In this document: positions 1-64,000 of the stretch, piece by piece
How positions within the stretch are numbered: position 1 is the first letter of the stretch
Layout: every line of letters starts with the position of its first letter
From: Mesorhizobium sp. AR10
Lineage (GTDB): Bacteria; Pseudomonadota; Alphaproteobacteria; Rhizobiales; Rhizobiaceae
Assembly (NCBI RefSeq): GCF_024746795.1
Contig: NZ_CP080524.1
Span: forward strand, 5,806,001-5,870,000
Length of the DNA stretch: 64,000 nt
Reading direction: 5' to 3'
Notes under the pieces: generated by a model
What the model saw: only the letters and a program-made list of their open reading frames with translations
Database searches by the model: none
Told to the model about the DNA's origin: nothing
Translations under genes and position numbers: made by a program

Positions 1-1
1 C

Positions 2-2197
2 GAGTCCCTGTACGATGTCATGCGTCGCGGCGCGATGGCGACGCAAGATGTGCGCAAGCTTTGCCACCGCCTCGCGTCCGGCCTGAGCGCCGTCCACCAG
101 GCGGGAGCAATACATCGCGACCTCTCCCCGGATAACATCATCCTGCCAGGGGGCAAGGTAGAGCGCGCAAAGATCATCGATTTCGGTATCGCGCGATCGG
201 CGACCGTGGGCGGGGAAACCCTGATCGGTGGAAAGTTCGCGGGAAAATACAACTACGTTTCTCCCGAGCAACTCGGGCTGTACGGCGGCGATGTCAGCGA
301 GCAGTCCGACATCTACAGCCTGGGATTGGTGCTGGCCGCGGCTCTGCGCGGGAAACCCATCGATATGGGCGGCTCCCAATTCGAGATCGTGGAAAAGCGC
401 CGGACGGTACCGGATCTGTCCGACATCGATGCCGATTTCAGGGACATTGTCGAAGCGATGCTGCAACCGGATCCGCGGGACCGGCCGATCAGCATGGCGG
501 ACATCGCCAGGATGACACGCGACGACTCGGACATGGAAGGGACGTTGGCCCCGGCATCCCTAGCACCTCGCGACCGGCAGGGCTTGCCGCGAACGGGGGG
601 AACCGCAGCACCCGGTTCCAAGGTCCAACCTTCGAATGTCCAGGGACACGGCGTGCCACCTGTGACGGACCCGGGTCAGCAGCGCTTCGTCCCGCACATC
701 CGGCCGGCGCTCCTGTCGCAGCCGAAAGCGCCGCCAGTTGCCCCGACTCGGGCGGCCCCGCCAAAGAAGCCTCCGGCAACAACCCGGAACCTGACGATTG
801 CAGCGCTGACAGCGGTTGTCGTTGCATCCGGTGCGGGTCTCTATGCGGCTGGTTTCCTGGATTTCGGAAGTCCGCCTCCAGCCACCGATTCTGGCACGAC
901 GCCGCCGCTGCAACCCGACCTGTCAAAGCCGACCGCCGTGGATAAGGTTGCCCCGGACAATCCGCCGGCAAAGGTTGTCCCACCCGCACAGCCGCAAACA
1001 GAGCCAGCGGCCGAAAATCAGGCCAATGCCCCGGACAACCCGCCGGCAAAGGTGGCCCCCCCCGCGCAGCCGCCAACTGAGCCACCGGCTGAAAATCAGG
1101 CCAATGCCACGGCCGATCAAAAGCCGGAGCCGACCCAGCCCATCGAAGCCCCGCCGCCACCTGAGAAAGCCCCTGAGCCGTCGGCCGTCGAGGCGCAGCC
1201 GCCAGCCGAGGAAGCTCCGCGGGCAATTCAGCCGGATAGGGCGACCAGCGACAACCAAAAGCCTGCCCCGCCGGTCGAGAAGGCCGTCGAGGCGCCGGCC
1301 GAGAAAGCTCCAGCGCAGCCTGCGGCGCAACCGGACGTCGTCGAGAGCCAACCGCCTAAGCAGCCGGAGCCGGCGATCCCGCCGCCAGAGGCCAAGGCGA
1401 CTACGCCCGAACCCACCGCGCAGGTGCCCGCCCCCCAGGCAAGCCAGCCCAATGTCGAGAACGGACAGGGCCAGCAGACAGACCTGCCGGCGAGCAAACC
1501 GGCCGACACCGTCATCACCTTGAATGTGCCGAAGCCGGAAACTCCGCCGGCAGGTCCGGTCGACGATATCGCGCAACGGGTTGCCTGGGTTCGCGACTTC
1601 AGCGGCGGCGACTGTTTCTATGCAGCCGTGACGTCGGCCACCGACAAGGCTGCTGCGATCGAAGGATTTGCAACGGCAGTCCAGCCTTTCCAGCAATTGC
1701 TGGGCGATTTCCAGGCAAGATTCCATGTCGAGCCAGACATCAGTGTCCGGCTCATCGAGCCAACCCAATGCGAAGTCACCAACTTTCTGCGTTTCATGAG
1801 CACGAGCGCGGCCGACAGGCCGCAGCTTGAGCTCGACCGAACATCGGTGCCAAACGGTTCGCCGATCGGTGGCACGCTGGTGACGCGTGGCGGGCTCATT
1901 TCCAGTGTGCTCCTGATCGATCACAAGGGTATGGCATTCAACCTCGATGACCGTGTCGTCGCACAAGCGGACAAGGCTACCTTCAGCATCCCGATTGGTC
2001 TCGGCGCCGCCGACAGGGCAGCGGGCAAGGCCGTACCGCAGATCATACTGGTGATCACCGGCCCTCGGGATGTTCAGGCAGCGGCGTTTTCCACGCCTGT
2101 GCGGGCCTCGGCGCTGCTGCCCAGAATCCTCGATGAGATCGGAGCGGAGGGATCCGGCTTCTCCGCGACCGCCAAGTATTTCCGTCTCGGCGGATAG
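2..2197 (+). CDS. Hanks-type Ser/Thr protein kinase, membrane-anchored, 5' end outside window
   Basis: The reading frame is already open at base 2, so the ATP-binding N-lobe lies upstream of the window. The visible kinase part has the catalytic loop HRDLSPDN (near base 113), the DFG motif (near 180), an activation segment ending in SPEQ, and SDIYSLG. The usual HRDLKP lysine is serine here. A Pro/Ala-rich linker follows, then one predicted membrane helix (about bases 787-860), a long Pro/Glu/Ala-rich stretch containing two copies of a roughly 26-residue repeat beginning APDNPPAKV, and a globular C-terminal domain that is probably periplasmic. The architecture suggests a cytoplasmic kinase coupled to an envelope sensor. 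It leads a plus-strand run of envelope genes. The kinase assignment is secure; the signal and substrates are unknown. Confidence 0.93.
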   Translation, partial: ESLYDVMRRGAMATQDVRKLCHRLASGLSAVHQAGAIHRDLSPDNIILPGGKVERAKIIDFGIARSATVGGETLIGGKFAGKYNYVSPEQLGLYGGDVSEQSDIYSLGLVLAAALRGKPIDMGGSQFEIVEKRRTVPDLSDIDADFRDIVEAMLQPDPRDRPISMADIARMTRDDSDMEGTLAPASLAPRDRQGLPRTGGTAAPGSKVQPSNVQGHGVPPVTDPGQQRFVPHIRPALLSQPKAPPVAPTRAAPPKKPPATTRNLTIAALTAVVVASGAGLYAAGFLDFGSPPPATDSGTTPPLQPDLSKPTAVDKVAPDNPPAKVVPPAQPQTEPAAENQANAPDNPPAKVAPPAQPPTEPPAENQANATADQKPEPTQPIEAPPPPEKAPEPSAVEAQPPAEEAPRAIQPDRATSDNQKPAPPVEKAVEAPAEKAPAQPAAQPDVVESQPPKQPEPAIPPPEAKATTPEPTAQVPAPQASQPNVENGQGQQTDLPASKPADTVITLNVPKPETPPAGPVDDIAQRVAWVRDFSGGDCFYAAVTSATDKAAAIEGFATAVQPFQQLLGDFQARFHVEPDISVRLIEPTQCEVTNFLRFMSTSAADRPQLELDRTSVPNGSPIGGTLVTRGGLISSVLLIDHKGMAFNLDDRVVAQADKATFSIPIGLGAADRAAGKAVPQIILVITGPRDVQAAAFSTPVRASALLPRILDEIGAEGSGFSATAKYFRLGG

Positions 2198-2304
2198 CAT
2201 GGACGCCGATGGAACTCCGCCGCCCGCGCTCGTCCTGCCCGTCCGCAGTCCCGCCCAAAAAGCAGCGTGATCTGGTTCACGCCCTGTTTGCCCTGGTGGC
2301 TCGC

Positions 2305-2715
2305 ATGAAGCTTGTCGTGATCGCAGGCGCGGCACTGCTGGCGCTGCTGTCATCGCGCGAAGCGCGCGCCGAATTCACCGTCTGCAATCAGACGCTCGAC
2401 GTCGTCAATCTCGCCGTCGGCCAGAAGATCGACGATGCGGACCAGACCGACGGCTGGTGGACCATCGGCGCCAATCAATGCGTCAACGTCATCCGCGAGG
2501 AACTGACGAACCGCTACATCTACATCTATGCGACGGACGTTTTTGGTCACGCGATCCTGACCGGGTCGACCGACATGTGCATCGAGCGGCGGCGTTTTTC
2601 GATACGCGGCATCGATGAATGCTGGCAGCGCGGCCATATCGCCGCACGATTTCTCGAAGTCGATACGCTCGAACAGGTGCGGTGGACCTTTTTCCTGACC
2701 GGAAGCAATCCGTGA
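2305..2715 (+). CDS. Secreted DUF1036-like protein
   Basis: A 136-residue protein. The ATG at 2305 is chosen because it begins a clear Sec signal peptide (MKLVVIAGAALLALLSSREA, cleavage after ARA); the longer in-frame start at 2209 would bury that signal. The mature part has the VCNQT opening, an ExxTNRYIYIYAT-like core and spaced cysteines that I associate from memory with DUF1036, a family of small exported proteins of unknown function common in alphaproteobacteria. Its stop codon overlaps the GTG start of the peptidoglycan hydrolase at 2712 by four bases, which suggests translational coupling and a shared role at the envelope. Confidence 0.8.
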   Translation: MKLVVIAGAALLALLSSREARAEFTVCNQTLDVVNLAVGQKIDDADQTDGWWTIGANQCVNVIREELTNRYIYIYATDVFGHAILTGSTDMCIERRRFSIRGIDECWQRGHIAARFLEVDTLEQVRWTFFLTGSNP

Positions 2716-5060
2716 CGCACAGTATCGACACCAGCTTCAAGGCCAAAAAGCAGGCGCGCGCCGCCCTTCGCCGGCGCAATCTTTGGCGTGGGCTGGTTGT
2801 CGGTCTGGCCGTGGTTGTGCTGTTTTCGATCGCCGCCGGCTTCTACCTCACCGCCGACTACTGGTCGTTCGGTGATGAAGACGAGGATCTGCACGCGGTC
2901 GAAGGATCGGACGATGTTCCGGCCGACGCATCGGTCTATGTGCCCGCCATTATCGATCTTGCAGGAGACCCGATGTGGATCACCCTTGCACCCAACGCCG
3001 GCGCCGCCACCAAGGGCCGCTCGATCCCGCGCCCGGCAGAGCTCGATCAGGCCGGCGTTTCCCCCGAGATCGAAATCCTGTCCGACGTGATGCTGAGCGC
3101 CAGCGAAAAATTCATGACCACGATCCCGTCGACGCAGGAAGATTTCGCCTTCTTCCAGGCGCAGCGAAAGACCGCCGCTGCGCCGCCTGAACCGCCGTCC
3201 GGCGATCTGCAAAACGAGCTTCAGCCATCGCCCACTGCGGACGAGGCGCCGGCGGCTCCGGACGCGCAGGTGGAAGCCGACGATCCCGAAGCCGGCTGGG
3301 GTGAAACTATCGATGCCGGCGAGGCGGCCCTGCCTGCGTTCCAGAAGACCCAGATCGAAAACAACACCAGCGTCGCAACCGTCACCAATGAATATCAGCG
3401 GTTCGAGGCGACCGAAGACACGTTCGTCAAGATCCTCAACGACCGCAGTCTGGACAGCGTCGCCCTTGATGCGCATTTCTCCGACGGGGATGCCAAGCTG
3501 GCAGGCGAAGCCCTGAAGGCGCTTTTCAACCGGGACAGTCTGGCACCGGGTTATGTCGTCGCCATGCGCGGTTTCAGGCCGACGCGCGAAACGACAACGA
3601 TGTCCCTCATGCAGGTCTCGATCTACGCCAAGAACGTGTTTGTCGGCACGCTGACGCGCAACGCCGCCGGCGCGTTCGTATCCGGGGTCGACCCGTGGGT
3701 CCGTGAAGATCTGTTCAACTATTCGGGCGCGCAGGAGGAAGGCACGCACAAAAGGCAGTACCGCCTGCTCGATGCAATCTACTCGACGGCTGCACGCAAC
3801 AATGTCCCCACCGGCGTGATCGGCGAAGCGATCATGTACCTTTCGAGAGGACAGGATCTGGATGCCTTTGCCAGCGAGGACCAGCGGCTCGTGCTGATCT
3901 ATTCGCAAACGCCGCGCGGCAAGGACGAGACTGCGGGACGGGTCTTGTATGTGGGCGTCCAGGGCACCGAAAAAAGCCTCGACTGTTTCGTCTTCCAGCA
4001 GAGCGACGGCCAATTTGCCTGCGTTGGCGGCGATGATCAGGTTCGCTCGCTGACGGTCACCAACGGCATGGTCACGCCGGTCAACGGCGTCATGACCTCC
4101 ACTTTCGGCCCACGCAAGCATCCCATTCTCGGGATCGTTCGCATCCACAAGGGCGTGGACTGGGCGGCACCCGCTGGCACGCCGATCACAGCGGCCTTCG
4201 ATGGCGAAATCACCTTTCAGGGCGACGGTGGGGGCTACGGCAATCTGGTGAAGATTTCGCACGGAGACGGTCGCGAGACGCGCTATGCGCATATGCAGAA
4301 ATTCGCGATCAAGGACGGTGTCGGCACCAAGGTGAAGGCCGGTGACATCATTGGATACATCGGCACCACCGGCCTTTCGACGGGGCCGCATTTGCATTTC
4401 GAACTCTATCAGAATGGCGCGGCGATCGATCCCCTGGGCACGGTCACCACCGCAGTCGCAACGAACGATCCCGCCGTCGAAACGCTGACCGATCGTATCG
4501 TTCACGTCGAAAGTGGCGGCAGCGCGCGTGCCAAGAACCCGCTTTCTTCGGCAACTGGCGCCGGCCAATTCATATCGAAGACCTGGATCAGGATGATGAA
4601 CACCTACCGCCCCGAACTGGCGCGGACACTTTCAAACGCCGATCTGCTTGCTCTGCGCTACGACTACACGATCTCGCGCGAGATGGTGCGCAATCTGGCA
4701 CGCGAGGGTGAAGCCTATCTTCGGGCGCGCGGCCACCAGATCACAGCTGGCCGGCTCTATCTCTGTCATTTCCTGGGAATGGAGGGCGCCCATCAGGTGT
4801 TGTCGGCGCCGGGCTCGGCGCAATTGAGCGCCGTGCTCGGGTCGGCCGTCATTCAAGCCAACCCGTTCCTCACCGGCAAGACCGCCAGCTATGTCGTGGA
4901 CTGGGCCGAAAGGAAAATGGGCCGAAAGCTGAGCCCGCCGGCGACTGGCGCAGGCCAGCCGGTATCGACCACGATGGAAGTCCGCCAGACATCGCCTGAG
5001 TTTGAGAAATACAAGCAGGCGATTACAGCGATCGTAAGTTCGGTGCAGAACGCGATTTGA
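2712..5060 (+). CDS. Bifunctional peptidoglycan hydrolase: M23 endopeptidase plus lysozyme-like domain
   Basis: A 782-residue protein starting at a GTG that overlaps the preceding stop. A basic N-terminus is followed by one membrane helix (about residues 24-47), so the rest is periplasmic. The middle region (about 50-450) is Pro/Glu-rich and then opioid-growth-factor-like in layout, with no domain I can name. From about residue 453 there is an M23 (LytM) metallopeptidase with the zinc ligands in HKGVD and HLHFE. From about 595 a lysozyme/transglycosylase-like domain follows, with the ESGG catalytic-glutamate motif and SATGAGQFISKTW. One chain could thus cut both peptide cross-links and glycan strands. 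M23 and the lysozyme-like fold are each well supported; the combined activity is inferred. Confidence 0.9.
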   Translation: MTHSIDTSFKAKKQARAALRRRNLWRGLVVGLAVVVLFSIAAGFYLTADYWSFGDEDEDLHAVEGSDDVPADASVYVPAIIDLAGDPMWITLAPNAGAATKGRSIPRPAELDQAGVSPEIEILSDVMLSASEKFMTTIPSTQEDFAFFQAQRKTAAAPPEPPSGDLQNELQPSPTADEAPAAPDAQVEADDPEAGWGETIDAGEAALPAFQKTQIENNTSVATVTNEYQRFEATEDTFVKILNDRSLDSVALDAHFSDGDAKLAGEALKALFNRDSLAPGYVVAMRGFRPTRETTTMSLMQVSIYAKNVFVGTLTRNAAGAFVSGVDPWVREDLFNYSGAQEEGTHKRQYRLLDAIYSTAARNNVPTGVIGEAIMYLSRGQDLDAFASEDQRLVLIYSQTPRGKDETAGRVLYVGVQGTEKSLDCFVFQQSDGQFACVGGDDQVRSLTVTNGMVTPVNGVMTSTFGPRKHPILGIVRIHKGVDWAAPAGTPITAAFDGEITFQGDGGGYGNLVKISHGDGRETRYAHMQKFAIKDGVGTKVKAGDIIGYIGTTGLSTGPHLHFELYQNGAAIDPLGTVTTAVATNDPAVETLTDRIVHVESGGSARAKNPLSSATGAGQFISKTWIRMMNTYRPELARTLSNADLLALRYDYTISREMVRNLAREGEAYLRARGHQITAGRLYLCHFLGMEGAHQVLSAPGSAQLSAVLGSAVIQANPFLTGKTASYVVDWAERKMGRKLSPPATGAGQPVSTTMEVRQTSPEFEKYKQAITAIVSSVQNAI

Positions 5061-5285
5061 GCATGGTTGCTTGCGGACGCGCCACCCGCTCTCCCGACAG
5101 GCCAATTGGTTTTCCGGTCGGCAAGTGTTATTATGGCAAACTTTTTTCGGGCCCTTTGTGAACCAAAACTGTGGTCGAGATCACATACGCCCAAGAGCCA
5201 TTTTGGCAGAAGCGACTATGTCGCTGGTGAAAGTTGGCATGCGCAGACATCAATAGCGCGCCCCGCTGGGGCGGAGGGCCGGTCC

Positions 5286-6914
5286 ATGAAAGCGTTCGTC
5301 GTCCTTGTGAGCGGATTTATCCTGTTCGTCCTGGCCGCGCTTGGCGCCCAGGCTGCCACGACCGACGCCAAACGCGTCGCGCTGGTCATTGGCAACAGCA
5401 AATACGTCCATGCCGTTGCCTTGCCCAATCCCGCCAACGATGCGCATCTCCTCGCATCCACGCTGCGCAATGCCGGCTTCGAGGTGATCGAGGGCGTGGA
5501 TCAAGACAATGCAGGCATGCATAGTCTCATCAGCCGGTTTACCGAGCAATCCTACGACGCCGACCTCGCCGTCATCTACTATGCCGGCCACGGCATGCAG
5601 GTCGATGGCAAGAATTTCCTGATCCCGGTCGATGCCGAGTTGACATCGCCCGCCTATCTCAAGACCCGCACCATTCAGATCGACGACTTCATGGCTGCGT
5701 TGCCGCCCGACCCTGCGGTTGGCGTGATCATCCTCGATGCCTGCCGCGACAATCCGCTGGCAAGGACGCTGGCCGCTGCGATGCCGAAGAGCCGCTCGAC
5801 CTCGTTGGGCTCCGGCCTGGCGCCAGTCGAGGCAAAATCGGACGGCGTTGGAACCGGCGGCATCCTCATTGCCTATGCGACGGATCCTGGCGCCATCGCT
5901 TTCGACGGCAATGGTGTCAACAGTCCCTACTCCACGGCGCTGGCCAGGCACCTGACTGAACCCGGTGTTGAAATCCAGAGCGCGCTGACGCGTGTGCGCG
6001 GCGAAGTGACCGAAACCACGCAAGGCCGCCAGAGGCCTTGGCACAACGCCTCGCTGGGGCGCGAGGTCTTCCTCGGAGAACCCGCCGCCAAACCGGCGCC
6101 TGCGGAAAAGCCTGTCGCCGACGCTTCGAAAGATACCGCTCCCGCCCTGGTGGTTGGTGAAGCGCCTTCCTGGGAAGTCGAACAGCGCCTTTGGGACGAA
6201 GCTTCGAAGCGCAATTCCGTTCCGTTCTACGAAGCCTATCTCGAGCAGTTCCCGAGCGGCCGCTTCGCCACGGTGGCGCGGCTGAACATCGACCAGTTAA
6301 AGGATCCGAAAGCCGAAAACCGGCAGGTCGCAGCACTCGATGAGGATGAAGCGAACGCCAATTCCGGCTCTGCCGTGCGCACTTCGGTCGGCGTTTCGGA
6401 CGAGGTTAAGCAAACGCCCGGCACCGAGTTGACGGAAAGTGCGATCGGTCTCGATCGCGAGGGCCGCATCGATCTGCAGTTGCGCGTCGAAGCGTTGGGC
6501 AACGAACTTGGTCGCATTGACGGAAACATAGGTCCGAAGACCCGCCAGGCGATCGGCATCTGGCAAGAGAAGAACGGTCTGCCGCAGACCACCTATCTGA
6601 CGCGCGAGCAACTGGCGTTCCTTGTGATCCAGACAGATCCGATGATGGAAAACGTGCGCGCCAAACACGCCGCCGATCAGGTCCGTGCGGCGCAGCCGAA
6701 AAAGCCGGTTGTGCAGAAGGCCCGCACACAAAAACCGGTGGCGCAGAAGCCGCGCAAGAAACAACAGCAGGTCGTTCAGAAGAAGCGCACCAACCGCGAT
6801 ACCTTGGTCGGGCGGGAAGACTCACCGCCGCCTGAGAACAACAACAACGACTTCCTGACCAAGGCGCTGATCTTCGGGACCGGTGTGGCGGTGGGCGGCG
6901 TGCTCAAGAACTGA
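5286..6914 (+). CDS. Caspase-like (peptidase C14) exported protein with basic tail
   Basis: A 542-residue protein. The start at 5286 gives a signal peptide (MKAFVVLVSGFILFVLAALG) directly before the caspase fold; the upstream in-frame start lacks this logic. The p20-like domain has RVALVIGNSKY, the catalytic histidine in YYAGHG (His102) and the catalytic cysteine in LDACRDNP (Cys153). After about residue 260 comes a helical linker, a peptidoglycan-binding-like segment around residues 390-450 (GNIGPKTRQAIGIWQ), a Lys/Gln-rich stretch and a Gly/Val-rich C-terminus. The signal peptide and cell-wall-like domain point to the periplasm. Catalytic residues are intact, so proteolysis is expected; the substrate is unknown. 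Confidence 0.9.
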   Translation: MKAFVVLVSGFILFVLAALGAQAATTDAKRVALVIGNSKYVHAVALPNPANDAHLLASTLRNAGFEVIEGVDQDNAGMHSLISRFTEQSYDADLAVIYYAGHGMQVDGKNFLIPVDAELTSPAYLKTRTIQIDDFMAALPPDPAVGVIILDACRDNPLARTLAAAMPKSRSTSLGSGLAPVEAKSDGVGTGGILIAYATDPGAIAFDGNGVNSPYSTALARHLTEPGVEIQSALTRVRGEVTETTQGRQRPWHNASLGREVFLGEPAAKPAPAEKPVADASKDTAPALVVGEAPSWEVEQRLWDEASKRNSVPFYEAYLEQFPSGRFATVARLNIDQLKDPKAENRQVAALDEDEANANSGSAVRTSVGVSDEVKQTPGTELTESAIGLDREGRIDLQLRVEALGNELGRIDGNIGPKTRQAIGIWQEKNGLPQTTYLTREQLAFLVIQTDPMMENVRAKHAADQVRAAQPKKPVVQKARTQKPVAQKPRKKQQQVVQKKRTNRDTLVGREDSPPPENNNNDFLTKALIFGTGVAVGGVLKN

Positions 6915-7004
6915 CACACCTTTCCGATCGCATGACCCGAACTGAAAGTCCGCCGCGAGCGAAAATCGGGAACCGATTTCGAAAATAAGAAGATGAAGAT
7001 GGAC

Positions 7005-7029
7005 CCCATCCCGATTCCATCGGGATGGG
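7005..7029. terminator. Perfect hairpin between convergent genes
   Basis: CCCATCCCGAT, a 3-base loop, then ATCGGGATGGG form an 11-bp perfect stem between the caspase-like gene (ends 6914) and the OmpA gene on the other strand (ends 7037). A second small stem (AAATCGG/CCGATTT) lies at 6963-6979. There is no long T-run, so termination is inferred mainly from position. Confidence 0.55.
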
Positions 7030-7036
7030 TCAGGCT

Positions 7037-7567
7037 CTATTGCGCCCTTACCCGCATTTCCACCCGGCGGTTGGTTGGATCGTACGGGTCAGGGTTGCGC
7101 GGATGGGTTTCGCCCATGCCGATCGCCTTGATGCGGGCAGGCTCGACGCCGTTGGAAGTCAGGAAGGCTGTCACCGATTGCGCTCTTCGTTCCGACAGTC
7201 CCGCATTGTAATTCGCCGAGCCGGAAGCGTCGGTGTAACCTTCGACGACGAATTCGAGCGTGCTCAGCCGGTCGTCCTTCAGCGCTTTGGCGAACTCGCC
7301 GAGTTCGGCGCGCGCAGTCGTGTCGAGTTCGGCCGAATCCAGCCCGAAATTGATCAGCATGTCGAGGCCCGATTTTTCGGGTGGCGCGGAGTCTGCCTTG
7401 CTCTTGCACTCGTCTTCGGTGCCGACGCAGATTCCGCGCGGCGGGCCATGATCGGTCTCGCCGGCAAAAAACTTCACGATGTCTTCTGATTTCTGAAGAG
7501 GATCGGCGGAAGCGTGGGTCGACAAAAGCACGGCCGCCACCACAAAGACTGAACTGTCCCACTGCAT
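7037..7567 (-). CDS. OmpA-domain envelope protein
   Basis: A 176-residue protein. The ATG at 7567 begins a signal peptide ending in STHASA; a longer in-frame start would place this internally. The C-terminal half is an OmpA-type peptidoglycan-binding domain: INFGLDSAEL, a VEGYTDASGSANYN segment, LSERRAQSV, GMGETHPRNPDPYD and the terminal TNRRVEMRV. There is no beta-barrel or lipobox, so it is probably a periplasmic protein that binds the cell wall through diaminopimelate. It converges on the caspase-like gene. Membership in the OmpA C-terminal family is clear; a specific role is not. Confidence 0.9.
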   Translation of the reverse strand: MQWDSSVFVVAAVLLSTHASADPLQKSEDIVKFFAGETDHGPPRGICVGTEDECKSKADSAPPEKSGLDMLINFGLDSAELDTTARAELGEFAKALKDDRLSTLEFVVEGYTDASGSANYNAGLSERRAQSVTAFLTSNGVEPARIKAIGMGETHPRNPDPYDPTNRRVEMRVRAQ

Positions 7568-7873
7568 AACGGCAACTCCCGTTTGAGCATCGGTTTCGCA
7601 AGAGCTTGATCCATCCCCCAGATCGAGATGGATCTCTATCTCAGTGTTTGACCATGACCTTTTCCGAACCAACGGTCAGCGAAGCAAAAGCCCGCTGCCC
7701 TTCGGTTCCGGGATCATGGTCCAGCCGTGGATCATACCAAATTCCGAAGCAATTGTCTGTGAACAACGTCACGGCATATGGCGGGGGTCGGCAGTTGCAC
7801 CCTTGCCATGAACAGAGACTTGACCAGCGCCTCGCCGGAGGCTTGAGTGCTCCAGGGAGGAAAAATATCAGCC
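7568..7873. promoter_or_regulatory. Divergent intergenic region with inverted repeat 7608-7634
   Basis: This 306-base gap separates the leftward OmpA gene from the rightward gene at 7874 and must hold both promoters. An inverted repeat GATCCATC/GATGGATC lies at 7608-7615 and 7627-7634, about 40 bases upstream of the OmpA start, and could be an operator. No gene with a ribosome site was seen in it. Confidence 0.35.
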
Positions 7874-8440
7874 ATGGCCAATGGGCTCCGATTCACAACC
7901 GCACGCGATCTCTTCGCTGCGAACTCCTCCGCCGCGGGGGACATGACGGCCATTCCCACTGACCAGCCTTCGCTTGAGTTTTGCCGTCTGCTCCTGGCGG
8001 GACGGACACCTGAGGAAGCGATTACCTTCTGCGCCTACCTTTTGCCTGACCGCGCTGCGATCTGGTGGGGCCACGAATGCCTGGGCCACCTGACCGAACT
8101 GCTCGAAGAGAAGGATCTCGCGCTTCTGGCGCTTGTTCAGGACTGGGTCAGCGAACCGCATAATCCAGGCCGCCACGCAGCAGTGGACGAGGCAGCGACG
8201 CCGCAACAGAGGACCCCGGCCGGCTGGATTGCTTTGGCTGTAAGCTGGCATGTCAATGGTTCGGCTGGGGACCGGGCAAACGGGTCAATCCCGCGGCCGC
8301 TGTCCGCCGCCCATGCCGTCAACGCCGGGATTTTGGCCGGATTGGCGCGGGTGGCTCTTGCGGACCGTTTCTCCGTGCTCACTGCTTTTGTTGAAATGGG
8401 CATCCAGCTGGCCGAGATCGAAGCGCTGCGCAGAGCATGA
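7874..8440 (+). CDS. Small soluble protein of unknown function (DUF6931-like)
   Basis: A 188-residue protein. The ATG at 7874 is preferred over the GTG at 7847 because GGGAGG at 7855-7860 sits upstream of it at a workable distance. It has no signal peptide or membrane helix. Alternating helices, the TPEEAITFCAYLLP segment and the following AIWWGHECL resemble, from memory, the DUF6931 group, which I have seen near FHA, kinase and type VI genes; this could not be verified here. It is transcribed away from the OmpA gene and converges on the second caspase-like gene. No catalytic motif is apparent. Confidence 0.65.
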   Translation: MANGLRFTTARDLFAANSSAAGDMTAIPTDQPSLEFCRLLLAGRTPEEAITFCAYLLPDRAAIWWGHECLGHLTELLEEKDLALLALVQDWVSEPHNPGRHAAVDEAATPQQRTPAGWIALAVSWHVNGSAGDRANGSIPRPLSAAHAVNAGILAGLARVALADRFSVLTAFVEMGIQLAEIEALRRA

Positions 8441-8467
8441 TCCATCCCAAATGCGGAAAATCTTGCG

Positions 8468-9721
8468 TCACTTGCAGCCGTTCTTGGCCCATTTGCCCAA
8501 CGCCACCTTGAACCGCGTGCCCAACGGATGCTCCAGGCGCAACACGGAAATATCACTGGTGACATAGTTCTGCGCCTGATCGCACAGCCGCTCCTCGGTC
8601 CATTGATGGCAGCCGCTGCAGTGGTTGTCCCAGACCGACTTGTCTAGGCCTTCGACCGGACTGAAGCGCGGCTTTCCCTGGATGAGCTGGGCGATGCTCT
8701 TGCCGTCGATCGCAGGATCGCCGAAGTCGATTGGAATATCGAAAAGGACAGGAGCGTCCGATTCCAGCTTCGGAATTTTCTGGCGCAGCTGGTCGAGCGC
8801 TGCCTGCGCACCGGCATCGGAGCCAGGTGGGGTAGCCGCGCCGGCTGCATTGCTGCGCGCTTGCGAATTGCCTTCGATCGATGCGGCGTCGGAGTCGCCG
8901 ACGATCAGCGGCGCATTGAGATTGACCTTGTGAAGGACGACATCGGTTGTCAGGGACACATTGGCCCACGGCCTCTGACGGCCGGCGGTCGCCTTGAACA
9001 CATCTGATGTGACCCGGTTCATCGCTTCGGTGATCGAAACGTTGGCCTGGCCGATATGCGCAAGCAGGGCTGTCGTGAAGGGCGAATGCTCGCCTGATCC
9101 GTCATAGGCCACCTGATTGGGGCCGGCGGCGAAGGCGACGAGCGTGCCGGCGCCGCCGTTTTCTATCTGGATTTCGGCCAGGCCGCTGCTTGCCGTGCTG
9201 ATGCCGCCGCTCTCCTTGGCCAGCGCATCGGCGAGAGGATTGTCACGGCATGCGTCAAGGAACACCAGCCGGATGCTGGTTTCGCGCGACATCTGTCGCA
9301 AAATGAAATCCACCTGCACGGCTTCGAAGTCGAGGGAGGTTTCGTCCTCCAGCGCCGCATCGACGGGAAGCAGGTAGTTGTTTCCAGAGACCTGCAATCC
9401 GTGGCCCGCATAGAAGAAAAGCGCGATATCGGCGCCGCGCACCTGTTTTGCAAATTGGCCGATTTTCTCCTGCGTTTGCGCTTTGGTGAGATCGAAACCG
9501 GAGATGACTTCAAAGTTCAACTTCTCCAGGCGATCGGACATCGCCTGGGCGTCGCTCACTGGATTGGGCAGCACCGGCGCGTTCTGGTAGTGAGAATTGC
9601 CGAGCACCAGGGCGATGCGGCGTTCGGCATTGGCAACGGTCACCGTCAAAACCAGCGCAAGCACGGCCAGACCGAGGCCCCGCATGAGGCCGCCGCAACT
9701 CGCAATCGGATCGAAACGCAC
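8468..9721 (-). CDS. Caspase-like (peptidase C14) exported protein with C-terminal CxxCH motif
   Basis: A 417-residue protein from a GTG at 9721 with AGGGGAG just upstream; an ATG at 9685 would give a cleaner signal peptide. The caspase fold runs from about residue 33, with RRIALVLGNSHY, catalytic His107 in FYAGHG and Cys158 in LDACRDNP. After a linker, the last 60 residues contain CSGCHQW (residues 368-372), the pattern of covalent haem attachment in c-type cytochromes, plus two further cysteines. It lies 12 bases downstream of the YceI-OmpA gene and is probably co-transcribed. The protease call is firm; haem binding is only a possibility, because no distal Met/His ligand or cytochrome fold is evident. 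Confidence 0.9.
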   Translation of the reverse strand: MRFDPIASCGGLMRGLGLAVLALVLTVTVANAERRIALVLGNSHYQNAPVLPNPVSDAQAMSDRLEKLNFEVISGFDLTKAQTQEKIGQFAKQVRGADIALFFYAGHGLQVSGNNYLLPVDAALEDETSLDFEAVQVDFILRQMSRETSIRLVFLDACRDNPLADALAKESGGISTASSGLAEIQIENGGAGTLVAFAAGPNQVAYDGSGEHSPFTTALLAHIGQANVSITEAMNRVTSDVFKATAGRQRPWANVSLTTDVVLHKVNLNAPLIVGDSDAASIEGNSQARSNAAGAATPPGSDAGAQAALDQLRQKIPKLESDAPVLFDIPIDFGDPAIDGKSIAQLIQGKPRFSPVEGLDKSVWDNHCSGCHQWTEERLCDQAQNYVTSDISVLRLEHPLGTRFKVALGKWAKNGCK

Positions 9722-9733
9722 CGGCTCCCCTGT

Positions 9734-10855
9734 TCAGTTGACGAGCGGCGTGGCGGAAAACTCAATGCGCCGGTTCAGCGCCTTGTCCTTTGCCGTATCG
9801 TTCGGAGCGACCGGCCGGTCTTCGCCGTAGCCGGAAACCGTGATCTGTGCCGAGGGAATTCCCGCAGCGAGGATCGCTTCGGCGACTGCTTCAGCCCGCC
9901 GCTCAGACAGAATTCTGTTCGCCGTCGGCGAGCCGTCCGAATCGGTATGGCCAGACACTTCGACCTTCAGTTTCGGGCATTTGCCGACGACGTCGACCAC
10001 CTCGGCCAACAGCGGGCGGCTTTTTTCGTCGAGCCGCGCGCTTGCCGGGCGGAAATAGATGGCTCCGGTGCGGGAAAGCACCGCAAACCTGTTCATGCAC
10101 TCATCCGCGCTGAAGGCCGTTTTCGCGGCATCGGTGGCGACTGGTCCGACGTCGGCTGCAGCGCCAGTGGCTGCCGCAACGGCTGGCGGCGGAGCGACTT
10201 TTGCGCCGTCAGCGTTAAAGACGAAGTCGAAGGAGACCGACGCGGTGGGCACGATGCTGCTGACATTGGCGGCTTGCTGAAGCTTCTCAACGTTGGGAAG
10301 CAGGCCAAAGTCCTCGACATGCACCGCGACCGGGGCGTCCGAAGCGATCGACACCATGCTATCTGTAATCATGGTCACGACGACGTTGGCCTCAAGGTCC
10401 TTGTCGACACCATGCAGGCTGAGTCGGAATGGAATATGCGCGGTCATCCGGCGCTTGGTTGCAAGATCGGCGAAAGCTGCAGGATCCACCTTCGCGGTCA
10501 CTTCCGCCGTCGGGTATTTGAACGTCTCGAAGAAGAGAAAACGCATGCGGACATTGCGAAGATCGATGCCGGTGTCGACCGAGTTGAGATCGAAGCTGAC
10601 CTTGGCGGCGCCGTCTGATGTGAGGGTGCCGGAGAGGTTCCTGATCTTGTTGGTCTCTACGATGGTGTTCTTCTTCACCGATTGGTAGGTGAGGGTCGAG
10701 TTTGCCGGGTCGAGCGTCCAGTTCGGCTGTGCATTCGCCGCCTCCGGTCCGAGCAACGACAGCCCGAACACAGCGACGACCAGACCGATGGCCGCTATGC
10801 GCCAGCTCTTTGAAATCGATCTTTCCTGCCGAACGAATCCGACGAACCCGAACAT
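9734..10855 (-). CDS. YceI-OmpA fusion envelope protein
   Basis: A 373-residue protein; the ATG at 10855 is the probable start (in-frame start at 10897 is possible), followed by a hydrophobic segment ending in EAANAQ that acts as signal or anchor. The N-terminal half resembles the YceI lipocalin-like fold: WTLDPANSTLTYQSVKK, SFDLNSVDTGID, and the FFETFKYPTAEVTA strand. An Ala/Pro linker precedes a C-terminal OmpA peptidoglycan-binding domain (IYFRPASARL, VSGHTDSDGSPTANRILSER, YGEDRPVAPN, LNRRIEF). YceI proteins bind isoprenoid-like lipids, so this protein may tie a lipid carrier to the wall. It precedes the CxxCH caspase-like gene in one transcript. Confidence 0.88.
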   Translation of the reverse strand: MFGFVGFVRQERSISKSWRIAAIGLVVAVFGLSLLGPEAANAQPNWTLDPANSTLTYQSVKKNTIVETNKIRNLSGTLTSDGAAKVSFDLNSVDTGIDLRNVRMRFLFFETFKYPTAEVTAKVDPAAFADLATKRRMTAHIPFRLSLHGVDKDLEANVVVTMITDSMVSIASDAPVAVHVEDFGLLPNVEKLQQAANVSSIVPTASVSFDFVFNADGAKVAPPPAVAAATGAAADVGPVATDAAKTAFSADECMNRFAVLSRTGAIYFRPASARLDEKSRPLLAEVVDVVGKCPKLKVEVSGHTDSDGSPTANRILSERRAEAVAEAILAAGIPSAQITVSGYGEDRPVAPNDTAKDKALNRRIEFSATPLVN

Positions 10856-11001
10856 GGATGCCCCCGTCTTGTGACAACAGACCTCAGTTCCGATCACGGC
10901 GGTCGAACGCAGTGTCGCTGGTCAGCATAGAACATCTGATTTTGCTTTGCGAGTAGCGCCCATGCCTGGCGCAAGACAATAGAGATCGCTGTTCGATCTC
11001 T

Positions 11002-11838
11002 TTACAAACTCCACATCCGCTTGGCGTTGGCAGAGAGCAATTTCGTGCGTTCGTCGGCACTTGCACCGTCAAGCAGCGCATATGTCGCCGCCACCCAGGT
11101 CGCAAGTCCGCCGCCAAGCGTGCAGACCGGCCAGTCGCTGCCCCACACCACGCGGTCCCAGCCGAAACATCGGATGGCGTGTTCGACATAGGGGCGCAAG
11201 GTTTCGACGGTCCAGGATCCGGTATCCGCATAGGCGACGACACCGGAGATCTTGCCGATGACATTGGGACGCCGTGCGATCTCGGCCATATGCTCGCGCC
11301 ACGGATGCTCATTGCTGCCCTTGATGTCGGGCACGCCGCAATGGTCGAGCACGAACTGAACGTCCGGTGCGAGATCCGCGAGTGCGATCGCCGCGGGGAT
11401 CTGATGCGGGAGAACGACGAGATCGAAGGTCAGGCCGGTGCCGGCAAGGCGCTTGATGTTTTCGCGAAACAGCGCGGCTTCCGAAAGGCCGTCCGGCATG
11501 ACGTGGAGCACGCGGCGAAACCCCTTGACGAAGGGATCGGCCCGCTGGCGTTCGAGATAGGCGGCAAAGCCCGGCTCCTCCGGACGGCAGGAGGCGATGG
11601 CGCCGCGCAGCAAGCTGCCCTTCTGTTGCGACTGCGTCTTCACATGGCTGGTTTCAGCCTCGATGTCGGCAGGATCGACATCGACTTCCATATGCAAGGC
11701 GGCCTCGATACCGGCACGGCGGGCCTGGATTGCATATTCGTCGTAGGAGTAGTCGCGGTTGAGCACTGGCACGCCGGCGAGCCAGGGATAGCGCAGCGCC
11801 GCAAGATCGATCAGGTGCAGATGGGTGTCGACGATCAT
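11002..11838 (-). CDS. Amidohydrolase 2-family metal-dependent hydrolase (lactonase-like)
   Basis: A 278-residue TIM-barrel hydrolase. The ATG at 11838 starts MIVDTHLHLIDLAALRYPWL, carrying the HxH metal motif at the N-terminus. Later landmarks are FVLDHCGVPD, KISGVVAYAD and WGSDWPVC, which supply further His/Asp ligands. The family includes sugar-lactone and dicarboxylic-lactone hydrolases and decarboxylases. It is the last gene of the leftward catabolic operon, 13 bases after the ThuA-like gene, and is a paralogue of the amidohydrolase at 17738-18679. Hydrolysis of a sugar-acid lactone is a reasonable guess; the substrate is unproven. Confidence 0.85.
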   Translation of the reverse strand: MIVDTHLHLIDLAALRYPWLAGVPVLNRDYSYDEYAIQARRAGIEAALHMEVDVDPADIEAETSHVKTQSQQKGSLLRGAIASCRPEEPGFAAYLERQRADPFVKGFRRVLHVMPDGLSEAALFRENIKRLAGTGLTFDLVVLPHQIPAAIALADLAPDVQFVLDHCGVPDIKGSNEHPWREHMAEIARRPNVIGKISGVVAYADTGSWTVETLRPYVEHAIRCFGWDRVVWGSDWPVCTLGGGLATWVAATYALLDGASADERTKLLSANAKRMWSL

Positions 11839-11851
11839 GACGGCGCTTTCC

Positions 11852-12505
11852 TCAAACAACAATCCGGCTGGCCCAAAGCGCGCCGCGCTCGAAGATCGTG
11901 CGCATCTGCGGCACGGCGAACTCATCGGCAGTGTGGCCGAGCGCGCTGTAGAAAACGCGGCCCTTGCCGTAACGGCGTTTCCAGACCACAGGCATGACAA
12001 CGCCATCGATGAAGTCGAGATGCTCGCCGGTAAAAGTCGTCGTCGCCAGCACCTCGTTGGTCGGGTCGACATGCATGTAATACTGCTCCGAACGATAGGC
12101 GAAACCATTGACGCCCTGCATGATCGGATCGTCTGGCCTGGTGATGTCGACGTGATAGTCGATGATGTTGCCGGGATGGGCGACCCACTGACCACCGGTC
12201 ATGAACTGATATTCCGTCTCGTTGCGAAAGCTGTCGCACATCGAGCCGTGAAAACCGGCAAGGCCGGTTCCGCCCCTGACGGCACTGGTGAGGTTTTCCA
12301 GCTCCGGCTTCTCGATCGTCGACATGGTGACTATGGGGATGATGAGATCGAGCTGCGATAGCTGCGGATCGGCAAGTGCCGAGGTCCCTTGCTCCAGGCG
12401 AACGTCGAAGCCGTGGCCGGTCAAGATCTCCTTGACGATGCCGGCGCTGCGGGCTGGAGTGTGACCTTCCCAACCGCCCCAGAAAATCAGTGCCGTCTTG
12501 CCCAT
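11852..12505 (-). CDS. ThuA-like protein
   Basis: A 217-residue protein with the class I glutamine-amidotransferase-like fold of the ThuA family: ALIFWGGWEGHTP at the N-terminus, a GGTGLAGFHGSMCDSF segment in the position of the nucleophile elbow, and GKGRVFYSALGHTADEF near the end. ThuA-family proteins accompany Gfo/Idh/MocA dehydrogenases in rhizobial sugar-utilisation operons, as here (the dehydrogenase ends 10 bases upstream). The founding ThuA is linked to trehalose/disaccharide 3-keto metabolism, so a role on a 3-keto sugar is plausible. No residue proves the exact reaction. Confidence 0.85.
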   Translation of the reverse strand: MGKTALIFWGGWEGHTPARSAGIVKEILTGHGFDVRLEQGTSALADPQLSQLDLIIPIVTMSTIEKPELENLTSAVRGGTGLAGFHGSMCDSFRNETEYQFMTGGQWVAHPGNIIDYHVDITRPDDPIMQGVNGFAYRSEQYYMHVDPTNEVLATTTFTGEHLDFIDGVVMPVVWKRRYGKGRVFYSALGHTADEFAVPQMRTIFERGALWASRIVV

Positions 12506-12515
12506 GATGTCGTTC

Positions 12516-13613
12516 CTATTCCAGAATTCCGAAGGGCAGGTCGGAGCGCATCGGCGCCGGCCTGACGCAGCCGTGCTTCAGGTCGATGCGCTGCCCGGTC
12601 TGCGCTGAACTGACGATCGATTCCATGATTTCCAGGACATGCAGGGAAAGGTCGAGACTGGCGCGGTGCTCCCGGCCGGACACGATCGCCTGTGCCATGT
12701 CGGCAAGGCCGAGGATGCGGTAGTTGCCGTCGCCATAGGGATGGACCTGATCGGCCAGCGTCCAGTCGCCCTTGCGCAGGCTGGTCCTGATGTCGCCCTG
12801 AAATTGGTTTGGATCGGAGACGATCATCGAGCCCGACGTGCCGTAGAGCTCGATGTGATTGTGATCGTGCTTCCACACGTCGAAGCTGGTGGTGATCGAG
12901 ACTGCAGCGCCATTCTCGAACGCCAGCAGGCCGGAAATATGGGTCGGCACCTCGACATCGATCGTCTGGCCCTCACGCGGTCCGGAGCCGATGGTGCGGG
13001 TGGCGTAGGATGCCTTTGCCTGTCCGGTCACCGATTTCACCGGTCCCAGAAGATTGACCAGGCAAGTGAGGTAATAGGGGCCCATGTCGAGCATCGGGCC
13101 GCCGCCCGCTTGGTAGTAGAAGTCCGGGTTTGGATGCCAGAGCTCGTGGCCCGGCACCTGCATGAAGGCCGAGCCGGCGACGATCGTTCCGATGATCCCC
13201 TCATCGACAAGCCGGCGCGCCGTCTGGTGGGCGCCGCCAAGGAAGGTATCTGGCGCGCAGCCGACGCGAACGCCTCGTTCGCGCGCTGCCGCGACGAGCC
13301 GCTCCGCGTCAGCAAGCGTCGTTGCCAGCGGCTTTTCCGAATAGACGTGCTTGCCTTGCGCCACGGCCTTCAGACCGACCGGCACATGATGTTGCGGCGT
13401 CGTCAGGTTGAGCACGATCTCGACGCGCGGCTCGGCCAGCAGCGCATCGACTGTCATCGCCACCAAGCCGTAGGCTACCGCCTTGGCTTCGGCTGCCGCC
13501 GGATTGATATCGGCGACGCCAACGATCTCAAGCACCGGAAATTTGGGCGATGCCTTCAGATAGGCATCCGAAATGTTGCCGCAGCCGATGATGCCGATAC
13601 CAATCTTGCGCAA
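12516..13613 (-). CDS. Gfo/Idh/MocA-family NAD(P)-dependent dehydrogenase
   Basis: A 365-residue two-domain oxidoreductase. The Rossmann motif GIGIIGCGNISDAYL is at the N-terminus, VYSEKPLATT marks the conserved EKP, and the C-terminal alpha/beta domain contains HPNPDFYYQAGGGPMLDMGP with the candidate catalytic histidine region. It is a close paralogue of the enzyme at 26451-27599, which carries the same HPNPxFYYQxGGGP block, so both may act on related polyols or sugars. It sits between an unrecognised barrel-like gene and the ThuA gene. Substrate specificity cannot be read from sequence. Confidence 0.9.
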   Translation of the reverse strand: MRKIGIGIIGCGNISDAYLKASPKFPVLEIVGVADINPAAAEAKAVAYGLVAMTVDALLAEPRVEIVLNLTTPQHHVPVGLKAVAQGKHVYSEKPLATTLADAERLVAAARERGVRVGCAPDTFLGGAHQTARRLVDEGIIGTIVAGSAFMQVPGHELWHPNPDFYYQAGGGPMLDMGPYYLTCLVNLLGPVKSVTGQAKASYATRTIGSGPREGQTIDVEVPTHISGLLAFENGAAVSITTSFDVWKHDHNHIELYGTSGSMIVSDPNQFQGDIRTSLRKGDWTLADQVHPYGDGNYRILGLADMAQAIVSGREHRASLDLSLHVLEIMESIVSSAQTGQRIDLKHGCVRPAPMRSDLPFGILE

Positions 13614-13698
13614 GGTCTTCTTCCTGATTGCGGCGACATTGATAGGGAAGCGGAACTGATTTGTCTCCCCTTTCCAGCCAGCGGATTTCGCCCTGGGA

Positions 13699-14880
13699 CT
13701 AATGCCCGAGCGCCGCGCCTACCCAATCGAGCCGCGTCGCGGGGACAAGGCCGTAATTGTAAAAATTGATGCCATCGACACCCGGCACCGTCGCCGGTTT
13801 GACCTTGGCGGCGAGGATCTCGGGACCTGCCATTTCCGGATAGAACAGCCGGTAACCGGTGCCGAGGAATTTCTCCGTTCCGAGCGCTGCGCGGCCGGCC
13901 GCCATCAGGCTGGCGACATCGCCGGCCTGCATGTCGTAGGCACACAGGATCGCTCCGTCGCAGACCTTGCCGAGTGCCGCGAGATCGCAGCCGCCGAGCC
14001 AGCCGTCTTTCAGGTCGATGATGACAATACGCGTTCTGGGGTCGGCGACTTCGCGCAGCTCGGCGACCAGGCTGGTCACCGGCTCGAACCGCCATAGCAG
14101 ATAGGCATGGAGCTCCGGCCAGGGCGCAAAGGCGTCGAGGCCGCTGGCGGGAAAGTCGGGAAAGCGCCGTTCGGGCACGGCGCGCTCGCAGGTCTCGACG
14201 ATCCATTGACTGACAAGCTTACGCGCCGCCTCGCCATCATCGCCGGCGCGAGCCGCACGCGCGAGGCAGGACGGACAGAAGCACAGCGACAAAAGAAAAT
14301 CGTCTTCCGGCGTCAGGCCGACACCATCCTTCTCGTGGTGATACTCGTGGGCGAAGCCCATGAAGGACGGACTTTCAAGCTCGATCCTGTCCGGCCTGTA
14401 GCTGTGAGAGATATCGGCGACCAGCGCACGAACATAGGCGCGCGCATCCGGATGCGACGGGCACAGATTGTAGTAGTTGGGATCGCCGAAGGCGTTGCGG
14501 GTGACGGCCTGCGGATGCAGCATCCCAAGGCGGGTATTGTGCAGGCAGACTGTCCAGCACGAGACTCCGAGCCCGCCCGCGTCGCGCCTGCGGACAAGCT
14601 CGCCGAGCACGTTGCCGCCCTCGGTGATCACGTCCGCCACTTTGGGCTGGATGGCGAGGCTGGCCCAGCGTGCCGCGGTTGGCTTGAAATAGATGGTACC
14701 GTCTTCCGGGAAGTAGGCTTTCCGACGCGGGCTGCGCGGCTGCAGGAAGCGCCCGGCATGGTACGACGTTGCCAGACTGATCATGCTGAGCCCGGCGCGC
14801 TCGACAATATCGCGTTCGACCGTCTCCAGCCCGATATCCTGGATGTCCCAGGGATAGGTCCACATGGATAGTTGTTGCAT
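13699..14880 (-). CDS. Unrecognised cytoplasmic protein, probably a (beta/alpha)8 glycosidase-like fold
   Basis: A 393-residue protein starting at MQQLSMWTYPWDIQDIGLET with no signal peptide. Visible features are a Cys-rich block CFCPSCLARA near residue 215, aromatic and acidic strand ends (RIELESPSFMGFAHEYHHEK), and alternating hydrophobic strands such as RIVIIDLKDGWLGG. CxCxxC blocks of this sort occur in some uncharacterised TIM-barrel glycoside-hydrolase-like proteins. It lies between the deacylase and dehydrogenase genes and reads the same way. I do not recognise the family; a glycosidase-like or isomerase-like role is inference from fold impression and context only. Confidence 0.75.
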   Translation of the reverse strand: MQQLSMWTYPWDIQDIGLETVERDIVERAGLSMISLATSYHAGRFLQPRSPRRKAYFPEDGTIYFKPTAARWASLAIQPKVADVITEGGNVLGELVRRRDAGGLGVSCWTVCLHNTRLGMLHPQAVTRNAFGDPNYYNLCPSHPDARAYVRALVADISHSYRPDRIELESPSFMGFAHEYHHEKDGVGLTPEDDFLLSLCFCPSCLARAARAGDDGEAARKLVSQWIVETCERAVPERRFPDFPASGLDAFAPWPELHAYLLWRFEPVTSLVAELREVADPRTRIVIIDLKDGWLGGCDLAALGKVCDGAILCAYDMQAGDVASLMAAGRAALGTEKFLGTGYRLFYPEMAGPEILAAKVKPATVPGVDGINFYNYGLVPATRLDWVGAALGH

Positions 14881-14936
14881 GGAATATCCTCAGTCCTGAT
14901 CCTAATGTCGGCGCATGGCCGGAGATGGCTTCATGG

Positions 14937-15947
14937 TCAGCCCTCGACCGGCTCGGCGACCTGCATCAGGCAATCTCCTGCCTCGCACATCGTGTGCAGC
15001 CGGCGCGACAGCACGATGCCGCTCTCTTCGAAATGCAAGGGTTCCTCGGCAAGGTCGAGCCGTTCGAGGTCGTGGTACCAGCCGGCTAATTGTCCGACGC
15101 CAACGCTGTCGCCCAACCTCACGGCGGGCTCGAACCAGCCGCGGCGGGTGGCGTAGAGACCCTGGCTGTGCCGGGACAGCGACAGCAGCCGCGTCGGTGC
15201 CGAAGGCTTTGACTCCGCACCAAGCACCGGCGCTTGGACCACGCCCAACGCAACCATCAGGCTGTCGAGCGCGCGGGCGGTGACCGCCATCGTATCGACC
15301 GTGGCAGTACCACCGCCGCCGAACTCGCCGCTGACGCCGATGGCGCCGGCCCGGCGGGCCGCGCCCATGGAGGTCGGCGAGGCCTGACCGTTATCGGCAA
15401 CGAACCCATAAGGCATGCCGAGCGTCCGCATCAGTTCCACCCCACGCACGTGGCGTTCGGGATCGGCATTGCGCTCGACCAGCGCGGTCGGCAGATGTTC
15501 CATCGACGTGCCGCCCGAATGAATGTCGAAGACGACATCGTGACGGGCAAACAGTTCCGTCTCGAGGAAATTGGCAAGCCGGCCTGTCGGCGTACCCGAC
15601 GGATCGCCGGGAAAGGCGCGGTTGAGGTTGCCGCTGTCGAGCGGCGAGCAGCGTTTGGCGGCCATCACCGCCGGCGCGTTCGCCATCGGCAGAATGGTGA
15701 TGCGGCCCTTGATCCGCTTTGGGTCAAGCCGTCGCACCAGCTTTGCCAGCGACAACTCGCCCTCATATTCGTCGCCGTGATTGCCGGCCATTAACAGCAG
15801 GGACGGGCCTTCGCCGTTGTGGATGAGGCAGATCGGCACCTTGACCTGGAAATAGGGCGAACGGTCGATCGAGAACGGAATGCTGAGATGGCTAAGCGTC
15901 TTGCCTTCCCGGTCGAAGTCGAGCGTATGGCTGAGGCCGGTGTGCAT
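14937..15947 (-). CDS. Succinylglutamate desuccinylase/aspartoacylase-family zinc deacylase
   Basis: A 336-residue M14-type carboxypeptidase-fold enzyme. The zinc ligands are visible in NHGDEYE (His and Glu) and FDIHSGG (His), and a candidate catalytic glutamate in GEFGGGG. The arginine-bearing GNLNRAFPGD motif is typical of the DoeB/AstE branch that removes acyl groups from N-acyl amino acids such as N-acetyl-diaminobutyrate. The stop is three bases from the RidA start zone (RidA ends 15951), so the two are co-transcribed with the PLP enzyme gene upstream. This points to release of an amino compound from an N-acylated substrate; the actual acyl group is unknown. Confidence 0.87.
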   Translation of the reverse strand: MHTGLSHTLDFDREGKTLSHLSIPFSIDRSPYFQVKVPICLIHNGEGPSLLLMAGNHGDEYEGELSLAKLVRRLDPKRIKGRITILPMANAPAVMAAKRCSPLDSGNLNRAFPGDPSGTPTGRLANFLETELFARHDVVFDIHSGGTSMEHLPTALVERNADPERHVRGVELMRTLGMPYGFVADNGQASPTSMGAARRAGAIGVSGEFGGGGTATVDTMAVTARALDSLMVALGVVQAPVLGAESKPSAPTRLLSLSRHSQGLYATRRGWFEPAVRLGDSVGVGQLAGWYHDLERLDLAEEPLHFEESGIVLSRRLHTMCEAGDCLMQVAEPVEG

Positions 15948-15950
15948 GGA

Positions 15951-16295
15951 TCAGACCGCCGCGACCGCGGTGATTTCGATGCGCAGATCAGGATCGGCCA
16001 AACGCGCCTCGACGCAGGCGCGCGCCGGCAGGCGGGCAGGGTCGACCCAGGCGTCGTAGACACTGTTCATGGCGTCGAAGTCGCCGATCTGCGGCAGGAA
16101 GATGTTGACCGCCACCAGCTTCGACTTGCTGCTGCCGGCCTCGACCAGCAGCGCCTCGACCTTGGCGAGCACGTCGCTCGTCTGGCTCTCTATGCCGGCC
16201 TTGCGGTCGTTGGCCACCTGGCCTGCTATGTGCACGAGGCCGCCATAGACCACCGCCTGCGACATGCGCGAGCCGGACTGAAAATACTTGATCAT
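15951..16295 (-). CDS. RidA-family enamine/imine deaminase
   Basis: A 114-residue protein with the Rid fold: SRMSQAVVYGGLVHIAGQVA at the N-terminus, a QTSDVLAKVEALL helix, VNIFLPQIGDFDAMN, and a C-terminal ARACVEARLADPDLRIEI with the arginine that binds the carboxylate of the imine. RidA enzymes hydrolyse reactive 2-aminoacrylate-type intermediates released by PLP dehydratases. Its place next to the DSD1-type PLP gene fits that function well. Standard length; no oddity. Confidence 0.92.
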   Translation of the reverse strand: MIKYFQSGSRMSQAVVYGGLVHIAGQVANDRKAGIESQTSDVLAKVEALLVEAGSSKSKLVAVNIFLPQIGDFDAMNSVYDAWVDPARLPARACVEARLADPDLRIEITAVAAV

Positions 16296-16334
16296 ATCGG
16301 ATCCTTTCGAGGTTCTCTTTTTTGGGGAATCTGG

Positions 16335-17660
16335 TCAGCCGAACCAGGTGGGAAAGGCGTGGCGGACACGCCCGGTCGCGTCGACGCCGAAGATCACGCG
16401 ATAGCGATCAAGACAGGTGCAGGGGTGCGAGATGCCGAATTCGACGACGTCGCCGACGGCGATGTCGTCGCTCGGCGCAATCGACAGGAAGGCATGCTGG
16501 TCGTTGAGCTTGATGACCTCGGTGTGCGCCGCCGGCATCGGCAGTGGCTTGCCGGCACGGAAGACCGTAAGCAGGGTTGGAAAGCCCTGATCGAATGACA
16601 CGTCGCGCATGCCCATGCCACAGATCGCCAGGCCGGGTTCCGGCCGCGACAGCACTTCGGCCCACAGGCGCAGTGCGGGTTGAAACGAATGTCGCGCCGA
16701 AGCGCTGATACCGCCGATCGCAAAACCCCTGCGGGCATCGAGTGCGCCGAGCGATCGGTCGTAGGTGCCATGGTCGTGGAAGAAGATGGCGCCGCTGCGC
16801 AGCACCAGCGTCGCATTGCCGTCGCTGGAGACGATGGGTGACAGCGTGGCAATCACCTTGTCGAAGAAGATCGAGCCGCCAGCGGTGACGATCAGCGGTG
16901 CATCGCCGCCGACGCGGGCGCGAAGCCGCAGGAACATGTCGGCGGTCATCGCCAGCAAGGCGGATATCACCTCGTCGGTGCGGCCGGGCTCGGGTTGCGC
17001 CGCGGCACCTTCATAGGTCGCGACGCCGGCGATCAGCAGTCGCCCATCGGCAGCCGTGATCGCATCAGCGATTGCCTCGGCTTGCGTGGTGGTGCGGGCG
17101 CCCGCCCTGCCCGCGCCAAGTTCGATAAGAACGCGCAAGGGCGGCAACGCCGCATTAGTACGCCAAGCCCCGGCAAGCGCGTCTACGGCGTCGACCGAGT
17201 CGGCGAAAATATAGAGTTCGGCGTTCGGCCAGGCGCCGGCAAGCGCCGCCAACCGGTTCGCGCCACCTGCTCCGCCAACTTCGTTCGCGATGATCAGCCG
17301 GGTCAGGCCAGCCTTGAGCATCACCGTGGCCTGCCTGATATCGGCGACCGTCGTGCCCCACGCTCCGGCTTCGACCAGCGATCGGGCAAGGTCGGGCGCC
17401 ATCGGTGTCTTGGCATGCGGGGCGATCGCAGCACCTTGTTCGCGCGCGTAGCGCAGGAACAGGTCGCGGTTGGCGGCGAAGGCTGCCTCGTCGAGGGTCA
17501 GCACCGGCAACGACATGCGTCCCTCGGCCGGATGCCAGCGCTCGGCCGCGACAAGGCTGCTGTCCAGTCCGGTTGTACCGGGAGGCACGCCGCGAATGCG
17601 GTCGTCGAGTAGAAAATTTTCTCGCACCGCGAGCCCCAACACCGGTGAGTTTTCGGTCAT
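16335..17660 (-). CDS. DSD1-type PLP enzyme (D-threonine aldolase / D-serine dehydratase-like)
   Basis: A 441-residue fold-type III PLP protein. The PLP lysine is in PHAKTPMAP (about residue 83), followed by barrel strands such as RLIIANEVGG and LRVLIELGAGRAG. The C-terminal domain has the metal-binding His/Cys pattern with HAFLSI and ISHPCTCLD, as in metal-dependent D-serine dehydratases and D-threonine aldolases. Either beta-elimination or retro-aldol cleavage of a D-hydroxy amino acid is possible. The RidA gene just downstream favours a dehydratase that releases an enamine. It begins 77 bases from the divergent amidohydrolase gene. Confidence 0.87.
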   Translation of the reverse strand: MTENSPVLGLAVRENFLLDDRIRGVPPGTTGLDSSLVAAERWHPAEGRMSLPVLTLDEAAFAANRDLFLRYAREQGAAIAPHAKTPMAPDLARSLVEAGAWGTTVADIRQATVMLKAGLTRLIIANEVGGAGGANRLAALAGAWPNAELYIFADSVDAVDALAGAWRTNAALPPLRVLIELGAGRAGARTTTQAEAIADAITAADGRLLIAGVATYEGAAAQPEPGRTDEVISALLAMTADMFLRLRARVGGDAPLIVTAGGSIFFDKVIATLSPIVSSDGNATLVLRSGAIFFHDHGTYDRSLGALDARRGFAIGGISASARHSFQPALRLWAEVLSRPEPGLAICGMGMRDVSFDQGFPTLLTVFRAGKPLPMPAAHTEVIKLNDQHAFLSIAPSDDIAVGDVVEFGISHPCTCLDRYRVIFGVDATGRVRHAFPTWFG

Positions 17661-17737
17661 CCGATGCTACCCCTTTTGCCGTGGCAGGACGAAGCCTGGA
17701 TCAATTGCCGATGCCGGTCACAACATGAGAGAGATGC

Positions 17738-18679
17738 GTGCCAAAGCCTTACCCCGGACCGATCATCGATGCCCACCATCATCTCTGGGATCTCGGCCTC
17801 GGCCGGCATCCCTGGCTCGCCGCCACGGCCAGCGAACGTGGCGGCCTGGGCGAGCTTGGCCCGTTGCGCCAAAACTATCTTCCGCAGGATTATGCGCGCG
17901 ACGCCAGCAGGCACAATGTCGTCGCCACCGTCCATGTCGAAGCCGGTTGGGCGAGCGACGACTGCGTCGGCGAAACGCGATGGCTGGAGACACTCGACAA
18001 ATCGCGCGGCATCGCCGCTCGCTATGTCGTCCACGTGCCGCTCGCCGACCGCCAGGCGCAGGCCTTGATCGAGACGCAGGCGGCGTTCGGCCGTGTCGTC
18101 GGCGTGCGCGACATATTGAGCTGGGATCCCGATCCTGCCCGCCGCTTCGCGACCCACGACGGCATCATGGACTATCCGGCATGGCGTGCCGGCCTTGCCC
18201 TGCTTGCCCAGCATCGGCTTGTCTTCGACCTGATGGTGTTTCCGCGCCAACTCGCCGGCGCGGCTCGGCTTGCCGCTGCCTTCCCCGATCAACAGTTCGT
18301 GCTCAACCATTGCGGCAGCCCGATCGACCGTGACCCCGAAGGTATGCAGGCGTGGCGCGACGGGCTGCGGCTTCTGTCTCAGCGCGACAACGTCGCCATC
18401 AAGATCTCGGATCTGGTCGCCTACGATCATGACTGGACACTCGACAGTTTGAGGCCAGTCGTCCTGCATTGCATCGACTGTTTCGGCACCGGGCGCGCGA
18501 TGTTCGGCAGCGACTTCCCGGTCGCCGGTCTGCATGCATCATTCAATGCGGTGTATGACAGCTTCAAGGCCATTGCTGCAGGCTTTTCCTTGGACGAGCA
18601 GACGGCGCTGTTCTTCGGCAACGCAAGGCGCATCTATCGGCTGGACGATGTGTCATCGGCGCGCCTGCTCCCGGCCTGA
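17738..18679 (+). CDS. Amidohydrolase 2-family metal-dependent hydrolase (lactonase-like)
   Basis: A 313-residue barrel hydrolase from a GTG at 17738 with GAGAGA a few bases upstream. Metal ligands are in IIDAHHHLWD near the N-terminus; FVLNHCGSP, KISDLVAYDHDW and FGSDFPVAG follow. It is a paralogue of the hydrolase at 11002-11838 but lies alone on the opposite strand between two leftward operons, and its end overlaps the end of the convergent permease gene by 27 bases. Such overlap suggests that transcription of one may interfere with the other. A sugar-lactone substrate is inferred from family. Confidence 0.87.
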   Translation: MPKPYPGPIIDAHHHLWDLGLGRHPWLAATASERGGLGELGPLRQNYLPQDYARDASRHNVVATVHVEAGWASDDCVGETRWLETLDKSRGIAARYVVHVPLADRQAQALIETQAAFGRVVGVRDILSWDPDPARRFATHDGIMDYPAWRAGLALLAQHRLVFDLMVFPRQLAGAARLAAAFPDQQFVLNHCGSPIDRDPEGMQAWRDGLRLLSQRDNVAIKISDLVAYDHDWTLDSLRPVVLHCIDCFGTGRAMFGSDFPVAGLHASFNAVYDSFKAIAAGFSLDEQTALFFGNARRIYRLDDVSSARLLPA

Positions 18680-19624
18680 GAGAAGCAGCAGGCCCAGGAT
18701 CAGCGAGCCGAACAGGATGCTGCGCCAGCCGGGCGATGCGTTGACGACGGTGATCAGCGCGGTGATGGTGACCAGCAGGATGGCGCCGGGGATGGTGCCG
18801 GCATAGGTGCCGAGCCCGCCGAGGATCGAGGTGCCGCCGAGGACCACGGCGGCTATCGAGGCGAGCAAATAGGGATCGCCGATCCCGACATAGCCTTGTC
18901 CGTTCATACCGAGAACCAAAATGCCGGCAAGCCCCGAACAGAAGCCGCTGATGCCGTAGACCGCGAGCGTCGTCGAGGTGACCGGAACGCCGGACAAGGC
19001 CGCGGCGAGCGGATTGGCGCCCATGGCGAAGATCCGGGCACCGAGCGATGTGGCATGCATCGTCGTCAACACGATGACGGAGACGATCACCCACAAAAGC
19101 ACGCCTGCCGGAATGCCGGCCGGCCGCGCGTTGCCGAGCCAGTGAACCAGCGGGTTCTCGGCGGTCACGGCGCTGCCGCCAGCGATGATGATCAGCAGAC
19201 CCTGCAGGAATGTCGCCATGGCCAGCGTCATGATCATGGGATGAACGCGCAGCAGCGCCACGCCCAATCCGTTGACCAGACCGATTGCCGTCGTCAGCGC
19301 AAGAACGGCAAGGATGGCGGTGAGACCGGTCGGATCCGCCTGCCATGACAGCAGCGGCAGGCTGACGGCACTCACCGTGACGATCGCCGCGACGGAAAGG
19401 TCGATACCGCCGGCGATCACCACGAAGGTCTGACCCGCGGCAACCAGGCCGATGACGGCGCCGAGTTCGACCAGGTAACGCAAATGGCCGTAGGCGCCGA
19501 AGCCGCGTGACGCGACGCTCGCCACGATCCAGACGGCGGCAACGATGGCGACGGTGAGGAACGGCCGACTGCGCAGGATCATCAAGGCGCGTTTGCCGCG
19601 TGCGCTGTCTTTCCATGCTGTCAT
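18653..19624 (-). CDS. RbsC-type sugar ABC transporter permease
   Basis: A 323-residue inner-membrane protein with 8-10 hydrophobic segments and the family motif AAGQTFVVIAGGIDLSVAAI, plus ARIFAMGANPLAAALSGVPV and AAVVLGGTSILGGLGTYAGT in the C-terminal half. It pairs with the permease at 19621-20586, overlapping it by four bases, to form the channel of a CUT2-class importer driven by the ATPase at 20583-22091. The C-terminus overlaps the convergent amidohydrolase gene. Substrate is not evident. Confidence 0.93.
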   Translation of the reverse strand: MTAWKDSARGKRALMILRSRPFLTVAIVAAVWIVASVASRGFGAYGHLRYLVELGAVIGLVAAGQTFVVIAGGIDLSVAAIVTVSAVSLPLLSWQADPTGLTAILAVLALTTAIGLVNGLGVALLRVHPMIMTLAMATFLQGLLIIIAGGSAVTAENPLVHWLGNARPAGIPAGVLLWVIVSVIVLTTMHATSLGARIFAMGANPLAAALSGVPVTSTTLAVYGISGFCSGLAGILVLGMNGQGYVGIGDPYLLASIAAVVLGGTSILGGLGTYAGTIPGAILLVTITALITVVNASPGWRSILFGSLILGLLLLSGREQARR

Positions 19625-20586
19625 TGCTGCACCTTGCGGAATTGCGGGATGGCGACCGCCCCGATGATGATGAGGCCTTGGGCGACATACTGGGCGACCG
19701 GCGTGAAGCCGAGGAAGAACATGACACTGATCATCAGGCTGAGCAGCAGGCTACCGGCAAGCGCGCCGCGCATCGTGCCCTGGCCGCCAAGGAAGCCGAT
19801 GCCGCCGAGCACGGCCGCGGCAATGGAGTTCAGCGTGAAGGCTGCCCCGATGACCGGGTCGCCCGAACCGGTCTGCGCGGCGACGAACAGGCCGGCACCT
19901 GTGGAAAGCAGACCGCTGATCGCGTAGGCGGCGATGCGCGCGCCATCGACCGGCACGCCGGAGCGATAGGCGCCGACCGGATTCTCGCCGGCAGCATAGA
20001 GGCTAAGCCCAAGCGGTGTGGCGAGATAGAGCTTCCACAAGAGAACGATGAGCACCAGCAGCACGAATGCCGCCGGCGTGTTGCCGGCAAGCAAGTCGGA
20101 CAGCCACTCGGGAATGGCGCCACCGGGTCTCGGCAGGATGAGCAGTGCTGCGCCGCCGATGATGAAGGAACCGGCGAGCGTCACCACGATCGCCGGCAGG
20201 CGAAGCCTCACCACGATGAAGCCGGTCGCCGCACCAATGCCGAGGCCGGTCAGCACCACCGCCGCGGTACCGCCGGCGACGCCCAGCGGCCCAGCCATGG
20301 TCGTCGCGGCGAGGACTGCGCCCAGACTGACCGTCGCGCCAATCGCCAGGCTGATGCCCCCGGTGAGCATGAGCATCGCCTGGGCCATGGCGACCAGCGC
20401 CAGCGGAAACCAGCTCTGGGTGAATTTGGCGAAGCCGGAGGCCGTGAAGAGCCCGGGAAAGAGAAAGCCATAGGCGACGAGAAATACCAGGACCACAGCA
20501 AACAGGCTGCGCACGCCGACATTGCGGCGCAGCTGAACCGGCCAGTAGAGTGGGCCGATTTGGCTTGCGGAAGCAGGCGTATTCAT
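19621..20586 (-). CDS. RbsC-type sugar ABC transporter permease
   Basis: A 321-residue permease. The ATG at 20586 overlaps the ATPase stop (ATGA, four bases) and is preferred over an upstream in-frame start that would encode an Arg-rich, unlikely leader. Signature segments include AMLMLTGGISLAIGATVSLG, YAAGENPVGAYRSGVPV and AAVLGGIGFLGGQGTMRG. It forms the second half of the CUT2 channel. Two distinct permeases in one cassette suggest a heterodimer rather than the homodimer used by RbsC. Confidence 0.93.
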   Translation of the reverse strand: MNTPASASQIGPLYWPVQLRRNVGVRSLFAVVLVFLVAYGFLFPGLFTASGFAKFTQSWFPLALVAMAQAMLMLTGGISLAIGATVSLGAVLAATTMAGPLGVAGGTAAVVLTGLGIGAATGFIVVRLRLPAIVVTLAGSFIIGGAALLILPRPGGAIPEWLSDLLAGNTPAAFVLLVLIVLLWKLYLATPLGLSLYAAGENPVGAYRSGVPVDGARIAAYAISGLLSTGAGLFVAAQTGSGDPVIGAAFTLNSIAAAVLGGIGFLGGQGTMRGALAGSLLLSLMISVMFFLGFTPVAQYVAQGLIIIGAVAIPQFRKVQQ

Positions 20587-22091
20587 GCCGCAACCTTCCG
20601 CTGTTCTGCGCCCATCGCGGCGGAAACGATGGCTTCCTCGCTGAGCCCTCCGCGCGCCAGCATGGCGACGATGCGGCCGTCCCGAACCACGGCGACGCGG
20701 TCGCAAAGGTGCACCAGTTCGGGCGTGTCGGAGCTGAGCAGCACGACCGCCTTGCCGGCGGCGGCGAAGTTGCGAAGCATCATGTAAATTTCACGCTTGG
20801 TTTCGACATCGACGCCGCGCGTCGGATCGTTGAGGAGGAGCACGAGGGGGTCGTGCGGCATCCATTTCGCCAGCGCGACCTTCTGCTGGTTGCCGCCCGA
20901 CAGGGCCTGCGCCTGCCGGTCGAGGTCGCCCTTGATGCCGAACTGGGCGGCAAGGCCCCTTGCCGTCTCGCGCTCGGCACGGCGGCTGCGCAGCTTCAGC
21001 GCCGGCAGCCTGGCGAAAGCGGGCAGCATCATGTTGGTGATGATGGGATGGATCAGATGCAGGCCTTCGCGCTTGCGGTCGGCCGGCACATAGGCGAGGC
21101 CGAGCGCGTTGGCTTTCGGCACGCCACCCGGCAGCCCTGAGGCGCCGTTGACGGTCGCCGATGCCGTTCGTGCCGGTATGGCGCCGTAGAGGCCGAGCAG
21201 CAGATCCTCCTGGCCTTGCCCGACCAGGCCGCCGATGCCCAGCACCTCGCCTGTCCTGATGTCGAGATCGACATCGCGCATCAGGCCGGCCGAAAAATTG
21301 CGAACCGAGATGGCGTCGGCAGGCGAAGCCGAAGGCTGCCAGCGCGGAAAGAGATCGCCGGGGTCGCGGCCGACCATCAGTCGCACCAGGCCGGCGGCAT
21401 CGGTTCCTTCCAGGCTACGGTCCGCCGTGCAGGTGCCATCCTTCAGCACGGTGACATGCTGGCACAACGTCATGACTTCGTTCAGCCGGTGCGAGATGTA
21501 GAGAATGGCGATGCCTTCGCTACGCAGCCGCTCCAGCAGGTCGGTCAGGATTTTCGTTTCGGTTGCCGACAACGACGACGTCGGCTCGTCGAGAATGAGC
21601 ACACGCGGCCGGCGGTAAAGCGCCTTGGCGATTTCCACCATCTGCCGGCGGCCAAGCGACAGATGCCCGGCCGGCGTCGACAGGGGCTCGTGCAGCCCGA
21701 CGAGGTTGCACGCAGCCCTGGCTCGCGCGGCGAGTTCGTTGTAGTCGACCAGGCCGAACCGCTTGGGATAGGCGCCGAGGCCGATGTTCTCGGCTATAGA
21801 AAGACTGGCCGTCAGGCTGAGTTCCTGCTGGACGACGGCAATCCCGGCCTGCCGCGCATAACCAGGGGTCATGCGCGAGACCGGGCGTCCATCGACTTCG
21901 ATCGTCCCGCCATCCGGACGCAAGGCGCCGGACAACAGGTTGATCAGCGTCGACTTTCCGGCGCCGTTCTCGCCGAGCAGCGCATGCACGCGGCCCGGCT
22001 GGAGAGCGATGGAAACGTCGCGCAGGACGGGGTTGCCGAAGAAAGACTTCGACACACCCCGCGCCGCGAGGAGCGGAGCCATAGTCGTCAA
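20583..22091 (-). CDS. RbsA/MglA-type sugar ABC transporter ATP-binding protein (double domain)
   Basis: A 502-residue protein with two fused nucleotide-binding domains. Domain 1 has Walker A GENGAGKST, LSLGRRQMVEIAKAL and Walker B LILDEPTSSL. Domain 2 has a degenerate first half, LSGGNQQKVALAKW and VLLLNDPTRGVD. Such tandem ATPases power CUT2 importers for monosaccharides. It lies 17 bases after the binding-protein gene and overlaps the next permease gene. All catalytic motifs are present in the first domain; the Asn in place of Glu in the second Walker B (LNDP) marks that site as probably weak. Confidence 0.95.
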   Translation of the reverse strand: MTTMAPLLAARGVSKSFFGNPVLRDVSIALQPGRVHALLGENGAGKSTLINLLSGALRPDGGTIEVDGRPVSRMTPGYARQAGIAVVQQELSLTASLSIAENIGLGAYPKRFGLVDYNELAARARAACNLVGLHEPLSTPAGHLSLGRRQMVEIAKALYRRPRVLILDEPTSSLSATETKILTDLLERLRSEGIAILYISHRLNEVMTLCQHVTVLKDGTCTADRSLEGTDAAGLVRLMVGRDPGDLFPRWQPSASPADAISVRNFSAGLMRDVDLDIRTGEVLGIGGLVGQGQEDLLLGLYGAIPARTASATVNGASGLPGGVPKANALGLAYVPADRKREGLHLIHPIITNMMLPAFARLPALKLRSRRAERETARGLAAQFGIKGDLDRQAQALSGGNQQKVALAKWMPHDPLVLLLNDPTRGVDVETKREIYMMLRNFAAAGKAVVLLSSDTPELVHLCDRVAVVRDGRIVAMLARGGLSEEAIVSAAMGAEQRKVAA

Positions 22092-22108
22092 TCTACAACC
22101 CTTCAGGC

Positions 22109-23161
22109 TTATTTCTGGGCCAGCAGCTTCTTGAACAGCTCCTCATCGTAGGGCGAATAGATGTAGCCGTCAGCCGGGAAATCCTTGGCCCGGGCGAGGT
22201 ATTCGTCGATGTTGGAATTGTCGATCACCGGCAGCGGGATCTTGACGAAAGCCGGTACATCCTTGCCTTCCAGCGCCTGGACGGCGGTGTAGGTGGCGAA
22301 GGCACCCAGCCAGTTCGGCTGCATCGTCGCCCAGCTCTTCAGGCCCTTTTCCTTCCACAGTTCGAGGAACTGACGGGCGTTCTCGCCGGTGATCGGCACC
22401 TGTTCGCGGCCCTGTTTGTCGAGGGCGAGCACGGCGCCGGCCGACAGAGCGCCACCGAGCGACAGGATCCCGTCGATCTCGGGGTTGGCGAAGAGCAGGC
22501 TGGTGACGGCTTCCTGGGCAGGCGCGACATTGTAGGGCGTGTTGGTCTCGGCAAGCACCGCCACCTCAGGATGGGCCTTGAGCGCGGCGTCAGCGCCTTT
22601 GCGCCTGTCATCGCTGACCGAAACGCCGGCAGGGCCGTTGAGGATCAGGATCTTGCCCTTGCCGCCGATGGCATCGATCAGGAACTTGGCCGCCTGATCG
22701 CCCCACTGCGAGGAATCGGTGTTGACCTTGGCGGTGACCTGGTCGGTGTCGACGAGGCTGTCGAAGTTGATGATGGCAATGCCCTTGGCGCAGGCGTCGG
22801 CCAGCACGCGGGCCGGAGCTGTCGACGAGCCGGCAATCAGGATGATGGCGTCGACATCGGAATCGATCATCGACTGGATCTGCTGGATCTGGACGTTGGC
22901 GTCGCCCTGGGCGTCGGTCACGACGAGCTTGTCGACCAGCCCCTGCTTCTTGAGGGTCTCGACTTCGGCTTCGATCGTGCCCTGGGTCTGCTTCATCCAG
23001 GTTGGCACGGAGTAGATGTTGGCCCAGCCGATCGTGTACGGCGCCTTGCGGTCGCCCTTGATGCAGTTTGCGGCGGCGTTGGCCTGCGAGCCAACGCCGA
23101 TGCTCAGAACGAGACCGAGGCAAAGGGCGCTGACGGATGCGAAAAGCGATGATTTCATCAT
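22109..23161 (-). CDS. RbsB-type periplasmic sugar-binding protein
   Basis: A 350-residue exported receptor with signal peptide (SSLFASVSALCLGLVLSIGV, cleavage after ANA). The mature protein has the periplasmic-binding-protein/LacI-type layout: YTIGWANIYSVPTWMK, QIQQIQSMIDSDVDAIILI, GKGKILILNGPAGVSVSDDR and IDGILSLGGALSAG. It is the first gene of the leftward importer operon, immediately downstream of the nested palindrome at 23280-23321. It presumably feeds the substrate used by the enzymes encoded to its left. Confidence 0.94.
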   Translation of the reverse strand: MMKSSLFASVSALCLGLVLSIGVGSQANAAANCIKGDRKAPYTIGWANIYSVPTWMKQTQGTIEAEVETLKKQGLVDKLVVTDAQGDANVQIQQIQSMIDSDVDAIILIAGSSTAPARVLADACAKGIAIINFDSLVDTDQVTAKVNTDSSQWGDQAAKFLIDAIGGKGKILILNGPAGVSVSDDRRKGADAALKAHPEVAVLAETNTPYNVAPAQEAVTSLLFANPEIDGILSLGGALSAGAVLALDKQGREQVPITGENARQFLELWKEKGLKSWATMQPNWLGAFATYTAVQALEGKDVPAFVKIPLPVIDNSNIDEYLARAKDFPADGYIYSPYDEELFKKLLAQK

Positions 23162-23279
23162 GATTGTTCCCTTCTGAAGTTATGCCCGGACGTGCAGGGT
23201 CGGCACGAGAAAACCTGTCGGTTGCCGCGTCGCGGAAACCGCCTGTTTTTCGTCGGACTTTCTGCGTCAGGCTCGTTAG

Positions 23280-23321
23280 TTTGTCTGGTATTTCAGACAT
23301 GGTGTCTGTATACCGGACAAA
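23280..23321. promoter_or_regulatory. Nested palindrome, probable IclR operator
   Basis: Outer arms TTTGTCTGGTAT (23280-23291) and ATACCGGACAAA (23310-23321) are complementary with one mismatch, and an inner pair CAGACA (23294-23299) and TGTCTG (23303-23308) is perfect. The 42-base element lies between the divergent importer operon and the IclR-family gene, the usual place for an IclR tetramer site. The assignment to this regulator is inference. Confidence 0.6.
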
Positions 23322-23402
23322 TCGGATGCTAGACCTAGCCTTGACATCTTTCAAGCGCCTTGAGACGAGGGCCGAAATGATTTTTGGACGGATGCGGCTG
23401 AC

Positions 23403-24203
23403 ATGAGCGATGGCGCTACTGATCTGATGGAAACAATAGCCGGCGCCGAGCCGCGCAATGGCGAACGGCGTCGCGGCATCGACCGCGTCATCATGCTGCT
23501 GGAGGCGCTTTTGCGGCACCGCGCGCCGATGCGCGTCGGCGACATGGCCAAGATGATCGGTGCGCCGCGTTCGACCACCTACGAGATCGTCAACAGCCTG
23601 CTCGAGGCCGAAATGCTCGAAAATGTCGGGAGCGAAGGCTATGTCTATTTCGGACGGGCGATGCATCTGTTCGGCTGGGCCTATTCGCATCACAACGCTC
23701 ACTACCGGCGCATCATCGAGACGCTGGACAAGATGGCCGCAGAGACCGGCGAGACGGTCCAGTTGTGCGGCCTGCGCGGCAACAAATATGTCGTTCTCGA
23801 TTGCCGGGACTCGCCCGGCCCGTTCCGGATTTCAAGCGATGTCGGGGTCGAGGTGCCGATTCCGTGGACGGCGTCGGGACGGCTGCTGCTCGGCCATATG
23901 AGCGAGCAAGAGCTAAGGGACTTCATTCCGCTTGGCGACTACAGGCTTCCCGACGGCCGCGTCATTGCGCCAGCCGAGTTCTTCGCCGATGTCGCTGCGG
24001 CGCACCGGCAGGGTTTCAGCGAAACCGCCGCGCTGGCCGACCGCTTTACCTGGTGCATGGCCGCGCCCATCCACGACGGCCACGGCGCCATCAACAAGAC
24101 CCTGTGTTTCGTGTTGCCCGTCGACACGCCGGAAGCGCGGCGGACCGAGTTGCTCGCCCTGCTGCGCGAGCGCGCCCGTGGGCTGTCTCTGGCAGGAAGC
24201 TAG
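23403..24203 (+). CDS. IclR-family transcriptional regulator
   Basis: A 266-residue regulator. The N-terminal winged helix is seen in RGIDRVIMLLEALL, PMRVGDMAKMIGAPRSTTYE and VNSLLEAEMLE; the C-terminal effector domain contains the ETGETVQLCGLRGNKYVVLD and PIPWTASGRLLLGHMS landmarks. It is divergent from the importer operon starting at 23161, with a nested palindrome in the 241-base gap, so it is the likely regulator of that operon. Effector and sign of regulation are unknown. Confidence 0.93.
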   Translation: MSDGATDLMETIAGAEPRNGERRRGIDRVIMLLEALLRHRAPMRVGDMAKMIGAPRSTTYEIVNSLLEAEMLENVGSEGYVYFGRAMHLFGWAYSHHNAHYRRIIETLDKMAAETGETVQLCGLRGNKYVVLDCRDSPGPFRISSDVGVEVPIPWTASGRLLLGHMSEQELRDFIPLGDYRLPDGRVIAPAEFFADVAAAHRQGFSETAALADRFTWCMAAPIHDGHGAINKTLCFVLPVDTPEARRTELLALLRERARGLSLAGS

Positions 24204-24281
24204 GGTAGAAGAGCCTAATAAACCCTTCAGCCGCGAACAACTTGCCGGATGGCAGGATCGCCCGTGAACATGGCTTGTATT

Positions 24282-24335
24282 TTTCGCGTTAAAGAATAAA
24301 TTTACGCGTGGAATGATTTACCGATACGCGTTGAA
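24282..24335. promoter_or_regulatory. Three CGCG-centred sites upstream of the LacI gene
   Basis: TTTCGCGTTAAAG (from 24282), TTTACGCGTGGAA (core ACGCGT 24304-24309) and GATACGCGTTGAA (core 24326-24331) are spaced about 20 and 22 bases centre to centre, about two helical turns. LacI-family proteins bind palindromes centred on CG. The same type of core occurs in the palindromes at 27694 and 40965, suggesting autoregulation plus two distant targets. Confidence 0.5.
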
Positions 24336-24452
24336 ACTGTCAAAATTGTCTGTAAAATTTCGCCTTGCAGTTGCACGGCAGCGCACCGTATGTAGGTGCT
24401 TGGGGCTGCGCTAGGGCGACCAGATACTGGATGTCCGCGCCGCGAGGGTTGA

Positions 24453-25475
24453 ATGCCGATGACGCACAAGACGATGGAGGATTTCGCCCGCTCTTGCGGC
24501 GTCTCCAGGCCGACACTGTCGAAATATTTCGACGATCCAACCAGCGTCAAGCTGGCGACGCGAAAGCGGATCGAGGAAGCGCTGCGCTCGTCCGACTACC
24601 AGCCCAATCTCTTTGCCCGCAACCTGAACCGCAAACGGACCCGCAGCATCGGCATCATGGTGCCGACAGTGGCCGATCCCTTCTATTCGGAGATGGTCAG
24701 CCGCATCGAACTCAGGCTGCGCGACGAAGGCTACTGGCCGATCGTCATCTCCTCGCACGGCTCGCGCGAGCTCGAAGTGGAGGCGACGCGAACCATCCTG
24801 TCACTGAAAGTCTCCGGTGCACTCATCGCGCCGCTCGGCCTGCGCTCGGACCACCGCACGCTGGAGAAGCTGACGCAGGCCATTCCGGTCGTCTATTTCG
24901 ACACCTATCTCGAAGGCGGAACGCCGTTCGTCGGCAACAACAACAGCCAGAGCGTCTCGACCATCGTCGACTACCTTTGTCGTTCCGGCGACGCCCCGAT
25001 CTATTTCGATATCCCGCACGTCAACCACAACTCGCCAGAACGCCTGAACAGCTATGTCGCCTCCATGAAGCGGCTCAGGCAGGAGCCTGTCGTCATCGGC
25101 AACATCGACGACTACACATGGGATTTCGAACGGATCGGATACGAGCAGACGGAAAAAATGCTCGGCAATGGCGGCCTGCCGGGCAAGACCATTCTGTGCG
25201 CCAACGACCGTCTCGCCTTCGGCGTGATGGCGGCCGCCTACTCGCAAGGCCTCAAGGTTGGCCGCGGGGGCGATTGCGACCTGCGTGTCGCAGCTCATGA
25301 CGATCACCCACTGAGCCGCTACACCTGCCCTGCGCTGACCACCATGGCGCAGGACTTCGCTGCCATGGCGGGACGCAGCGTCGAGACGCTGCTGGCCTTG
25401 CTGAATGAGGATGGAGCAGAGGTTGCCTCGAAGGTCAATCTCGACTCGACCCTGGTGATGCGTCAGTCGGCCTGA
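24453..25475 (+). CDS. LacI-family transcriptional regulator
   Basis: A 340-residue repressor-type protein. The N-terminal helix-turn-helix and hinge are TMEDFARSCGVSRPTLSKYF, followed by KRIEEALRSSDYQPN; the rest is a periplasmic-binding-like sugar domain starting SIGIMVPTVADPFYSEM. The HTH replaces the common VAxxAGVS with FARSCGVS and carries a Lys-Tyr-Phe in the recognition helix, which is compatible with the unusual sites upstream. It converges on an alpha/beta hydrolase gene with a 13-base overlap. Likely targets are its own promoter and the duplicated promoters at 27.7 and 40.9 kb. Confidence 0.93.
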   Translation: MPMTHKTMEDFARSCGVSRPTLSKYFDDPTSVKLATRKRIEEALRSSDYQPNLFARNLNRKRTRSIGIMVPTVADPFYSEMVSRIELRLRDEGYWPIVISSHGSRELEVEATRTILSLKVSGALIAPLGLRSDHRTLEKLTQAIPVVYFDTYLEGGTPFVGNNNSQSVSTIVDYLCRSGDAPIYFDIPHVNHNSPERLNSYVASMKRLRQEPVVIGNIDDYTWDFERIGYEQTEKMLGNGGLPGKTILCANDRLAFGVMAAAYSQGLKVGRGGDCDLRVAAHDDHPLSRYTCPALTTMAQDFAAMAGRSVETLLALLNEDGAEVASKVNLDSTLVMRQSA

Positions 25476-26440
25476 GTTTTTCCATCGAAGCCTTGCCATG
25501 CGGCAACCGCCGCGCCGACCGCCTGGCGCGCCGCCGGACCATGGCGGCCCATTGAGACAAAGCCATGGATCTGACCGGACCAGCGGCGCAGCACCACCGG
25601 CACGCCGTCATCTTCCAGACGCCTGGCATAAGCCTCGCCTTCGTCGGCGAGGATGTCGTGACCGGCGATAGCGACAAAGGCCGGTGCTGCGTCGGCAAGG
25701 CTCGCTGCCTTCAACGGCGACACGCGCCAGTCGTCGATATCGCCGGCCTGGCTGACATAGTGATCGCGAAACCAGGCCATGGTTGCCGCGGTGAGCCCAT
25801 AGCCGTCGGCAAAGCGGCGATAGCTGTCCGCAGACTGTGAGGCGTCCGTGTTCGGATAGAACAAGAGCTGCGCCGCCGGCGGGTGCTTTTCGCTGCGCGT
25901 CATCAGGCACAGCACCGCAGCGAGATTGCCGCCGGCACTGTCGCCGGCGACAGCGATCCGCTGCGCGTCGATGCCGAGATCGTCGGCCGCACTTTGCATG
26001 AAGGCAAACGCTGCAAGGCAATCGTTGATGGCGGCCGGGAATTTATGTTCCGGCGCCAGCCGATAGTCGGGAGCGACGACAATGCAGGCCGCCATGTTGG
26101 CAAACCAGCGGCAGATCTCGTCATGGGACTCGAGATTGCCGAGCACCCAGCCGCCGCCATGCAGATAGAGCAGTGCCGGCGCACCGGTCTCAGCCGCCCC
26201 TCGCCCGCGATAGATCCTGAGCGTCAACACACCGCCGGGACCGGCAATGGTGCGCTCACCCAGCGAGGCGACCGGCTCGCGCTCGCCCTGCAGTGTAGGA
26301 AAGCCCGCTACATAGGCCCGGCGCGCCTCTTCGGGTGTGCCGGCTTCGAACGGCCGTGCGGGCGCCTGCCAGTCGAGGTCGAGCACATGCCGGGCTTCCG
26401 GATCGAGCAAGGAGGAAAGCGATATTGTCATGAACGTCAT
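25463..26440 (-). CDS. Alpha/beta hydrolase, hormone-sensitive-lipase/acetyl-esterase type
   Basis: A 325-residue cytoplasmic esterase. The oxyanion motif HGGGW (YLHGGGWVLGNLESHD), nucleophile elbow GDSAGGN, an aspartate in GHDILADEGE and the histidine in SGQIHGF form the expected triad. It follows the Gfo/Idh/MocA gene at 26451-27599 by 10 bases in one transcript, so it may deacylate or open a lactone made by that dehydrogenase. The tail overlaps the end of the LacI gene. An ATG nine bases inside the given start is an alternative. Confidence 0.9.
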   Translation of the reverse strand: MTFMTISLSSLLDPEARHVLDLDWQAPARPFEAGTPEEARRAYVAGFPTLQGEREPVASLGERTIAGPGGVLTLRIYRGRGAAETGAPALLYLHGGGWVLGNLESHDEICRWFANMAACIVVAPDYRLAPEHKFPAAINDCLAAFAFMQSAADDLGIDAQRIAVAGDSAGGNLAAVLCLMTRSEKHPPAAQLLFYPNTDASQSADSYRRFADGYGLTAATMAWFRDHYVSQAGDIDDWRVSPLKAASLADAAPAFVAIAGHDILADEGEAYARRLEDDGVPVVLRRWSGQIHGFVSMGRHGPAARQAVGAAVAAWQGFDGKTQAD

Positions 26441-26450
26441 CCGACCTCAC

Positions 26451-27599
26451 TCAGGCAAGCAGGCTCGTCGCCTCGTCCTCGCCAAGAAGCGGTGGCTGGT
26501 CGACCGTCCCGTTGACGGCGACGGACTCGCGGCTCTCTCCCGAAGCGAGGATCGCCTCCATGATCTCCAGCACATGCAACGCGAGGTCGCCGGACGCGCG
26601 CGGCTTTCTTCCGGTCGTCAGCGCGCGCGACAGATCGGCGACACCGAGCATGCGGTAATTGGCGCGATCAGGCTTGGCGTAAGGCCAGTTGCGCTCACCG
26701 TAGAGTTCGCTCTCGCTGGCGAAATCGATCCAGTCGGCGCCGCGCTCCGAAAATGAGACGTTGCCACCGAACGTGTCGGGATCAGGCAGGCGCAGAGAGC
26801 CTTCCGTGCCATGCAATTCGATCGGGTGGTTGGAATGTTTGAAGACGTCCCAGGAGGCGCCGAAGGTGACGGTGGCGCCCGAGCGGAATTCCAGCAGCGA
26901 CAGGATGTTGGTCGGCGTGCCGACCTTGAAACTGGTGTTCTTGTAGGGACCTTCAGCGGTGATAAGGCGCTCCTCCTGGCCGCGCGTCGCCATCGCCATC
27001 ACGCGCGCCACCGGTCCGAGCAGATTGACGAGCATCGTCAGGTAGTAGGGGCCCATGTCGAAGACCGGGCCGCCGCCGGGCTGATAGTAGAATTGCGGAT
27101 TGGGATGCCAGTGCTCCATGCCGCGTCCCATCATGAAGGCCGTGCCGGTCACCGGCCGTCCAATGGCGCCCTCATCCATCAGGCGGCGCGCCCGCCGTCC
27201 GGCTGCGCCGAGAAAGGTATCCGGAGCCGATCCCAGCAGCAGCCCGCGCTGCGCCGCCTCAGTGACAAGGCGACGGCCATCGCCGGCCGAGGTTGCCAGC
27301 GGCTTTTCGGTGAAGACATGCTTGCCTGCCGAAAGCGCTGAAAACGAAACGTCGAAATGCGCCGCCGGGATGGTCAGGTTGAGGACAAGGTCGATCTCCT
27401 GATCGGCCAGCAGCGCATCGACGCTAACCGCCCGGATGCCGTATTCACGGGCGCGCAAGGCCGCCAGTTCGGTCGAAATGTCCGCGCATGCACGCAGTTC
27501 GACCCCGCCGAAGAGCGCCGCGTTGTGCAGATAAGTCATCGAGATGTTGCCGCATCCGATAACACCGATGCCAAGCTTCGTCTTTGATTTTTCGTGCAT
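26451..27599 (-). CDS. Gfo/Idh/MocA-family NAD(P)-dependent dehydrogenase
   Basis: A 382-residue oxidoreductase; the ATG at 27599 is chosen because it starts just before LGIGVIGCGNISMTYL, although an in-frame start 12 bases earlier exists. EKPLATS marks the conserved dinucleotide-site turn, and the C-terminal domain has HPNPQFYYQPGGGP. This block is shared with the enzyme at 12516-13613, making these the closest pair among the four dehydrogenases in the window. It reads leftward from the duplicated promoter region at 27.68 kb, perhaps under the same LacI control. Confidence 0.9.
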   Translation of the reverse strand: MHEKSKTKLGIGVIGCGNISMTYLHNAALFGGVELRACADISTELAALRAREYGIRAVSVDALLADQEIDLVLNLTIPAAHFDVSFSALSAGKHVFTEKPLATSAGDGRRLVTEAAQRGLLLGSAPDTFLGAAGRRARRLMDEGAIGRPVTGTAFMMGRGMEHWHPNPQFYYQPGGGPVFDMGPYYLTMLVNLLGPVARVMAMATRGQEERLITAEGPYKNTSFKVGTPTNILSLLEFRSGATVTFGASWDVFKHSNHPIELHGTEGSLRLPDPDTFGGNVSFSERGADWIDFASESELYGERNWPYAKPDRANYRMLGVADLSRALTTGRKPRASGDLALHVLEIMEAILASGESRESVAVNGTVDQPPLLGEDEATSLLA

Positions 27600-27678
27600 T
27601 TTCAGTCTCACCTCCCAACGCCATGGTCCCCTGGCTGTACCGTTGCACCAGCAACCGGTCGCGCTCGAAAACCGCTAT

Positions 27679-27747
27679 ACAATATTTTAAATCTTGACGC
27701 GCGTAAAATTTTTATGGAACATGCGGAAATGCTTGGCGCGACATCGG
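27679..27747 (+). repeat. Direct repeat, copy 1: promoter/operator upstream of a leader ORF
   Basis: Aligned by eye with 40950-41016. Over the first 55 bases (27679-27733 against 40950-41004) 48 are identical without gaps, including TCTTGACGCG and AACATGCGGAAATGCT, and both end in ACATCGG. Each copy is followed by GGAGGAG and a short ORF. The copies are 13.27 kb apart in the same orientation. Confidence 0.75.
27694..27707. promoter_or_regulatory. LacI-type palindrome overlapping a TTGACG -35-like box
   Basis: TTGACGC-GCGTAAA is a 14-base palindrome with one mismatched pair. Its left half is a good -35 hexamer, so a bound repressor would block the promoter. Compare 40965-40978. Confidence 0.5.
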
Positions 27748-27772
27748 GAGGCTGCCGGCGCAGGAGGAGAGA

Positions 27773-27877
27773 ATGACTGACATGAAAAAACGGCCGACCG
27801 CCGATACGAAGCCCGTGGATCATGCGCGCATTGGATCTTTCCGTCGCGGTCAGGGACCGAGACGGGTTCAGGCATAG
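27773..27877 (+). CDS. Short leader ORF, possibly a truncated remnant
   Basis: A 34-codon ORF beginning MTDMKKRPTADTK behind GGAGGAG at a good distance. It corresponds in position to the 48-codon ORF after the second promoter copy, which begins MPDTKSGPNR; the shared M-x-D-x-K start is the only clear likeness. Its last ten bases overlap the end of the convergent DeoR gene. It leads into no plus-strand gene, so it is best read as the leftover start of an operon whose body has been replaced. Protein product uncertain. Confidence 0.35.
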   Translation: MTDMKKRPTADTKPVDHARIGSFRRGQGPRRVQA

Positions 27878-28629
27878 ATCACCTTGGCCCCGATCATATC
27901 AAGCTCTCTGCGTATTGGATCGGGCAGGCCATCGTCGGTGATCACCACATCGACGGCCGACAGCGAAAATGCCTTGGAGGTCCCGCTGACGCCCCATTTG
28001 CTCGAATCGGCGAGGAGGACAACGCGCCGGGCCATGCGAACGAGGTTTCGCTTCGTTCGCGCCATGTCTTCGTTCACGTCAACCACATCCAGCGACGAGT
28101 CTATCGCATGCGCTCCAACAAAGACCTGATGCGCTACCAAGCCACCGAGAGCCGTATCGGCATCGGTGATCAGCGTGCTCACCGTGTCGGGATAGACCCG
28201 GCCGCCGATCATATGAACGTCGAGCCCGGGACGATGCATAAGATGCTGCACGATATTCATGGCCGTGGCCGCGACCACGACATTGCTGAGCGGCGGTAAC
28301 TGCATGGCAACCTGCATCAATGTCGAGCCGCCGTCGAAGATGACCGATTGGTTGTCCTCGAACAGGTCTACCGCCGCCCGGGCGATGCGCTTCTTTGCGT
28401 CGAGGTTCGTTTGCATGCGCCGGGCGAACGCGGCCGTAGTCGAATCGGTGGTCCGGGTCACCGCCCCTCCACGGGTCTTGGTCAGTAGTCCCTTGCGGTC
28501 CAGTATCTCGAGGTCGGAGCGCACCGTGACTTCCGACACGCCAAACCCGTCTGACAGGTCCTTCGTGCGAACCTGTCCGCTGCGTTGCACCTCACCCAGG
28601 ATCGATTGGCGTCTCTGCTCCGACAACAT
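27868..28629 (-). CDS. DeoR-family transcriptional regulator
   Basis: A 253-residue regulator. The ATG at 28629 has GGGAGG upstream and starts MLSEQRRQSILGEVQRSGQV, the standard DeoR N-terminus; a longer in-frame start exists at 28746. The helix-turn-helix is in LSDGFGVSEVTVRSDLEIL, and the C-terminal sensor domain has the sugar-phosphate-isomerase-like IFDGGSTLMQVA and VFVGAHAIDSSLDV segments. It is divergent from the aldolase gene at 28792; the effector is probably a phosphorylated intermediate of that module. Confidence 0.92.
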   Translation of the reverse strand: MLSEQRRQSILGEVQRSGQVRTKDLSDGFGVSEVTVRSDLEILDRKGLLTKTRGGAVTRTTDSTTAAFARRMQTNLDAKKRIARAAVDLFEDNQSVIFDGGSTLMQVAMQLPPLSNVVVAATAMNIVQHLMHRPGLDVHMIGGRVYPDTVSTLITDADTALGGLVAHQVFVGAHAIDSSLDVVDVNEDMARTKRNLVRMARRVVLLADSSKWGVSGTSKAFSLSAVDVVITDDGLPDPIRRELDMIGAKVIYA

Positions 28630-28699
28630 TGCCCTGCCCTTGCCTCCCTGCGCCAAGCAACCGCTCTGGCCTCGGCTCACCTTACCAAAAATACGCAAA

Positions 28700-28739
28700 T
28701 TCGAAAGCTTTCGAAAGATTGTATTTCTTTTTTCTTTCG
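28700..28739. promoter_or_regulatory. Probable DeoR operator with CTTTCG repeats
   Basis: TTCGAAAGCTTTCGAA is a perfect 16-base palindrome at 28700-28715, and another CTTTCG lies at 28734-28739. It sits between the divergent DeoR and aldolase genes. Repeated TTTCG units are typical of sites for AgaR/GlpR-like members of the family. Binding is inferred. Confidence 0.55.
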
Positions 28740-28791
28740 GAAACACTAGGTCCAGGATTTTGAAATCAAACGATTGGGGAATTTTGCACTC

Positions 28792-29592
28792 ATGAGCCTA
28801 GGAACCAAGGTGCGTCTTGCGCGCCTCTTCTCGCATCCATCGGGGAAACTTTTCGGCGGCGCGGTCGACCATTTCGTCGGCTATGGCGACGTGCGCAAAG
28901 GTGGCCTTGCCGACCTGCCGGGTGCGCTCGCACGCGTCATGGTGGGCAAACCCGACTACGTCAGCATCCAGCCTGGCACCGCGCGCCATCTGTGGCCGCA
29001 ATATGCGGGCAAAGCTTCCCTGGTGATTCAGGCGGGCTGCTTCACTCCGGACGATCGCATCAGCGAGTTGATCGCAACGCCCGAGGATGCGGTGCGCGCG
29101 GGGGCCGATGCGTTGGCCGTGGCCATTCCGGTGCGCGGCGCGACCGAGGGCAAATACATACGCTGGCTGACCGATTCGGTAAATGCAGCGGCCCGCTACG
29201 GCATGCCTGTGGTGGCGCATATCTACCCTCGCGATTTCACCGACGGAGCAAAGATCGTCTTCACCCCCGACGAGATCGCCTATGCGGCGCGCATCGGCTA
29301 CGAGTCCGGTGTCGACGTGATCAAGATCGGCTACACTGGCGATTTCGAGTCGTTCCGAGAGACCGTCCGGACCTGCCCGGTGCCGGTTGTCATCGCGGGT
29401 GGTCCGAAGACCGATACACTGCTCGGCGCGCTTCAGCAGACGGCGGACGCCATCCGTGCCGGCGCACGCGGTGCCGTGGTAGGCCGCAATCTCTGGGGGC
29501 ATGGCGATCCGGAGAAGGCAGCGCTTGCCTTTCGGGGCGTCATCCATGACGGCCTTTCGGCGCAAGACGCCCTGGCGAAGGCGGGTGCCTGA
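28792..29592 (+). CDS. Class I aldolase of the DhnA/LsrF type
   Basis: A 266-residue barrel enzyme. The ATG at 28792 (MSLGTKVRLARLF) has GGGGA about 12 bases upstream; a TTG at 28774 is possible. The family is recognised from GGAVDHFVGYGD, PDYVSIQPGT, VVAHIYPRDF, the presumed Schiff-base lysine in GVDVIKIGYTGD and VVIAGGPKTDT. DhnA-type enzymes cleave or thiolyse ketose phosphates. With the kinase gene three bases downstream it suggests a phosphorylate-then-cleave route for a ketose delivered by the adjacent importer. The exact sugar is unknown. Confidence 0.88.
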   Translation: MSLGTKVRLARLFSHPSGKLFGGAVDHFVGYGDVRKGGLADLPGALARVMVGKPDYVSIQPGTARHLWPQYAGKASLVIQAGCFTPDDRISELIATPEDAVRAGADALAVAIPVRGATEGKYIRWLTDSVNAAARYGMPVVAHIYPRDFTDGAKIVFTPDEIAYAARIGYESGVDVIKIGYTGDFESFRETVRTCPVPVVIAGGPKTDTLLGALQQTADAIRAGARGAVVGRNLWGHGDPEKAALAFRGVIHDGLSAQDALAKAGA

Positions 29593-29595
29593 ACG

Positions 29596-30546
29596 ATGCC
29601 CACCGTCCCCTCGATCCTCGGCTTCGGCGCTATTGCGATCGACGACATCGTCTACGTCGATCAGCCGTTCTCGGCGGGCAAGGGGAAGGTTCTGCAAAGT
29701 GCCCGCGCTTTCGGGGGAAATGTCGCGACGGCGCTGGCCGCCGTCGCGCGGCTCGGCGGAACCGCCGGGTTCGTCGGATGGCTGGGCAGTGCCGCGGACG
29801 ACGCCGTGCTGCGCGATCTCGTTGCGAGCGGTGTTGAAACTGCATTCGCGCCGCGCCATCCCGACGCGCGCCCGGTGCGCTCGCGGATCACCGTCGACTC
29901 GGACGGGGAACGGTTCATCGCGTATGACGACGATGCGATGCTGGGCACCGCTCCGGACTTTCCGGACGATATCCTCAGCAGCGCGACCGTCCTGATTGTC
30001 GATAGCTACGCGATTCGGTCGCTGGATGTCGTGGCTCGGGCTCGCGATCTCGGCCTTGCGATCCTCGGCGATATTGAATGGAGCGGCGGCCCAGCCACGG
30101 AGCGGCTGATCGCGCTCTGCGACCATCTCATTCTTCCACTCGGCTTTGCGCGGACTGCCACGGGGCGCCGATCGCCCGCCGAGATGCTCGATGCATTGTG
30201 GGTGCCGTCGCGGTCCGCCGTGGTTCTGACCGATGGTGGCAGGGGCGTGTACTATCGCGGGCGTGAAGAGACAGGTCTCTGGCACCTGCCCCCGCACCGG
30301 GTTGTGGTCGTCGACTCGACCGGCGCGGGTGACTGCTTCCATGGCGCCTATGCCCATGCGTTGACGCGCGGGGCCGACACCGCAGGCCGGGTGGCATTCG
30401 CGGCCGCGGCGGCGGCCCTTTCGATAACGGGGCGTGGCGGGCGCGAGGCGCTTCCGACCGACGACCAGGTCACGGAACTCCTGGCATCGACGAACGCGCC
30501 GTCAGCAGTCGAACTGAAAAAAGCGCATGCCGATACTGTAACATAG
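29596..30546 (+). CDS. PfkB-family carbohydrate kinase
   Basis: A 316-residue ribokinase-fold enzyme with the N-terminal glycine pair in SARAFGGNVATALAAVARLG and the C-terminal catalytic signature DSTGAGDCFHGAYAHAL. From memory its layout (SGK/KGK turn, VDSDGERFI, GRGGREALP near the end) is closest to the ketose-kinase branch that includes sulfofructose kinase YihV and ketohexokinase, rather than ribokinase. It follows the aldolase gene closely and would supply that enzyme's phosphorylated substrate. The branch assignment needs a tree. Confidence 0.9.
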   Translation: MPTVPSILGFGAIAIDDIVYVDQPFSAGKGKVLQSARAFGGNVATALAAVARLGGTAGFVGWLGSAADDAVLRDLVASGVETAFAPRHPDARPVRSRITVDSDGERFIAYDDDAMLGTAPDFPDDILSSATVLIVDSYAIRSLDVVARARDLGLAILGDIEWSGGPATERLIALCDHLILPLGFARTATGRRSPAEMLDALWVPSRSAVVLTDGGRGVYYRGREETGLWHLPPHRVVVVDSTGAGDCFHGAYAHALTRGADTAGRVAFAAAAAALSITGRGGREALPTDDQVTELLASTNAPSAVELKKAHADTVT

Positions 30547-30635
30547 GCTGAAACTATCCGAGAAAATATTCGCAAGTGAACATAATCCGAGGATAACTAC
30601 AAGAATCAGTGGCTTATACTTGCGGAGGGAGGAAA

Positions 30636-31781
<1,146 letters not shown>

Positions 31782-31900
31782 ATATCTGCGGCAGACCGCA
31801 GGCGAGAGGGGGCGCCTGCGAAAGATACTGGCAAGAAGGCTTCTGAATAAACCAGACGATCGTCCGCATTGTGCGGTCGATCTTAAAGAAGGAGGAGAAA

Positions 31901-33148
31901 ATGACGTTTCGGATACAACCCGCGATGCTGAAAATAGCCGCGGCCGCATGGTTGCTTGGCGCAACCAGCGCCATGGCGGACACGGCGCTGGAATTCACCC
32001 AATGGTGGGAGCCCGAATTGCCGGCCGGCTCGCTCAGGGCAATCATGAATGACTTCGAGGCTGCAAACCCCGGAATCAAGGTGACGCTGGTCAGCGGCCC
32101 CTATGCGACCACGCGCGACCAGATCTCGGTTGGTGCTGCAACTGGAACGCTTAGCGACGTCGTCGGTCTCGACGGCGCTTGGGTGAACAATCTGAACGCG
32201 CAGAATGCGCTGGCCGACATGAACCCGATGATGGATGCGAGCGGGTTCGATAAGACCCAGGTCGCGGATATCATCAAGGTGGACGGCAAGGCGGTGATGT
32301 TTCCCGTGGCTTCGTTCGTCTATCCGGTCTTCGTGAACATGGACCTCGCCGCCCAGGCCGGCGTAACCAAGCTGCCGTCGACCCGCGCGGAGTTTCTCGA
32401 AGCCGCCAAGAAGATGACCCATGTCGACAAGAACCAGTATGGCTGGGTGCTTCCCTTGTCGCTGCAAACGCCGTCCGGTGTCCAGAACGACCTGATGTCG
32501 TGGGTCTGGGCCTCGGGTCAATCGATGATGGCCGACGGCAAGCCGGCTCTCGAGGGCAAGCCGGTCGTCGATATGCTCACCTTCGTCAAATCGCTGAACG
32601 ACGCCGGCGTCATCTCGCCCGGCATTGCCACCAAGACCGAACAGGAAAAGGTCGAGGAATTCGTCAACAACCGGGTCGGGATGATGATCGACTCGCTCGC
32701 GCATGTGAACCTCATCCGCGAGCGCAATCCCAAGCTGAACTTCGAACTCATCCCGGTCCCGGTCGTGGAGAACTACAACGGCAAGCGCGGCCTTCCCTAC
32801 GCCTCCTGGGGCATCGGCATCTCTGCGGCCTCGAAACATCAGGAGGAAGCCTGGAAGCTCGTCCAATATCTGATGAGTGAAAAGGTGAACGCCAAGCTCG
32901 TGTCGCTTGCAAACGCCTTCCCGGGCAACGTCAACGCCAAGCCCGATTTCGTGACCTCGGACAAGGCTTTCGGCAAGGCTTTCGAAATCTACAAGACCGG
33001 TTATCTCGCCAACGAGTTCACCGGTCTGCCGGTGGCTGAAGACTTGATGACCAAGTTCGACGTGGAAGCCCAGAAGATGCTCGCCGGCGAGCAGTCTCCG
33101 GAACAAGCCGCAGCCAACGCTCAAAAGGGCTGGATGGCGAAATTCTGA
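31901..33148 (+). CDS. Extracellular sugar-binding protein of a CUT1 ABC importer
   Basis: A 415-residue family 1 solute-binding protein. The ATG at 31901 follows AAGGAGGAG and starts a signal peptide ending in ATSAMA; a longer start at 31871 would run through the ribosome site. Core features include FTQWWEPELPAGSLRAIM, FPVASFVYPVFVNMDLAAQA and LPYASWGIGISAASKHQEEA. A strong hairpin 30 bases after the stop probably protects or limits the message, keeping receptor in excess of permeases. Ligand unknown. Confidence 0.93.
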   Translation: MTFRIQPAMLKIAAAAWLLGATSAMADTALEFTQWWEPELPAGSLRAIMNDFEAANPGIKVTLVSGPYATTRDQISVGAATGTLSDVVGLDGAWVNNLNAQNALADMNPMMDASGFDKTQVADIIKVDGKAVMFPVASFVYPVFVNMDLAAQAGVTKLPSTRAEFLEAAKKMTHVDKNQYGWVLPLSLQTPSGVQNDLMSWVWASGQSMMADGKPALEGKPVVDMLTFVKSLNDAGVISPGIATKTEQEKVEEFVNNRVGMMIDSLAHVNLIRERNPKLNFELIPVPVVENYNGKRGLPYASWGIGISAASKHQEEAWKLVQYLMSEKVNAKLVSLANAFPGNVNAKPDFVTSDKAFGKAFEIYKTGYLANEFTGLPVAEDLMTKFDVEAQKMLAGEQSPEQAAANAQKGWMAKF

Positions 33149-33179
33149 GGGGCCTGTTCCCCGTTTGCTATCTTCCACC

Positions 33180-33207
33180 GGGTGGCCTGACTTCGGGCAG
33201 GCCACCC
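33180..33207 (+). terminator. Intra-operon stem-loop after the binding-protein gene
   Basis: GGGTGGCCTG, an 8-base loop and CAGGCCACCC form a perfect 10-bp stem in the 140-base gap between the binding-protein and permease genes. There is no U-run, so it is better read as an mRNA-stabilising or partly terminating element than a full terminator. Confidence 0.6.
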
Positions 33208-33288
33208 GTCAACAACGGATCGGCAATTTGAGATGGACCTGTTTCCGAAGCGCACCTTCCTGTTGAAGGCGTATCCCAAGGGTGGCAC

Positions 33289-34185
33289 ATGACTCGGCAG
33301 AAGCGCTCCCACCATAGACTGAAACGAGCGGTCGCACCCTATCTCTATCTGTCACCCTCGCTCCTCATAATCGGCCTCCTGATGCTGCTGCCGATGGTGA
33401 CGGTGATTGGCTATTCGTTCCAGAACAGCGCGGTGCTGCGTCGCGACCCGTCCTTTGCCGGACTGAAACACTACCAGGCGATCTTTGCCGATCCAGTGTT
33501 CTGGGCCTCGCTGTGGCACACGCTCTACTTCACATGCATGAGTGTCGTCTTCCACATGACCATCGGCATGGTCTTCGCACTCATGCTGAACAGCGACCGC
33601 ATCAATCCGACGCTGCGCAATATTCTGCGCGTGCTCTACATACTGCCTTGGCTGTTCACCGCGGTGATTATCGCCGTTATCTGGCGCCTCCTGCTCGAGC
33701 CGAACGGTGTCGTGAACAGCGTTCTCATGCAGATGGGCATCATCGGTTCGAAGGTCGAGTGGTTTTCCTCGCCCGAGACCGCGCTGCACGCCGTCACCTT
33801 CGCCAATATCTGGGCGGGCTACCCGCTTTTCATGGTCAGCCTGCTCGCAGGCTTGCAGGGGATTCCCAAGGATTTCTACGAGGCCGCCGATATCGACGGG
33901 GCGAAGGCCTACCAGAAGCTGATCTTCATCACCATCCCGCAGCTGATGCCGATCATCATCAGCATCTCGCTGCTCGACTTCATCTGGACCATGCAGGTCT
34001 TTCCATTGATCTGGATAACGACGGGCGGCGGTCCGATCTACTCGACCGAGGTCCTCAGCACCTACACGTATAAGCTGGCGTTTTCGAGCTACAACCTGTC
34101 GCAGGCGTCGGCGAGCGCCGTGGTCATCCTGCTGATCTCTCTCGGCCTGACGCTGTTCTACATCCGCTATCAAAAGGCTCGGTAG
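33289..34185 (+). CDS. MalF-type sugar ABC transporter permease
   Basis: A 298-residue permease with six predicted membrane helices, the first at YLYLSPSLLIIGLLMLLPMV. The EAA loop that contacts the ATPase is YEAADIDGAKAYQKLIFITI. Short N-terminus, no large periplasmic loop. It forms a heterodimer with the protein encoded five bases downstream. Ribosome site AAGGGTGG. Confidence 0.94.
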   Translation: MTRQKRSHHRLKRAVAPYLYLSPSLLIIGLLMLLPMVTVIGYSFQNSAVLRRDPSFAGLKHYQAIFADPVFWASLWHTLYFTCMSVVFHMTIGMVFALMLNSDRINPTLRNILRVLYILPWLFTAVIIAVIWRLLLEPNGVVNSVLMQMGIIGSKVEWFSSPETALHAVTFANIWAGYPLFMVSLLAGLQGIPKDFYEAADIDGAKAYQKLIFITIPQLMPIIISISLLDFIWTMQVFPLIWITTGGGPIYSTEVLSTYTYKLAFSSYNLSQASASAVVILLISLGLTLFYIRYQKAR

Positions 34186-34190
34186 TCACC

Positions 34191-35033
34191 ATGAGTAAAA
34201 GACACACGCCGAAAGACAGGCTGATCACCGTCGCGCTCCATGTCGCGCTTGCCGCAGGGCTCTTTTTCGCGGCCTTCCCGATCTACTGGATGCTGAGCAG
34301 CTCGTTCAAGTCGAATACCGAAATCTTTGCCCTGCCACCAACCGTCCTGCCGAAGGCCTTCACGCTGGAAGCGTATGCGGCCATCCTCGGCGACCCGGTA
34401 AAGCTGCGCTTCTTCTTCAACAGCTACTTCGTGGCCGGAGCGGTGACCGTGCTGACGGTGCTGATCGCCTTGCTGGCGGCCTATGGGTTCAGCCGTTTCA
34501 ATTTCCGCGGCAAGGGCAGCCTCAACACACTCATCATCAGCACGCAGACGATCCCGCCGATCACGCTTTTGATCCCCTTCTTCGGGCTTGTCGTCTCGTA
34601 TGGCATCTTCGACACCTACGTCGCGCTGATCCTGACCTACCTGGTGTTTACGCTGCCCTACGCGATCCTGCTGATGACGGGATATCTGAACACCTTGCCC
34701 CGCGATCTCGATGAAGCGGTGGCTGTCGACGGCGGCACCAGTTGGACCGCACTCTGGCGGGTGATCGTCCCGATTTCACTGCCTGGTATCGTGGCGACGT
34801 CGGTCTACACCTTCCTGTTGTGCTGGAACGAATTTCTCTTTGCGCTGACGCTGACGAAGTCAACGTCCATGCGCACCGTCCCGATCGGCATCCAGCTGTT
34901 GATGGGGCAGCACGCCTTCGAATGGAACCAGATGATGGCGATGAGCGTGCTCGGCTCGCTACCGCTCTTGGTCATCTACCTCGTTGCCCAGAGGTTCTTC
35001 CTCGCCGGCATGACCGCGGGCTCGGTCAAGTAG
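34191..35033 (+). CDS. MalG-type sugar ABC transporter permease
   Basis: A 280-residue permease with six membrane helices and the EAA loop LDEAVAVDGGTSWTALWRVI. The C-terminus RFFLAGMTAGSVK is typical of the family. It closes the complete DeoR-aldolase-kinase-importer module. Directly after it lies the decayed tail of another permease of the same class (35066-35218), so the module's right junction falls at about 35040-35080. Confidence 0.94.
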   Translation: MSKRHTPKDRLITVALHVALAAGLFFAAFPIYWMLSSSFKSNTEIFALPPTVLPKAFTLEAYAAILGDPVKLRFFFNSYFVAGAVTVLTVLIALLAAYGFSRFNFRGKGSLNTLIISTQTIPPITLLIPFFGLVVSYGIFDTYVALILTYLVFTLPYAILLMTGYLNTLPRDLDEAVAVDGGTSWTALWRVIVPISLPGIVATSVYTFLLCWNEFLFALTLTKSTSMRTVPIGIQLLMGQHAFEWNQMMAMSVLGSLPLLVIYLVAQRFFLAGMTAGSVK

Positions 35034-35065
35034 GATGTCCCTCCCGCGAAGAACTGATCGAGTAG

Positions 35066-35218
35066 GCCGCGCATCGAAATCTATGGATTGGACCTTCTCT
35101 GCTGGCAGGCGATATCGCCGCGATCTCGGGCGTCGTCATAGCGCCGCTGATCGTACTCTTGCTGTTCTTCCAGCGCCACATCGTCGAAGGGCCTACGCAA
35201 GGTGGAATCAAGGAATGA
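35066..35218 (+). pseudogene. Remnant: C-terminal tail of a second MalG-type permease
   Basis: The frame ending at the TGA 35216-35218 reads, without a usable start, GVVIAPLIVLLLFFQRHIVE followed by GPTQGGIKE. A last membrane helix, then QRxIVEG and a GGIK-like end, is how MalG-type permeases finish. A stop at 35063-35065 closes the frame upstream, so only about 50 codons survive. It directly precedes the isomerase gene at 35223, as a permease would in an intact sugar operon. I read it as what is left of the importer that once served the 35.2-40.5 kb operon. Confidence 0.7.
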
Positions 35219-35222
35219 AAGG

Positions 35223-36044
35223 ATGACCGTGAAAGACCTGAAAGTCGGGTGCCAGACCTTTACCTGGGAAATGCTCGGAGACCGCTTTGCCGGCGGCCCC
35301 GACGATCTGCTCAAAGCGATCGCCGATGGCGGCTATGCGGGCATCGAGATCACCGACACGATGATCGGCCGCTATGCCGACGGGCCGGCGGAATTCGCTA
35401 CTGCGCTGAAGTCGTCCGGCCTCACACTGGTCTCCTTCGCCTTCGGTTCGAAGAGCGGTTTTACGCTGAAGGAGAAGATCGGCGCCGACCTCGAGACCGC
35501 GAAACGCTGGATCGATTTCGCCTCCGCCATTCCGGGTGCCCTCGTCTCGATGGGCTCTGCGACCGTCGTCTCCGACGGGCCGCGCGACGACAAGTTTGGC
35601 ATCGCGGCCGAGTTCTACAACAAGGCCGGCGAGCTCGGACGCAAGGCTGGTGTCGACGTCGCCGTCCATCCCAGCTCCCACCACAACACGCTGCTGTTCG
35701 ACCGCGCCGACTACGACCGGATTTTTGGGTTGATCGATCCGTCGCTGGTCGGCTGGGTGCCCGACACCGGCCACATATTGCGCGGCCACGCCGATATGGC
35801 TGATACGCTCACCACCTACCGCGACCGCATCCGCTACGTGCACCTGAAGGACGTCGATGCCAAGGGCACCTGGGCCATGCTCGGCAAGGGTGTCTGCGAT
35901 ACCCAGGCCGTGATCGATATCGCCAGTACCGCGCCACGCTTCAACGGCTGGCTGGTGCTGGAAGAGGAATCCGAAACCGCTGCCGCCGACCCGGCCGGCG
36001 CGGTCAAGACCAACCGCCAGACCATGCGCAACTACGGCGCGTGA
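35223..36044 (+). CDS. IolE-like sugar isomerase/epimerase (AP-endonuclease 2 barrel)
   Basis: A 273-residue TIM-barrel protein. The ATG at 35223 starts MTVKDLKVGCQTFTWEMLGD; CQTFTW is typical of inosose-dehydratase-like enzymes. Metal ligands are expected in VDVAVHPSSHHN, WVPDTGHILRGH, RYVHLKDVD and the late glutamate in LVLEEESE. It opens the operon that runs to about 40.8 kb with short gaps or overlaps. Isomerase, epimerase or dehydratase activity on a keto-sugar or inosose is possible. Confidence 0.88.
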   Translation: MTVKDLKVGCQTFTWEMLGDRFAGGPDDLLKAIADGGYAGIEITDTMIGRYADGPAEFATALKSSGLTLVSFAFGSKSGFTLKEKIGADLETAKRWIDFASAIPGALVSMGSATVVSDGPRDDKFGIAAEFYNKAGELGRKAGVDVAVHPSSHHNTLLFDRADYDRIFGLIDPSLVGWVPDTGHILRGHADMADTLTTYRDRIRYVHLKDVDAKGTWAMLGKGVCDTQAVIDIASTAPRFNGWLVLEEESETAAADPAGAVKTNRQTMRNYGA

Positions 36045-36054
36045 GGAAGAGACC

Positions 36055-37131
36055 ATGATCCGCAAGAAAGATCGTCGCCTTCGTGTCGGTGTGCTCGGCT
36101 GTGGGCCGATCGCGCAATTCGCCCATCTCGAATCCTGCGTGAAGGCCAGCAATGCCGACCTCTATGCGATCTGCGATGCCGCCCCCGACCTGTTGGCCCG
36201 CATGGGCGCGACATACGAGCCCGAGAAGATGTACGGCGACTACGATGCCATGCTGGCCGATCCGCAGTTGGAAGCGGTGATCGTCGCCACTTCGGACGCC
36301 TATCACGTGCCGATGTCGATCAAGGCGCTCCGGGCCGGCAAGCATGTGCTGTGCGAAAAGCCGATCGGCGTCTCGGTCGAGGAGGGCCAAAAGCTCGCCG
36401 ATGCGGTCAAGCGCTCCGGCAAGATTCTCCAGGTCGGCCATATGAAACGCTTCGACCCGGCACTGGAAGCGGCGCGCGATTTCGTCCGCGACGAGATGGG
36501 CGATATCCTGGCGCTAAAAGCCTGGTATTGCGATTCCACCCATCGCTACACCAACACCGACGCCATCCAGCCGCTGCCGGTCACCAGCAAGCTGGCGCGC
36601 AAGCCGACAGGCAATCCGAAGGCCGACCTCAGACAGTACTTCATGCTGGCGCATGGCTCGCACCTCGTCGACACGGCACGCTTCCTGTGCGGTGAGATCG
36701 TCGCCGTGCGCGCCCGCCTCAACGAACGTTTCGGCGCCTATTGCTGGTTCGTCGAAACGGAATTCGCCAACGGCGCGCTCGGCCATCTCGACCTCACGGT
36801 GGCTGTGCGCATGGACTGGCACGAGGGCTTCCAGCTCTACGGCGAAAACGGCTCGGTAATCGCGAAGACCTTCAATCCCTGGTATTTCCGCGCCAGCGAG
36901 GTCGACATCTTCCACGAGAAGGATGCGACCTCGCGCAAGCCGCTTGGCGCCGACGGCCATTTCTTCCGGCGCCAGCTCGAAGGCCTCGCCGAGACGGTGC
37001 TCGACGGCAAGCCGATGCGTGGCGCCGATGTCGCGGACGGCATCGCCTCGATCCGCGCCATGGTGGCGATTGCCCGCTCGGTCGAGACCGGGCAGCGCGT
37101 CGAGATCGCCACTGTGTCGGGGGCGGTCTGA
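36055..37131 (+). CDS. Gfo/Idh/MocA-family NAD(P)-dependent dehydrogenase
   Basis: A 358-residue oxidoreductase with RVGVLGCGPIAQFAHLES, VLCEKPIGVS and a substrate-domain segment FMLAHGSHLVDTARFL that carries the candidate catalytic histidine. It differs from the two HPNPxFYYQ-type paralogues, so a different substrate is likely. It is 10 bases after the IolE-like gene and shares one base with the next gene, so the three enzymes are translated together. Oxidation to a keto-sugar followed by barrel isomerisation is a plausible sequence. Confidence 0.92.
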   Translation: MIRKKDRRLRVGVLGCGPIAQFAHLESCVKASNADLYAICDAAPDLLARMGATYEPEKMYGDYDAMLADPQLEAVIVATSDAYHVPMSIKALRAGKHVLCEKPIGVSVEEGQKLADAVKRSGKILQVGHMKRFDPALEAARDFVRDEMGDILALKAWYCDSTHRYTNTDAIQPLPVTSKLARKPTGNPKADLRQYFMLAHGSHLVDTARFLCGEIVAVRARLNERFGAYCWFVETEFANGALGHLDLTVAVRMDWHEGFQLYGENGSVIAKTFNPWYFRASEVDIFHEKDATSRKPLGADGHFFRRQLEGLAETVLDGKPMRGADVADGIASIRAMVAIARSVETGQRVEIATVSGAV

Positions 37132-37949
37132 TGCAGATCGGGGTGTTCGCCAAGACCTTCCCGGGCAGCGAGCCGGCCGGCGTGCTGGCGGCGGTGCGCG
37201 ATGCGGGATTTGCCGCCACCCAGTTCAACCTTGCCTGTGCCGGCCTGCCGTCGATGCCGGATGCGGTACCCGACGCCGCCGTCCGTACTATTGCTGCAGC
37301 GTCCGACACCTCTGGCATTGCGTTGGTGGCACTGTCCGGCACCTACAACATGGCCCATCCGGACAAGGCTGTGCGCGACGACGGTCTGCGTCGGCTTGGC
37401 GTGGTCATCGCGGCCGCGGCAGCTCTTTCCATTCCGCTCGTCACCTTGTGCACGGGAACCCGCAACCCGGACGATCAGTGGGCGCATCATCCCGACAATG
37501 CCGATCCTTCGGCCTGGGTCGACATGGCAACCGAGATGGAAAAGGCGCTTGATCTCGCCGAGCGCCACGGTGTCGATCTCGGCATCGAGCCCGAACAGGC
37601 CAACATCGTCACCTCGGCGGCGGACGCGATGCGCCTCATCGCCGAGATGGGCTCGAAACGGCTGCGCATCGTGCTCGATCCCGCAAACCTGTTCGAGCAG
37701 GCAAGCGCCGGGCAAGCCCGCACCATCGTCACCGCCGCGGTCGAACGCACCGCAGGTCACGTCGCCATGGCCCACGCCAAGGATCGTCTTGCCGACGGCC
37801 GCTTCGCTACCGCCGGCCGGGGCGTCGTCGACTTCCCGGATTTCATTAGTCGGCTCAAGGAAACCGGTTTCGATGGTGCGCTTGTCACGCACGGGCTTTC
37901 GGCCGAAGAAGCGCCTGGCGTCGCCCGCTTCTTGAATGGGCTGGCCTGA
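37131..37949 (+). CDS. Sugar phosphate isomerase/epimerase (AP-endonuclease 2 barrel)
   Basis: A 272-residue protein. The ATG at 37131 shares one base with the preceding TGA; longer in-frame extension to 36741 would lie inside the dehydrogenase gene and is rejected. MQIGVFAKTFPGSEPAGVLA starts the barrel; metal-site candidates are GIEPEQANI, IVLDPANLFE and VAMAHAKD. It is distinct from the barrel protein at 35223 and may catalyse a second isomerisation in the same path. Confidence 0.9.
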   Translation: MQIGVFAKTFPGSEPAGVLAAVRDAGFAATQFNLACAGLPSMPDAVPDAAVRTIAAASDTSGIALVALSGTYNMAHPDKAVRDDGLRRLGVVIAAAAALSIPLVTLCTGTRNPDDQWAHHPDNADPSAWVDMATEMEKALDLAERHGVDLGIEPEQANIVTSAADAMRLIAEMGSKRLRIVLDPANLFEQASAGQARTIVTAAVERTAGHVAMAHAKDRLADGRFATAGRGVVDFPDFISRLKETGFDGALVTHGLSAEEAPGVARFLNGLA

Positions 37950-38779
37950 TGCCGCGCCCGGCCACCATGCTCCGGGATGACGCCACGCTTCGGGTTTCCG
38001 ACAGCGGCGACGGGCTTGCGGTCGTCTTCCAGCACGGACTGGGCGGCGGCGAGGCTCAGGTCGCGCAATCCTTCCCCGCCGCCGCCGGCCGGCGCATAAC
38101 GCTCGAGTGCCGCGGGCACGGCGCCTCGGAGCTGGGCAGCAGCCGGCCGTTTTCCTTCGGCATGTTCACCGACGATGTCCTTGCCGCCACCGATCAGGCC
38201 GGTCTCGATCGTTTCGTCGCCGGAGGCATTTCCATGGGCGCCGCGATTGCGTTGCGTCTCGCCTGCCGTCACCCGAACCGCGTCGCCGGCCTGCTGCTGG
38301 TGCGACCAGCCTGGACCTTCAATAAATCGCCGGTGAACCTGCAGCCGATCGCCGAGGTTGCCGGCCTCATACTCAGTCACGGCCCCGACAAGGCGAGAGA
38401 AATCTTCGCGCAATCGCAAACGGCCGCACGCCTGCAGCGCGAGGCGCCCGACAATCTCGCCTCGTTGTTCGGCTATTTCGACCGGCCGGATGCCGGACCG
38501 TTCGGGCAAGTCCTCGCCGACATCGCCGCCGATGGACCGGAGATTTCGACAAGCGATGCCGCAGCCCTTGGCATACCCGTGCTGGTCATCGGCAACGCTC
38601 TGGATGCGGTGCATCCATTGTCGGCGGCGCAAACTCTTGCCGATGCCATCCCCGGCGCGACATTCTTGGAAATCGCTGCCAAGGCGCTCGACAGCGCCAG
38701 GCATTTCGCCGAGCTGCAGACTGAGATCACCACCTTCCTTCACGCCCACTTCAACATTCGGAGCCTTGTTGCGTCATGA
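37949..38779 (+). CDS. Alpha/beta hydrolase
   Basis: A 276-residue hydrolase with the HG oxyanion turn in VVFQHGLGGGEAQ, the nucleophile elbow GGISMGAA and LVIGNALDAVHP, which holds the probable acid and is followed by a late histidine in DSARHFAEL. Start and stop overlap the neighbours by one and four bases. Lactone or ester hydrolysis within the sugar pathway is likely, as in 3-oxoadipate enol-lactonase-like enzymes. No signal peptide. Confidence 0.88.
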   Translation: MPRPATMLRDDATLRVSDSGDGLAVVFQHGLGGGEAQVAQSFPAAAGRRITLECRGHGASELGSSRPFSFGMFTDDVLAATDQAGLDRFVAGGISMGAAIALRLACRHPNRVAGLLLVRPAWTFNKSPVNLQPIAEVAGLILSHGPDKAREIFAQSQTAARLQREAPDNLASLFGYFDRPDAGPFGQVLADIAADGPEISTSDAAALGIPVLVIGNALDAVHPLSAAQTLADAIPGATFLEIAAKALDSARHFAELQTEITTFLHAHFNIRSLVAS

Positions 38780-39498
38780 CCACCAAATCCCTGTCCGGCC
38801 GTGCTGCCATCGCCGCCTTGCCGCGCAACCGGCTGCTTGGCGAGTTTTCCCTGTGGTCAGCCGACCTTGCCAATATGGAACGCGACCTGAAGCGCATCGA
38901 TGCCTTTGTCGACCTGCATCACATCGACGTCGCCGACGCCCGCTTCACGCCCGGCTTCCTGTTCTTCCCGGACCTGGTTGCGCGGATAGCCAAGCTGACC
39001 GCAAGGCCGATCCATGTGCACCTGATGGTGGAAGCCGAAATCGTCGAGGAGCAGACACGCCAGTTCATCGAGGCCGGCGCCGACCTGATCAGCGTCCATG
39101 CCGAAAACGGCGAAGCCGGCCTGCGCGCCGTGCGGCTGGCGCATGAACTCGGCGTCGAGGCCGGCGTGGTGCTCCGGCTGGAAACGCCAGTCGCCGCGGT
39201 CACGCCGTTCCTGCCCGAAGTGGCTTTCGTGACGCTGCTCGGCACATCCATCGGCGTCAAGGGCCAAAGCTTGTCCGACCAGGCCTGCCCGCGCCTCATC
39301 GAGGCACGCGCGCTGATGAAAGAGGCAGGCCGCGAAGCCGACATCATCCTGGCTGCCGATGGCGGTATCCGCCAAGAGACGGTGCCGCGCCTGCGTGCCG
39401 CCGGCGCGGAGACGGTGGTGCTCGGATCGCTGGCTTTCGGCGACCCCGACCTTGCCCAGCGCATGGCCTGGCTGCATGGGCTGAAGGTCGCCGCCTGA
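38776..39498 (+). CDS. Ribulose-phosphate 3-epimerase-family protein (AlsE-like)
   Basis: A 240-residue barrel with family landmarks GEFSLWSADLANMERDL, DLHHIDVADARFTPG, PIHVHLMVEA, SVHAENGEA and AADGGIRQETVP. Where typical pentose epimerases have DVMDGHF, it has HIDVADARF; this and the adjacent ROK kinase resemble the allulose-6-phosphate epimerase arrangement (AlsE with AlsK) known from enterobacterial D-allose use. Metal ligands His, Asp, His and Asp appear to be present. The substrate call is inference from context. Confidence 0.87.
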   Translation: MTTKSLSGRAAIAALPRNRLLGEFSLWSADLANMERDLKRIDAFVDLHHIDVADARFTPGFLFFPDLVARIAKLTARPIHVHLMVEAEIVEEQTRQFIEAGADLISVHAENGEAGLRAVRLAHELGVEAGVVLRLETPVAAVTPFLPEVAFVTLLGTSIGVKGQSLSDQACPRLIEARALMKEAGREADIILAADGGIRQETVPRLRAAGAETVVLGSLAFGDPDLAQRMAWLHGLKVAA

Positions 39499-40532
39499 TG
39501 ACAAAGGTTGCGCTTGCCTTCGATCTCGGCGGAACGGAGCTGCGCGGCGCGCTGGTCGGCAGCGGCGGTCGCGTGGTCGCCCATGTTTCGGCGCCGACGA
39601 TGGCAATCGCGGGATCGGAAGCCGTGATCGGCCAGATCATCGCACTGTCCGGAGACCTTCTGACACAGCACCCACAGGCAAAGGTCGCCGGCATCGGCGT
39701 CGGCGCGCCGGGACCGCTCGATCCCAAGGCTGGGATCGTCATTGCACCGCCAACGCTGGCGGGCTGGCACGACGTGCCGCTGATCGACATTCTAGGTAAG
39801 CATTTCGGCCTGCCGGTGCGGCTGGAGAACGACGCCAATGCGGCCGCGCTCGGCGAGTGGCGCTTCGGCGCCGGCCGTGGCACCGGATCGATGGTGTTCG
39901 TCACCGTATCCACCGGCATCGGCGGCGGCGTCGTTGCCGAGGGTCACATCTATCATGGCCGGCGCGGGCTGGCGGCCGAGATCGGCCACATGACCATCAC
40001 CAGTGAAAGCGACCGCTGCTTCTGCGGCGCCATCGGTTGCTTCGAGGCCGTCGCCTCGGGAACCGCGCTCGGGCGGCGCGCCACGGCGCTGACCACTCCG
40101 GGCGACGGCTCCCTGCTGCGGCGCCTGTCGGCTGACGGCGACGTTTCGGCCAGGCACGTTGTCGAGGCCGCGCGGGCCGGCGACATCAGCGCGCTCGAAC
40201 TGGTCGAGGCGGAGGCGAACTGGCTGGGCATCGGCTTCACCAATCTGCTTCACCTCTATTCGCCGGACCTGATCGTGATGGGCGGCGGCCTCGCCAATGG
40301 CTTCGACCTGTTGGCTCCGCGCATCAGGGCGGTCGTCCAGCAGAGGGCGATGCCGGCCTACCGCGATGTGCCGATCGTACCGGCGCTGCTCGGCAACCAG
40401 GCTGGACTGATCGGTGCCGCCAGCCTGATCCTGTGGGAAGGCGAACCAGGCGCGCCACTGGCGATGGCGCAGGACGAAGACGATAGCGGCACGACCAAAC
40501 GTGCCGGTGTCCGGGAGGCAAGCCATGGCTGA
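39498..40532 (+). CDS. ROK-family sugar kinase
   Basis: A 344-residue kinase. The phosphate-1 motif is FDLGGTELRGALV, the catalytic aspartate lies in LENDANAAALGEW, and the ROK zinc site is CFCGAIGCFEAVASG. The C-terminal VMGGGLANGFDLLAP completes the ATPase domain. Its start shares one base with the epimerase stop; its end overlaps the start of the TOBE remnant by eight bases. With the epimerase it suggests phosphorylation of a hexose then 3-epimerisation, as in allose catabolism. Confidence 0.93.
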   Translation: MTKVALAFDLGGTELRGALVGSGGRVVAHVSAPTMAIAGSEAVIGQIIALSGDLLTQHPQAKVAGIGVGAPGPLDPKAGIVIAPPTLAGWHDVPLIDILGKHFGLPVRLENDANAAALGEWRFGAGRGTGSMVFVTVSTGIGGGVVAEGHIYHGRRGLAAEIGHMTITSESDRCFCGAIGCFEAVASGTALGRRATALTTPGDGSLLRRLSADGDVSARHVVEAARAGDISALELVEAEANWLGIGFTNLLHLYSPDLIVMGGGLANGFDLLAPRIRAVVQQRAMPAYRDVPIVPALLGNQAGLIGAASLILWEGEPGAPLAMAQDEDDSGTTKRAGVREASHG

Positions 40533-40830
40533 GCCAAATTGCGCGGCGTGCGGCGATGAATTGCTGCTCGGCATGCGGCCGGAACATCTGCGCATCGCGC
40601 CCGTCGGACAGTTAAAGGGGCAAGCAGCGCTCGCCGAACGGCTGGGCAGCCTGACCATCCTGCACGTCGAGATCGCGCCTGACATCACGCTGGTCGTCCA
40701 GGCCGAAGGCGGCGACAGGACGCCGTTGCACAGCCCGATCGCGCTCGACATCTCACCGTCGGTTTGCCACCTGTTTCGTACGGATGGGCCGGCGCTGGCG
40801 CCGCTGCATAAGCTGAACGATTGCTTTTAA
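40525..40830 (+). pseudogene. Remnant: TOBE-domain end of a MalK/UgpC-type ATPase
   Basis: A 101-residue ORF with its own ATG and GGGAGG six bases upstream. After MAEPNCAACGDE it reads LLLGMRPEHLRIAPVG, the start of the C-terminal regulatory domain of CUT1 ATPases, then AERLGSLTILHVEI and HSPIALDISPSVCHLFRTDG. The whole nucleotide-binding domain is absent: no Walker A, signature or Walker B. A start site kept next to a missing body suggests an internal deletion of about 250 codons. It is the partner scar to the permease tail at 35066. It may still be translated. Confidence 0.8.
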
Positions 40831-40949
40831 AGACCGCCGCCGAAGTCGGCTTCGAGCCTGGCCTCGATAACCCTGCGTCGCCGTTTCGCTCGCGAGATCG
40901 CCGTAAACGACATCGACCTGCTGCACTGCAGCACATCAAAAAGCACTGC

Positions 40950-41016
40950 ACAACATTTTAATTCTTGACGCGTGTCAATTTTTTATAAAACATGCGGAAA
41001 TGCTGATGGACATCGG
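40950..41016 (+). repeat. Direct repeat, copy 2: promoter/operator upstream of a leader ORF
   Basis: Partner of 27679-27747 (48 of 55 leading bases identical by hand alignment). This copy drives an intact operon: leader ORF, AlsB-like receptor, permease and ATPase. It lies 119 bases after the TOBE remnant; the 40831-40949 stretch holds nothing else recognisable. Confidence 0.75.
40965..40978. promoter_or_regulatory. LacI-type palindrome TTGAC-N4-GTCAA over a -35-like box
   Basis: TTGACGCGTGTCAA has perfect 5-base arms around GCGT. TTGACG can act as -35, with AT-rich TTTATAAAAC downstream. It matches 27694-27707 and the ACGCGT cores upstream of the LacI gene. Confidence 0.5.
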
Positions 41017-41036
41017 TCAGCGCTCTGGGAGGAGAA

Positions 41037-41183
41037 ATGCCTGACACGAAAAGTGGCCCGAACCGGGCCCTTGATCTGCGTACCGCAGGGCGATCGACGG
41101 TCTGTCGACAGCCCGCTGCCAAGGCCCGGACAGGCATTTCGTTCGTCGAGAAACGAACCAGGTACAACACAACCAACAATTAG
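41037..41183 (+). CDS. 48-codon leader ORF before the importer operon
   Basis: The ORF starts MPDTKSGPNRALDLR behind TGGGAGGAG and ends NTTNN, its TAG stop running into the AGGAGGAG ribosome site of the receptor gene. This arrangement allows translational coupling: ribosomes finishing the leader would land on the receptor start 14 bases on. It is basic, without cysteine pairs or membrane segment. A start of similar type follows the first promoter copy. Whether the peptide itself has a function is unknown. Confidence 0.45.
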   Translation: MPDTKSGPNRALDLRTAGRSTVCRQPAAKARTGISFVEKRTRYNTTNN

Positions 41184-41197
41184 GAGGAGAACGAAGC

Positions 41198-42187
41198 ATG
41201 CGCATGTTCAATTGCCTGACGCTTGGCGCAGGTCTGTTTGCGACGATAATTTCAGTGCCGGCCCATGCCCAGGACGCCGCGAAAGTCGCGGCCATCGTCA
41301 AGGGTCTCGACAATCCTTTCTTCCAGACCATGCAAAAGGGCATCGAGGACCAGGCCAAGACCAACGGTGTGGCCGTCACCGTCCAGGCAGCCGCCAATAT
41401 GGGTGATGCAACCGGGCAGGCCGATCGGCTGACCGCCATGGCCCTGCAGGATTTCGATTGCTATCTGGTCAACCCGATCAGCGTCAGCAATTTGGTGCAG
41501 GCGCTGGTGCCTGTCGCCCAGAAGAAGAAGCCGATCGTCAATATCGACAGCACCATCGACCCCGAGCAGGCCAAGGCCGCCGGCTTTGCCATCTCCACCT
41601 ATATCGGCACCGACAACGTCGCCGCCGGCGCGCTGGCCGGCGAGGAGATGCTGAAGCTGGTGCCGAAGGGCTCCAAGGTCGCGCTGATTGCCGGCATCGT
41701 CGGCGATGTCGGCTCCAACGCCCGCATCAAGGGCTTCAAGCAGGCCGTCGAAGGCAAGCTCGAAGTCGTGGTCATGGTGAGCGCCGACTGGGATCGCGAG
41801 AAGGCGCTGACGGCGGCCACCGACATCCTGGCAGCACACCCGGATCTCGCCGGTTTCTTCGCCGCCAACGACATCATGGCGCTCGGCGTCGAACGCGCCG
41901 TGCAGACCTCGGGCAAGGACGTCAAGGTGATCGGTCTCGACGGCATTGTCGACGCGCTGAAATCGATCGCTGCCGGCGAGCTCACCGCCACCGTCGCGCA
42001 ATATCCCTATGTCGTCGGTGCCATGGGCGTCGAAGCTTGCGCCGTGGCCGCCAAGGGCAAGGAACTGCCCGCCAACGTGCCGGCACCAGTGCTCTTGATC
42101 AACAAGGACAATGCGGAAGCGTCGCTGAAGAATTTCCCGGCCCCTGGCGGCGACTATCCCGATCCCTTCCGCGAGATGTTGAAGTAG
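41198..42187 (+). CDS. AlsB-like periplasmic sugar-binding protein
   Basis: A 329-residue receptor with signal peptide ending in VPAHAQ. From memory it closely follows the D-allose-binding protein AlsB in several places: IVKGLDNPFFQTMQKGIEDQ, the SVSNLVQALVPVAQ stretch, STYIGTDNVAAGALAG, and ADWDREKALTAATDIL. AGGAGGAG precedes the ATG. It is the first structural gene after the second promoter copy and forms an importer with the next two genes. A hexose or 3-epimer ligand is the leading guess. Confidence 0.92.
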   Translation: MRMFNCLTLGAGLFATIISVPAHAQDAAKVAAIVKGLDNPFFQTMQKGIEDQAKTNGVAVTVQAAANMGDATGQADRLTAMALQDFDCYLVNPISVSNLVQALVPVAQKKKPIVNIDSTIDPEQAKAAGFAISTYIGTDNVAAGALAGEEMLKLVPKGSKVALIAGIVGDVGSNARIKGFKQAVEGKLEVVVMVSADWDREKALTAATDILAAHPDLAGFFAANDIMALGVERAVQTSGKDVKVIGLDGIVDALKSIAAGELTATVAQYPYVVGAMGVEACAVAAKGKELPANVPAPVLLINKDNAEASLKNFPAPGGDYPDPFREMLK

Positions 42188-43188
42188 TGAGCACTCCCGA
42201 ACAAAACGCGCCCGAGCCCAACGCGGGCGCGCCGGAGGAGAGCCGCCCCTCCCTGTCGGCTCTCCTCCTGGATCCCTCCTTCTGGGCCGACTGGGCATCC
42301 GTCGTCGGCCTCGTCGGCCTCGTCATCGTGTTCGGCATCGCCCAACCGGTCTTCCTCAGCGTCGCCAATCTGCAGGCCCTGTTGCTGGCGGCGGCGATCC
42401 TGGTCGTGCTGTCGATCGGCCAGACCTTCGTGGTGGCGACGTCCGGCATCGATCTGTCGATGGCGGCAGCGGTCATGCTGGGCGCCATCATCCTCGGCCT
42501 TGTCGACGCCGCCGGCTGGGGCATTTTCCTCGCCTGCGTGCTCGCCGTCGCCGCGACCTGCGCAGTCGGTTTTCTGAACGGCCTCATCATCACGGCCGGA
42601 AAAATTCCAGACTTCGTGGTGACGCTCGGCACGCTTTCAGCTGTCACCGGGCTTGGCCTCATCCTCTCGGATGGCGAGCCGACAACGGTCGGCTCGACAT
42701 TCCTGCTGAAGCTCGCCTCCGGCTCCTTCGGGCCGTTCGGCTATCCGGTCTGGGTGGCGATATCAGCCGTTGTCGTGGCGCATATCGCGCTCTACCACAC
42801 GCGCTTCGGAGTGCATCTGCTGGCGACCGGCGGCCAGACCGAAAGTGCCCGCTCGCTCGGCATCCGGACCGACCGCGTCAAGATCGCCGCCTATACCATT
42901 TCCGGCTTCTGCGCCGGCATCGCCGCTCTGCTTCTGGTGGCGCGCATCGGCTCGGCCGAACCGCTGATCAACACCAGCCTGCTGCTCAATTCGGTGGCGG
43001 CGGTGGTTCTGGGCGGTGTCAGCCTGTTCGGTGGACGCGCCAGTATTCTTGGGCCGGCGATCGGCGCGCTCATGCTGACGGCCCTCGTCAACGGGCTGAC
43101 GCTGCTCAGCGTTTCGGCCTTCTACCAACCGCTTGCCGTGGGTATGATTGTCGTGCTGGCGGCCCTGATCATGCGGTACCAGAAATGA
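42187..43188 (+). CDS. FrcC/RbsC-type sugar ABC transporter permease
   Basis: A 333-residue permease. The GTG at 42187 shares a base with the receptor stop and starts VSTPEQNAPEPNAG, a hydrophilic leader of about 35 residues before the first helix. The motif GQTFVVATSGIDLSMAAAVM, LLATGGQTESARSLGIRTD and AAVVLGGVSLFGGRASILG are typical of CUT2 channels. A single permease gene implies a homodimer, in contrast to the two-permease system at 18.6-20.6 kb. Confidence 0.92.
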   Translation: MSTPEQNAPEPNAGAPEESRPSLSALLLDPSFWADWASVVGLVGLVIVFGIAQPVFLSVANLQALLLAAAILVVLSIGQTFVVATSGIDLSMAAAVMLGAIILGLVDAAGWGIFLACVLAVAATCAVGFLNGLIITAGKIPDFVVTLGTLSAVTGLGLILSDGEPTTVGSTFLLKLASGSFGPFGYPVWVAISAVVVAHIALYHTRFGVHLLATGGQTESARSLGIRTDRVKIAAYTISGFCAGIAALLLVARIGSAEPLINTSLLLNSVAAVVLGGVSLFGGRASILGPAIGALMLTALVNGLTLLSVSAFYQPLAVGMIVVLAALIMRYQK

Positions 43189-43949
43189 GCGTCGTCAATC
43201 ACATCCCCTCGTCTGACGCGATCCTCGCCTGCGACGGACTGAGCAAGCACTTCGGCGGCATCCGCGCCTTCACCGACGTCGCCTTCCAGGCTCGCCGCGG
43301 CGAGGTCACCGCCGTGATCGGCGACAACGGCGCCGGAAAGTCGACACTGATCCGCTGCCTGGTCGGCGTGCATGTGCCGGACGGCGGAGAGATCTTCTTC
43401 GACGGGCGGCCACGCCCCTTCGCCAATCCCGACGAGGCGCGCAAGGCCGGCATCGAGACCGTGCACCAGAACCTGGCGTTGATCGACGAGTTGACCGTAG
43501 CGCAGAACCTGTTCCTCAATCGCGAGATCGTGCGTCGGATCGGCCCTTTCGCTTTCCTCGACCGGACCGCTATGAAGCAGCAAGCGCGCGCCATGCTGTC
43601 GCGCCTGTCGATCAACATGCCTTCGGTCACCCAGCGCGTGCGGCGGCTGTCAGGCGGGCAGCGGCAGGCGATCTCGATTTGTCGCGCAGCCGGTTCCGGC
43701 GCAAAGCTGGTGGTGATGGACGAGCCGACCGCAGCGCTTGGCGTGCAGGAGACCGGCAATGTCGAGGCGCTGATCCGACGCCTGCGCGATCAGGCCGTCA
43801 GCGTCATCCTGGTCAGCCACAATTTCGATCAGGTGCGGCGGCTTTCCGACCAGATCTGGGTGATGCGGGCGGGACGAATGGTGGCGACCGTGCGTTCGTC
43901 GGAAACCACCGGCAACGAGTTGGTCGCACTGGTCACCGGCGCGGCCTGA
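43185..43949 (+). CDS. FrcA-type single-domain sugar ABC transporter ATP-binding protein
   Basis: A 254-residue ATPase overlapping the permease by four bases. Walker A is GDNGAGKST, the signature LSGGQRQAISICRA, Walker B LVVMDEPTAALG and the switch His is in VSHNFDQV. CUT2 systems usually have a double ATPase; the single-domain form is that of the rhizobial FrcBCA fructose system and must work as a dimer. Confidence 0.94.
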   Translation: MSVVNHIPSSDAILACDGLSKHFGGIRAFTDVAFQARRGEVTAVIGDNGAGKSTLIRCLVGVHVPDGGEIFFDGRPRPFANPDEARKAGIETVHQNLALIDELTVAQNLFLNREIVRRIGPFAFLDRTAMKQQARAMLSRLSINMPSVTQRVRRLSGGQRQAISICRAAGSGAKLVVMDEPTAALGVQETGNVEALIRRLRDQAVSVILVSHNFDQVRRLSDQIWVMRAGRMVATVRSSETTGNELVALVTGAA

Positions 43950-44018
43950 GGGCCTAGCAATGATCCGTTGGCCGTTCTGGCCAGCGCCGAAAGAAATGCG
44001 TTTGAAGGGGAGTATGCC

Positions 44019-45140
44019 GTGGCGGTGATCCGTGTCGGGCTTGTCGGTCTTGGAGAGGTTGCGCAGTCGATCCATCTGCCGGTGCTGAGCGACCAGCGCG
44101 ACCGCTGGGCGATCGCAGGCATCTATGACGTCTCGCCGAGTCTGGTCGCACTCTGCCGGTCCAAATATGCCACAGCCAAGGCCTTCGATTCCGCCGAGGC
44201 GCTGATCAACTCACCGGATATCGACGCAGTTTTCATCCTCTCGTCCGACGACACCCACAGCCGCTTCGTGCGTGCTGCGATAAAGGCCAACAAGCACATC
44301 CTCCTGGAAAAACCCGCCTGCCTGACGGTGCGCGAGATCGACGAACTGCTGGCGCTGGCGCCGAACTACGCCAAGACGCTCTTCGTCGGTTACATGCGCC
44401 GCTATGCTCCTGCCTATCTGGCGGCCAAAGAAGAACTGCCCGACTTTGCCGACATCACCCATGTCCGCATCTTCGACTTGATCTCCGAAGGCCGGCATTT
44501 TCTGAAGAAGAGCCAGAATGTGCTCTATCCCACCGACATCGACCCTGCCCTCTTGGCGCGCGGCGCCAAGGAGCGCGACGCGCTAATCCGCGAAGTGGTT
44601 GGCGTCGATGCCCCAGCCGATCTGGTGCGCGCCTATCGGGGCCTGACGGCGCTCTCCTCGCACCACATTTCGGCGATGCGGGGACTGCTCGGTGAGCCAA
44701 CCCGTGTGCTTGCGGCACACCGCACCAATGGCGGCGCCAACACCAGCGTAACGTTCGACTATGGACACTTCGCCGCCTGCTACGACGCGGTGGTCGATGA
44801 TCTCGGCCTGTTCGACGCCATGATCGAGGTGCGCTCGAACACCAGGCGGCTCCGCATCATCTACGATACGCCCTATATCCGCAGCCTGCCGACGCGGCTC
44901 GAAGTGACCGAAAGCGGAACCGCCGGCCCGGTGACCAGGACTTTCGGACCGCTCTACGGCGACGCCTTTTCGAACGAGCTCGAGACCTTCCATCGCCACA
45001 TCACGGATGGCACCAGGCCAGAGACGGACCTGGCGGATTCACGTCGCGACCTGGCGCTGATGGCGGAGATCATCGACCGCATGAAAGAGATTGCCGGACG
45101 CTCAGGCCGGCCGCCTATTTCCCGCAATGGTGATCGTTGA
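44019..45140 (+). CDS. Gfo/Idh/MocA-family NAD(P)-dependent dehydrogenase
   Basis: A 373-residue oxidoreductase. The GTG at 44019 is chosen for GAAGGGGA about seven bases upstream and because it begins right before VIRVGLVGLGEVAQSIH; a TTG at 43968 would add 17 residues. ILLEKPACLT marks the EKP. The substrate domain is divergent, lacking the HPNP or GSHLVDT blocks of the other three. It follows the importer and is probably the last gene of that operon. Confidence 0.88.
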   Translation: MAVIRVGLVGLGEVAQSIHLPVLSDQRDRWAIAGIYDVSPSLVALCRSKYATAKAFDSAEALINSPDIDAVFILSSDDTHSRFVRAAIKANKHILLEKPACLTVREIDELLALAPNYAKTLFVGYMRRYAPAYLAAKEELPDFADITHVRIFDLISEGRHFLKKSQNVLYPTDIDPALLARGAKERDALIREVVGVDAPADLVRAYRGLTALSSHHISAMRGLLGEPTRVLAAHRTNGGANTSVTFDYGHFAACYDAVVDDLGLFDAMIEVRSNTRRLRIIYDTPYIRSLPTRLEVTESGTAGPVTRTFGPLYGDAFSNELETFHRHITDGTRPETDLADSRRDLALMAEIIDRMKEIAGRSGRPPISRNGDR

Positions 45141-45328
45141 TCTTGTTGCGCGCGCACGACGCTGGCGCCGCTGCCTTCGGCGTGAGCGGCACGCTCGCCC
45201 GACAGAGTGCAGTGGCACCAAAGACGTCCCAGGACGAACGGCTGGTTATGTTGCCTCTTTCACAGTCAGCGGCACCAATCGGTTACATAAAAGAGCGACG
45301 CTGATGTGTCTCAGCAGGGGAGGTAACC

Positions 45329-45511
45329 ATGGATATGACGTACAAGGCAGTTCAGGAAACGCTCCGGGCTGCGGGAATTGTCATGAGCAAGAAGGGCGAA
45401 ACCCATCGCATAAACTTCTTCAGCGGCTTGGAAGACACGGCGCGCTACACGACAAATCTTCAAGATGCCCTGGACAACGGGCTGGCCATGGCGAGACGGC
45501 AACGCTCGTGA
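45329..45511 (+). CDS. Small hypothetical protein (60 residues)
   Basis: It starts MDMTYKAVQETLRAAGIVMS and follows AGGGGAGGTAACC, a strong ribosome site. The sequence is mixed helix and strand with LEDTARYTTNLQDALDNGLA; no known motif. The 188-base gap before it shows nothing else. It may be a conserved small rhizobial protein; function unknown. Confidence 0.6.
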   Translation: MDMTYKAVQETLRAAGIVMSKKGETHRINFFSGLEDTARYTTNLQDALDNGLAMARRQRS

Positions 45512-45624
45512 CCGTAGGCGCTGGCCATGATCCGATGACCTCGTTGGTCGCCATCGGGCGCGTTTGTCGCCGCTCTTACAAGCTTGCGGTCGATTTTCAT
45601 GGCTGCAGTCTCATCGAGGCTCAG

Positions 45625-45725
45625 TGCATGTCGCCCAAAAGTGCGCAGCGGTTTTGGGACAACGACAGCATAAAAACAAAGATTTAAAGCGCGTCGATTG
45701 AATCCGTTTCAACGCGACGCGCTTT
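45625..45725. repeat. RIME-like intergenic palindromic repeat
   Basis: Two stem-loops lie in tandem: CCCAAAA (45634-45640) with TTTTGGG (45652-45658), and AAAGCGCGTCG (45686-45696) with CGACGCGCTTT (45715-45725). Both loop contexts match the intergenic mosaic elements I remember as common in Rhizobium and Mesorhizobium genomes. It can fold in RNA and may act as a terminator. It separates the sugar region from the secretion island. Confidence 0.65.
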
Positions 45726-45773
45726 GGGCCACTCTCGGCGTAAGGCCGGCATTCTCAAAACAGCTGGGGTTGG

Positions 45774-46037
45774 TCAATGCAAGATGGAGGCACACCGGAT
45801 CAGGTCGACCAGTTCCAGGGTTTCATCCCAATACTGTGCGAGTTCGAGACCAAAGCCACCGCCGTAGGAGAGCAAGGAGAACTGGCACGCCAGTTCTTCC
45901 TGAAGGCGCAATGCCTCAAAAGGATCCGTGATCGAGCCCGTCACCATGACGGCCAAGTCCCGACAGCGCTGCTCGGTTTCAAGACCGGCGCCGGCAACAA
46001 TCGCCCCAAGCTCAACCATGATCGAAATTAGCCGCAC
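45774..46037 (-). CDS. Small hypothetical protein (87 residues)
   Basis: The GTG at 46037 is preceded by CAGGAGGGAGGG, better than the in-frame alternative at 46064. The product, VRLISIMVELGAIVAGAGLE then a helical middle and ELVDLIRCASILH, has no motif I know and no clear signal peptide. Codon use on this strand looks natural; an 84-codon frame on the other strand has a poorer ribosome site. Function unknown. Confidence 0.5.
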   Translation of the reverse strand: MRLISIMVELGAIVAGAGLETEQRCRDLAVMVTGSITDPFEALRLQEELACQFSLLSYGGGFGLELAQYWDETLELVDLIRCASILH

Positions 46038-46294
46038 AAGGCCCTCCCTCCTGCGCAACACCATATTCTCTCAATTTCAATCATAGTTGGTCAGATTTGA
46101 AAACCCCCTGGCGTTTTCTGTCCCCAGTTCCTTTCTGATAATTGGCCTTGGCCGAGCTTGGCTCGTCAACGTGCCAACCGGCGCGTCGGACCATCCGAGA
46201 ACGGGCTCATCTCACTGTGATAACAGGCCTAAGTGACCGGGTGGACGCCTGGTACAGCCGCCCACCCGGATCCTATGATTACGCTTGGCCTAGG

Positions 46295-46951
46295 TCAGCC
46301 ACCGGCACCACCGCTGCCACCGCCGCCACCGCTGCCACCGGCACCACCGCTGCCACCGCCGCCACCGCTGCCACCGGCACCACCGCTGCCGCCACCGGCA
46401 CCACCGGCACCACCGCTGCCGCCACCGGCACCACCGGCACCACCGTCGCCACCGCCGCCGCCGCCGTCGCCGCCGTCGCCACCACCGCCGCCGTCGCCAC
46501 CACCGCCGCCGTCGCCACCGCCACCGCCGTCGCCACCACCGCCGCCGTCGCCACCGCCACCGCCGTCGCCACCACCGCCGTCGCCACCACCGCCGCCGTC
46601 GCCACCGCCGCCACCGTCGCCACCGCCACCGTCGCCACCACCGCCGCCGGAGTTGCCACTGTTGCCGTTGCCACCACCTTCCCCATCACTGGCCAACGCA
46701 GCTGCGACGAGAGCGGTGGTGAGGGGTGGGCATTGGGCGAGTTGATCGGCAGACAAGATGCTCTTGCGATTGATCGCTATGCAGCAAAGCTCGTAGTTAC
46801 TTTCGGTAAGCGGCTGACATTGCGCGGCCGCTAGCCGCGGTCGCACACTATTCTGTGCTGTTGTGGGAGTTGCCAAAACCACCGCCACAAGGGCGGATGA
46901 AACAAGCAAGGTTGAGCGAACCCTGCTCGCGCAGGTTGGGTACAGGTGCAT
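46295..46951 (-). CDS. Exported protein with a Cys-containing head and Gly/Asp repeat tail
   Basis: A 218-residue protein. AGGAGGAAGAA precedes the ATG, and the signal peptide STLLVSSALVAVVLATPTTA is clear. About 55 mature residues follow with four cysteines (AQCQPL, ELCCIAI, AQCPPL), then some 110 residues built almost only from GGGGDG/GGGG units that shift to GGAGGxGG near the end. The tail resembles the elastic or mineral-binding Gly/Asp tails of surface proteins, but it is not the RTX nonapeptide because the hydrophobic position is missing. Composition is like the large protein at 53081. A surface or matrix role is inferred. Confidence 0.8.
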   Translation of the reverse strand: MHLYPTCASRVRSTLLVSSALVAVVLATPTTAQNSVRPRLAAAQCQPLTESNYELCCIAINRKSILSADQLAQCPPLTTALVAAALASDGEGGGNGNSGNSGGGGGDGGGGDGGGGGDGGGGGDGGGGDGGGGGDGGGGGDGGGGGDGGGGGDGGGGGDGGDGGGGGGDGGAGGAGGGSGGAGGAGGGSGGAGGSGGGGGSGGAGGSGGGGGSGGAGG

Positions 46952-47138
46952 TTCTTCCTCCTAAAGGGAAAAAAGGCGCTCCCGTCCCCAAACTGGGCGC
47001 TATATCAAAGTTTCCGACCATCGGAAACATATTGTTAACTATACACTGTTTTGAAAGCAGTGCAAATGCCATCGGTAAGGGTTGATTTAGCTTGTCCTGA
47101 AATTATGAATGTCGCCCATCGACAGAAGGGGACGACAA

Positions 47139-47705
47139 GTGATTCGTTTGGCGGCAATTGTGGCCGCAGCCATGGTGACATCTGGCTGCAGCGATACCAT
47201 GCATACCAGTGGCACTACAGCGACGATGGTCACCAAAGGGTACGCATTCGCCCCGCCGGCCTTTCGTCCCTTCTGCGCCAGACAACCAAAACTCTGCAGC
47301 ACCGGCGGTCAGGTCAAGCAGGTTAAGCTCACGCCGGCACGCCAGGCTGAGCTTGCGGCTGTGAACAGCTCCGTCAACCACCGGATCAAGGAGCGTAGCG
47401 ACCTCGACTCGGTCGGCAGTGCCGACGATTGGCGTGTCCCGACCAAAGACGGTGACTGCGAGGACTTCGCCATCCTGAAAAAGAGCGAACTTCTGAAGCG
47501 CGGATGGCCGGCTTCCGCCTTGCTGCTGACAGTCGTGACACTCGGCGGCGCAGGCCACACGGTGCTTACCGTGCGCACGGACAAGGGCGACCTGATCATG
47601 GACAACCGCAGCAGCGCCGTCAGGAATTGGTCGCGTACTTCGTATCGGTATTTTGCCAGGCAATCCCAGTCCGAAAAAGGCAAGTGGACACGCATCGCGT
47701 CCTAG
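47139..47705 (+). CDS. Transglutaminase-like cysteine protease (BTLCP, LapG family)
   Basis: A 188-residue exported protein. The GTG at 47139 follows AAGGGGACG and starts a signal with a possible lipobox (MVTSGC); the ATG at 47109 has no ribosome site. Catalytic Cys is in DGDCEDFA, His in GAGHTVLTV and Asp in DLIMDN, matching the bacterial transglutaminase-like cysteine proteinase group. Its best-known member, LapG, clips a type I-secreted adhesin at the cell surface. The type I secretion genes 10 kb downstream make a comparable role here attractive, though these proteases are common in alphaproteobacteria. Confidence 0.88.
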   Translation: MIRLAAIVAAAMVTSGCSDTMHTSGTTATMVTKGYAFAPPAFRPFCARQPKLCSTGGQVKQVKLTPARQAELAAVNSSVNHRIKERSDLDSVGSADDWRVPTKDGDCEDFAILKKSELLKRGWPASALLLTVVTLGGAGHTVLTVRTDKGDLIMDNRSSAVRNWSRTSYRYFARQSQSEKGKWTRIAS

Positions 47706-47934
47706 CCGGTACAGGCCTCCGCAGATTTTCCGCGGTGTTTCGTGGCCGACGGGATTATTCACGACCTGCCCTGATCCTCAGGCACGGCCTCGCGCCACCA
47801 ACGGTTCGCACATAGCTCGAATGAACTACTCCTTGCCGCCTTCCAACGGCGTTCCTTCCATGCCACATTTGCCGGAATTTCCTTGCCTGGCCAAGGGTTA
47901 GAAGGAAAACAGCCAGTGCCGTAACCGTCACCGG

Positions 47935-47957
47935 TTTGCCCACGCCCTTCGGGCAAA
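47935..47957 (+). promoter_or_regulatory. Hairpin overlapping the ribosome site of the first CelD-like gene
   Basis: TTTGCCC (47935-47941) pairs with GGGCAAA (47951-47957). The right arm merges into AAAGG, the only candidate ribosome site before the ATG at 47968, so folding could lower initiation. Seven perfect pairs; effect untested. Confidence 0.35.
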
Positions 47958-47967
47958 GGTCAACATC

Positions 47968-49623
47968 ATGCGTGTGGATGTTATCGATAGTTTCGATACT
48001 CTCCTCCAACTGAGAGGCAATTGGGACGCTGTCTACGAAGCTGACCCGGAAGCTCAGTTCTTCATGTCCTGGACATGGATCGCGGGCTGGTTCAAGCGAC
48101 TTCGCTATCAATGGATCATTCTGGCTGCAAAAGAAGAGCATGGCTCATCGGACTATGTCGGTTTCTTCCCTCTGCAGCTACGAACGGAAAGAGCCAGGGA
48201 CGGCGGATTCCAGAACGAACTCAGGACCGGGGGGAGTTATTTCGCCGGATATACAGGGTTCATTTGCAGCCCCGAAATTCAGGATGATGTCGTCCGCGCT
48301 TTTGCCGAACACGCAAAGCAGATAAACTGGGCCAAGCTCCATCTTGAGAATATTTTCGCGTCGCCGCAGCGGCTTGGCGCATTCCTGGGCCAATTTCCAC
48401 CTTCCGAGTTCCTGACCAGCAAGGTCAAACGGCCGGACGATGGCGACAACATCGATCACGATATCTATGTCTACGTGAATTTGCCCGGCAGTTGGGACGA
48501 GTTCCTTGGCGAAAGAATGGGCTCGCACACACGCTATAACGCCAGGCATACGCTAAGGTCGATCGAAGACGGGGGTGAGTACCGGATCACCAACGTTACC
48601 GCGGCGACGCTCGAGCACGACCTGAACGCACTCCTTGGGTTCTGGAAGAACCAGTGGGCGGCCAAGCTGGCGGCGCGATACCATCCGGGCCTGCCGCAGG
48701 CGATGATGAACAATTTTCGCAACATGCTCAGCTCCTGTTTCGAGCACGATGCCCTCTCTCTTCCCGTCTTGTGGCGGGGAGAAACCCCAATCGGGGTGCA
48801 GGCCAGCCTCATCGACCGCAAGAACAGGTCTCTGATCAGCTTGCTCAATGGACGCGACCTCACCATCAAAAGGCCGGCTCCAGGTTTTGCGCTTCATCTC
48901 TACAGCATACGATGGGCTATACAGAACGGCTTCGCCATCTACGATCTTCAGACAGGGAATTTTTCCTACAAATATGATTTCGGCGGCATCGAACGCCGGG
49001 TCGAGTGCCTCCTCGTGAGTACAAAGACCCGTCGCAATCTTCGCAACAGGCTGGACAGCCGCAGCCTGCCTGTTGTGCTCACAAGGGCAAACGGGTTGCA
49101 CGAAGCGGGTGAACTCGACGCGGCCGCGCAGGCCTGTCGCCAGATCCTGGATGCCGATCCTGCTCATGTGGGTGCGCTTCGGCTGCTCCAGCAACTCGCC
49201 GCAACGCGACAAGCTCATTTACCGCGCGATCTGAAGAGGGCGGCGCATTTTCATCAAACCGGGCATTTGGCTGAAGCGGAGAAGATGTACCGCGCAATCT
49301 TGAATGTTGAGCCCAAACACTTTGATGTCACTTACCTGCTTGGCGTGATTTTCCTTCAGCAGCGAAGGTACGAAGAGGCGGAACGGCAGAGCAGTCTCGC
49401 GATAAGTCTCAGACCCGATGTCGCTGCGTCGCACTACAATCGTGGATTGGCGCTGGTGAAACTCGACCGCGTCGAGGAAGCTCTGGCGAGCCTGAACGAT
49501 TGCATCGGACTCAAGCCGGATCATAGCCAGGCCATTGCCCTGCGCGACAATGTGCTGAAGACCTTTGGGCGCACGGCAAGTCCGCCCAGCAGATCCCCCA
49601 GTTCGGGCTCACCGGTCAGATAG
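47968..49623 (+). CDS. CelD/BcsL-like acyltransferase fused to TPR repeats (paralogue 1)
   Basis: A 551-residue cytoplasmic protein. Residues 1 to about 365 form a FemAB/GNAT-like double acyltransferase domain of the CelD type: NWDAVYEADPEAQFFMSWTW, NWAKLHLEN, and YDLQTGNFSYKYDFGG near its end. The remainder is TPR-like (LDAAAQACRQILDADPAHVG, LAEAEKMYRAILNVEPKHFD, and two more units). It is a clear paralogue of the protein at 61896-63563, with the same domain order and length. CelD-like enzymes are linked to cellulose or polysaccharide acylation; acylation of a secreted protein is equally possible here. Converges on the TolC-like gene with three bases between. Confidence 0.88.
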   Translation: MRVDVIDSFDTLLQLRGNWDAVYEADPEAQFFMSWTWIAGWFKRLRYQWIILAAKEEHGSSDYVGFFPLQLRTERARDGGFQNELRTGGSYFAGYTGFICSPEIQDDVVRAFAEHAKQINWAKLHLENIFASPQRLGAFLGQFPPSEFLTSKVKRPDDGDNIDHDIYVYVNLPGSWDEFLGERMGSHTRYNARHTLRSIEDGGEYRITNVTAATLEHDLNALLGFWKNQWAAKLAARYHPGLPQAMMNNFRNMLSSCFEHDALSLPVLWRGETPIGVQASLIDRKNRSLISLLNGRDLTIKRPAPGFALHLYSIRWAIQNGFAIYDLQTGNFSYKYDFGGIERRVECLLVSTKTRRNLRNRLDSRSLPVVLTRANGLHEAGELDAAAQACRQILDADPAHVGALRLLQQLAATRQAHLPRDLKRAAHFHQTGHLAEAEKMYRAILNVEPKHFDVTYLLGVIFLQQRRYEEAERQSSLAISLRPDVAASHYNRGLALVKLDRVEEALASLNDCIGLKPDHSQAIALRDNVLKTFGRTASPPSRSPSSGSPVR

Positions 49624-49626
49624 ATT

Positions 49627-51051
49627 TCAGCGGCCATCCGGCGTGCGCAGGCCGATCCACTTGTCCTTGACCGCGTTGTAATGCTCTTCAGGTCTGTATT
49701 TCGTCACCTGCAGAGCGAGGCGTTCGACCGACAGACGGCCGATCGCCGAAAGGATGGCATAGCTCGCCACCACGACATCATGTTCGGAGTTGGCAAGCTC
49801 GATCTTCGCAGTGATGACGGCGTTCTGGGCGTTCAACACGTCGAGCGTGGTGCGCTGGCCGACATTGCGCTCTTCGATGACGCCATTCAAAGCCAATTGC
49901 GCGGCGGCGATCACCTCCCTGTTGGCAACGACACCCTGTTGCGCGGCGGTGTATTGCGTCCATGCCGAGGTGACGGCGTTGCGCACCTGGTCGCGGCTGA
50001 CATCGACCTCGATCCGGGCCTGGCTGAGCGATTCCTTCGACTGCCGAACCAATGCCGAGGTACGGCCACCCGAATAGATCGGGATTGTCAGCGTCGCGCC
50101 GATATTGGCCGAGGTCGAATCGCCGTTGGTGCCGATATCCGGACTACGGTGCAGATAATCCTGGGAAATACCGGCCGAAGCGGAAAGCTGCGGCAGCAGG
50201 GCGCCTTCGTTCGATTTCACCGAAAACCCCGCCGCATCGACCAGATGCTGGGTGGCCAGGATGGCCGGATGCTCGGCGGATGCGATGGTGATCGCCGCAC
50301 CCAGGTTCGATGGCAAAAGCTTCGCCAACGGTGAAGCGCCCTTGAGCTTGCCCGGTTCATCGCCGACGATCTGATGATAGGACGCCGCACTTGCCAGTGC
50401 CTGCGCACGCGCGGCACTCAACTGCGCCACGGCGGACGAACGCGAGGCGTCGGCCTGGGCGACGTCGGTGCGCGTGCCTTCGCCAACCTCAAAGCGCGAG
50501 CGTGCCGCGCGCGCTTGCTCGGTGAGGAACTGCAGGTTCTGCTCGGTCAGCACCGCCACCTGCCGGTCGCGTATCACGTCCATATACGCTTGCGCCGCAG
50601 TAAACAGAATGTTCTCTTCGGTGTTGCGCAGGCTTTCGACCGAGGCGCTGACCCGCGATTCGGCGGCAGCGACGTTGTTCCTGGTCTGGAACCCGTCGAA
50701 CAGGCTCTGGTTGATCACGATACCGACACTGGCGCTCGAAAGTTTGTTGCTGGCGCCGCTGACGCGCGTGTTCTGGTAGTCGACGTCAGCCTGTCCATTG
50801 ATGGTCGGGCGCCAGCCGGACTTGGCGAGGGGCACGCCCTCGTCGGTGACACGGACACCGGCACGGGCGGAATTCAGCGAGGAATTGTTCTGGTAGGCCT
50901 TGGAAAGCGCGCCGAAAATGGTTTCCGCGGAGGCGACTATCGGCGAAAGCGCGGTCGCGGACAGGACCAGACACGCCAGGAACCCGTATCGCGGAAACAA
51001 CAAAGACAAATTCAACTCCCCCCTTCTGCGGTAAAGCTCAACTCGCTCCAC
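49627..51051 (-). CDS. TolC-family outer-membrane channel of type I secretion
   Basis: A 474-residue protein. The start is uncertain (GTG at 51051, or TTG codons near 51015 behind AAGGGGGGAG); the signal peptide LACLVLSATALSPIVASA lies just after. Two repeated halves have TolC features: ALSKAYQNNSSLNSARAGVR, VGEGTRTDVAQADASR and VGQRTTLDVLNAQNAVI. It forms the trans-envelope duct for the ATPase (57196) and adaptor (60535). Unlike them it lies on the minus strand in an operon with a LuxR-type regulator, so duct and pump can be set separately. Confidence 0.93.
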   Translation of the reverse strand: MERVELYRRRGELNLSLLFPRYGFLACLVLSATALSPIVASAETIFGALSKAYQNNSSLNSARAGVRVTDEGVPLAKSGWRPTINGQADVDYQNTRVSGASNKLSSASVGIVINQSLFDGFQTRNNVAAAESRVSASVESLRNTEENILFTAAQAYMDVIRDRQVAVLTEQNLQFLTEQARAARSRFEVGEGTRTDVAQADASRSSAVAQLSAARAQALASAASYHQIVGDEPGKLKGASPLAKLLPSNLGAAITIASAEHPAILATQHLVDAAGFSVKSNEGALLPQLSASAGISQDYLHRSPDIGTNGDSTSANIGATLTIPIYSGGRTSALVRQSKESLSQARIEVDVSRDQVRNAVTSAWTQYTAAQQGVVANREVIAAAQLALNGVIEERNVGQRTTLDVLNAQNAVITAKIELANSEHDVVVASYAILSAIGRLSVERLALQVTKYRPEEHYNAVKDKWIGLRTPDGR

Positions 51052-51084
51052 CGTTCCCTAAGGATAGTAAATTTGTTAACCAAT

Positions 51085-51567
51085 TCACCTCGGAAACGAA
51101 TTCTCGTCAACAATTGACCATATATCTCTATTTATTTCTCTTATATGTTCAATAGATTCGTATATTCTGCTCATTTCCTTATCATCAAGCTTTTCGATCT
51201 TTCCGTATTTTACCTCATCCTTTCCGTCCGCGATACGCATCAATTGCGTGCTCGCATGAGTCCCCGTTTCGTCGAACGAATAGATACAGTGGCTGTATTT
51301 GTTTCGCAACTTCCCCTGGCGGGTAAGTTTGCCGGTGACGGTCAGAACTGCCTGACGGCACGCGGTCGGCGTTTTCGGCATTTTCGCCAGGCGCTCGACC
51401 AGTTCGATGCGCGCGCGCGTCGTATTCAGCGTCAAGAAAATGATGATTGCCGTTTCCTTGTCGACCTTCGCCAAACCGGCAATCAGATAAATCAGCAGGC
51501 TTTCGGTGTTGGTCCACGTGTAGTTCAACTGGCCAACGAGGAGCAGAATCTCCTGAAAGCGGGGCAT
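51085..51567 (-). CDS. Hypothetical protein of unusual composition
   Basis: A 160-residue soluble, helical protein with no motif I can name. It starts MPRFQEILLLVGQLNYTWTN three bases after the LuxR-type gene, and is followed 33 bases later by the TolC-like gene. Its DNA is visibly richer in A/T than neighbours, with many AAA, ATT and ATA codons, which suggests recent transfer. A helical run ending NKYSHCIYSFDETG has a HEPN-like RNxxxH look only in part (RNKYSH), and this is worth testing. Function unknown. Confidence 0.75.
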   Translation of the reverse strand: MPRFQEILLLVGQLNYTWTNTESLLIYLIAGLAKVDKETAIIIFLTLNTTRARIELVERLAKMPKTPTACRQAVLTVTGKLTRQGKLRNKYSHCIYSFDETGTHASTQLMRIADGKDEVKYGKIEKLDDKEMSRIYESIEHIREINRDIWSIVDENSFPR

Positions 51568-51570
51568 GAT

Positions 51571-52374
51571 CTAAGCGGAAGTTTGGGCAAAGCGCGACGG
51601 TCGCGCGTTGTCCGCATCGGCATGAAATGTACCCCTGCGATCGTGGAACACTGCCGCTGCCTCGGTCCTGTTGTGCGCGCCAAGTTTGGTGATGATGTTG
51701 TGCAGATGGATCTTGACCGTGTGTTCGGACAATTGAAGCGCGGCTGCGATGATCTTGTTCTGCAAACCTCGCGCCACCATCTCGAGAATCTGAAATTCTC
51801 GCTCGGTTAACTCGCCCATCTGATCGAACCCGGTGTCAGCAGAATTCGCGTGATCAGCCCGCTTGGAGTGGTCCGCGGTTTTGGCCGGAGCGCTCTGCGA
51901 GCTCTGTGCATATGACTGGAACATGGCGAATGGAAAATACTCCCCGCCACGAAGCACCAGCCTGATGACCGAAAGCCAGACATCCAGCTTCAAATCCATC
52001 GGCAGGACACTGCGCACAATCTTCAGGTCGAAGACATCCTGGACGGATACAGGTGTCCGATTATCATGCTGCACCAGAACGACCGGTGCCGCTGGATGAA
52101 GCCTTATCAGGTCGCCCGCACGCCTGTCGATTTCGGACAGGAATTCGACATCGACCAGTGTAAGGCAAACCGGATGCTCGAACGTGGTGCAAGCGGCCTC
52201 CAGAGTGGGGACCTGCTCTACCGATATGAAGGGAAACTCCCTCTCGATTGCATAAACCAGGCAATCGGGAAAACTGTCGGCCGGCGACGCTATCAGCAGA
52301 ACTCTCTGTGACCAGCTCTTTCCTAATCCGTCGTCACTAACGCTACGCGCGTTGGAATCCGCGACTCTTGACAT
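51571..52374 (-). CDS. LuxR-type regulator with receiver-like N-terminal domain
   Basis: A 267-residue protein. The C-terminal helix-turn-helix is typical: LTEREFQILEMVARGLQNKI, then ALQLSEHTVKIHLHNIITKL. The N-terminal half (RVLLIASPADSFPDCLVYAI ... LTLVDVEFLSEID) looks like a degenerate response-regulator receiver: the VDVEF aspartate is in the usual place, but the acidic pair and lysine are not clear. It leads the operon with the hypothetical and TolC-like genes and is divergent from the large Gly/Asp gene, so it is the natural candidate to control the whole island. Confidence 0.88.
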   Translation of the reverse strand: MSRVADSNARSVSDDGLGKSWSQRVLLIASPADSFPDCLVYAIEREFPFISVEQVPTLEAACTTFEHPVCLTLVDVEFLSEIDRRAGDLIRLHPAAPVVLVQHDNRTPVSVQDVFDLKIVRSVLPMDLKLDVWLSVIRLVLRGGEYFPFAMFQSYAQSSQSAPAKTADHSKRADHANSADTGFDQMGELTEREFQILEMVARGLQNKIIAAALQLSEHTVKIHLHNIITKLGAHNRTEAAAVFHDRRGTFHADADNARPSRFAQTSA

Positions 52375-53080
52375 GGCTACCCCACCCTAACCCTAAGACC
52401 AGCATTTCGGTTGACGGTTTCTGTTTCTGATTTTGGATCGCGAGAGTCCCAACCCCGCAAAACGGCTAGTCTTAACGAGTTATACACCAATTTAGGACCG
52501 ACTGATATAGTTCGGAGGAGCTATTGCCAATTTGTGGTTTACGGCCGTGCCGGCGGCTCGCGAGCGACCTCCGTCGGCATCCTCTCAACCGACTTGAACA
52601 GGCGGCCAGCCGGCTGGCCCGGCCGATTTCTCAAACAGCCTAATGACCACGATCTCAGAGTAGTCGCGGGGCGGATCGCAGAGTTGTCGCGGGGGGCGCT
52701 GCGATCTCATAGTGACAGCCCTTGTTCTCGGTGTTTCCCTCGAACGGGCTAGCCCGAACTGTCACCTTACAATTATTAGCCTGTGGCGCAAACTTCCCGT
52801 GTTCAGTGCAAGGGAGCGGGGAACTCCAGGTTATTGCCGTAACTGAGCGACCGGGTCCTTGAGGGTCCGGCGCCATGATCGTGCTTTACCTGATCGAGCC
52901 GCCTCTCCGAAGTCTAAGGGAGGTACTTCAAGCAACTTATGATGAAAGTCGGATTTCGGACCTCAGTCCCCTCGGTCCGATAGTCCATTCACCGCATTAA
53001 ACGCAACGTTCGCGCACAGCCCAAGGCCGCTAAGAGAAGAATGCGGTTCGGCAGTCGCGGCATCAACTGAGGAAACGATC
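52375..53080. promoter_or_regulatory. 706-base divergent control region of the secretion island
   Basis: This is the longest gene-free stretch. It separates the LuxR-type operon from the secreted-protein operon. A hairpin CGGACC/GGTCCG lies at 52957-52979. No frame in it has a convincing ribosome site; one 113-codon frame at 52411 has no coding character. A long leader RNA or several regulator sites could fit here. GAGGAA lies upstream of the ATG at 53081. Confidence 0.4.
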
Positions 53081-54991
53081 ATGTCTGTCGACCTCGACAA
53101 GAACAACATCAATGCATTCGGCCTGCAGATCGTCGATAGCGAATTCGATATCGGCGGCACCGACGGTGACAACAGCAACGACAACAAGAACCGGAACGAC
53201 AACGACGCCAGGAACGAAAACGAAAACGAGAACAAAAACGAAGCCTCGAACGAAAACGAGAACAAGTCCGAGAACGAAAACTCGAACGAGAACAAGGCCT
53301 CGAACGAGAACGAGAACAAGTCCGAGAACGAGAACTCCAACTCGAACAAGTCCGAGAACGAAAACTCGAACGAGAACAAGAACGTCAACGAGACCAAGGT
53401 CGACGTCGACGTCGACGTTGGCGTCAAGCTCGAAGGCGAACTCGGAAACTCGGATGACGACTTCGCCGACATCGGCAACGAGGGAGATGGCGCCTTCAAG
53501 GACAACACGATCCTCAACAACAAGGACGGCAACCTCACCTATGATCCAGGCGACGACATCACGTTCAAGGACATCCTGAACGACTCGATGAATGGCGACG
53601 GAACCAACACCGCCTCCGTCATCAACCAAGTCGCGAACATGTACGACGAGGACAAGGTCGAGAACGCGACTGTCAAGAACGACGCCGACTTCAAGCTTGA
53701 TTTGAACGCCAAGGGCGGCGAGTCCGAAGCCGGTGACGGCATCTCGGCTGGCGGCGGCGGCGGCGACGGCGGCAGCGATGCCAAGGCCGCTGGCGGCGAA
53801 GGCGGCAATGGCGGCGACGCCAAGTCCGGCGACATCGAAGCCGGTGACGGCAAGGGCGGCCTGGCCCTCAGCGCAGCCATCGGTGGCGACTCCAAGAGCG
53901 ACAACAAGGCCGACGGCGGCGACTCCGACGGCGGCGATGCCGATAGCGGCGACGCCGATGGCGGCGACGGCGATGGCGGCGACGCCAAGGGCGGCAACGG
54001 CGATGGCGGCAACGCCAACGGCGGCGATGGCCTCGGTCTCGGTCTCGGTCTCGGCCTCGGGCTTGGTGTCGGCGCTGCCGAAGCCGGCGATGCCAAGTCG
54101 GAAGACGGTGGCGACGCCAAGGCCGACGGCGGCAACGCTGACTCGGACGGCGGCGATGCCAAGGCTGATGGCGGCAATGGCGGCGACGGCGGCAATGGCG
54201 GCGACGTGACTGGCGGCGACGCCGATGCCGATGGCGGCGACGGTGTCGATCTTGACAGCAAGCTGTCCCTCCTGAACCTCGGTGAAGGCGGCGACGCCAA
54301 GAGCACTGCAGGCGATGCCACCGGTGGTGGCGGCGGTGGCGGTGGCGGCGGTGGCGGCGGCGGTGCCGACGCTGACGGCGGCAATGCCGACTCGGATGGC
54401 GGCAACGCCCATTCGAACGGCGGCGACTCCGAATCCGATGGCGGCGATGCCCTCGGCGCAGGCTATGGCGCAGGCTACGGCGCAGGCGTTGGCGCAGGCA
54501 CCGGTGGTGCTGGCGGCACGGGCGGTGCTGGAACTGGCGGGGCCGGAACCAGTGGTGACGGAACCGGCGGCGAGGCCACCAGCGGTAGCGCGACCGGCGG
54601 CGACAGCCTCGGCGGCTTCGCAGGAGCCTTCGGCGGTGACGGCGGTCATGCGCTGAGCGGCGCCTGGGCCGATGGTACCGGCGGCGATGCTAAGGGTGGG
54701 TTCACCCTCGCTGGTGCCGGTGGTGCTGGTGGTGCTTCTGGCGATGCCTACAATGGCGATGGCGGTGCCGGTGGTGCCGGCGGAAGCTGGGGTTCGGACA
54801 ATGGCGATGACGGCTTCGTGACCGGCACCAGCCATGCATCGGCCGACGCCCTCATCGACATCAGTGCCTTCAACCAGCAGATCGTGATGGGCGCCAACCT
54901 GCAAGAAAACCTGGTCGATCAGACCGTGGTTGGCGGCAACTACCACAACACGCTGACTGGCGAAGACGCCGGCGACCACACTGGTACGTAA
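53081..54991 (+). CDS. Large low-complexity Asn/Glu-Gly/Asp protein, probable type I secretion substrate
   Basis: A 636-residue, highly acidic protein without signal peptide. Four parts are visible: a short head (MSVDLDKNNINAFGLQIVDS); an Asn/Glu/Lys/Ser tract at about residues 25-108 made of NENENKSENEN-type units; a mixed segment with KVDVDVDVGVKLEGEL and ITFKDILNDSMNGDG; then about 400 residues of GGDAKADGGNADSDGG-type repeats and polyglycine. The last 55 residues are ordinary: FNQQIVMGANLQENLVDQTV, then GGNYHNTLTGEDAG, a likely C-terminal secretion signal. RTX nonapeptides are not matched. Location at the head of a type I secretion operon makes it the prime cargo candidate; it may bind calcium and form an extracellular matrix. 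Confidence 0.8.
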   Translation: MSVDLDKNNINAFGLQIVDSEFDIGGTDGDNSNDNKNRNDNDARNENENENKNEASNENENKSENENSNENKASNENENKSENENSNSNKSENENSNENKNVNETKVDVDVDVGVKLEGELGNSDDDFADIGNEGDGAFKDNTILNNKDGNLTYDPGDDITFKDILNDSMNGDGTNTASVINQVANMYDEDKVENATVKNDADFKLDLNAKGGESEAGDGISAGGGGGDGGSDAKAAGGEGGNGGDAKSGDIEAGDGKGGLALSAAIGGDSKSDNKADGGDSDGGDADSGDADGGDGDGGDAKGGNGDGGNANGGDGLGLGLGLGLGLGVGAAEAGDAKSEDGGDAKADGGNADSDGGDAKADGGNGGDGGNGGDVTGGDADADGGDGVDLDSKLSLLNLGEGGDAKSTAGDATGGGGGGGGGGGGGGADADGGNADSDGGNAHSNGGDSESDGGDALGAGYGAGYGAGVGAGTGGAGGTGGAGTGGAGTSGDGTGGEATSGSATGGDSLGGFAGAFGGDGGHALSGAWADGTGGDAKGGFTLAGAGGAGGASGDAYNGDGGAGGAGGSWGSDNGDDGFVTGTSHASADALIDISAFNQQIVMGANLQENLVDQTVVGGNYHNTLTGEDAGDHTGT

Positions 54992-55003
54992 TTGGTTGCA
55001 CGA

Positions 55004-55060
55004 CTGATTTCGCAGGAAATCAGGCAGCTACGGACTGCGCGGAGTTTTTCCGCGCAGTCC
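55004..55060 (+). terminator. Tandem hairpins between the two secreted-protein genes
   Basis: CTGATTTC-gcag-GAAATCAG (55004-55023) is followed by GGACTGCGCGG, a 7-base T-rich loop and CCGCGCAGTCC (55032-55060), an 11-bp perfect stem. There is no U-run after it. Partial termination would make the upstream cargo gene far more abundant than the secretion machinery, a common pattern. Confidence 0.65.
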
Positions 55061-55121
55061 TTCCAATCCGAGAACATGCCGCAGGATTGAGCGTGAATGA
55101 TCTCAAGATACGGAGGCTTCC

Positions 55122-57176
55122 GTGTATTCCGTTTATTCTATGCAATTGGACAAGATATCCGAGGCTATCTCTCATTTCATAGGGATGTTCGAACTCTCGG
55201 TCGAAGAAGCGCGGCAGCAAAAGGCCTATGACGAGTTTAGAGCGGCCGAGGCCGTCAAGGAAGACATTCCCGATCTTCCCAACACCAATGTGAACGTCAA
55301 GGCACCCTACACGCTGGACGATTTCGATCCGCACGTTCCCTATATGGGGCTCAAGCCGGAACTGGTACCGTTCACCGTCAGCACGAACTTCTGGTACACG
55401 CCCCCGGAAATTCCCGAAGGCGGGCCTGTGCGCCTTGACCATGATCGGTTTCATACTCCGCACCTGCAGGCGGCCGGCAGTGGCATGACGCTGCCTCACA
55501 TCGAGCCTCCGGGCGCCGTTGCCGTCTACATCAACCAGGAGATCAGCCTGTCCGACAATGACTATGTCGGCGCCGGCGGGCATGGCCTGAAATTCACCCC
55601 GACGGTCGATGATGGCAGCCAACTGACATCGCTGTTGAATGCCACGGCGGAGTTGTCGCCTCTCGATGACCTGGCAATTCCGGGCTCCGCCGCGGATATC
55701 GCAGCTGTCGTGACCACCGCAGCCGATCGGATCGAGAGCTATTCTGGCAGCTCCGACGGAGAGGCTACTGTTTTCGTGGCGCGCTCCGACGCGAATTCGG
55801 ATCCCATCGACGGGACTTTCGTCAACGGACAGCTTGTCGACGAGGCTGACGCGCCGAAGATGGAGGACCATATCAACATCCTGAAGGAACAGGACGACGA
55901 CGAAGCCAGTGAAGGCCCCGACACGGAAGAATACAGCGTTTCGCCCGACTCCTCCGATTTCATGTCAGGCTGGGGCAACGGCTTGTTGGCTCCTTCGGTC
56001 GAGCTGCATGCCGGCGGCAACACGCTGATCAATTCCGCGGTTCTGACCAACAACTGGACAGGTGCACCAGTCATCGCCGTCGTCGGAGACAGCCATGAAG
56101 TCAACGCCATCGTCCAGATCAACGCACGGTGCGACACTGACTCGGTCAGCTCCACGCTCAATGGATGGACGCTGGGCGCCAATGGTCCCGACGAGAGCTT
56201 CAACATCGCGACGTTCAAGCACATCGACCCAACGGCCAACGACGAGGCTCCAGCCCCGGCGGACGGGTTCCCGGCCGCCTGGGTGGTGACCCAGATCACC
56301 GGCGACCTGGTCATCATGGACTGGATCCAGCAATACACGTTCATGATGGACAACGACACGAGCATCCTGTCGTCGTCCGGCGTCAGGACGATGGTGACGA
56401 CTGGCGACAACACGCAGATAAACGACGTTTCGCTCAATCAGCTGAGCTATTATTACGACCTGATCATCGTTGGAGGGAACATCTATGACGCCAACATAAT
56501 CCATCAGCTGAACATTCTCGTAGACAACGACCTCATCGGTGCGGTCGACGGGTTCGAGACGAGCGGCGAAGGCAGCTATTCAACCGCAGGCAACTTGCTC
56601 TGGAACGACGCGACGATCATCAATGTCGGCGGGCAAAATCATTTCGAGGCGCTGCCGGATTCCTATCTGAATGCGGCGACGGATCTTGCGGCCGGCAAGC
56701 AAGCCAGCCCCGGCGACATCCTGAACGACGAGGCCTTTGCCGGCATCGGAGCTCTGCGCGTCCTCTATATCTCCGGTGACATGCTCAATCTGCAGTACGT
56801 CTCGCAAACGAACGTGCTGGGCGACAGCGACCAGGTCGCCTTGGCGATGAACCAGTTCATTGCACATCCGGAAGCGGAATGGACCGTCATCACCGGTGGC
56901 AACCAGGTGGCCAATTTCGCCGGCATTATCGACGTCGACGGAACCGACAAGACCTATGTGGGCGGCGAACATTATTCAGATGAAATCCTGATCCAGGCGG
57001 ACATCATTTCGTGTGATCCGGAGTTCGGCGGACAGAATCCAGACACACTGGTGAACGAAGCGGTGGCCTTCCTCACCGATGACGCATCGGACGACGACGA
57101 CGTGCAGCCGGATCACCATGTGTCGCTGATTCCGGACAATTCACAGGTCGACGTCATGCAAGGCATGACGGGCTGA
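55122..57176 (+). CDS. Acidic repeat protein of type I secretion locus (684 residues)
   Basis: The GTG at 55122 follows CGGAGG by five bases; an ATG at 55140 is an alternative. There is no signal peptide. After an N-terminal helical part and a Pro-rich segment, residues of about 300-640 show at least five degenerate units of a G(G/D)-N/S-x-I-x-Q-x-N-x(3)-D-x-D kind: GDSHEVNAIVQINARCDTDS, GDLVIMDWIQQYTFMMDNDT, GGNIYDANIIHQLNILVDND, GDMLNLQYVSQTNVLGDSDQ. This spacing of roughly 60-80 residues suggests a beta-solenoid with acidic, perhaps calcium-binding, turns. I recall similar proteins labelled only type I secretion protein in rhizobia. Cargo or surface partner; function unknown. Confidence 0.8.
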   Translation: MYSVYSMQLDKISEAISHFIGMFELSVEEARQQKAYDEFRAAEAVKEDIPDLPNTNVNVKAPYTLDDFDPHVPYMGLKPELVPFTVSTNFWYTPPEIPEGGPVRLDHDRFHTPHLQAAGSGMTLPHIEPPGAVAVYINQEISLSDNDYVGAGGHGLKFTPTVDDGSQLTSLLNATAELSPLDDLAIPGSAADIAAVVTTAADRIESYSGSSDGEATVFVARSDANSDPIDGTFVNGQLVDEADAPKMEDHINILKEQDDDEASEGPDTEEYSVSPDSSDFMSGWGNGLLAPSVELHAGGNTLINSAVLTNNWTGAPVIAVVGDSHEVNAIVQINARCDTDSVSSTLNGWTLGANGPDESFNIATFKHIDPTANDEAPAPADGFPAAWVVTQITGDLVIMDWIQQYTFMMDNDTSILSSSGVRTMVTTGDNTQINDVSLNQLSYYYDLIIVGGNIYDANIIHQLNILVDNDLIGAVDGFETSGEGSYSTAGNLLWNDATIINVGGQNHFEALPDSYLNAATDLAAGKQASPGDILNDEAFAGIGALRVLYISGDMLNLQYVSQTNVLGDSDQVALAMNQFIAHPEAEWTVITGGNQVANFAGIIDVDGTDKTYVGGEHYSDEILIQADIISCDPEFGGQNPDTLVNEAVAFLTDDASDDDDVQPDHHVSLIPDNSQVDVMQGMTG

Positions 57177-57195
57177 TTGGGATCCGGGGGGATTT

Positions 57196-60100
57196 ATGAT
57201 GAACGACGATCGTGACCAGTCCTGGGGCTCGTTTGCCGACGACCTGGAAGCAGCCATGTTCGAGGACGAACCGGCTGCGCAAAAGTCGGCTGAACCGACG
57301 ACCAGCAAATCCCTCTCCGGTGCTTTGCAGCGGCATGAACGGGTAATCGACCGGACCATCGAGGCGATCGACCATGTGGTCGACGAACTTCGCAATGTCG
57401 CGGGCGGCACCGAGCCACATGCGGCGAAGGCCGAACATTACCCGGCATTTCCCTGGCGGCTCGACGAGACGGCCAGATCTGTCGACAAGGACGCACCCAA
57501 GCCGCAGCAAGCCAGGTCGTCTGTGGCCCCCTCGGAAGGCAAGGCGCAGACGGCGCCCGAAAATCCTGCGACTGGGCTCCCTGCGACGGCGAGGCCGGCG
57601 CAGGCGAGGGAACACGGCGAGGTCAAACAGACCGGCATGCAGACGGCGCCATCCGCCGTCCTGCCAGCGGCCAAGGAAAACCGCGCAACACCGCCACAGC
57701 CGGCCAGATCGGCGCCAGCGCCTTCTTCCGCGACCGGGACGGTCGCAGCCTTGGGCGACACGTCCGGGCCATCTGCCAAGAGCACACGCTCCAGCTCAGA
57801 GTCCGGAGAGTCCGCACCGACCGCGATGGCAGCCGCAAAGGCCGTGACGGTCGCCGAGAAGGATCATGTGACGACCGAACGGTCGGCGGCGAAGCCAGAA
57901 TCCGTTCAGACTGCCGCTGCCGGAACAACAAGAACCAATGCGCCGGCAAGCCCAATACCGGTGCCGCCCAGGCCGCAAAGTGCGCCTGCCCATCCGGCAG
58001 CGTCGGAATCCAGGACAGCGTCTCCAACTCAGAAGCACGACGCTCCAATCGCCGCCGCTGCGACGAAGCCTGCCCAGCCGGCAGCGTCGGAGCCCAGGAC
58101 AGGGTCAACGGCTCAGAAGCACGATGCTCCGATCGCCGCCGCTGCGACGAAGCCTGCCCAGCCGGCAGCGTCGGAATCCAGGACAGGGTCTCCAGCTCAG
58201 AAGCACGACGCTCCAATCGCCGCCGCTGCGACGAAGCCTGCCCAGCCGGCAGCGTCGGAATCCAGGACGGCGTCTCCAGCTCAGAAGCACGACGCTCCAA
58301 TCGCCGCCGCTGCGACGAAGCCTGCCCAGCCGGCAGCGTCGGAATCCAGGACAGCGTCTCCAGCTCAAAAGCACGATGCTCCAAGCGTAGCCACTGCGAC
58401 GAAGCCTACCCAGCCGGCAGCGTCGGAATCCGGGACAGCGTCTCCAGCTCAAAAGCACGATGCTCCAAGCGTAGCCGCTGCGACGAAGCCCGCCCAGCCG
58501 GCAGCGTCGGAATCCAGGACAGCGTCTCCAGCTCAGAAGCACGATGCTCCAAGCGTAGCCGCTGCGGCGGGACCAGCCGCCGCACCCACGGCCAAGGCAA
58601 TTCCCGACGCGCCCGCGAAACCAGCGGAATCCGACATGAAGGATGTGCCGAAGTCTCCAAGCACCATCGTCATAGACGGCGACACCGGCCCGATAAAAGC
58701 AAGGGAACGGCCGCTTGAAGGCGGTGGTCCTCCGGGAGGCACCGACGACAGTGGCCGTCGAGGCGGCGGTGGTGGTGGCGGTGGCGCCTTTCACAAGCGC
58801 CTCGGCCCGGTCGATTTCGGCGCTTCTCTCAAGGCCGGGCTGCGGGCGGTCAAGAAAAACCTGATGATCGTCATGCTGTTCACGGTCGCGTGCAACATGC
58901 TGGTCCTGGCGATTCCGATCTATCTGTTTCAGATCTCGGATCGCGTCCTTACCAGCCGTTCCGGCGACACCTTGATCATGCTGACCGTTGTGATTGTCGG
59001 CGCAGTGATCTTGCAGGCGATGTTTGATGCGCTTCGCCGCTTCATCCTGATGCGCACGGCGGTCGAGGTCGCGGCCCAGTTGGGCGCGCCGATCCTGAGT
59101 GCGGCGGCCAGAGCCTCGCTGAACAGCAACGGAAAAGAGTATCAGGTTCTAGGCGACCTGCAGCAACTGAGGAACTTCCTGACATCCGGCACGCTGCTGT
59201 CGTTCCTCGATGCGCCGATGGCTCCCTTCATGATGCTGGCGGTGTTTCTCATCCACCCGCACCAGGGCTTCATCGTCATGGCCTCCGCGCTGATTCTCCT
59301 GATCATCACGGTCCTTAACCAGCGCGCGACGGCGGCGGCCTTCGGCGAGGCGAATGCGCATCAGACCAAGGCCAACATCCATCTCGATTCAATGTCGCGC
59401 AATTCCCAGATCATCAACGCGCTCGCCATGATTCCCGAGGCGGTGCGGATTTGGGGCAAGGACACGGCAAACTCTCTTCGCTCACAGGTGATCGCACAGG
59501 ATCGCAACATCATCTTTGCTTCGATATCGAAGGCTGTCCGGCTTCTGACCCAGGTAACGATGCTTGGCTGGGGGGCTCATCTGGCGATCGATGGTCATCT
59601 TACTGGCGGCATGGTTATTGCGGCATCGATCATCGCCGGCCGTGCGCTGGGGCCGATCGAGGGCGCGATCGAAGGCTGGAACCAGGTTGTGCATTCCCGT
59701 GCCGCCTATGGCCGGATAGCAGCCCTTCTGCAATCCTCGCCGCTCAATTTCGAACGCTTGAACCTGCCTCGGCCGGAGGGCCGTCTTGATGTCGAACGGT
59801 TGCTTTTCGTGCCCCAGGGAACCAAGCGCGTCGTGCTGAACGGCATATCGTTCGCACTCTCACCTGGCGACTCCCTGGCGATCATCGGCAACTCGGGCGC
59901 CGGCAAGACGACCTTGGGCAAGATGCTGGTCGGCTCGATCCTGCCTACATCAGGCAACGTCCGGCTGGACTTGATGGATCTGCGCAACTGGGATCCGCGC
60001 CAGTTTGGCGAGAACATCGGCTATCTGCCGCAGGATGTTCAGCTCTTCCCCGCATCGATCAAGGCCAACATCGGCCGGATGCGCGATGACGCGACCGATG

Positions 60101-60522
60101 CCGAAATCTATCAGGCCGCCATGCTGGCGGACGTCCATGAAATGATCTCCACCCTGCCGCACGGCTACGAGACATTCGTGGCCGCCGATGGAGCACCGCT
60201 TTCCGGCGGACAGAAGCAGCGTGTCGCCCTTGCGCGCGCCTTTTTCGGCAATCCGCGATTGGTCGTGCTCGACGAGCCGAATTCGAACCTGGACGCCGCA
60301 GGCGACGCAGCGCTGGAGCGCGCGCTGCAGCACGCCAAGGAACATAAGATCACGGTCATCACCATCACCCAGAGACCATCCCTGCTCAAGAGCGTCGACA
60401 AGATACTCCTGCTCGTCAACGGCACCGTCGCTCTCTTCGGCGTACGCCAGGAAGTCCTGCAGGCCCTGGCTTCCCGCGGGCTGGGCATCGAGGGCGGTTC
60501 ATTCGGTCATCAGATCCAGTAG
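57196..60522 (+). CDS. Type I secretion ABC permease/ATPase with long N-terminal repeat extension
   Basis: A 1108-residue protein. The C-terminal 560 residues are a PrtD-like exporter: membrane helices start near residue 555 (NLMIVMLFTVACNMLVLAIP), Walker A is GNSGAGKTT (Gly898), signature LSGGQKQRVALARAFF, Walker B LVVLDEPNSNLD. The switch position reads TITQRPSLL, with Gln1059 where most ABC ATPases have His. Residues 1-540 are a low-complexity Ala/Pro/Ser/Lys extension with seven 28-residue repeats (see 57993-58580) and a Gly-rich end before the membrane. PrtD proteins are usually under 600 residues, so the extension is an addition. It exports the neighbouring cargo with HlyD and TolC partners. 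Confidence 0.94.
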   Translation: MMNDDRDQSWGSFADDLEAAMFEDEPAAQKSAEPTTSKSLSGALQRHERVIDRTIEAIDHVVDELRNVAGGTEPHAAKAEHYPAFPWRLDETARSVDKDAPKPQQARSSVAPSEGKAQTAPENPATGLPATARPAQAREHGEVKQTGMQTAPSAVLPAAKENRATPPQPARSAPAPSSATGTVAALGDTSGPSAKSTRSSSESGESAPTAMAAAKAVTVAEKDHVTTERSAAKPESVQTAAAGTTRTNAPASPIPVPPRPQSAPAHPAASESRTASPTQKHDAPIAAAATKPAQPAASEPRTGSTAQKHDAPIAAAATKPAQPAASESRTGSPAQKHDAPIAAAATKPAQPAASESRTASPAQKHDAPIAAAATKPAQPAASESRTASPAQKHDAPSVATATKPTQPAASESGTASPAQKHDAPSVAAATKPAQPAASESRTASPAQKHDAPSVAAAAGPAAAPTAKAIPDAPAKPAESDMKDVPKSPSTIVIDGDTGPIKARERPLEGGGPPGGTDDSGRRGGGGGGGGAFHKRLGPVDFGASLKAGLRAVKKNLMIVMLFTVACNMLVLAIPIYLFQISDRVLTSRSGDTLIMLTVVIVGAVILQAMFDALRRFILMRTAVEVAAQLGAPILSAAARASLNSNGKEYQVLGDLQQLRNFLTSGTLLSFLDAPMAPFMMLAVFLIHPHQGFIVMASALILLIITVLNQRATAAAFGEANAHQTKANIHLDSMSRNSQIINALAMIPEAVRIWGKDTANSLRSQVIAQDRNIIFASISKAVRLLTQVTMLGWGAHLAIDGHLTGGMVIAASIIAGRALGPIEGAIEGWNQVVHSRAAYGRIAALLQSSPLNFERLNLPRPEGRLDVERLLFVPQGTKRVVLNGISFALSPGDSLAIIGNSGAGKTTLGKMLVGSILPTSGNVRLDLMDLRNWDPRQFGENIGYLPQDVQLFPASIKANIGRMRDDATDAEIYQAAMLADVHEMISTLPHGYETFVAADGAPLSGGQKQRVALARAFFGNPRLVVLDEPNSNLDAAGDAALERALQHAKEHKITVITITQRPSLLKSVDKILLLVNGTVALFGVRQEVLQALASRGLGIEGGSFGHQIQ
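57993..58580 (+). repeat. Seven tandem 84-bp units in the secretion ATPase gene
   Basis: The block CCGGCAGCGTCGGA recurs with exact 84-base spacing (CGTCGG at 58001, 58085, 58169, 58253, 58337, 58421 and 58505). Each unit encodes 28 residues of the type QPAASESRTASPAQKHDAP followed by an Ala-rich end. Near-identical units at DNA level imply recent expansion; copy number may vary between strains. Confidence 0.92.
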
Positions 60523-60534
60523 CAGGCGACAAAA

Positions 60535-61875
60535 ATGACAACCGACGTCGTAAAAGTTCAGGATATGCAGTGGTACTCCGAGGTGCCACGTTCGATCTGG
60601 AAACAGACGATGGTGGGCCTGCTGCTCATCACGGTGACTTTCGGCGGCTTCGGCACCTGGGCCTTCACGGCGCCGCTCGCATCCGCCATCGTCGCTCAAG
60701 GGAGTTTCGTCGCCACCGGGCAAAACAAGATCATCCAGCATCTCGAAGGCGGTATCATCAAGGAACTCCTGGTCAGCGAAGGGGACCATGTCAGCCTGGA
60801 TCAGCCGCTGATCAAGCTCGATGAAACTGCCGCCCAGACGAACGAACGGCAATTGTTCCTGAGAAAGGCCAGGCTCGAGGCAATCGCGGCCCGCTTGAAT
60901 GCCGAGGTGCAAGACAGCCCCAAGATCCAGTTCCCCAAGATTGTGACCGACAATCGGTACGACCCGGAAATTGCGCCGATCATGGAAAGCCAGCAACTCA
61001 ACTTCGCCGCCGCGATTAACAAACGCAGCAGTGAAATAGGGCTGTTCGATCAGAACATAAAAGCCATGCAGTTCCGCAATGAAGGCATCGAGGAGCAGAT
61101 CTCGTCGGTTCGGCGGCAATTGCAGTTCCTGAAGGAAGAGTATCAGGGCAAGAAAACGCTTCTCGAACAGGGCTTGATCCGCGGGACCGAGGTGAAGGCG
61201 ATCCAGCGGGCGATGGCCGACGCAGACGGCCAGATCGGGAAGATGTTGGCGGAAGTTTCCGAGAATCGCGAACAGATCGTCAGGTTCGAACAGCAGATCA
61301 CGCAGACGAAAGACGCCTATCGCCAGGCCGCGCTCCAGGAATTGCAGAGCCTGGAAGCCGAACTGGACACGGTGCGTGAGCAGTCGCGGGAGGCGGAGAA
61401 TGTACTTCGCCGCGTAATCATCAATGCTCCCGTGCCCGGCACCATCATACGCATGTATTACCACACTGCCGGTGGTGTCATTGAAAGCGGCAAGGCCATC
61501 CTCGAGATCTTGCCCTCAGAGGCGCCTTTGGTCATCGAGGCTCAGGTCCCTCGCACAGATATCGACAATGTGAAGGTCGGGCAGAGGGCCTCGATCAGGC
61601 TGACCGCGCTCAACCGGCGAACCACGCCGGTTCTGGAAGGCGAGGTCTACTATGTCTCGGCCGATGCCTTGCCTGATGTGCAAGGCCCCGTCCCGCGGGA
61701 AGTCTACATGGCGCGCGTGCGTTTGCCGGCGAGCGAACTGGCGAAGGTGCACGGCTTTACACCGACGCCTGGAATGCCTGCCGAAGTACTCGTGCAGACC
61801 CAGTCACGGACGTTCTTCAGCTACCTGACAAAGCCGATCGCCGACAGCATGGCCAAGGCATTCATGGAACAGTGA
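60535..61875 (+). CDS. HlyD-family membrane-fusion protein of type I secretion
   Basis: A 446-residue adaptor. One membrane helix at about residues 25-46 (MVGLLLITVTFGGFGTWAFT) is followed by the lipoyl-like half IIQHLEGGIIKELLVSEGDH, a long coiled-coil hairpin (about 95-290, with RRQLQFLKEEYQGKKTLLEQ), the second lipoyl half NAPVPGTIIRMYYHTAGGVI and a beta-barrel domain ending GMPAEVLVQTQSRTFFSYL. It begins 12 bases after the ATPase gene and links it to the TolC-like duct. Confidence 0.95.
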   Translation: MTTDVVKVQDMQWYSEVPRSIWKQTMVGLLLITVTFGGFGTWAFTAPLASAIVAQGSFVATGQNKIIQHLEGGIIKELLVSEGDHVSLDQPLIKLDETAAQTNERQLFLRKARLEAIAARLNAEVQDSPKIQFPKIVTDNRYDPEIAPIMESQQLNFAAAINKRSSEIGLFDQNIKAMQFRNEGIEEQISSVRRQLQFLKEEYQGKKTLLEQGLIRGTEVKAIQRAMADADGQIGKMLAEVSENREQIVRFEQQITQTKDAYRQAALQELQSLEAELDTVREQSREAENVLRRVIINAPVPGTIIRMYYHTAGGVIESGKAILEILPSEAPLVIEAQVPRTDIDNVKVGQRASIRLTALNRRTTPVLEGEVYYVSADALPDVQGPVPREVYMARVRLPASELAKVHGFTPTPGMPAEVLVQTQSRTFFSYLTKPIADSMAKAFMEQ

Positions 61876-61895
61876 GTGAGTAATCGGGGGGGACT

Positions 61896-63563
61896 ATGCA
61901 GATCGACGTCATCACCACACGGGACGCCTTGAACGAGCTCAGGCAGAACTGGGATGATCTTTACGAAAAGGATCCCGAAGCCCAGTTCTTCATGTCATGG
62001 ACGTTTCTCTCATCCTATGTTCGCCGGTATGAAGGCGCATGGTCCGTCCTGGCGGCGCGGCCCGGACCGCCAGGCTCACCCTATGTGGCCCTGCTGCCGT
62101 TGCGGCTGCGCACCCGGCTGAACAAGAAAACCGGGTACTCCCACAACGAAATCAACATGGCCGGAAGTTTTGCGGCCGATTACACGGGCATCGTTTGTGC
62201 GCCGGGCTCTGCCGACCGCGCGATCCCGGCGCTTGCAAAACACCTGACCAGGATGAACTGGGCCAAACTGCATCTCGAAAATCTGCGCATGTCCGAGCCA
62301 AGGCGTCGCTTGCTGCTCAAGAACCTCGACGACAAACGGCTCGAAGCTCAACAGATGCGACGCGTCAACAAAGCCGACAATATCGACAATTGCATTTGTC
62401 CATCCCTCGACCTGCCGGGGGATTGGGAAACCTATCTCGAGCAGAAAACCAGTTCAAACACGCGCCAGAAGATCAGGCGGTTCCTTCGAAAGCTGGACGG
62501 ATCCAACGAGTTTCGCATAACCCATGCCGACGCATCGACGATCGACCGCGACATCGGCATCATCCTGGAAATGTGGCGCATCAAATGGGCGGCGCGAAAG
62601 GGCAACCTTCTGCCCAGCCTGATCAGGTCCAACCGAAGACTGTTCAAGGACGCCTTCGAGAGCGGGACGCTGTTCCTTCCGATTCTGTGGCAAGGAGACA
62701 AGCCGCTCGGCGGCCTGGCATTCCTGGTCGACTCGGTCAAAAAGGCGATGTTCTTCCACCTAGCCGGACGCGACGAGACCGCCAATGACATCCCATCGGG
62801 ACTTGTGCTGCATGCCTATTGCATCCGTCGTGCGATCGAGCAGGGCTTCCGCAGCTACGACTTCCTGCGCGGCAATGAGCCCTACAAATACTCGTTCGGT
62901 GTCGAGGAAACCACGATCCATTGTGTTCTGGTCAAAACCAAGACTGGCCGCAATCTCGGTGACCGGCTTGACGCGAGATCCTTGGGAAGCGTGCTGGAGC
63001 AGGCGACCACCTTTCACGAGGCAGGCAAACTGGCCAATGCCGAGAATGCCTACCGCCAGATTCTCGAAGTCGATCCTCGCCACGCGCGTACCCTGTACGG
63101 ATTGGGCCAGTTGCTCGCCGCGAAAGGGGATCACTGGTCGGCCGCCGACACCTTCGCCTCGCTTGTGGCCATCGCACCCAAGTCGGTGAAGGCGTGGTCG
63201 CGGCTTGCCATCGAACATCAGGCGCTGAATCGCCACGCCGAGGCCGCGGACGCCTTCCGCAAGCTGCTTGAGCTCAATCCGGAACTTCCCTCAGCGCAAT
63301 ACGGTCTTGGCCGCAGCCTGGCGCAACTGCGAGAGGTGGAAGAAGCCGCGAAAATCCTGAGCGCGTTGCAAGCCCGGTCCGACGCATCCACGGATCCTGT
63401 GCTTCGCGCCAAGGCACGCATGCAACTAAACAAGCTGAAGCAAGACGTGAACCCTTGTTACATTCGCCTGGATTCATCGAGCCAAACTTCACCGACCTTT
63501 GCAGATGCCAACTATGGCGAGCTTTCGCGACCTTTGATAACCCGCCGATTTGCTCACCCTTGA
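61896..63563 (+). CDS. CelD/BcsL-like acyltransferase fused to TPR repeats (paralogue 2)
   Basis: A 555-residue protein, last gene of the secretion operon, 20 bases after hlyD-like gene. Domain order and key blocks match the protein at 47968-49623: NWDDLYEKDPEAQFFMSWTF, NWAKLHLEN, YDFLRGNEPYKYSFG and KTKTGRNLGDRLDARSL, then TPR units (LANAENAYRQILEVDPRHAR, HAEAADAFRKLLELNPELPS). Co-transcription with the pump suggests that it acts on the cargo or on a surface glycan needed for its display. The TPR part may dock the enzyme to the cargo or to the extended ATPase. Acyl donor and target are unknown. Confidence 0.88.
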   Translation: MQIDVITTRDALNELRQNWDDLYEKDPEAQFFMSWTFLSSYVRRYEGAWSVLAARPGPPGSPYVALLPLRLRTRLNKKTGYSHNEINMAGSFAADYTGIVCAPGSADRAIPALAKHLTRMNWAKLHLENLRMSEPRRRLLLKNLDDKRLEAQQMRRVNKADNIDNCICPSLDLPGDWETYLEQKTSSNTRQKIRRFLRKLDGSNEFRITHADASTIDRDIGIILEMWRIKWAARKGNLLPSLIRSNRRLFKDAFESGTLFLPILWQGDKPLGGLAFLVDSVKKAMFFHLAGRDETANDIPSGLVLHAYCIRRAIEQGFRSYDFLRGNEPYKYSFGVEETTIHCVLVKTKTGRNLGDRLDARSLGSVLEQATTFHEAGKLANAENAYRQILEVDPRHARTLYGLGQLLAAKGDHWSAADTFASLVAIAPKSVKAWSRLAIEHQALNRHAEAADAFRKLLELNPELPSAQYGLGRSLAQLREVEEAAKILSALQARSDASTDPVLRAKARMQLNKLKQDVNPCYIRLDSSSQTSPTFADANYGELSRPLITRRFAHP

Positions 63564-63564
63564 A

Positions 63565-63645
63565 TCACCTGACGATGCAGCCGCCATCCACGACGAAGTC
63601 GGAGCCAGTAATCACCGATGCACAATCGCTGGCTGCGACGGCGAT
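63565..63645 (-). pseudogene. Remnant: C-terminal tail of a short-chain dehydrogenase
   Basis: The minus strand reads AVAASDCASVITGSDFVVDG then GCIVR and a stop (TGA at 63567-63565). Ser-x-x-x-Thr-Gly-x-x-(F/L)-x-Val-Asp-Gly-Gly is the standard end of SDR enzymes. The frame is closed upstream by TAG at 63646, so only about 26 codons remain. Confidence 0.7.
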
Positions 63646-63795
63646 CTAGCACTCGATCAGTTGATGGCCTTCGCGGGCCGACTGGTGCCGGTCATACCAA
63701 CCGCGGATGATGCGATCGGCCACCATGGCAACCAGCGCGATCGCCAGGCCTGACGTGAGACCGAGCCCGGCGAGCCTGCGCCGCTGCAAGACCCC
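63646..63795 (-). pseudogene. Remnant: probable C-terminal end of a ProW-type ABC permease
   Basis: In another minus-strand frame the segment GLGLTSGLAIALVAMVADRI followed by IRGWYDRHQ looks like the last helix and tail of glycine-betaine/proline permeases (recalled pattern LAIALLAxxxDRxxQ). The frame has no convincing ribosome site or full-length upstream part. With the dehydrogenase tail it indicates a decayed leftward operon. Identification is from a short helix, so it is tentative. Confidence 0.4.
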
Positions 63796-64000
63796 GCAGG
63801 AACGTCTAACCACGATCTGCAATGGCAATTTCGATGAGCGGATGTACATAGCCAGCCGGGCTCAATATTGGATTTCCTATTGCGCCCAAGCAACCTTCTC
63901 CGCACGCTTCGCAAGATTGCTCAATGTCCAGAACGCGCGGATGCGCAGCAATCTGCTGCACGAATTGCGCCAGCTCCTGCCCAAGGTGGAAGCCGAGCGC
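63725..64000 (+). CDS. Possible partial gene running out of the window
   Basis: A plus-strand frame stays open from an ATG at 63725 (other ATGs at 63707, 63710 and 63842) to the window end. Its last 60 codons have strong GC third positions and a helical Leu/Arg pattern (FARLLNVQNARMRSNLLHEL). A minus-strand frame from the edge to a stop at 63806 is also open (ending PLIEIAIADRG) with weaker codon bias. No family is recognised; only one can be real. Confidence 0.3.
   Translation, partial: MATSAIARPDVRPSPASLRRCKTPQERLTTICNGNFDERMYIASRAQYWISYCAQATFSARFARLLNVQNARMRSNLLHELRQLLPKVEAER

Follow-up and report, generated by a model that had tools for sequence, protein, structure and literature searches.

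Related type I secretion systems

In LapA/LapG/LapD systems, a PF06035 protease is encoded beside a type I secretion system (T1SS), and LapG-type cleavage occurs at a di-alanine site. The functional amyloids FapC and CsgA use export machinery that differs from type I. In operons of the HlyC/RTX type (hlyCABD, rtxC-A-B-D), an acyltransferase, its cargo, an ABC pump and an HlyD adaptor are encoded together and, according to the excerpt available, HlyC amidates lysine epsilon-amines of type I cargo (PMC8953716). The available part of a report on Paracoccus denitrificans presents BapA as a single acidic, low-complexity T1SS protein of 2,211 aa with Asp-Ala repeats, which is needed for biofilm (PMC5588039). 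From rhizobia, abstracts describe Rhizobium PrsDE as a T1SS that exports biofilm matrix proteins; according to the excerpt available, it has no linked outer-membrane gene (PMC4085339).

The island described here occupies positions 46295..63563 of the window, i.e. of the whole stretch of 64,000 nucleotides of a Mesorhizobium genome that was analysed. All open reading frames of the original prediction were recovered at their positions, and the pump, HlyD, TolC, the proteins of 636 and 684 aa, the PF06035 protease and two PF13480-TPR proteins do exist; one core gene, SMALL, had been overlooked. The features are as follows.

46295..46951, minus strand: poly-Gly/Asp protein of 218 aa, N-terminus signal-peptide-like by eye (Sec-type); accessory
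47109..47705, plus strand: LapG-like BTLCP cysteine protease (PF06035, 175 bits); accessory
47968..49623, plus strand: GNAT1-TPR acyltransferase paralogue (PF13480 and TPR); accessory
49627..51051, minus strand: TolC-family outer-membrane duct (TIGR01844, 354 bits, above cut-off); accessory at this site
51085..51567, minus strand: SMALL, 160 aa, predicted to be cytosolic and mostly helical; core component
51571..52374, minus strand: LuxR-type (GerE HTH) regulator (GerE, 73 bits), divergent from the cargo genes
52742..52759, no strand: palindrome GAACGGGCTAGCCCGAAC in the regulator-cargo intergenic region; a candidate operator
53081..54991, plus strand: MATRIX, acidic putative cargo of 636 aa
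55122..57176, plus strand: SOLENOID, second putative cargo of 684 aa; helix at the N-terminus, roughly four beta repeats
57196..60522, plus strand: PrtD-type ABC pump (TIGR01842, 697 bits, cut-off 510, residues 549-1091)
60535..61875, plus strand: HlyD periplasmic adaptor (TIGR01843, 380 bits, cut-off 209)
61896..63563, plus strand: GNAT2-TPR acyltransferase (PF13480 and TPR); accessory, proposed modifier of MATRIX lysines

Whereas HlyC/RTX systems involve two conserved lysines, here many lysines lie in a low-complexity motif, the enzyme is an accessory of the PF13480-TPR kind, there are two cargoes and no RTX match was found. Like BapA/BapBCD, the island is an alphaproteobacterial T1SS with acidic low-complexity cargo, for which export is predicted, but the BapA excerpt describes no second cargo, SMALL or GNAT-TPR. 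With PrsDE/Rap it shares rhizobial T1SS genes that lack a conserved linked outer-membrane gene; in contrast, Rap proteins have cadherin-like domains and PrsDE serves several proteins, and the excerpts of the PrsDE/Rap literature searched make no mention of MATRIX- or SOLENOID-like cargo. No recognisable precedent for the combination was found in titles and abstracts of the literature searched.

Conserved core and export machinery

Core gene order was scored in a set of 85 loci, each count being restricted to loci with enough flank. SOLENOID was adjoined by the pump in 84/84 loci, MATRIX lay upstream at 78/79, SMALL was present at 74/74, and HlyD was in place at 79/80, the exception (L097) having an annotated HlyD. 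The order MATRIX-SOLENOID-pump-HlyD is kept from Mesorhizobium to Rhodobacterales, and was found together with SMALL in all 13 of 13 further distant SOLENOID-bearing loci. Since more than 80 loci carry homologues in unchanged order, the reading frames of 636 and 684 aa are regarded as real genes. A variable shell surrounds a conserved core of SMALL, LuxR-type regulator, MATRIX, SOLENOID, PrtD pump and HlyD; the TolC, LapG-like protease and acyltransferase-TPR genes are accessories. The proposal that type I genes travel with two large proteins was borne out, whereas a fixed TolC, a fixed acyltransferase and LapG-regulated release were not. The carriers of the module are soil and marine bacteria. 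Its three protein families had no matches above cut-off in Pfam, NCBIfam and PADLOC, and no known RNA element reached gathering score between positions 44000 and 64000.

The components of a PrtD-type T1SS were all found, i.e. a PrtD permease/ATPase, an HlyD adaptor and, in the genome, a TolC-family duct, there being three TIGR01844 genes above cut-off. TolC had been counted as an island component, but was found at the module in only one of 68 loci with enough flank (L081); it was therefore rejected as a fixed part and placed outside the conserved unit. Weak TolC-like matches (22-55 bits) were observed in L022, L026, L030 and L034 and may be remnants. The N-terminal extension of the pump, about 548 residues here and of variable length among loci, contains an 84-bp (28-aa) tandem repeat in 6.9 copies with 93% match. 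Ahead of the membrane domain come a short motif of the acidic-Pro-Ile/Leu type, a Gly-rich linker and FH[KR]R, the last being present in 82/83 pump frames. GDTGP, found exactly in 18/83 extensions and hence rejected as a general extension motif, was matched by a relaxed pattern in 42/83; most of the extensions outside the relaxed pattern showed a variant by eye, and some did not.

SMALL and the regulatory region

Among 397 genomes, SMALL was present in 32/32 with a strong SOLENOID, and SOLENOID in 32/34 with SMALL (Fisher p 3.7e-45). The AlphaFold model of SMALL has a pLDDT of 91.5; no convincing structural neighbours were found, which is no evidence for a new fold. SMALL would be an obligate partner, most likely acting as a cytosolic chaperone or targeting factor for the cargo, or as a regulator. 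A role as an RNase or RNA-binding protein of the HEPN type that regulates the module, in place of a chaperone role, is possible, if somewhat unlikely.

The LuxR-type regulator was found in 55/74 loci (phmmer, 90 bits), and three Rhodobacterales loci under this threshold have an annotated response regulator or LuxR-type protein there. The 10-bp core of the palindrome occurred exactly in 7/76 other loci scanned, all of them (7/7) Mesorhizobium, at 253-289 bp upstream of the MATRIX reading frame. One-mismatch forms were observed in some other loci, Sinorhizobium among them. An operator conserved across lineages was rejected, since the exact core was confined to Mesorhizobium. A looser inverted-repeat pattern gave eight matches in the window against 3.1 by chance, and none at the palindrome site.

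Acyltransferase-TPR proteins and the lysine motif of MATRIX

The domains of GNAT1 and GNAT2 are 41% identical, and 30 residues are invariant across 16 aligned GNAT domains. Neither GNAT-TPR protein matched the HlyC family in Pfam or NCBIfam at E 0.1. The GNAT1 type was found upstream at more than 500 bits in 7/85 loci. In a neighbourhood comparison named beforehand, 76 loci with enough downstream flank kept the cargo and only 22 of these carried the downstream acyltransferase; the enzyme is therefore accessory, and the majority of module loci are without it. Distant lineages (L102, L109, L111 and L113) likewise have a GNAT-TPR gene adjoining the module.

Median lysine content of MATRIX was 5.2% in the 25 loci with a neighbouring GNAT-TPR and 0.86% in the 60 loci without; the association held when corrected for the pump tree (PGLS, p 2.4e-8; Brownian, p 2.3e-6), while SOLENOID lysine, used as control, showed none (p 0.28). 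At least three [DE]-x-K-x-[DE] motifs were present in MATRIX of 26/26 loci with the enzyme, G358 being reassigned to this group after an enzyme was found elsewhere in its genome, and in 2/59 loci scored without it (tree-corrected PGLS, p 1.5e-21). MATRIX lysines outside the motif did not track the enzyme (p 0.15). Motifs numbered 360 in GNAT-positive loci against 22.6 by shuffling, and 31 against 8.1, a weak excess, in GNAT-negative loci. The window MATRIX has 29 lysines, 11 of them in the motif. Nine GNAT-positive Mesorhizobium loci have 11-16 motifs each; in three relatives of the window whose genomes showed no GNAT-TPR, the number is one (L019), four (L020) and one (held-out L147). No intact GNAT-TPR was found for L020 or for L047, which has three motifs.

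Ten proteins, of which nine belonged to the 85-locus set under analysis at the time, had been inspected before the motif was defined; only a held-out set of 26 loci is free of this. There, the motif rule was correct in 24/26 cases, both by locus and at genome level; by locus, 5/6 predicted positives had the enzyme and 19/20 predicted negatives lacked it (p 5.3e-4), SOLENOID of 7/26 loci being 79-94% identical to discovery loci. Like G358, the held-out genome G525 combines a motif-rich locus lacking an adjoining GNAT-TPR with an enzyme elsewhere: its two modules, L133 and L134, lie on separate contigs, and a third contig carries the single GNAT-TPR. L133 has six motifs and L134 none; the latter counts against the rule at genome level because its genome carries the enzyme. 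L116 (G168) has a GNAT-TPR but a single full motif; TDTKT-like arrays account for many of its lysines.

The acylation that had been raised as a possibility is thus on firmer ground, as the acyltransferase-TPR co-occurs with the lysine motif of MATRIX. This co-occurrence suggests that the enzyme chemically tags motif-bearing MATRIX before type I export, by modification of its lysines. In a more specific form, put forward tentatively as a serious possibility just short of probable, GNAT-TPR would be a multi-site lysine acyl- or aminoacyl-transferase reading [DE]-x-K-x-[DE] in low-complexity arrays at about 3-21 sites of a type I cargo prior to export, giving a modified extracellular fibre with SOLENOID, and SMALL would be an obligate, undescribed secretion factor.

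Alternatively, the lysines could stay unmodified and serve charge balance or crosslinks (e.g. Lys-Asp/Glu salt bridges) in alternating X-acid arrays, with GNAT-TPR acting elsewhere, e.g. on an exopolysaccharide needing a cationic partner; we consider this rather unlikely. Lysine does share parity with the acidic residues: in GNAT-positive proteins, spacings of 3-12 residues between lysines were even in 336 cases and odd in 85. MATRIX aspartate is also higher with GNAT (p 8e-5), so that charge balance could contribute. However, in many GNAT-free modules the acidic arrays persist although they are nearly devoid of lysine, and the failure of out-of-motif MATRIX lysines and of SOLENOID lysines to follow the enzyme likewise argues against it. 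As to polysaccharide, PF13480 includes CelD/BcsL-type enzymes linked to it, and the Sulfitobacter locus L096, in which no GNAT-TPR was found, is flanked on both sides by sugar-nucleotide/glycosyltransferase genes, but the annotations of the other four annotated neighbourhoods list no polysaccharide gene adjoining the module.

Putative cargo proteins

MATRIX consists of an Asn/Glu-rich N-terminus, a Gly/Asp-rich centre and a conserved C-terminus, AFNQxIVMGANLQxNxVDxTVVGG. SOLENOID has 280 homologues at E 0.001; its repeats matched each other at up to 96.5% in hhalign, and its structure model is middling (pLDDT 72). No solved fold matched the model, which is no evidence for a new fold; resemblance to functional amyloids amounts to non-significant Foldseek rows, with FapC first (E 0.32) and CsgA lower (E 5.9). 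No Sec signal was seen by eye in either protein. A profile-profile comparison of MATRIX with SOLENOID was weak (best probability 7%), and homology by profile was not adopted. Only the spacing Q-x5-D-x-D, common to both and conserved at five sites in SOLENOID, stood out in MATRIX (permutation P 0.003), G-x-N-x3-N not doing so (P 0.07). A phage origin was rejected, as SOLENOID had no match in the phage collection, and so was an anti-phage role, the single PADLOC match, to SOLENOID, being at chance level.

An acidic, Gly/Asp-rich cargo next to a PrtD-type pump, and five Q-x5-D-x-D sites that could bind calcium, would also suit ordinary RTX-like calcium-binding exoproteins within known T1SS biology. 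This reading is improbable: in Pfam, the window proteins had no match at E 0.1; neither Pfam nor NCBIfam yielded a family above cut-off for them, or any RTX family; and 22 SOLENOID relatives showed scattered weak Pfam matches, none of them RTX.

LapG-like protease

The genome has three PF06035 loci, of which 47109..47705 is one. This protein belongs to the PF06035 superfamily but scored only 30 bits against the NCBIfam LapG cut-off of 320. The gene was present at 21/69 loci with enough flank. A poly-Gly gene lay beside it in 26/26 LapG loci, and the protease was found in 26/27 poly-Gly loci; since it adjoins the protease gene in all 26, the Sec-type Gly-rich protein is the likelier partner. 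A search for LapD (PF16448) gave no match in the genome, but the control matched in no genome either. Although a PF06035 gene adjoins the module, as in LapA/LapG/LapD, a LapA/LapG-like adhesin system in which the BTLCP protease cuts the cargo off the surface, as first proposed, is very improbable and was rejected as the main reading, given the score below cut-off, the minority of loci, the pairing with another gene and a SOLENOID alignment in which no conserved LapG-type di-alanine site was seen by eye.

Proposed function and significance

The module is probably a type I system exporting MATRIX and SOLENOID, with SMALL as obligate partner and GNAT-TPR as modifier of the [DE]-x-K-x-[DE] lysines of MATRIX. 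Secretion, assembly, modification with its chemistry and the role of SMALL are here inferred from gene order, co-occurrence and the lysine correlation, which are read from the sequences. The PrtD pump and HlyD, through a shared or local TolC, would export two cargoes without Sec signals, an acidic, Asn/Gln- and Gly-rich low-complexity protein (MATRIX) and a protein of beta repeats (SOLENOID). Sharing a repeat signature, the two may co-assemble into an extracellular fibrous layer. Where present, GNAT-TPR would act in the cytoplasm, ahead of export, and modify many motif lysines of each MATRIX molecule, by analogy with the acylation of RTX toxins by HlyC.

If this is true, the module would be a surface-protein system widespread in Alphaproteobacteria, three of whose protein families have no match above the cut-offs of Pfam, NCBIfam and PADLOC. 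It would also be a second, independent route to lysine modification of type I cargo, differing from HlyC in domain content, in motif and in the large number of sites. The prediction specifies enzyme, substrate and residues as well as related strains without the enzyme, and offers a defined gene set to research on rhizobial biofilms and root attachment.

Gene content and conservation of the module

All genes listed in the original prediction of a type I secretion island were found in the window (6.88-Mb genome, two contigs). A further gene, overlooked there, lies directly downstream of the LuxR-type regulator gene and encodes a 160-aa protein (SMALL). The principal genes are:

47968-49623, GNAT-TPR paralogue (PF13480 plus TPR acyltransferase)
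51085-51567 (-), SMALL
51571-52374 (-), LuxR-type regulator
53081-54991 (+), MATRIX, 636-aa acidic putative cargo
55122-57176 (+), SOLENOID, 684-aa putative second cargo
57196-60522 (+), PrtD-type ABC pump
60535-61875 (+), HlyD
61896-63563, downstream GNAT-TPR

Among 7997 candidates scored, 280 SOLENOID homologues were obtained (E <= 0.001); of 146 Mesorhizobium species genomes, 29 contained SOLENOID. Loci were compared in a set of 85, comprising the best 80 of 167 stretches with a SOLENOID relative from a scan of named genomes and 5 plasmid loci from 32 matching records (Sinorhizobium meliloti, Sulfitobacter, Paracoccus, Cereibacter and a Rhizobium), each count being restricted to loci with adequate flank. 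In this set the pump adjoined SOLENOID in 84/84 loci, HlyD was found in 79/80 (the exception, L097, was below the score threshold yet carries an annotated HlyD), MATRIX in 78/79 (the exception being L095 of S. meliloti), SMALL in 74/74 and the LuxR-type regulator in 55/74 (at least 90 bits). The island had been predicted as one combination; this holds for MATRIX, SOLENOID, pump, HlyD and SMALL, while the downstream GNAT-TPR (22/76), the LapG-like gene (21/69) and TolC at the module (1/68) are accessory. SOLENOID was also present in 13 of 16 additional loci, all 13 with the order MATRIX-SOLENOID-pump-HlyD and SMALL close by. The other three of these 16 stretches (L100, L108 and L115), fetched for a SMALL match that was strong in one and weak in two, contained no module. 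Nothing recognised as describing the module was found in the literature by titles and abstracts, in which subscription papers were thinly covered.

In 397 Hyphomicrobiales genomes, strong matches were obtained for SOLENOID in 32, for SMALL in 34 and for both in 32 (Fisher p 3.7e-45), with weak matches (three for SOLENOID, two for SMALL) excluded. Among 385 genomes drawn from the class, both occurred in the window's own genome and in one other (G718), and a weak SMALL match alone in four; 200 genomes drawn from the phylum yielded six matches, all within the window's class.

Acyltransferase and lysine content of MATRIX

GNAT-TPR also adjoins the module in L102, L109, L111 and L113, which belong to distant lineages. 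Median MATRIX lysine was 5.2% in 25 loci with GNAT-TPR versus 0.86% in 60 loci without, the unit being the locus, with a few loci from the same genome. These loci comprised 72 of the 85-locus set, 13 having been dropped for short flanks or unusable MATRIX, and 13 additional ones. Corrected for the pump tree, on which GNAT-TPR required seven parsimony changes, the effect was +2.6 percentage points (p 2.4e-8; Brownian 2.3e-6). Lysine in SOLENOID, used as a control, showed no effect of GNAT-TPR (p 0.28).

A genome-wide search of 33 genomes, 29 of them GNAT-TPR-negative by neighbourhood, revealed the enzyme on another contig in G358 and a 148-residue partial match in G1070 (locus L047), with no match in the other 27. 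G358 was reassigned to the positives ahead of the following analyses. When all 20 MATRIX residues were compared with GNAT-TPR, lysine had the lowest p value; next came Asp and then Gly, the latter with a negative association. In ten proteins from positive genomes, including those of the window and G358, lysines with an acid at both -2 and +2 were seen (e.g. NENKNEN, QDQKQDQ, ADAKSDA, GDAKADG and VENKVEN), and the motif [DE]xKx[DE] was defined from reading these ten. At least three motifs were present in MATRIX of 26/26 positive loci (range 3-21) versus 2/59 negative loci scored. Positive loci contained 360 motifs versus 22.6 by shuffling, and negative loci 31 versus 8.1. The motif was associated with GNAT-TPR by PGLS (p 1.5e-21), and lysines outside it did not track the enzyme (p 0.15).

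In two Sinorhizobium/Ensifer loci (L035 and L095), the gene after the module encodes a protein with TPR that lacks the GNAT domain, possibly a degenerate or repurposed relative of GNAT-TPR.

Held-out test of the motif rule

The rule that at least three motifs predict GNAT-TPR was fixed before 40 new stretches were fetched, of which 26 remained after removal of one without SOLENOID, 11 identical to used loci and two without complete MATRIX. Six were predicted positive; five carried GNAT-TPR in the locus and the sixth (L133) has the enzyme elsewhere in its genome, G525. Of 20 predicted negatives, 19 lacked it in the locus: ten belong to genomes in which a genome-wide search gave no match, L134 represents the second module in the enzyme-bearing G525, and for eight the check covered the locus only. 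L116 carried GNAT-TPR despite a negative prediction, and its lysine arrays are TDTKT-like. The rule was thus correct in 24/26 loci (Fisher p 5.3e-4) and, by genome as far as searched, likewise in 24/26 (positives 6/6, negatives 18/20; p 1.2e-4), in a test not fully independent because SOLENOID of seven loci shares 79-94% identity with that of discovery loci.

Nine positive Mesorhizobium loci (L015, L017, L018, L021, L024, L038, L042, L154 and the window) have 11-16 motifs. Three relatives of the window without GNAT-TPR genome-wide (L019, L020 and L147) have 1, 4 and 1, counts that fit either loss of the enzyme in this branch or its original absence.

Properties of the module proteins

MATRIX has no Sec-type start, as judged by eye, very little Arg, and no Cys in 74/78 aligned members. 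It carries arrays rich in N/Q/D/E and, in most members, a Gly-rich centre; conservation is seen in a D-x-D-F-x-D segment, at a Q-x5-D-x-D site and in the C-terminal AFNQxIVMGANLQxNxVDxTVVGG. In distant lineages hardly more than the arrays and C-terminus is retained. SOLENOID has a conserved N-terminal helix followed by about four beta repeats (repeat-versus-repeat hhalign up to 96.5%); its model was middling (pLDDT 72), and the top of its Foldseek list, FapC, was not significant (E 0.32). Its conserved columns include Q-x5-D-x-D five times and G-x-N-x3-N three times, and MATRIX has one of each (above chance, P 0.003, and not above chance, P 0.07, respectively). Judged by sequence, these common motifs hint at possible co-assembly. 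Two tandem MATRIX-like genes precede SOLENOID in L109, L112 and L131, suggesting cargo duplication.

SMALL is better conserved than SOLENOID: identity to Sulfitobacter was 56% for SMALL, 31% for SOLENOID and 71% for the pump core, with MATRIX alignable over 60 residues only. The window's SMALL had no match in Pfam or NCBIfam and no useful PDB match, and its relatives gave scattered weak family matches only. Its model was confident (pLDDT 91.5), is helical with three short strands and had no convincing structural match. An invariant R-x2-Y-x-H stretch resembles a HEPN motif, which we treat as a lead only.

The N-terminal extension of the pump is highly variable in length. The membrane domain is preceded by a short stretch with Pro-Ile/Leu at its end, then by a Gly-rich linker and by FH[KR]R; the last is present in 82/83 pump frames, the stretch before the linker being looser. 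SMALL or cargo may dock at the extension. An 84-bp repeat within the pump gene (57984-58566; 6.9 copies, 93% match) is likely a site of length variation between strains.

Neighbouring elements

The gene for a Sec-type poly-Gly/Asp protein is tightly paired with that for the LapG-like protease (46295-47705): 26/27 loci with the poly-Gly/Asp gene contain both, and the two proteins may be partners. A near-perfect palindrome, GAACGGGCTAGCCCGAAC (52742-52759), lies between the LuxR-type regulator and MATRIX genes, is kept in several Mesorhizobium loci and is a candidate operator of the regulator. On a Sulfitobacter plasmid (L096, 134-154 kb) the module is flanked by sugar-nucleotide and glycosyltransferase genes, hinting at a polysaccharide link in that lineage. 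Outside the island, a caspase-domain (Peptidase_C14) and peptidoglycan-binding protein (5067-6914) adjoins an M23 peptidase gene.

Proposed mechanism

In the simplest reading, GNAT-TPR would modify MATRIX lysines in the cytoplasm, its TPR part perhaps holding the array, and modified MATRIX would then undergo type I export with SOLENOID and assemble outside. HlyC, described as amidating two lysines of HlyA (PMC8953716), serves as a working analogue. GNAT-TPR did not belong to the HlyC family in the libraries searched. FemAB-type transferases are relatives of PF13480, so that aminoacyl and fatty acyl groups are equally possible. The module combines ordinary transport machinery with an unusual, conserved pair of putative cargo proteins and an obligate partner for which no convincing structural match was obtained; it provides a sharp, testable enzyme-substrate prediction.
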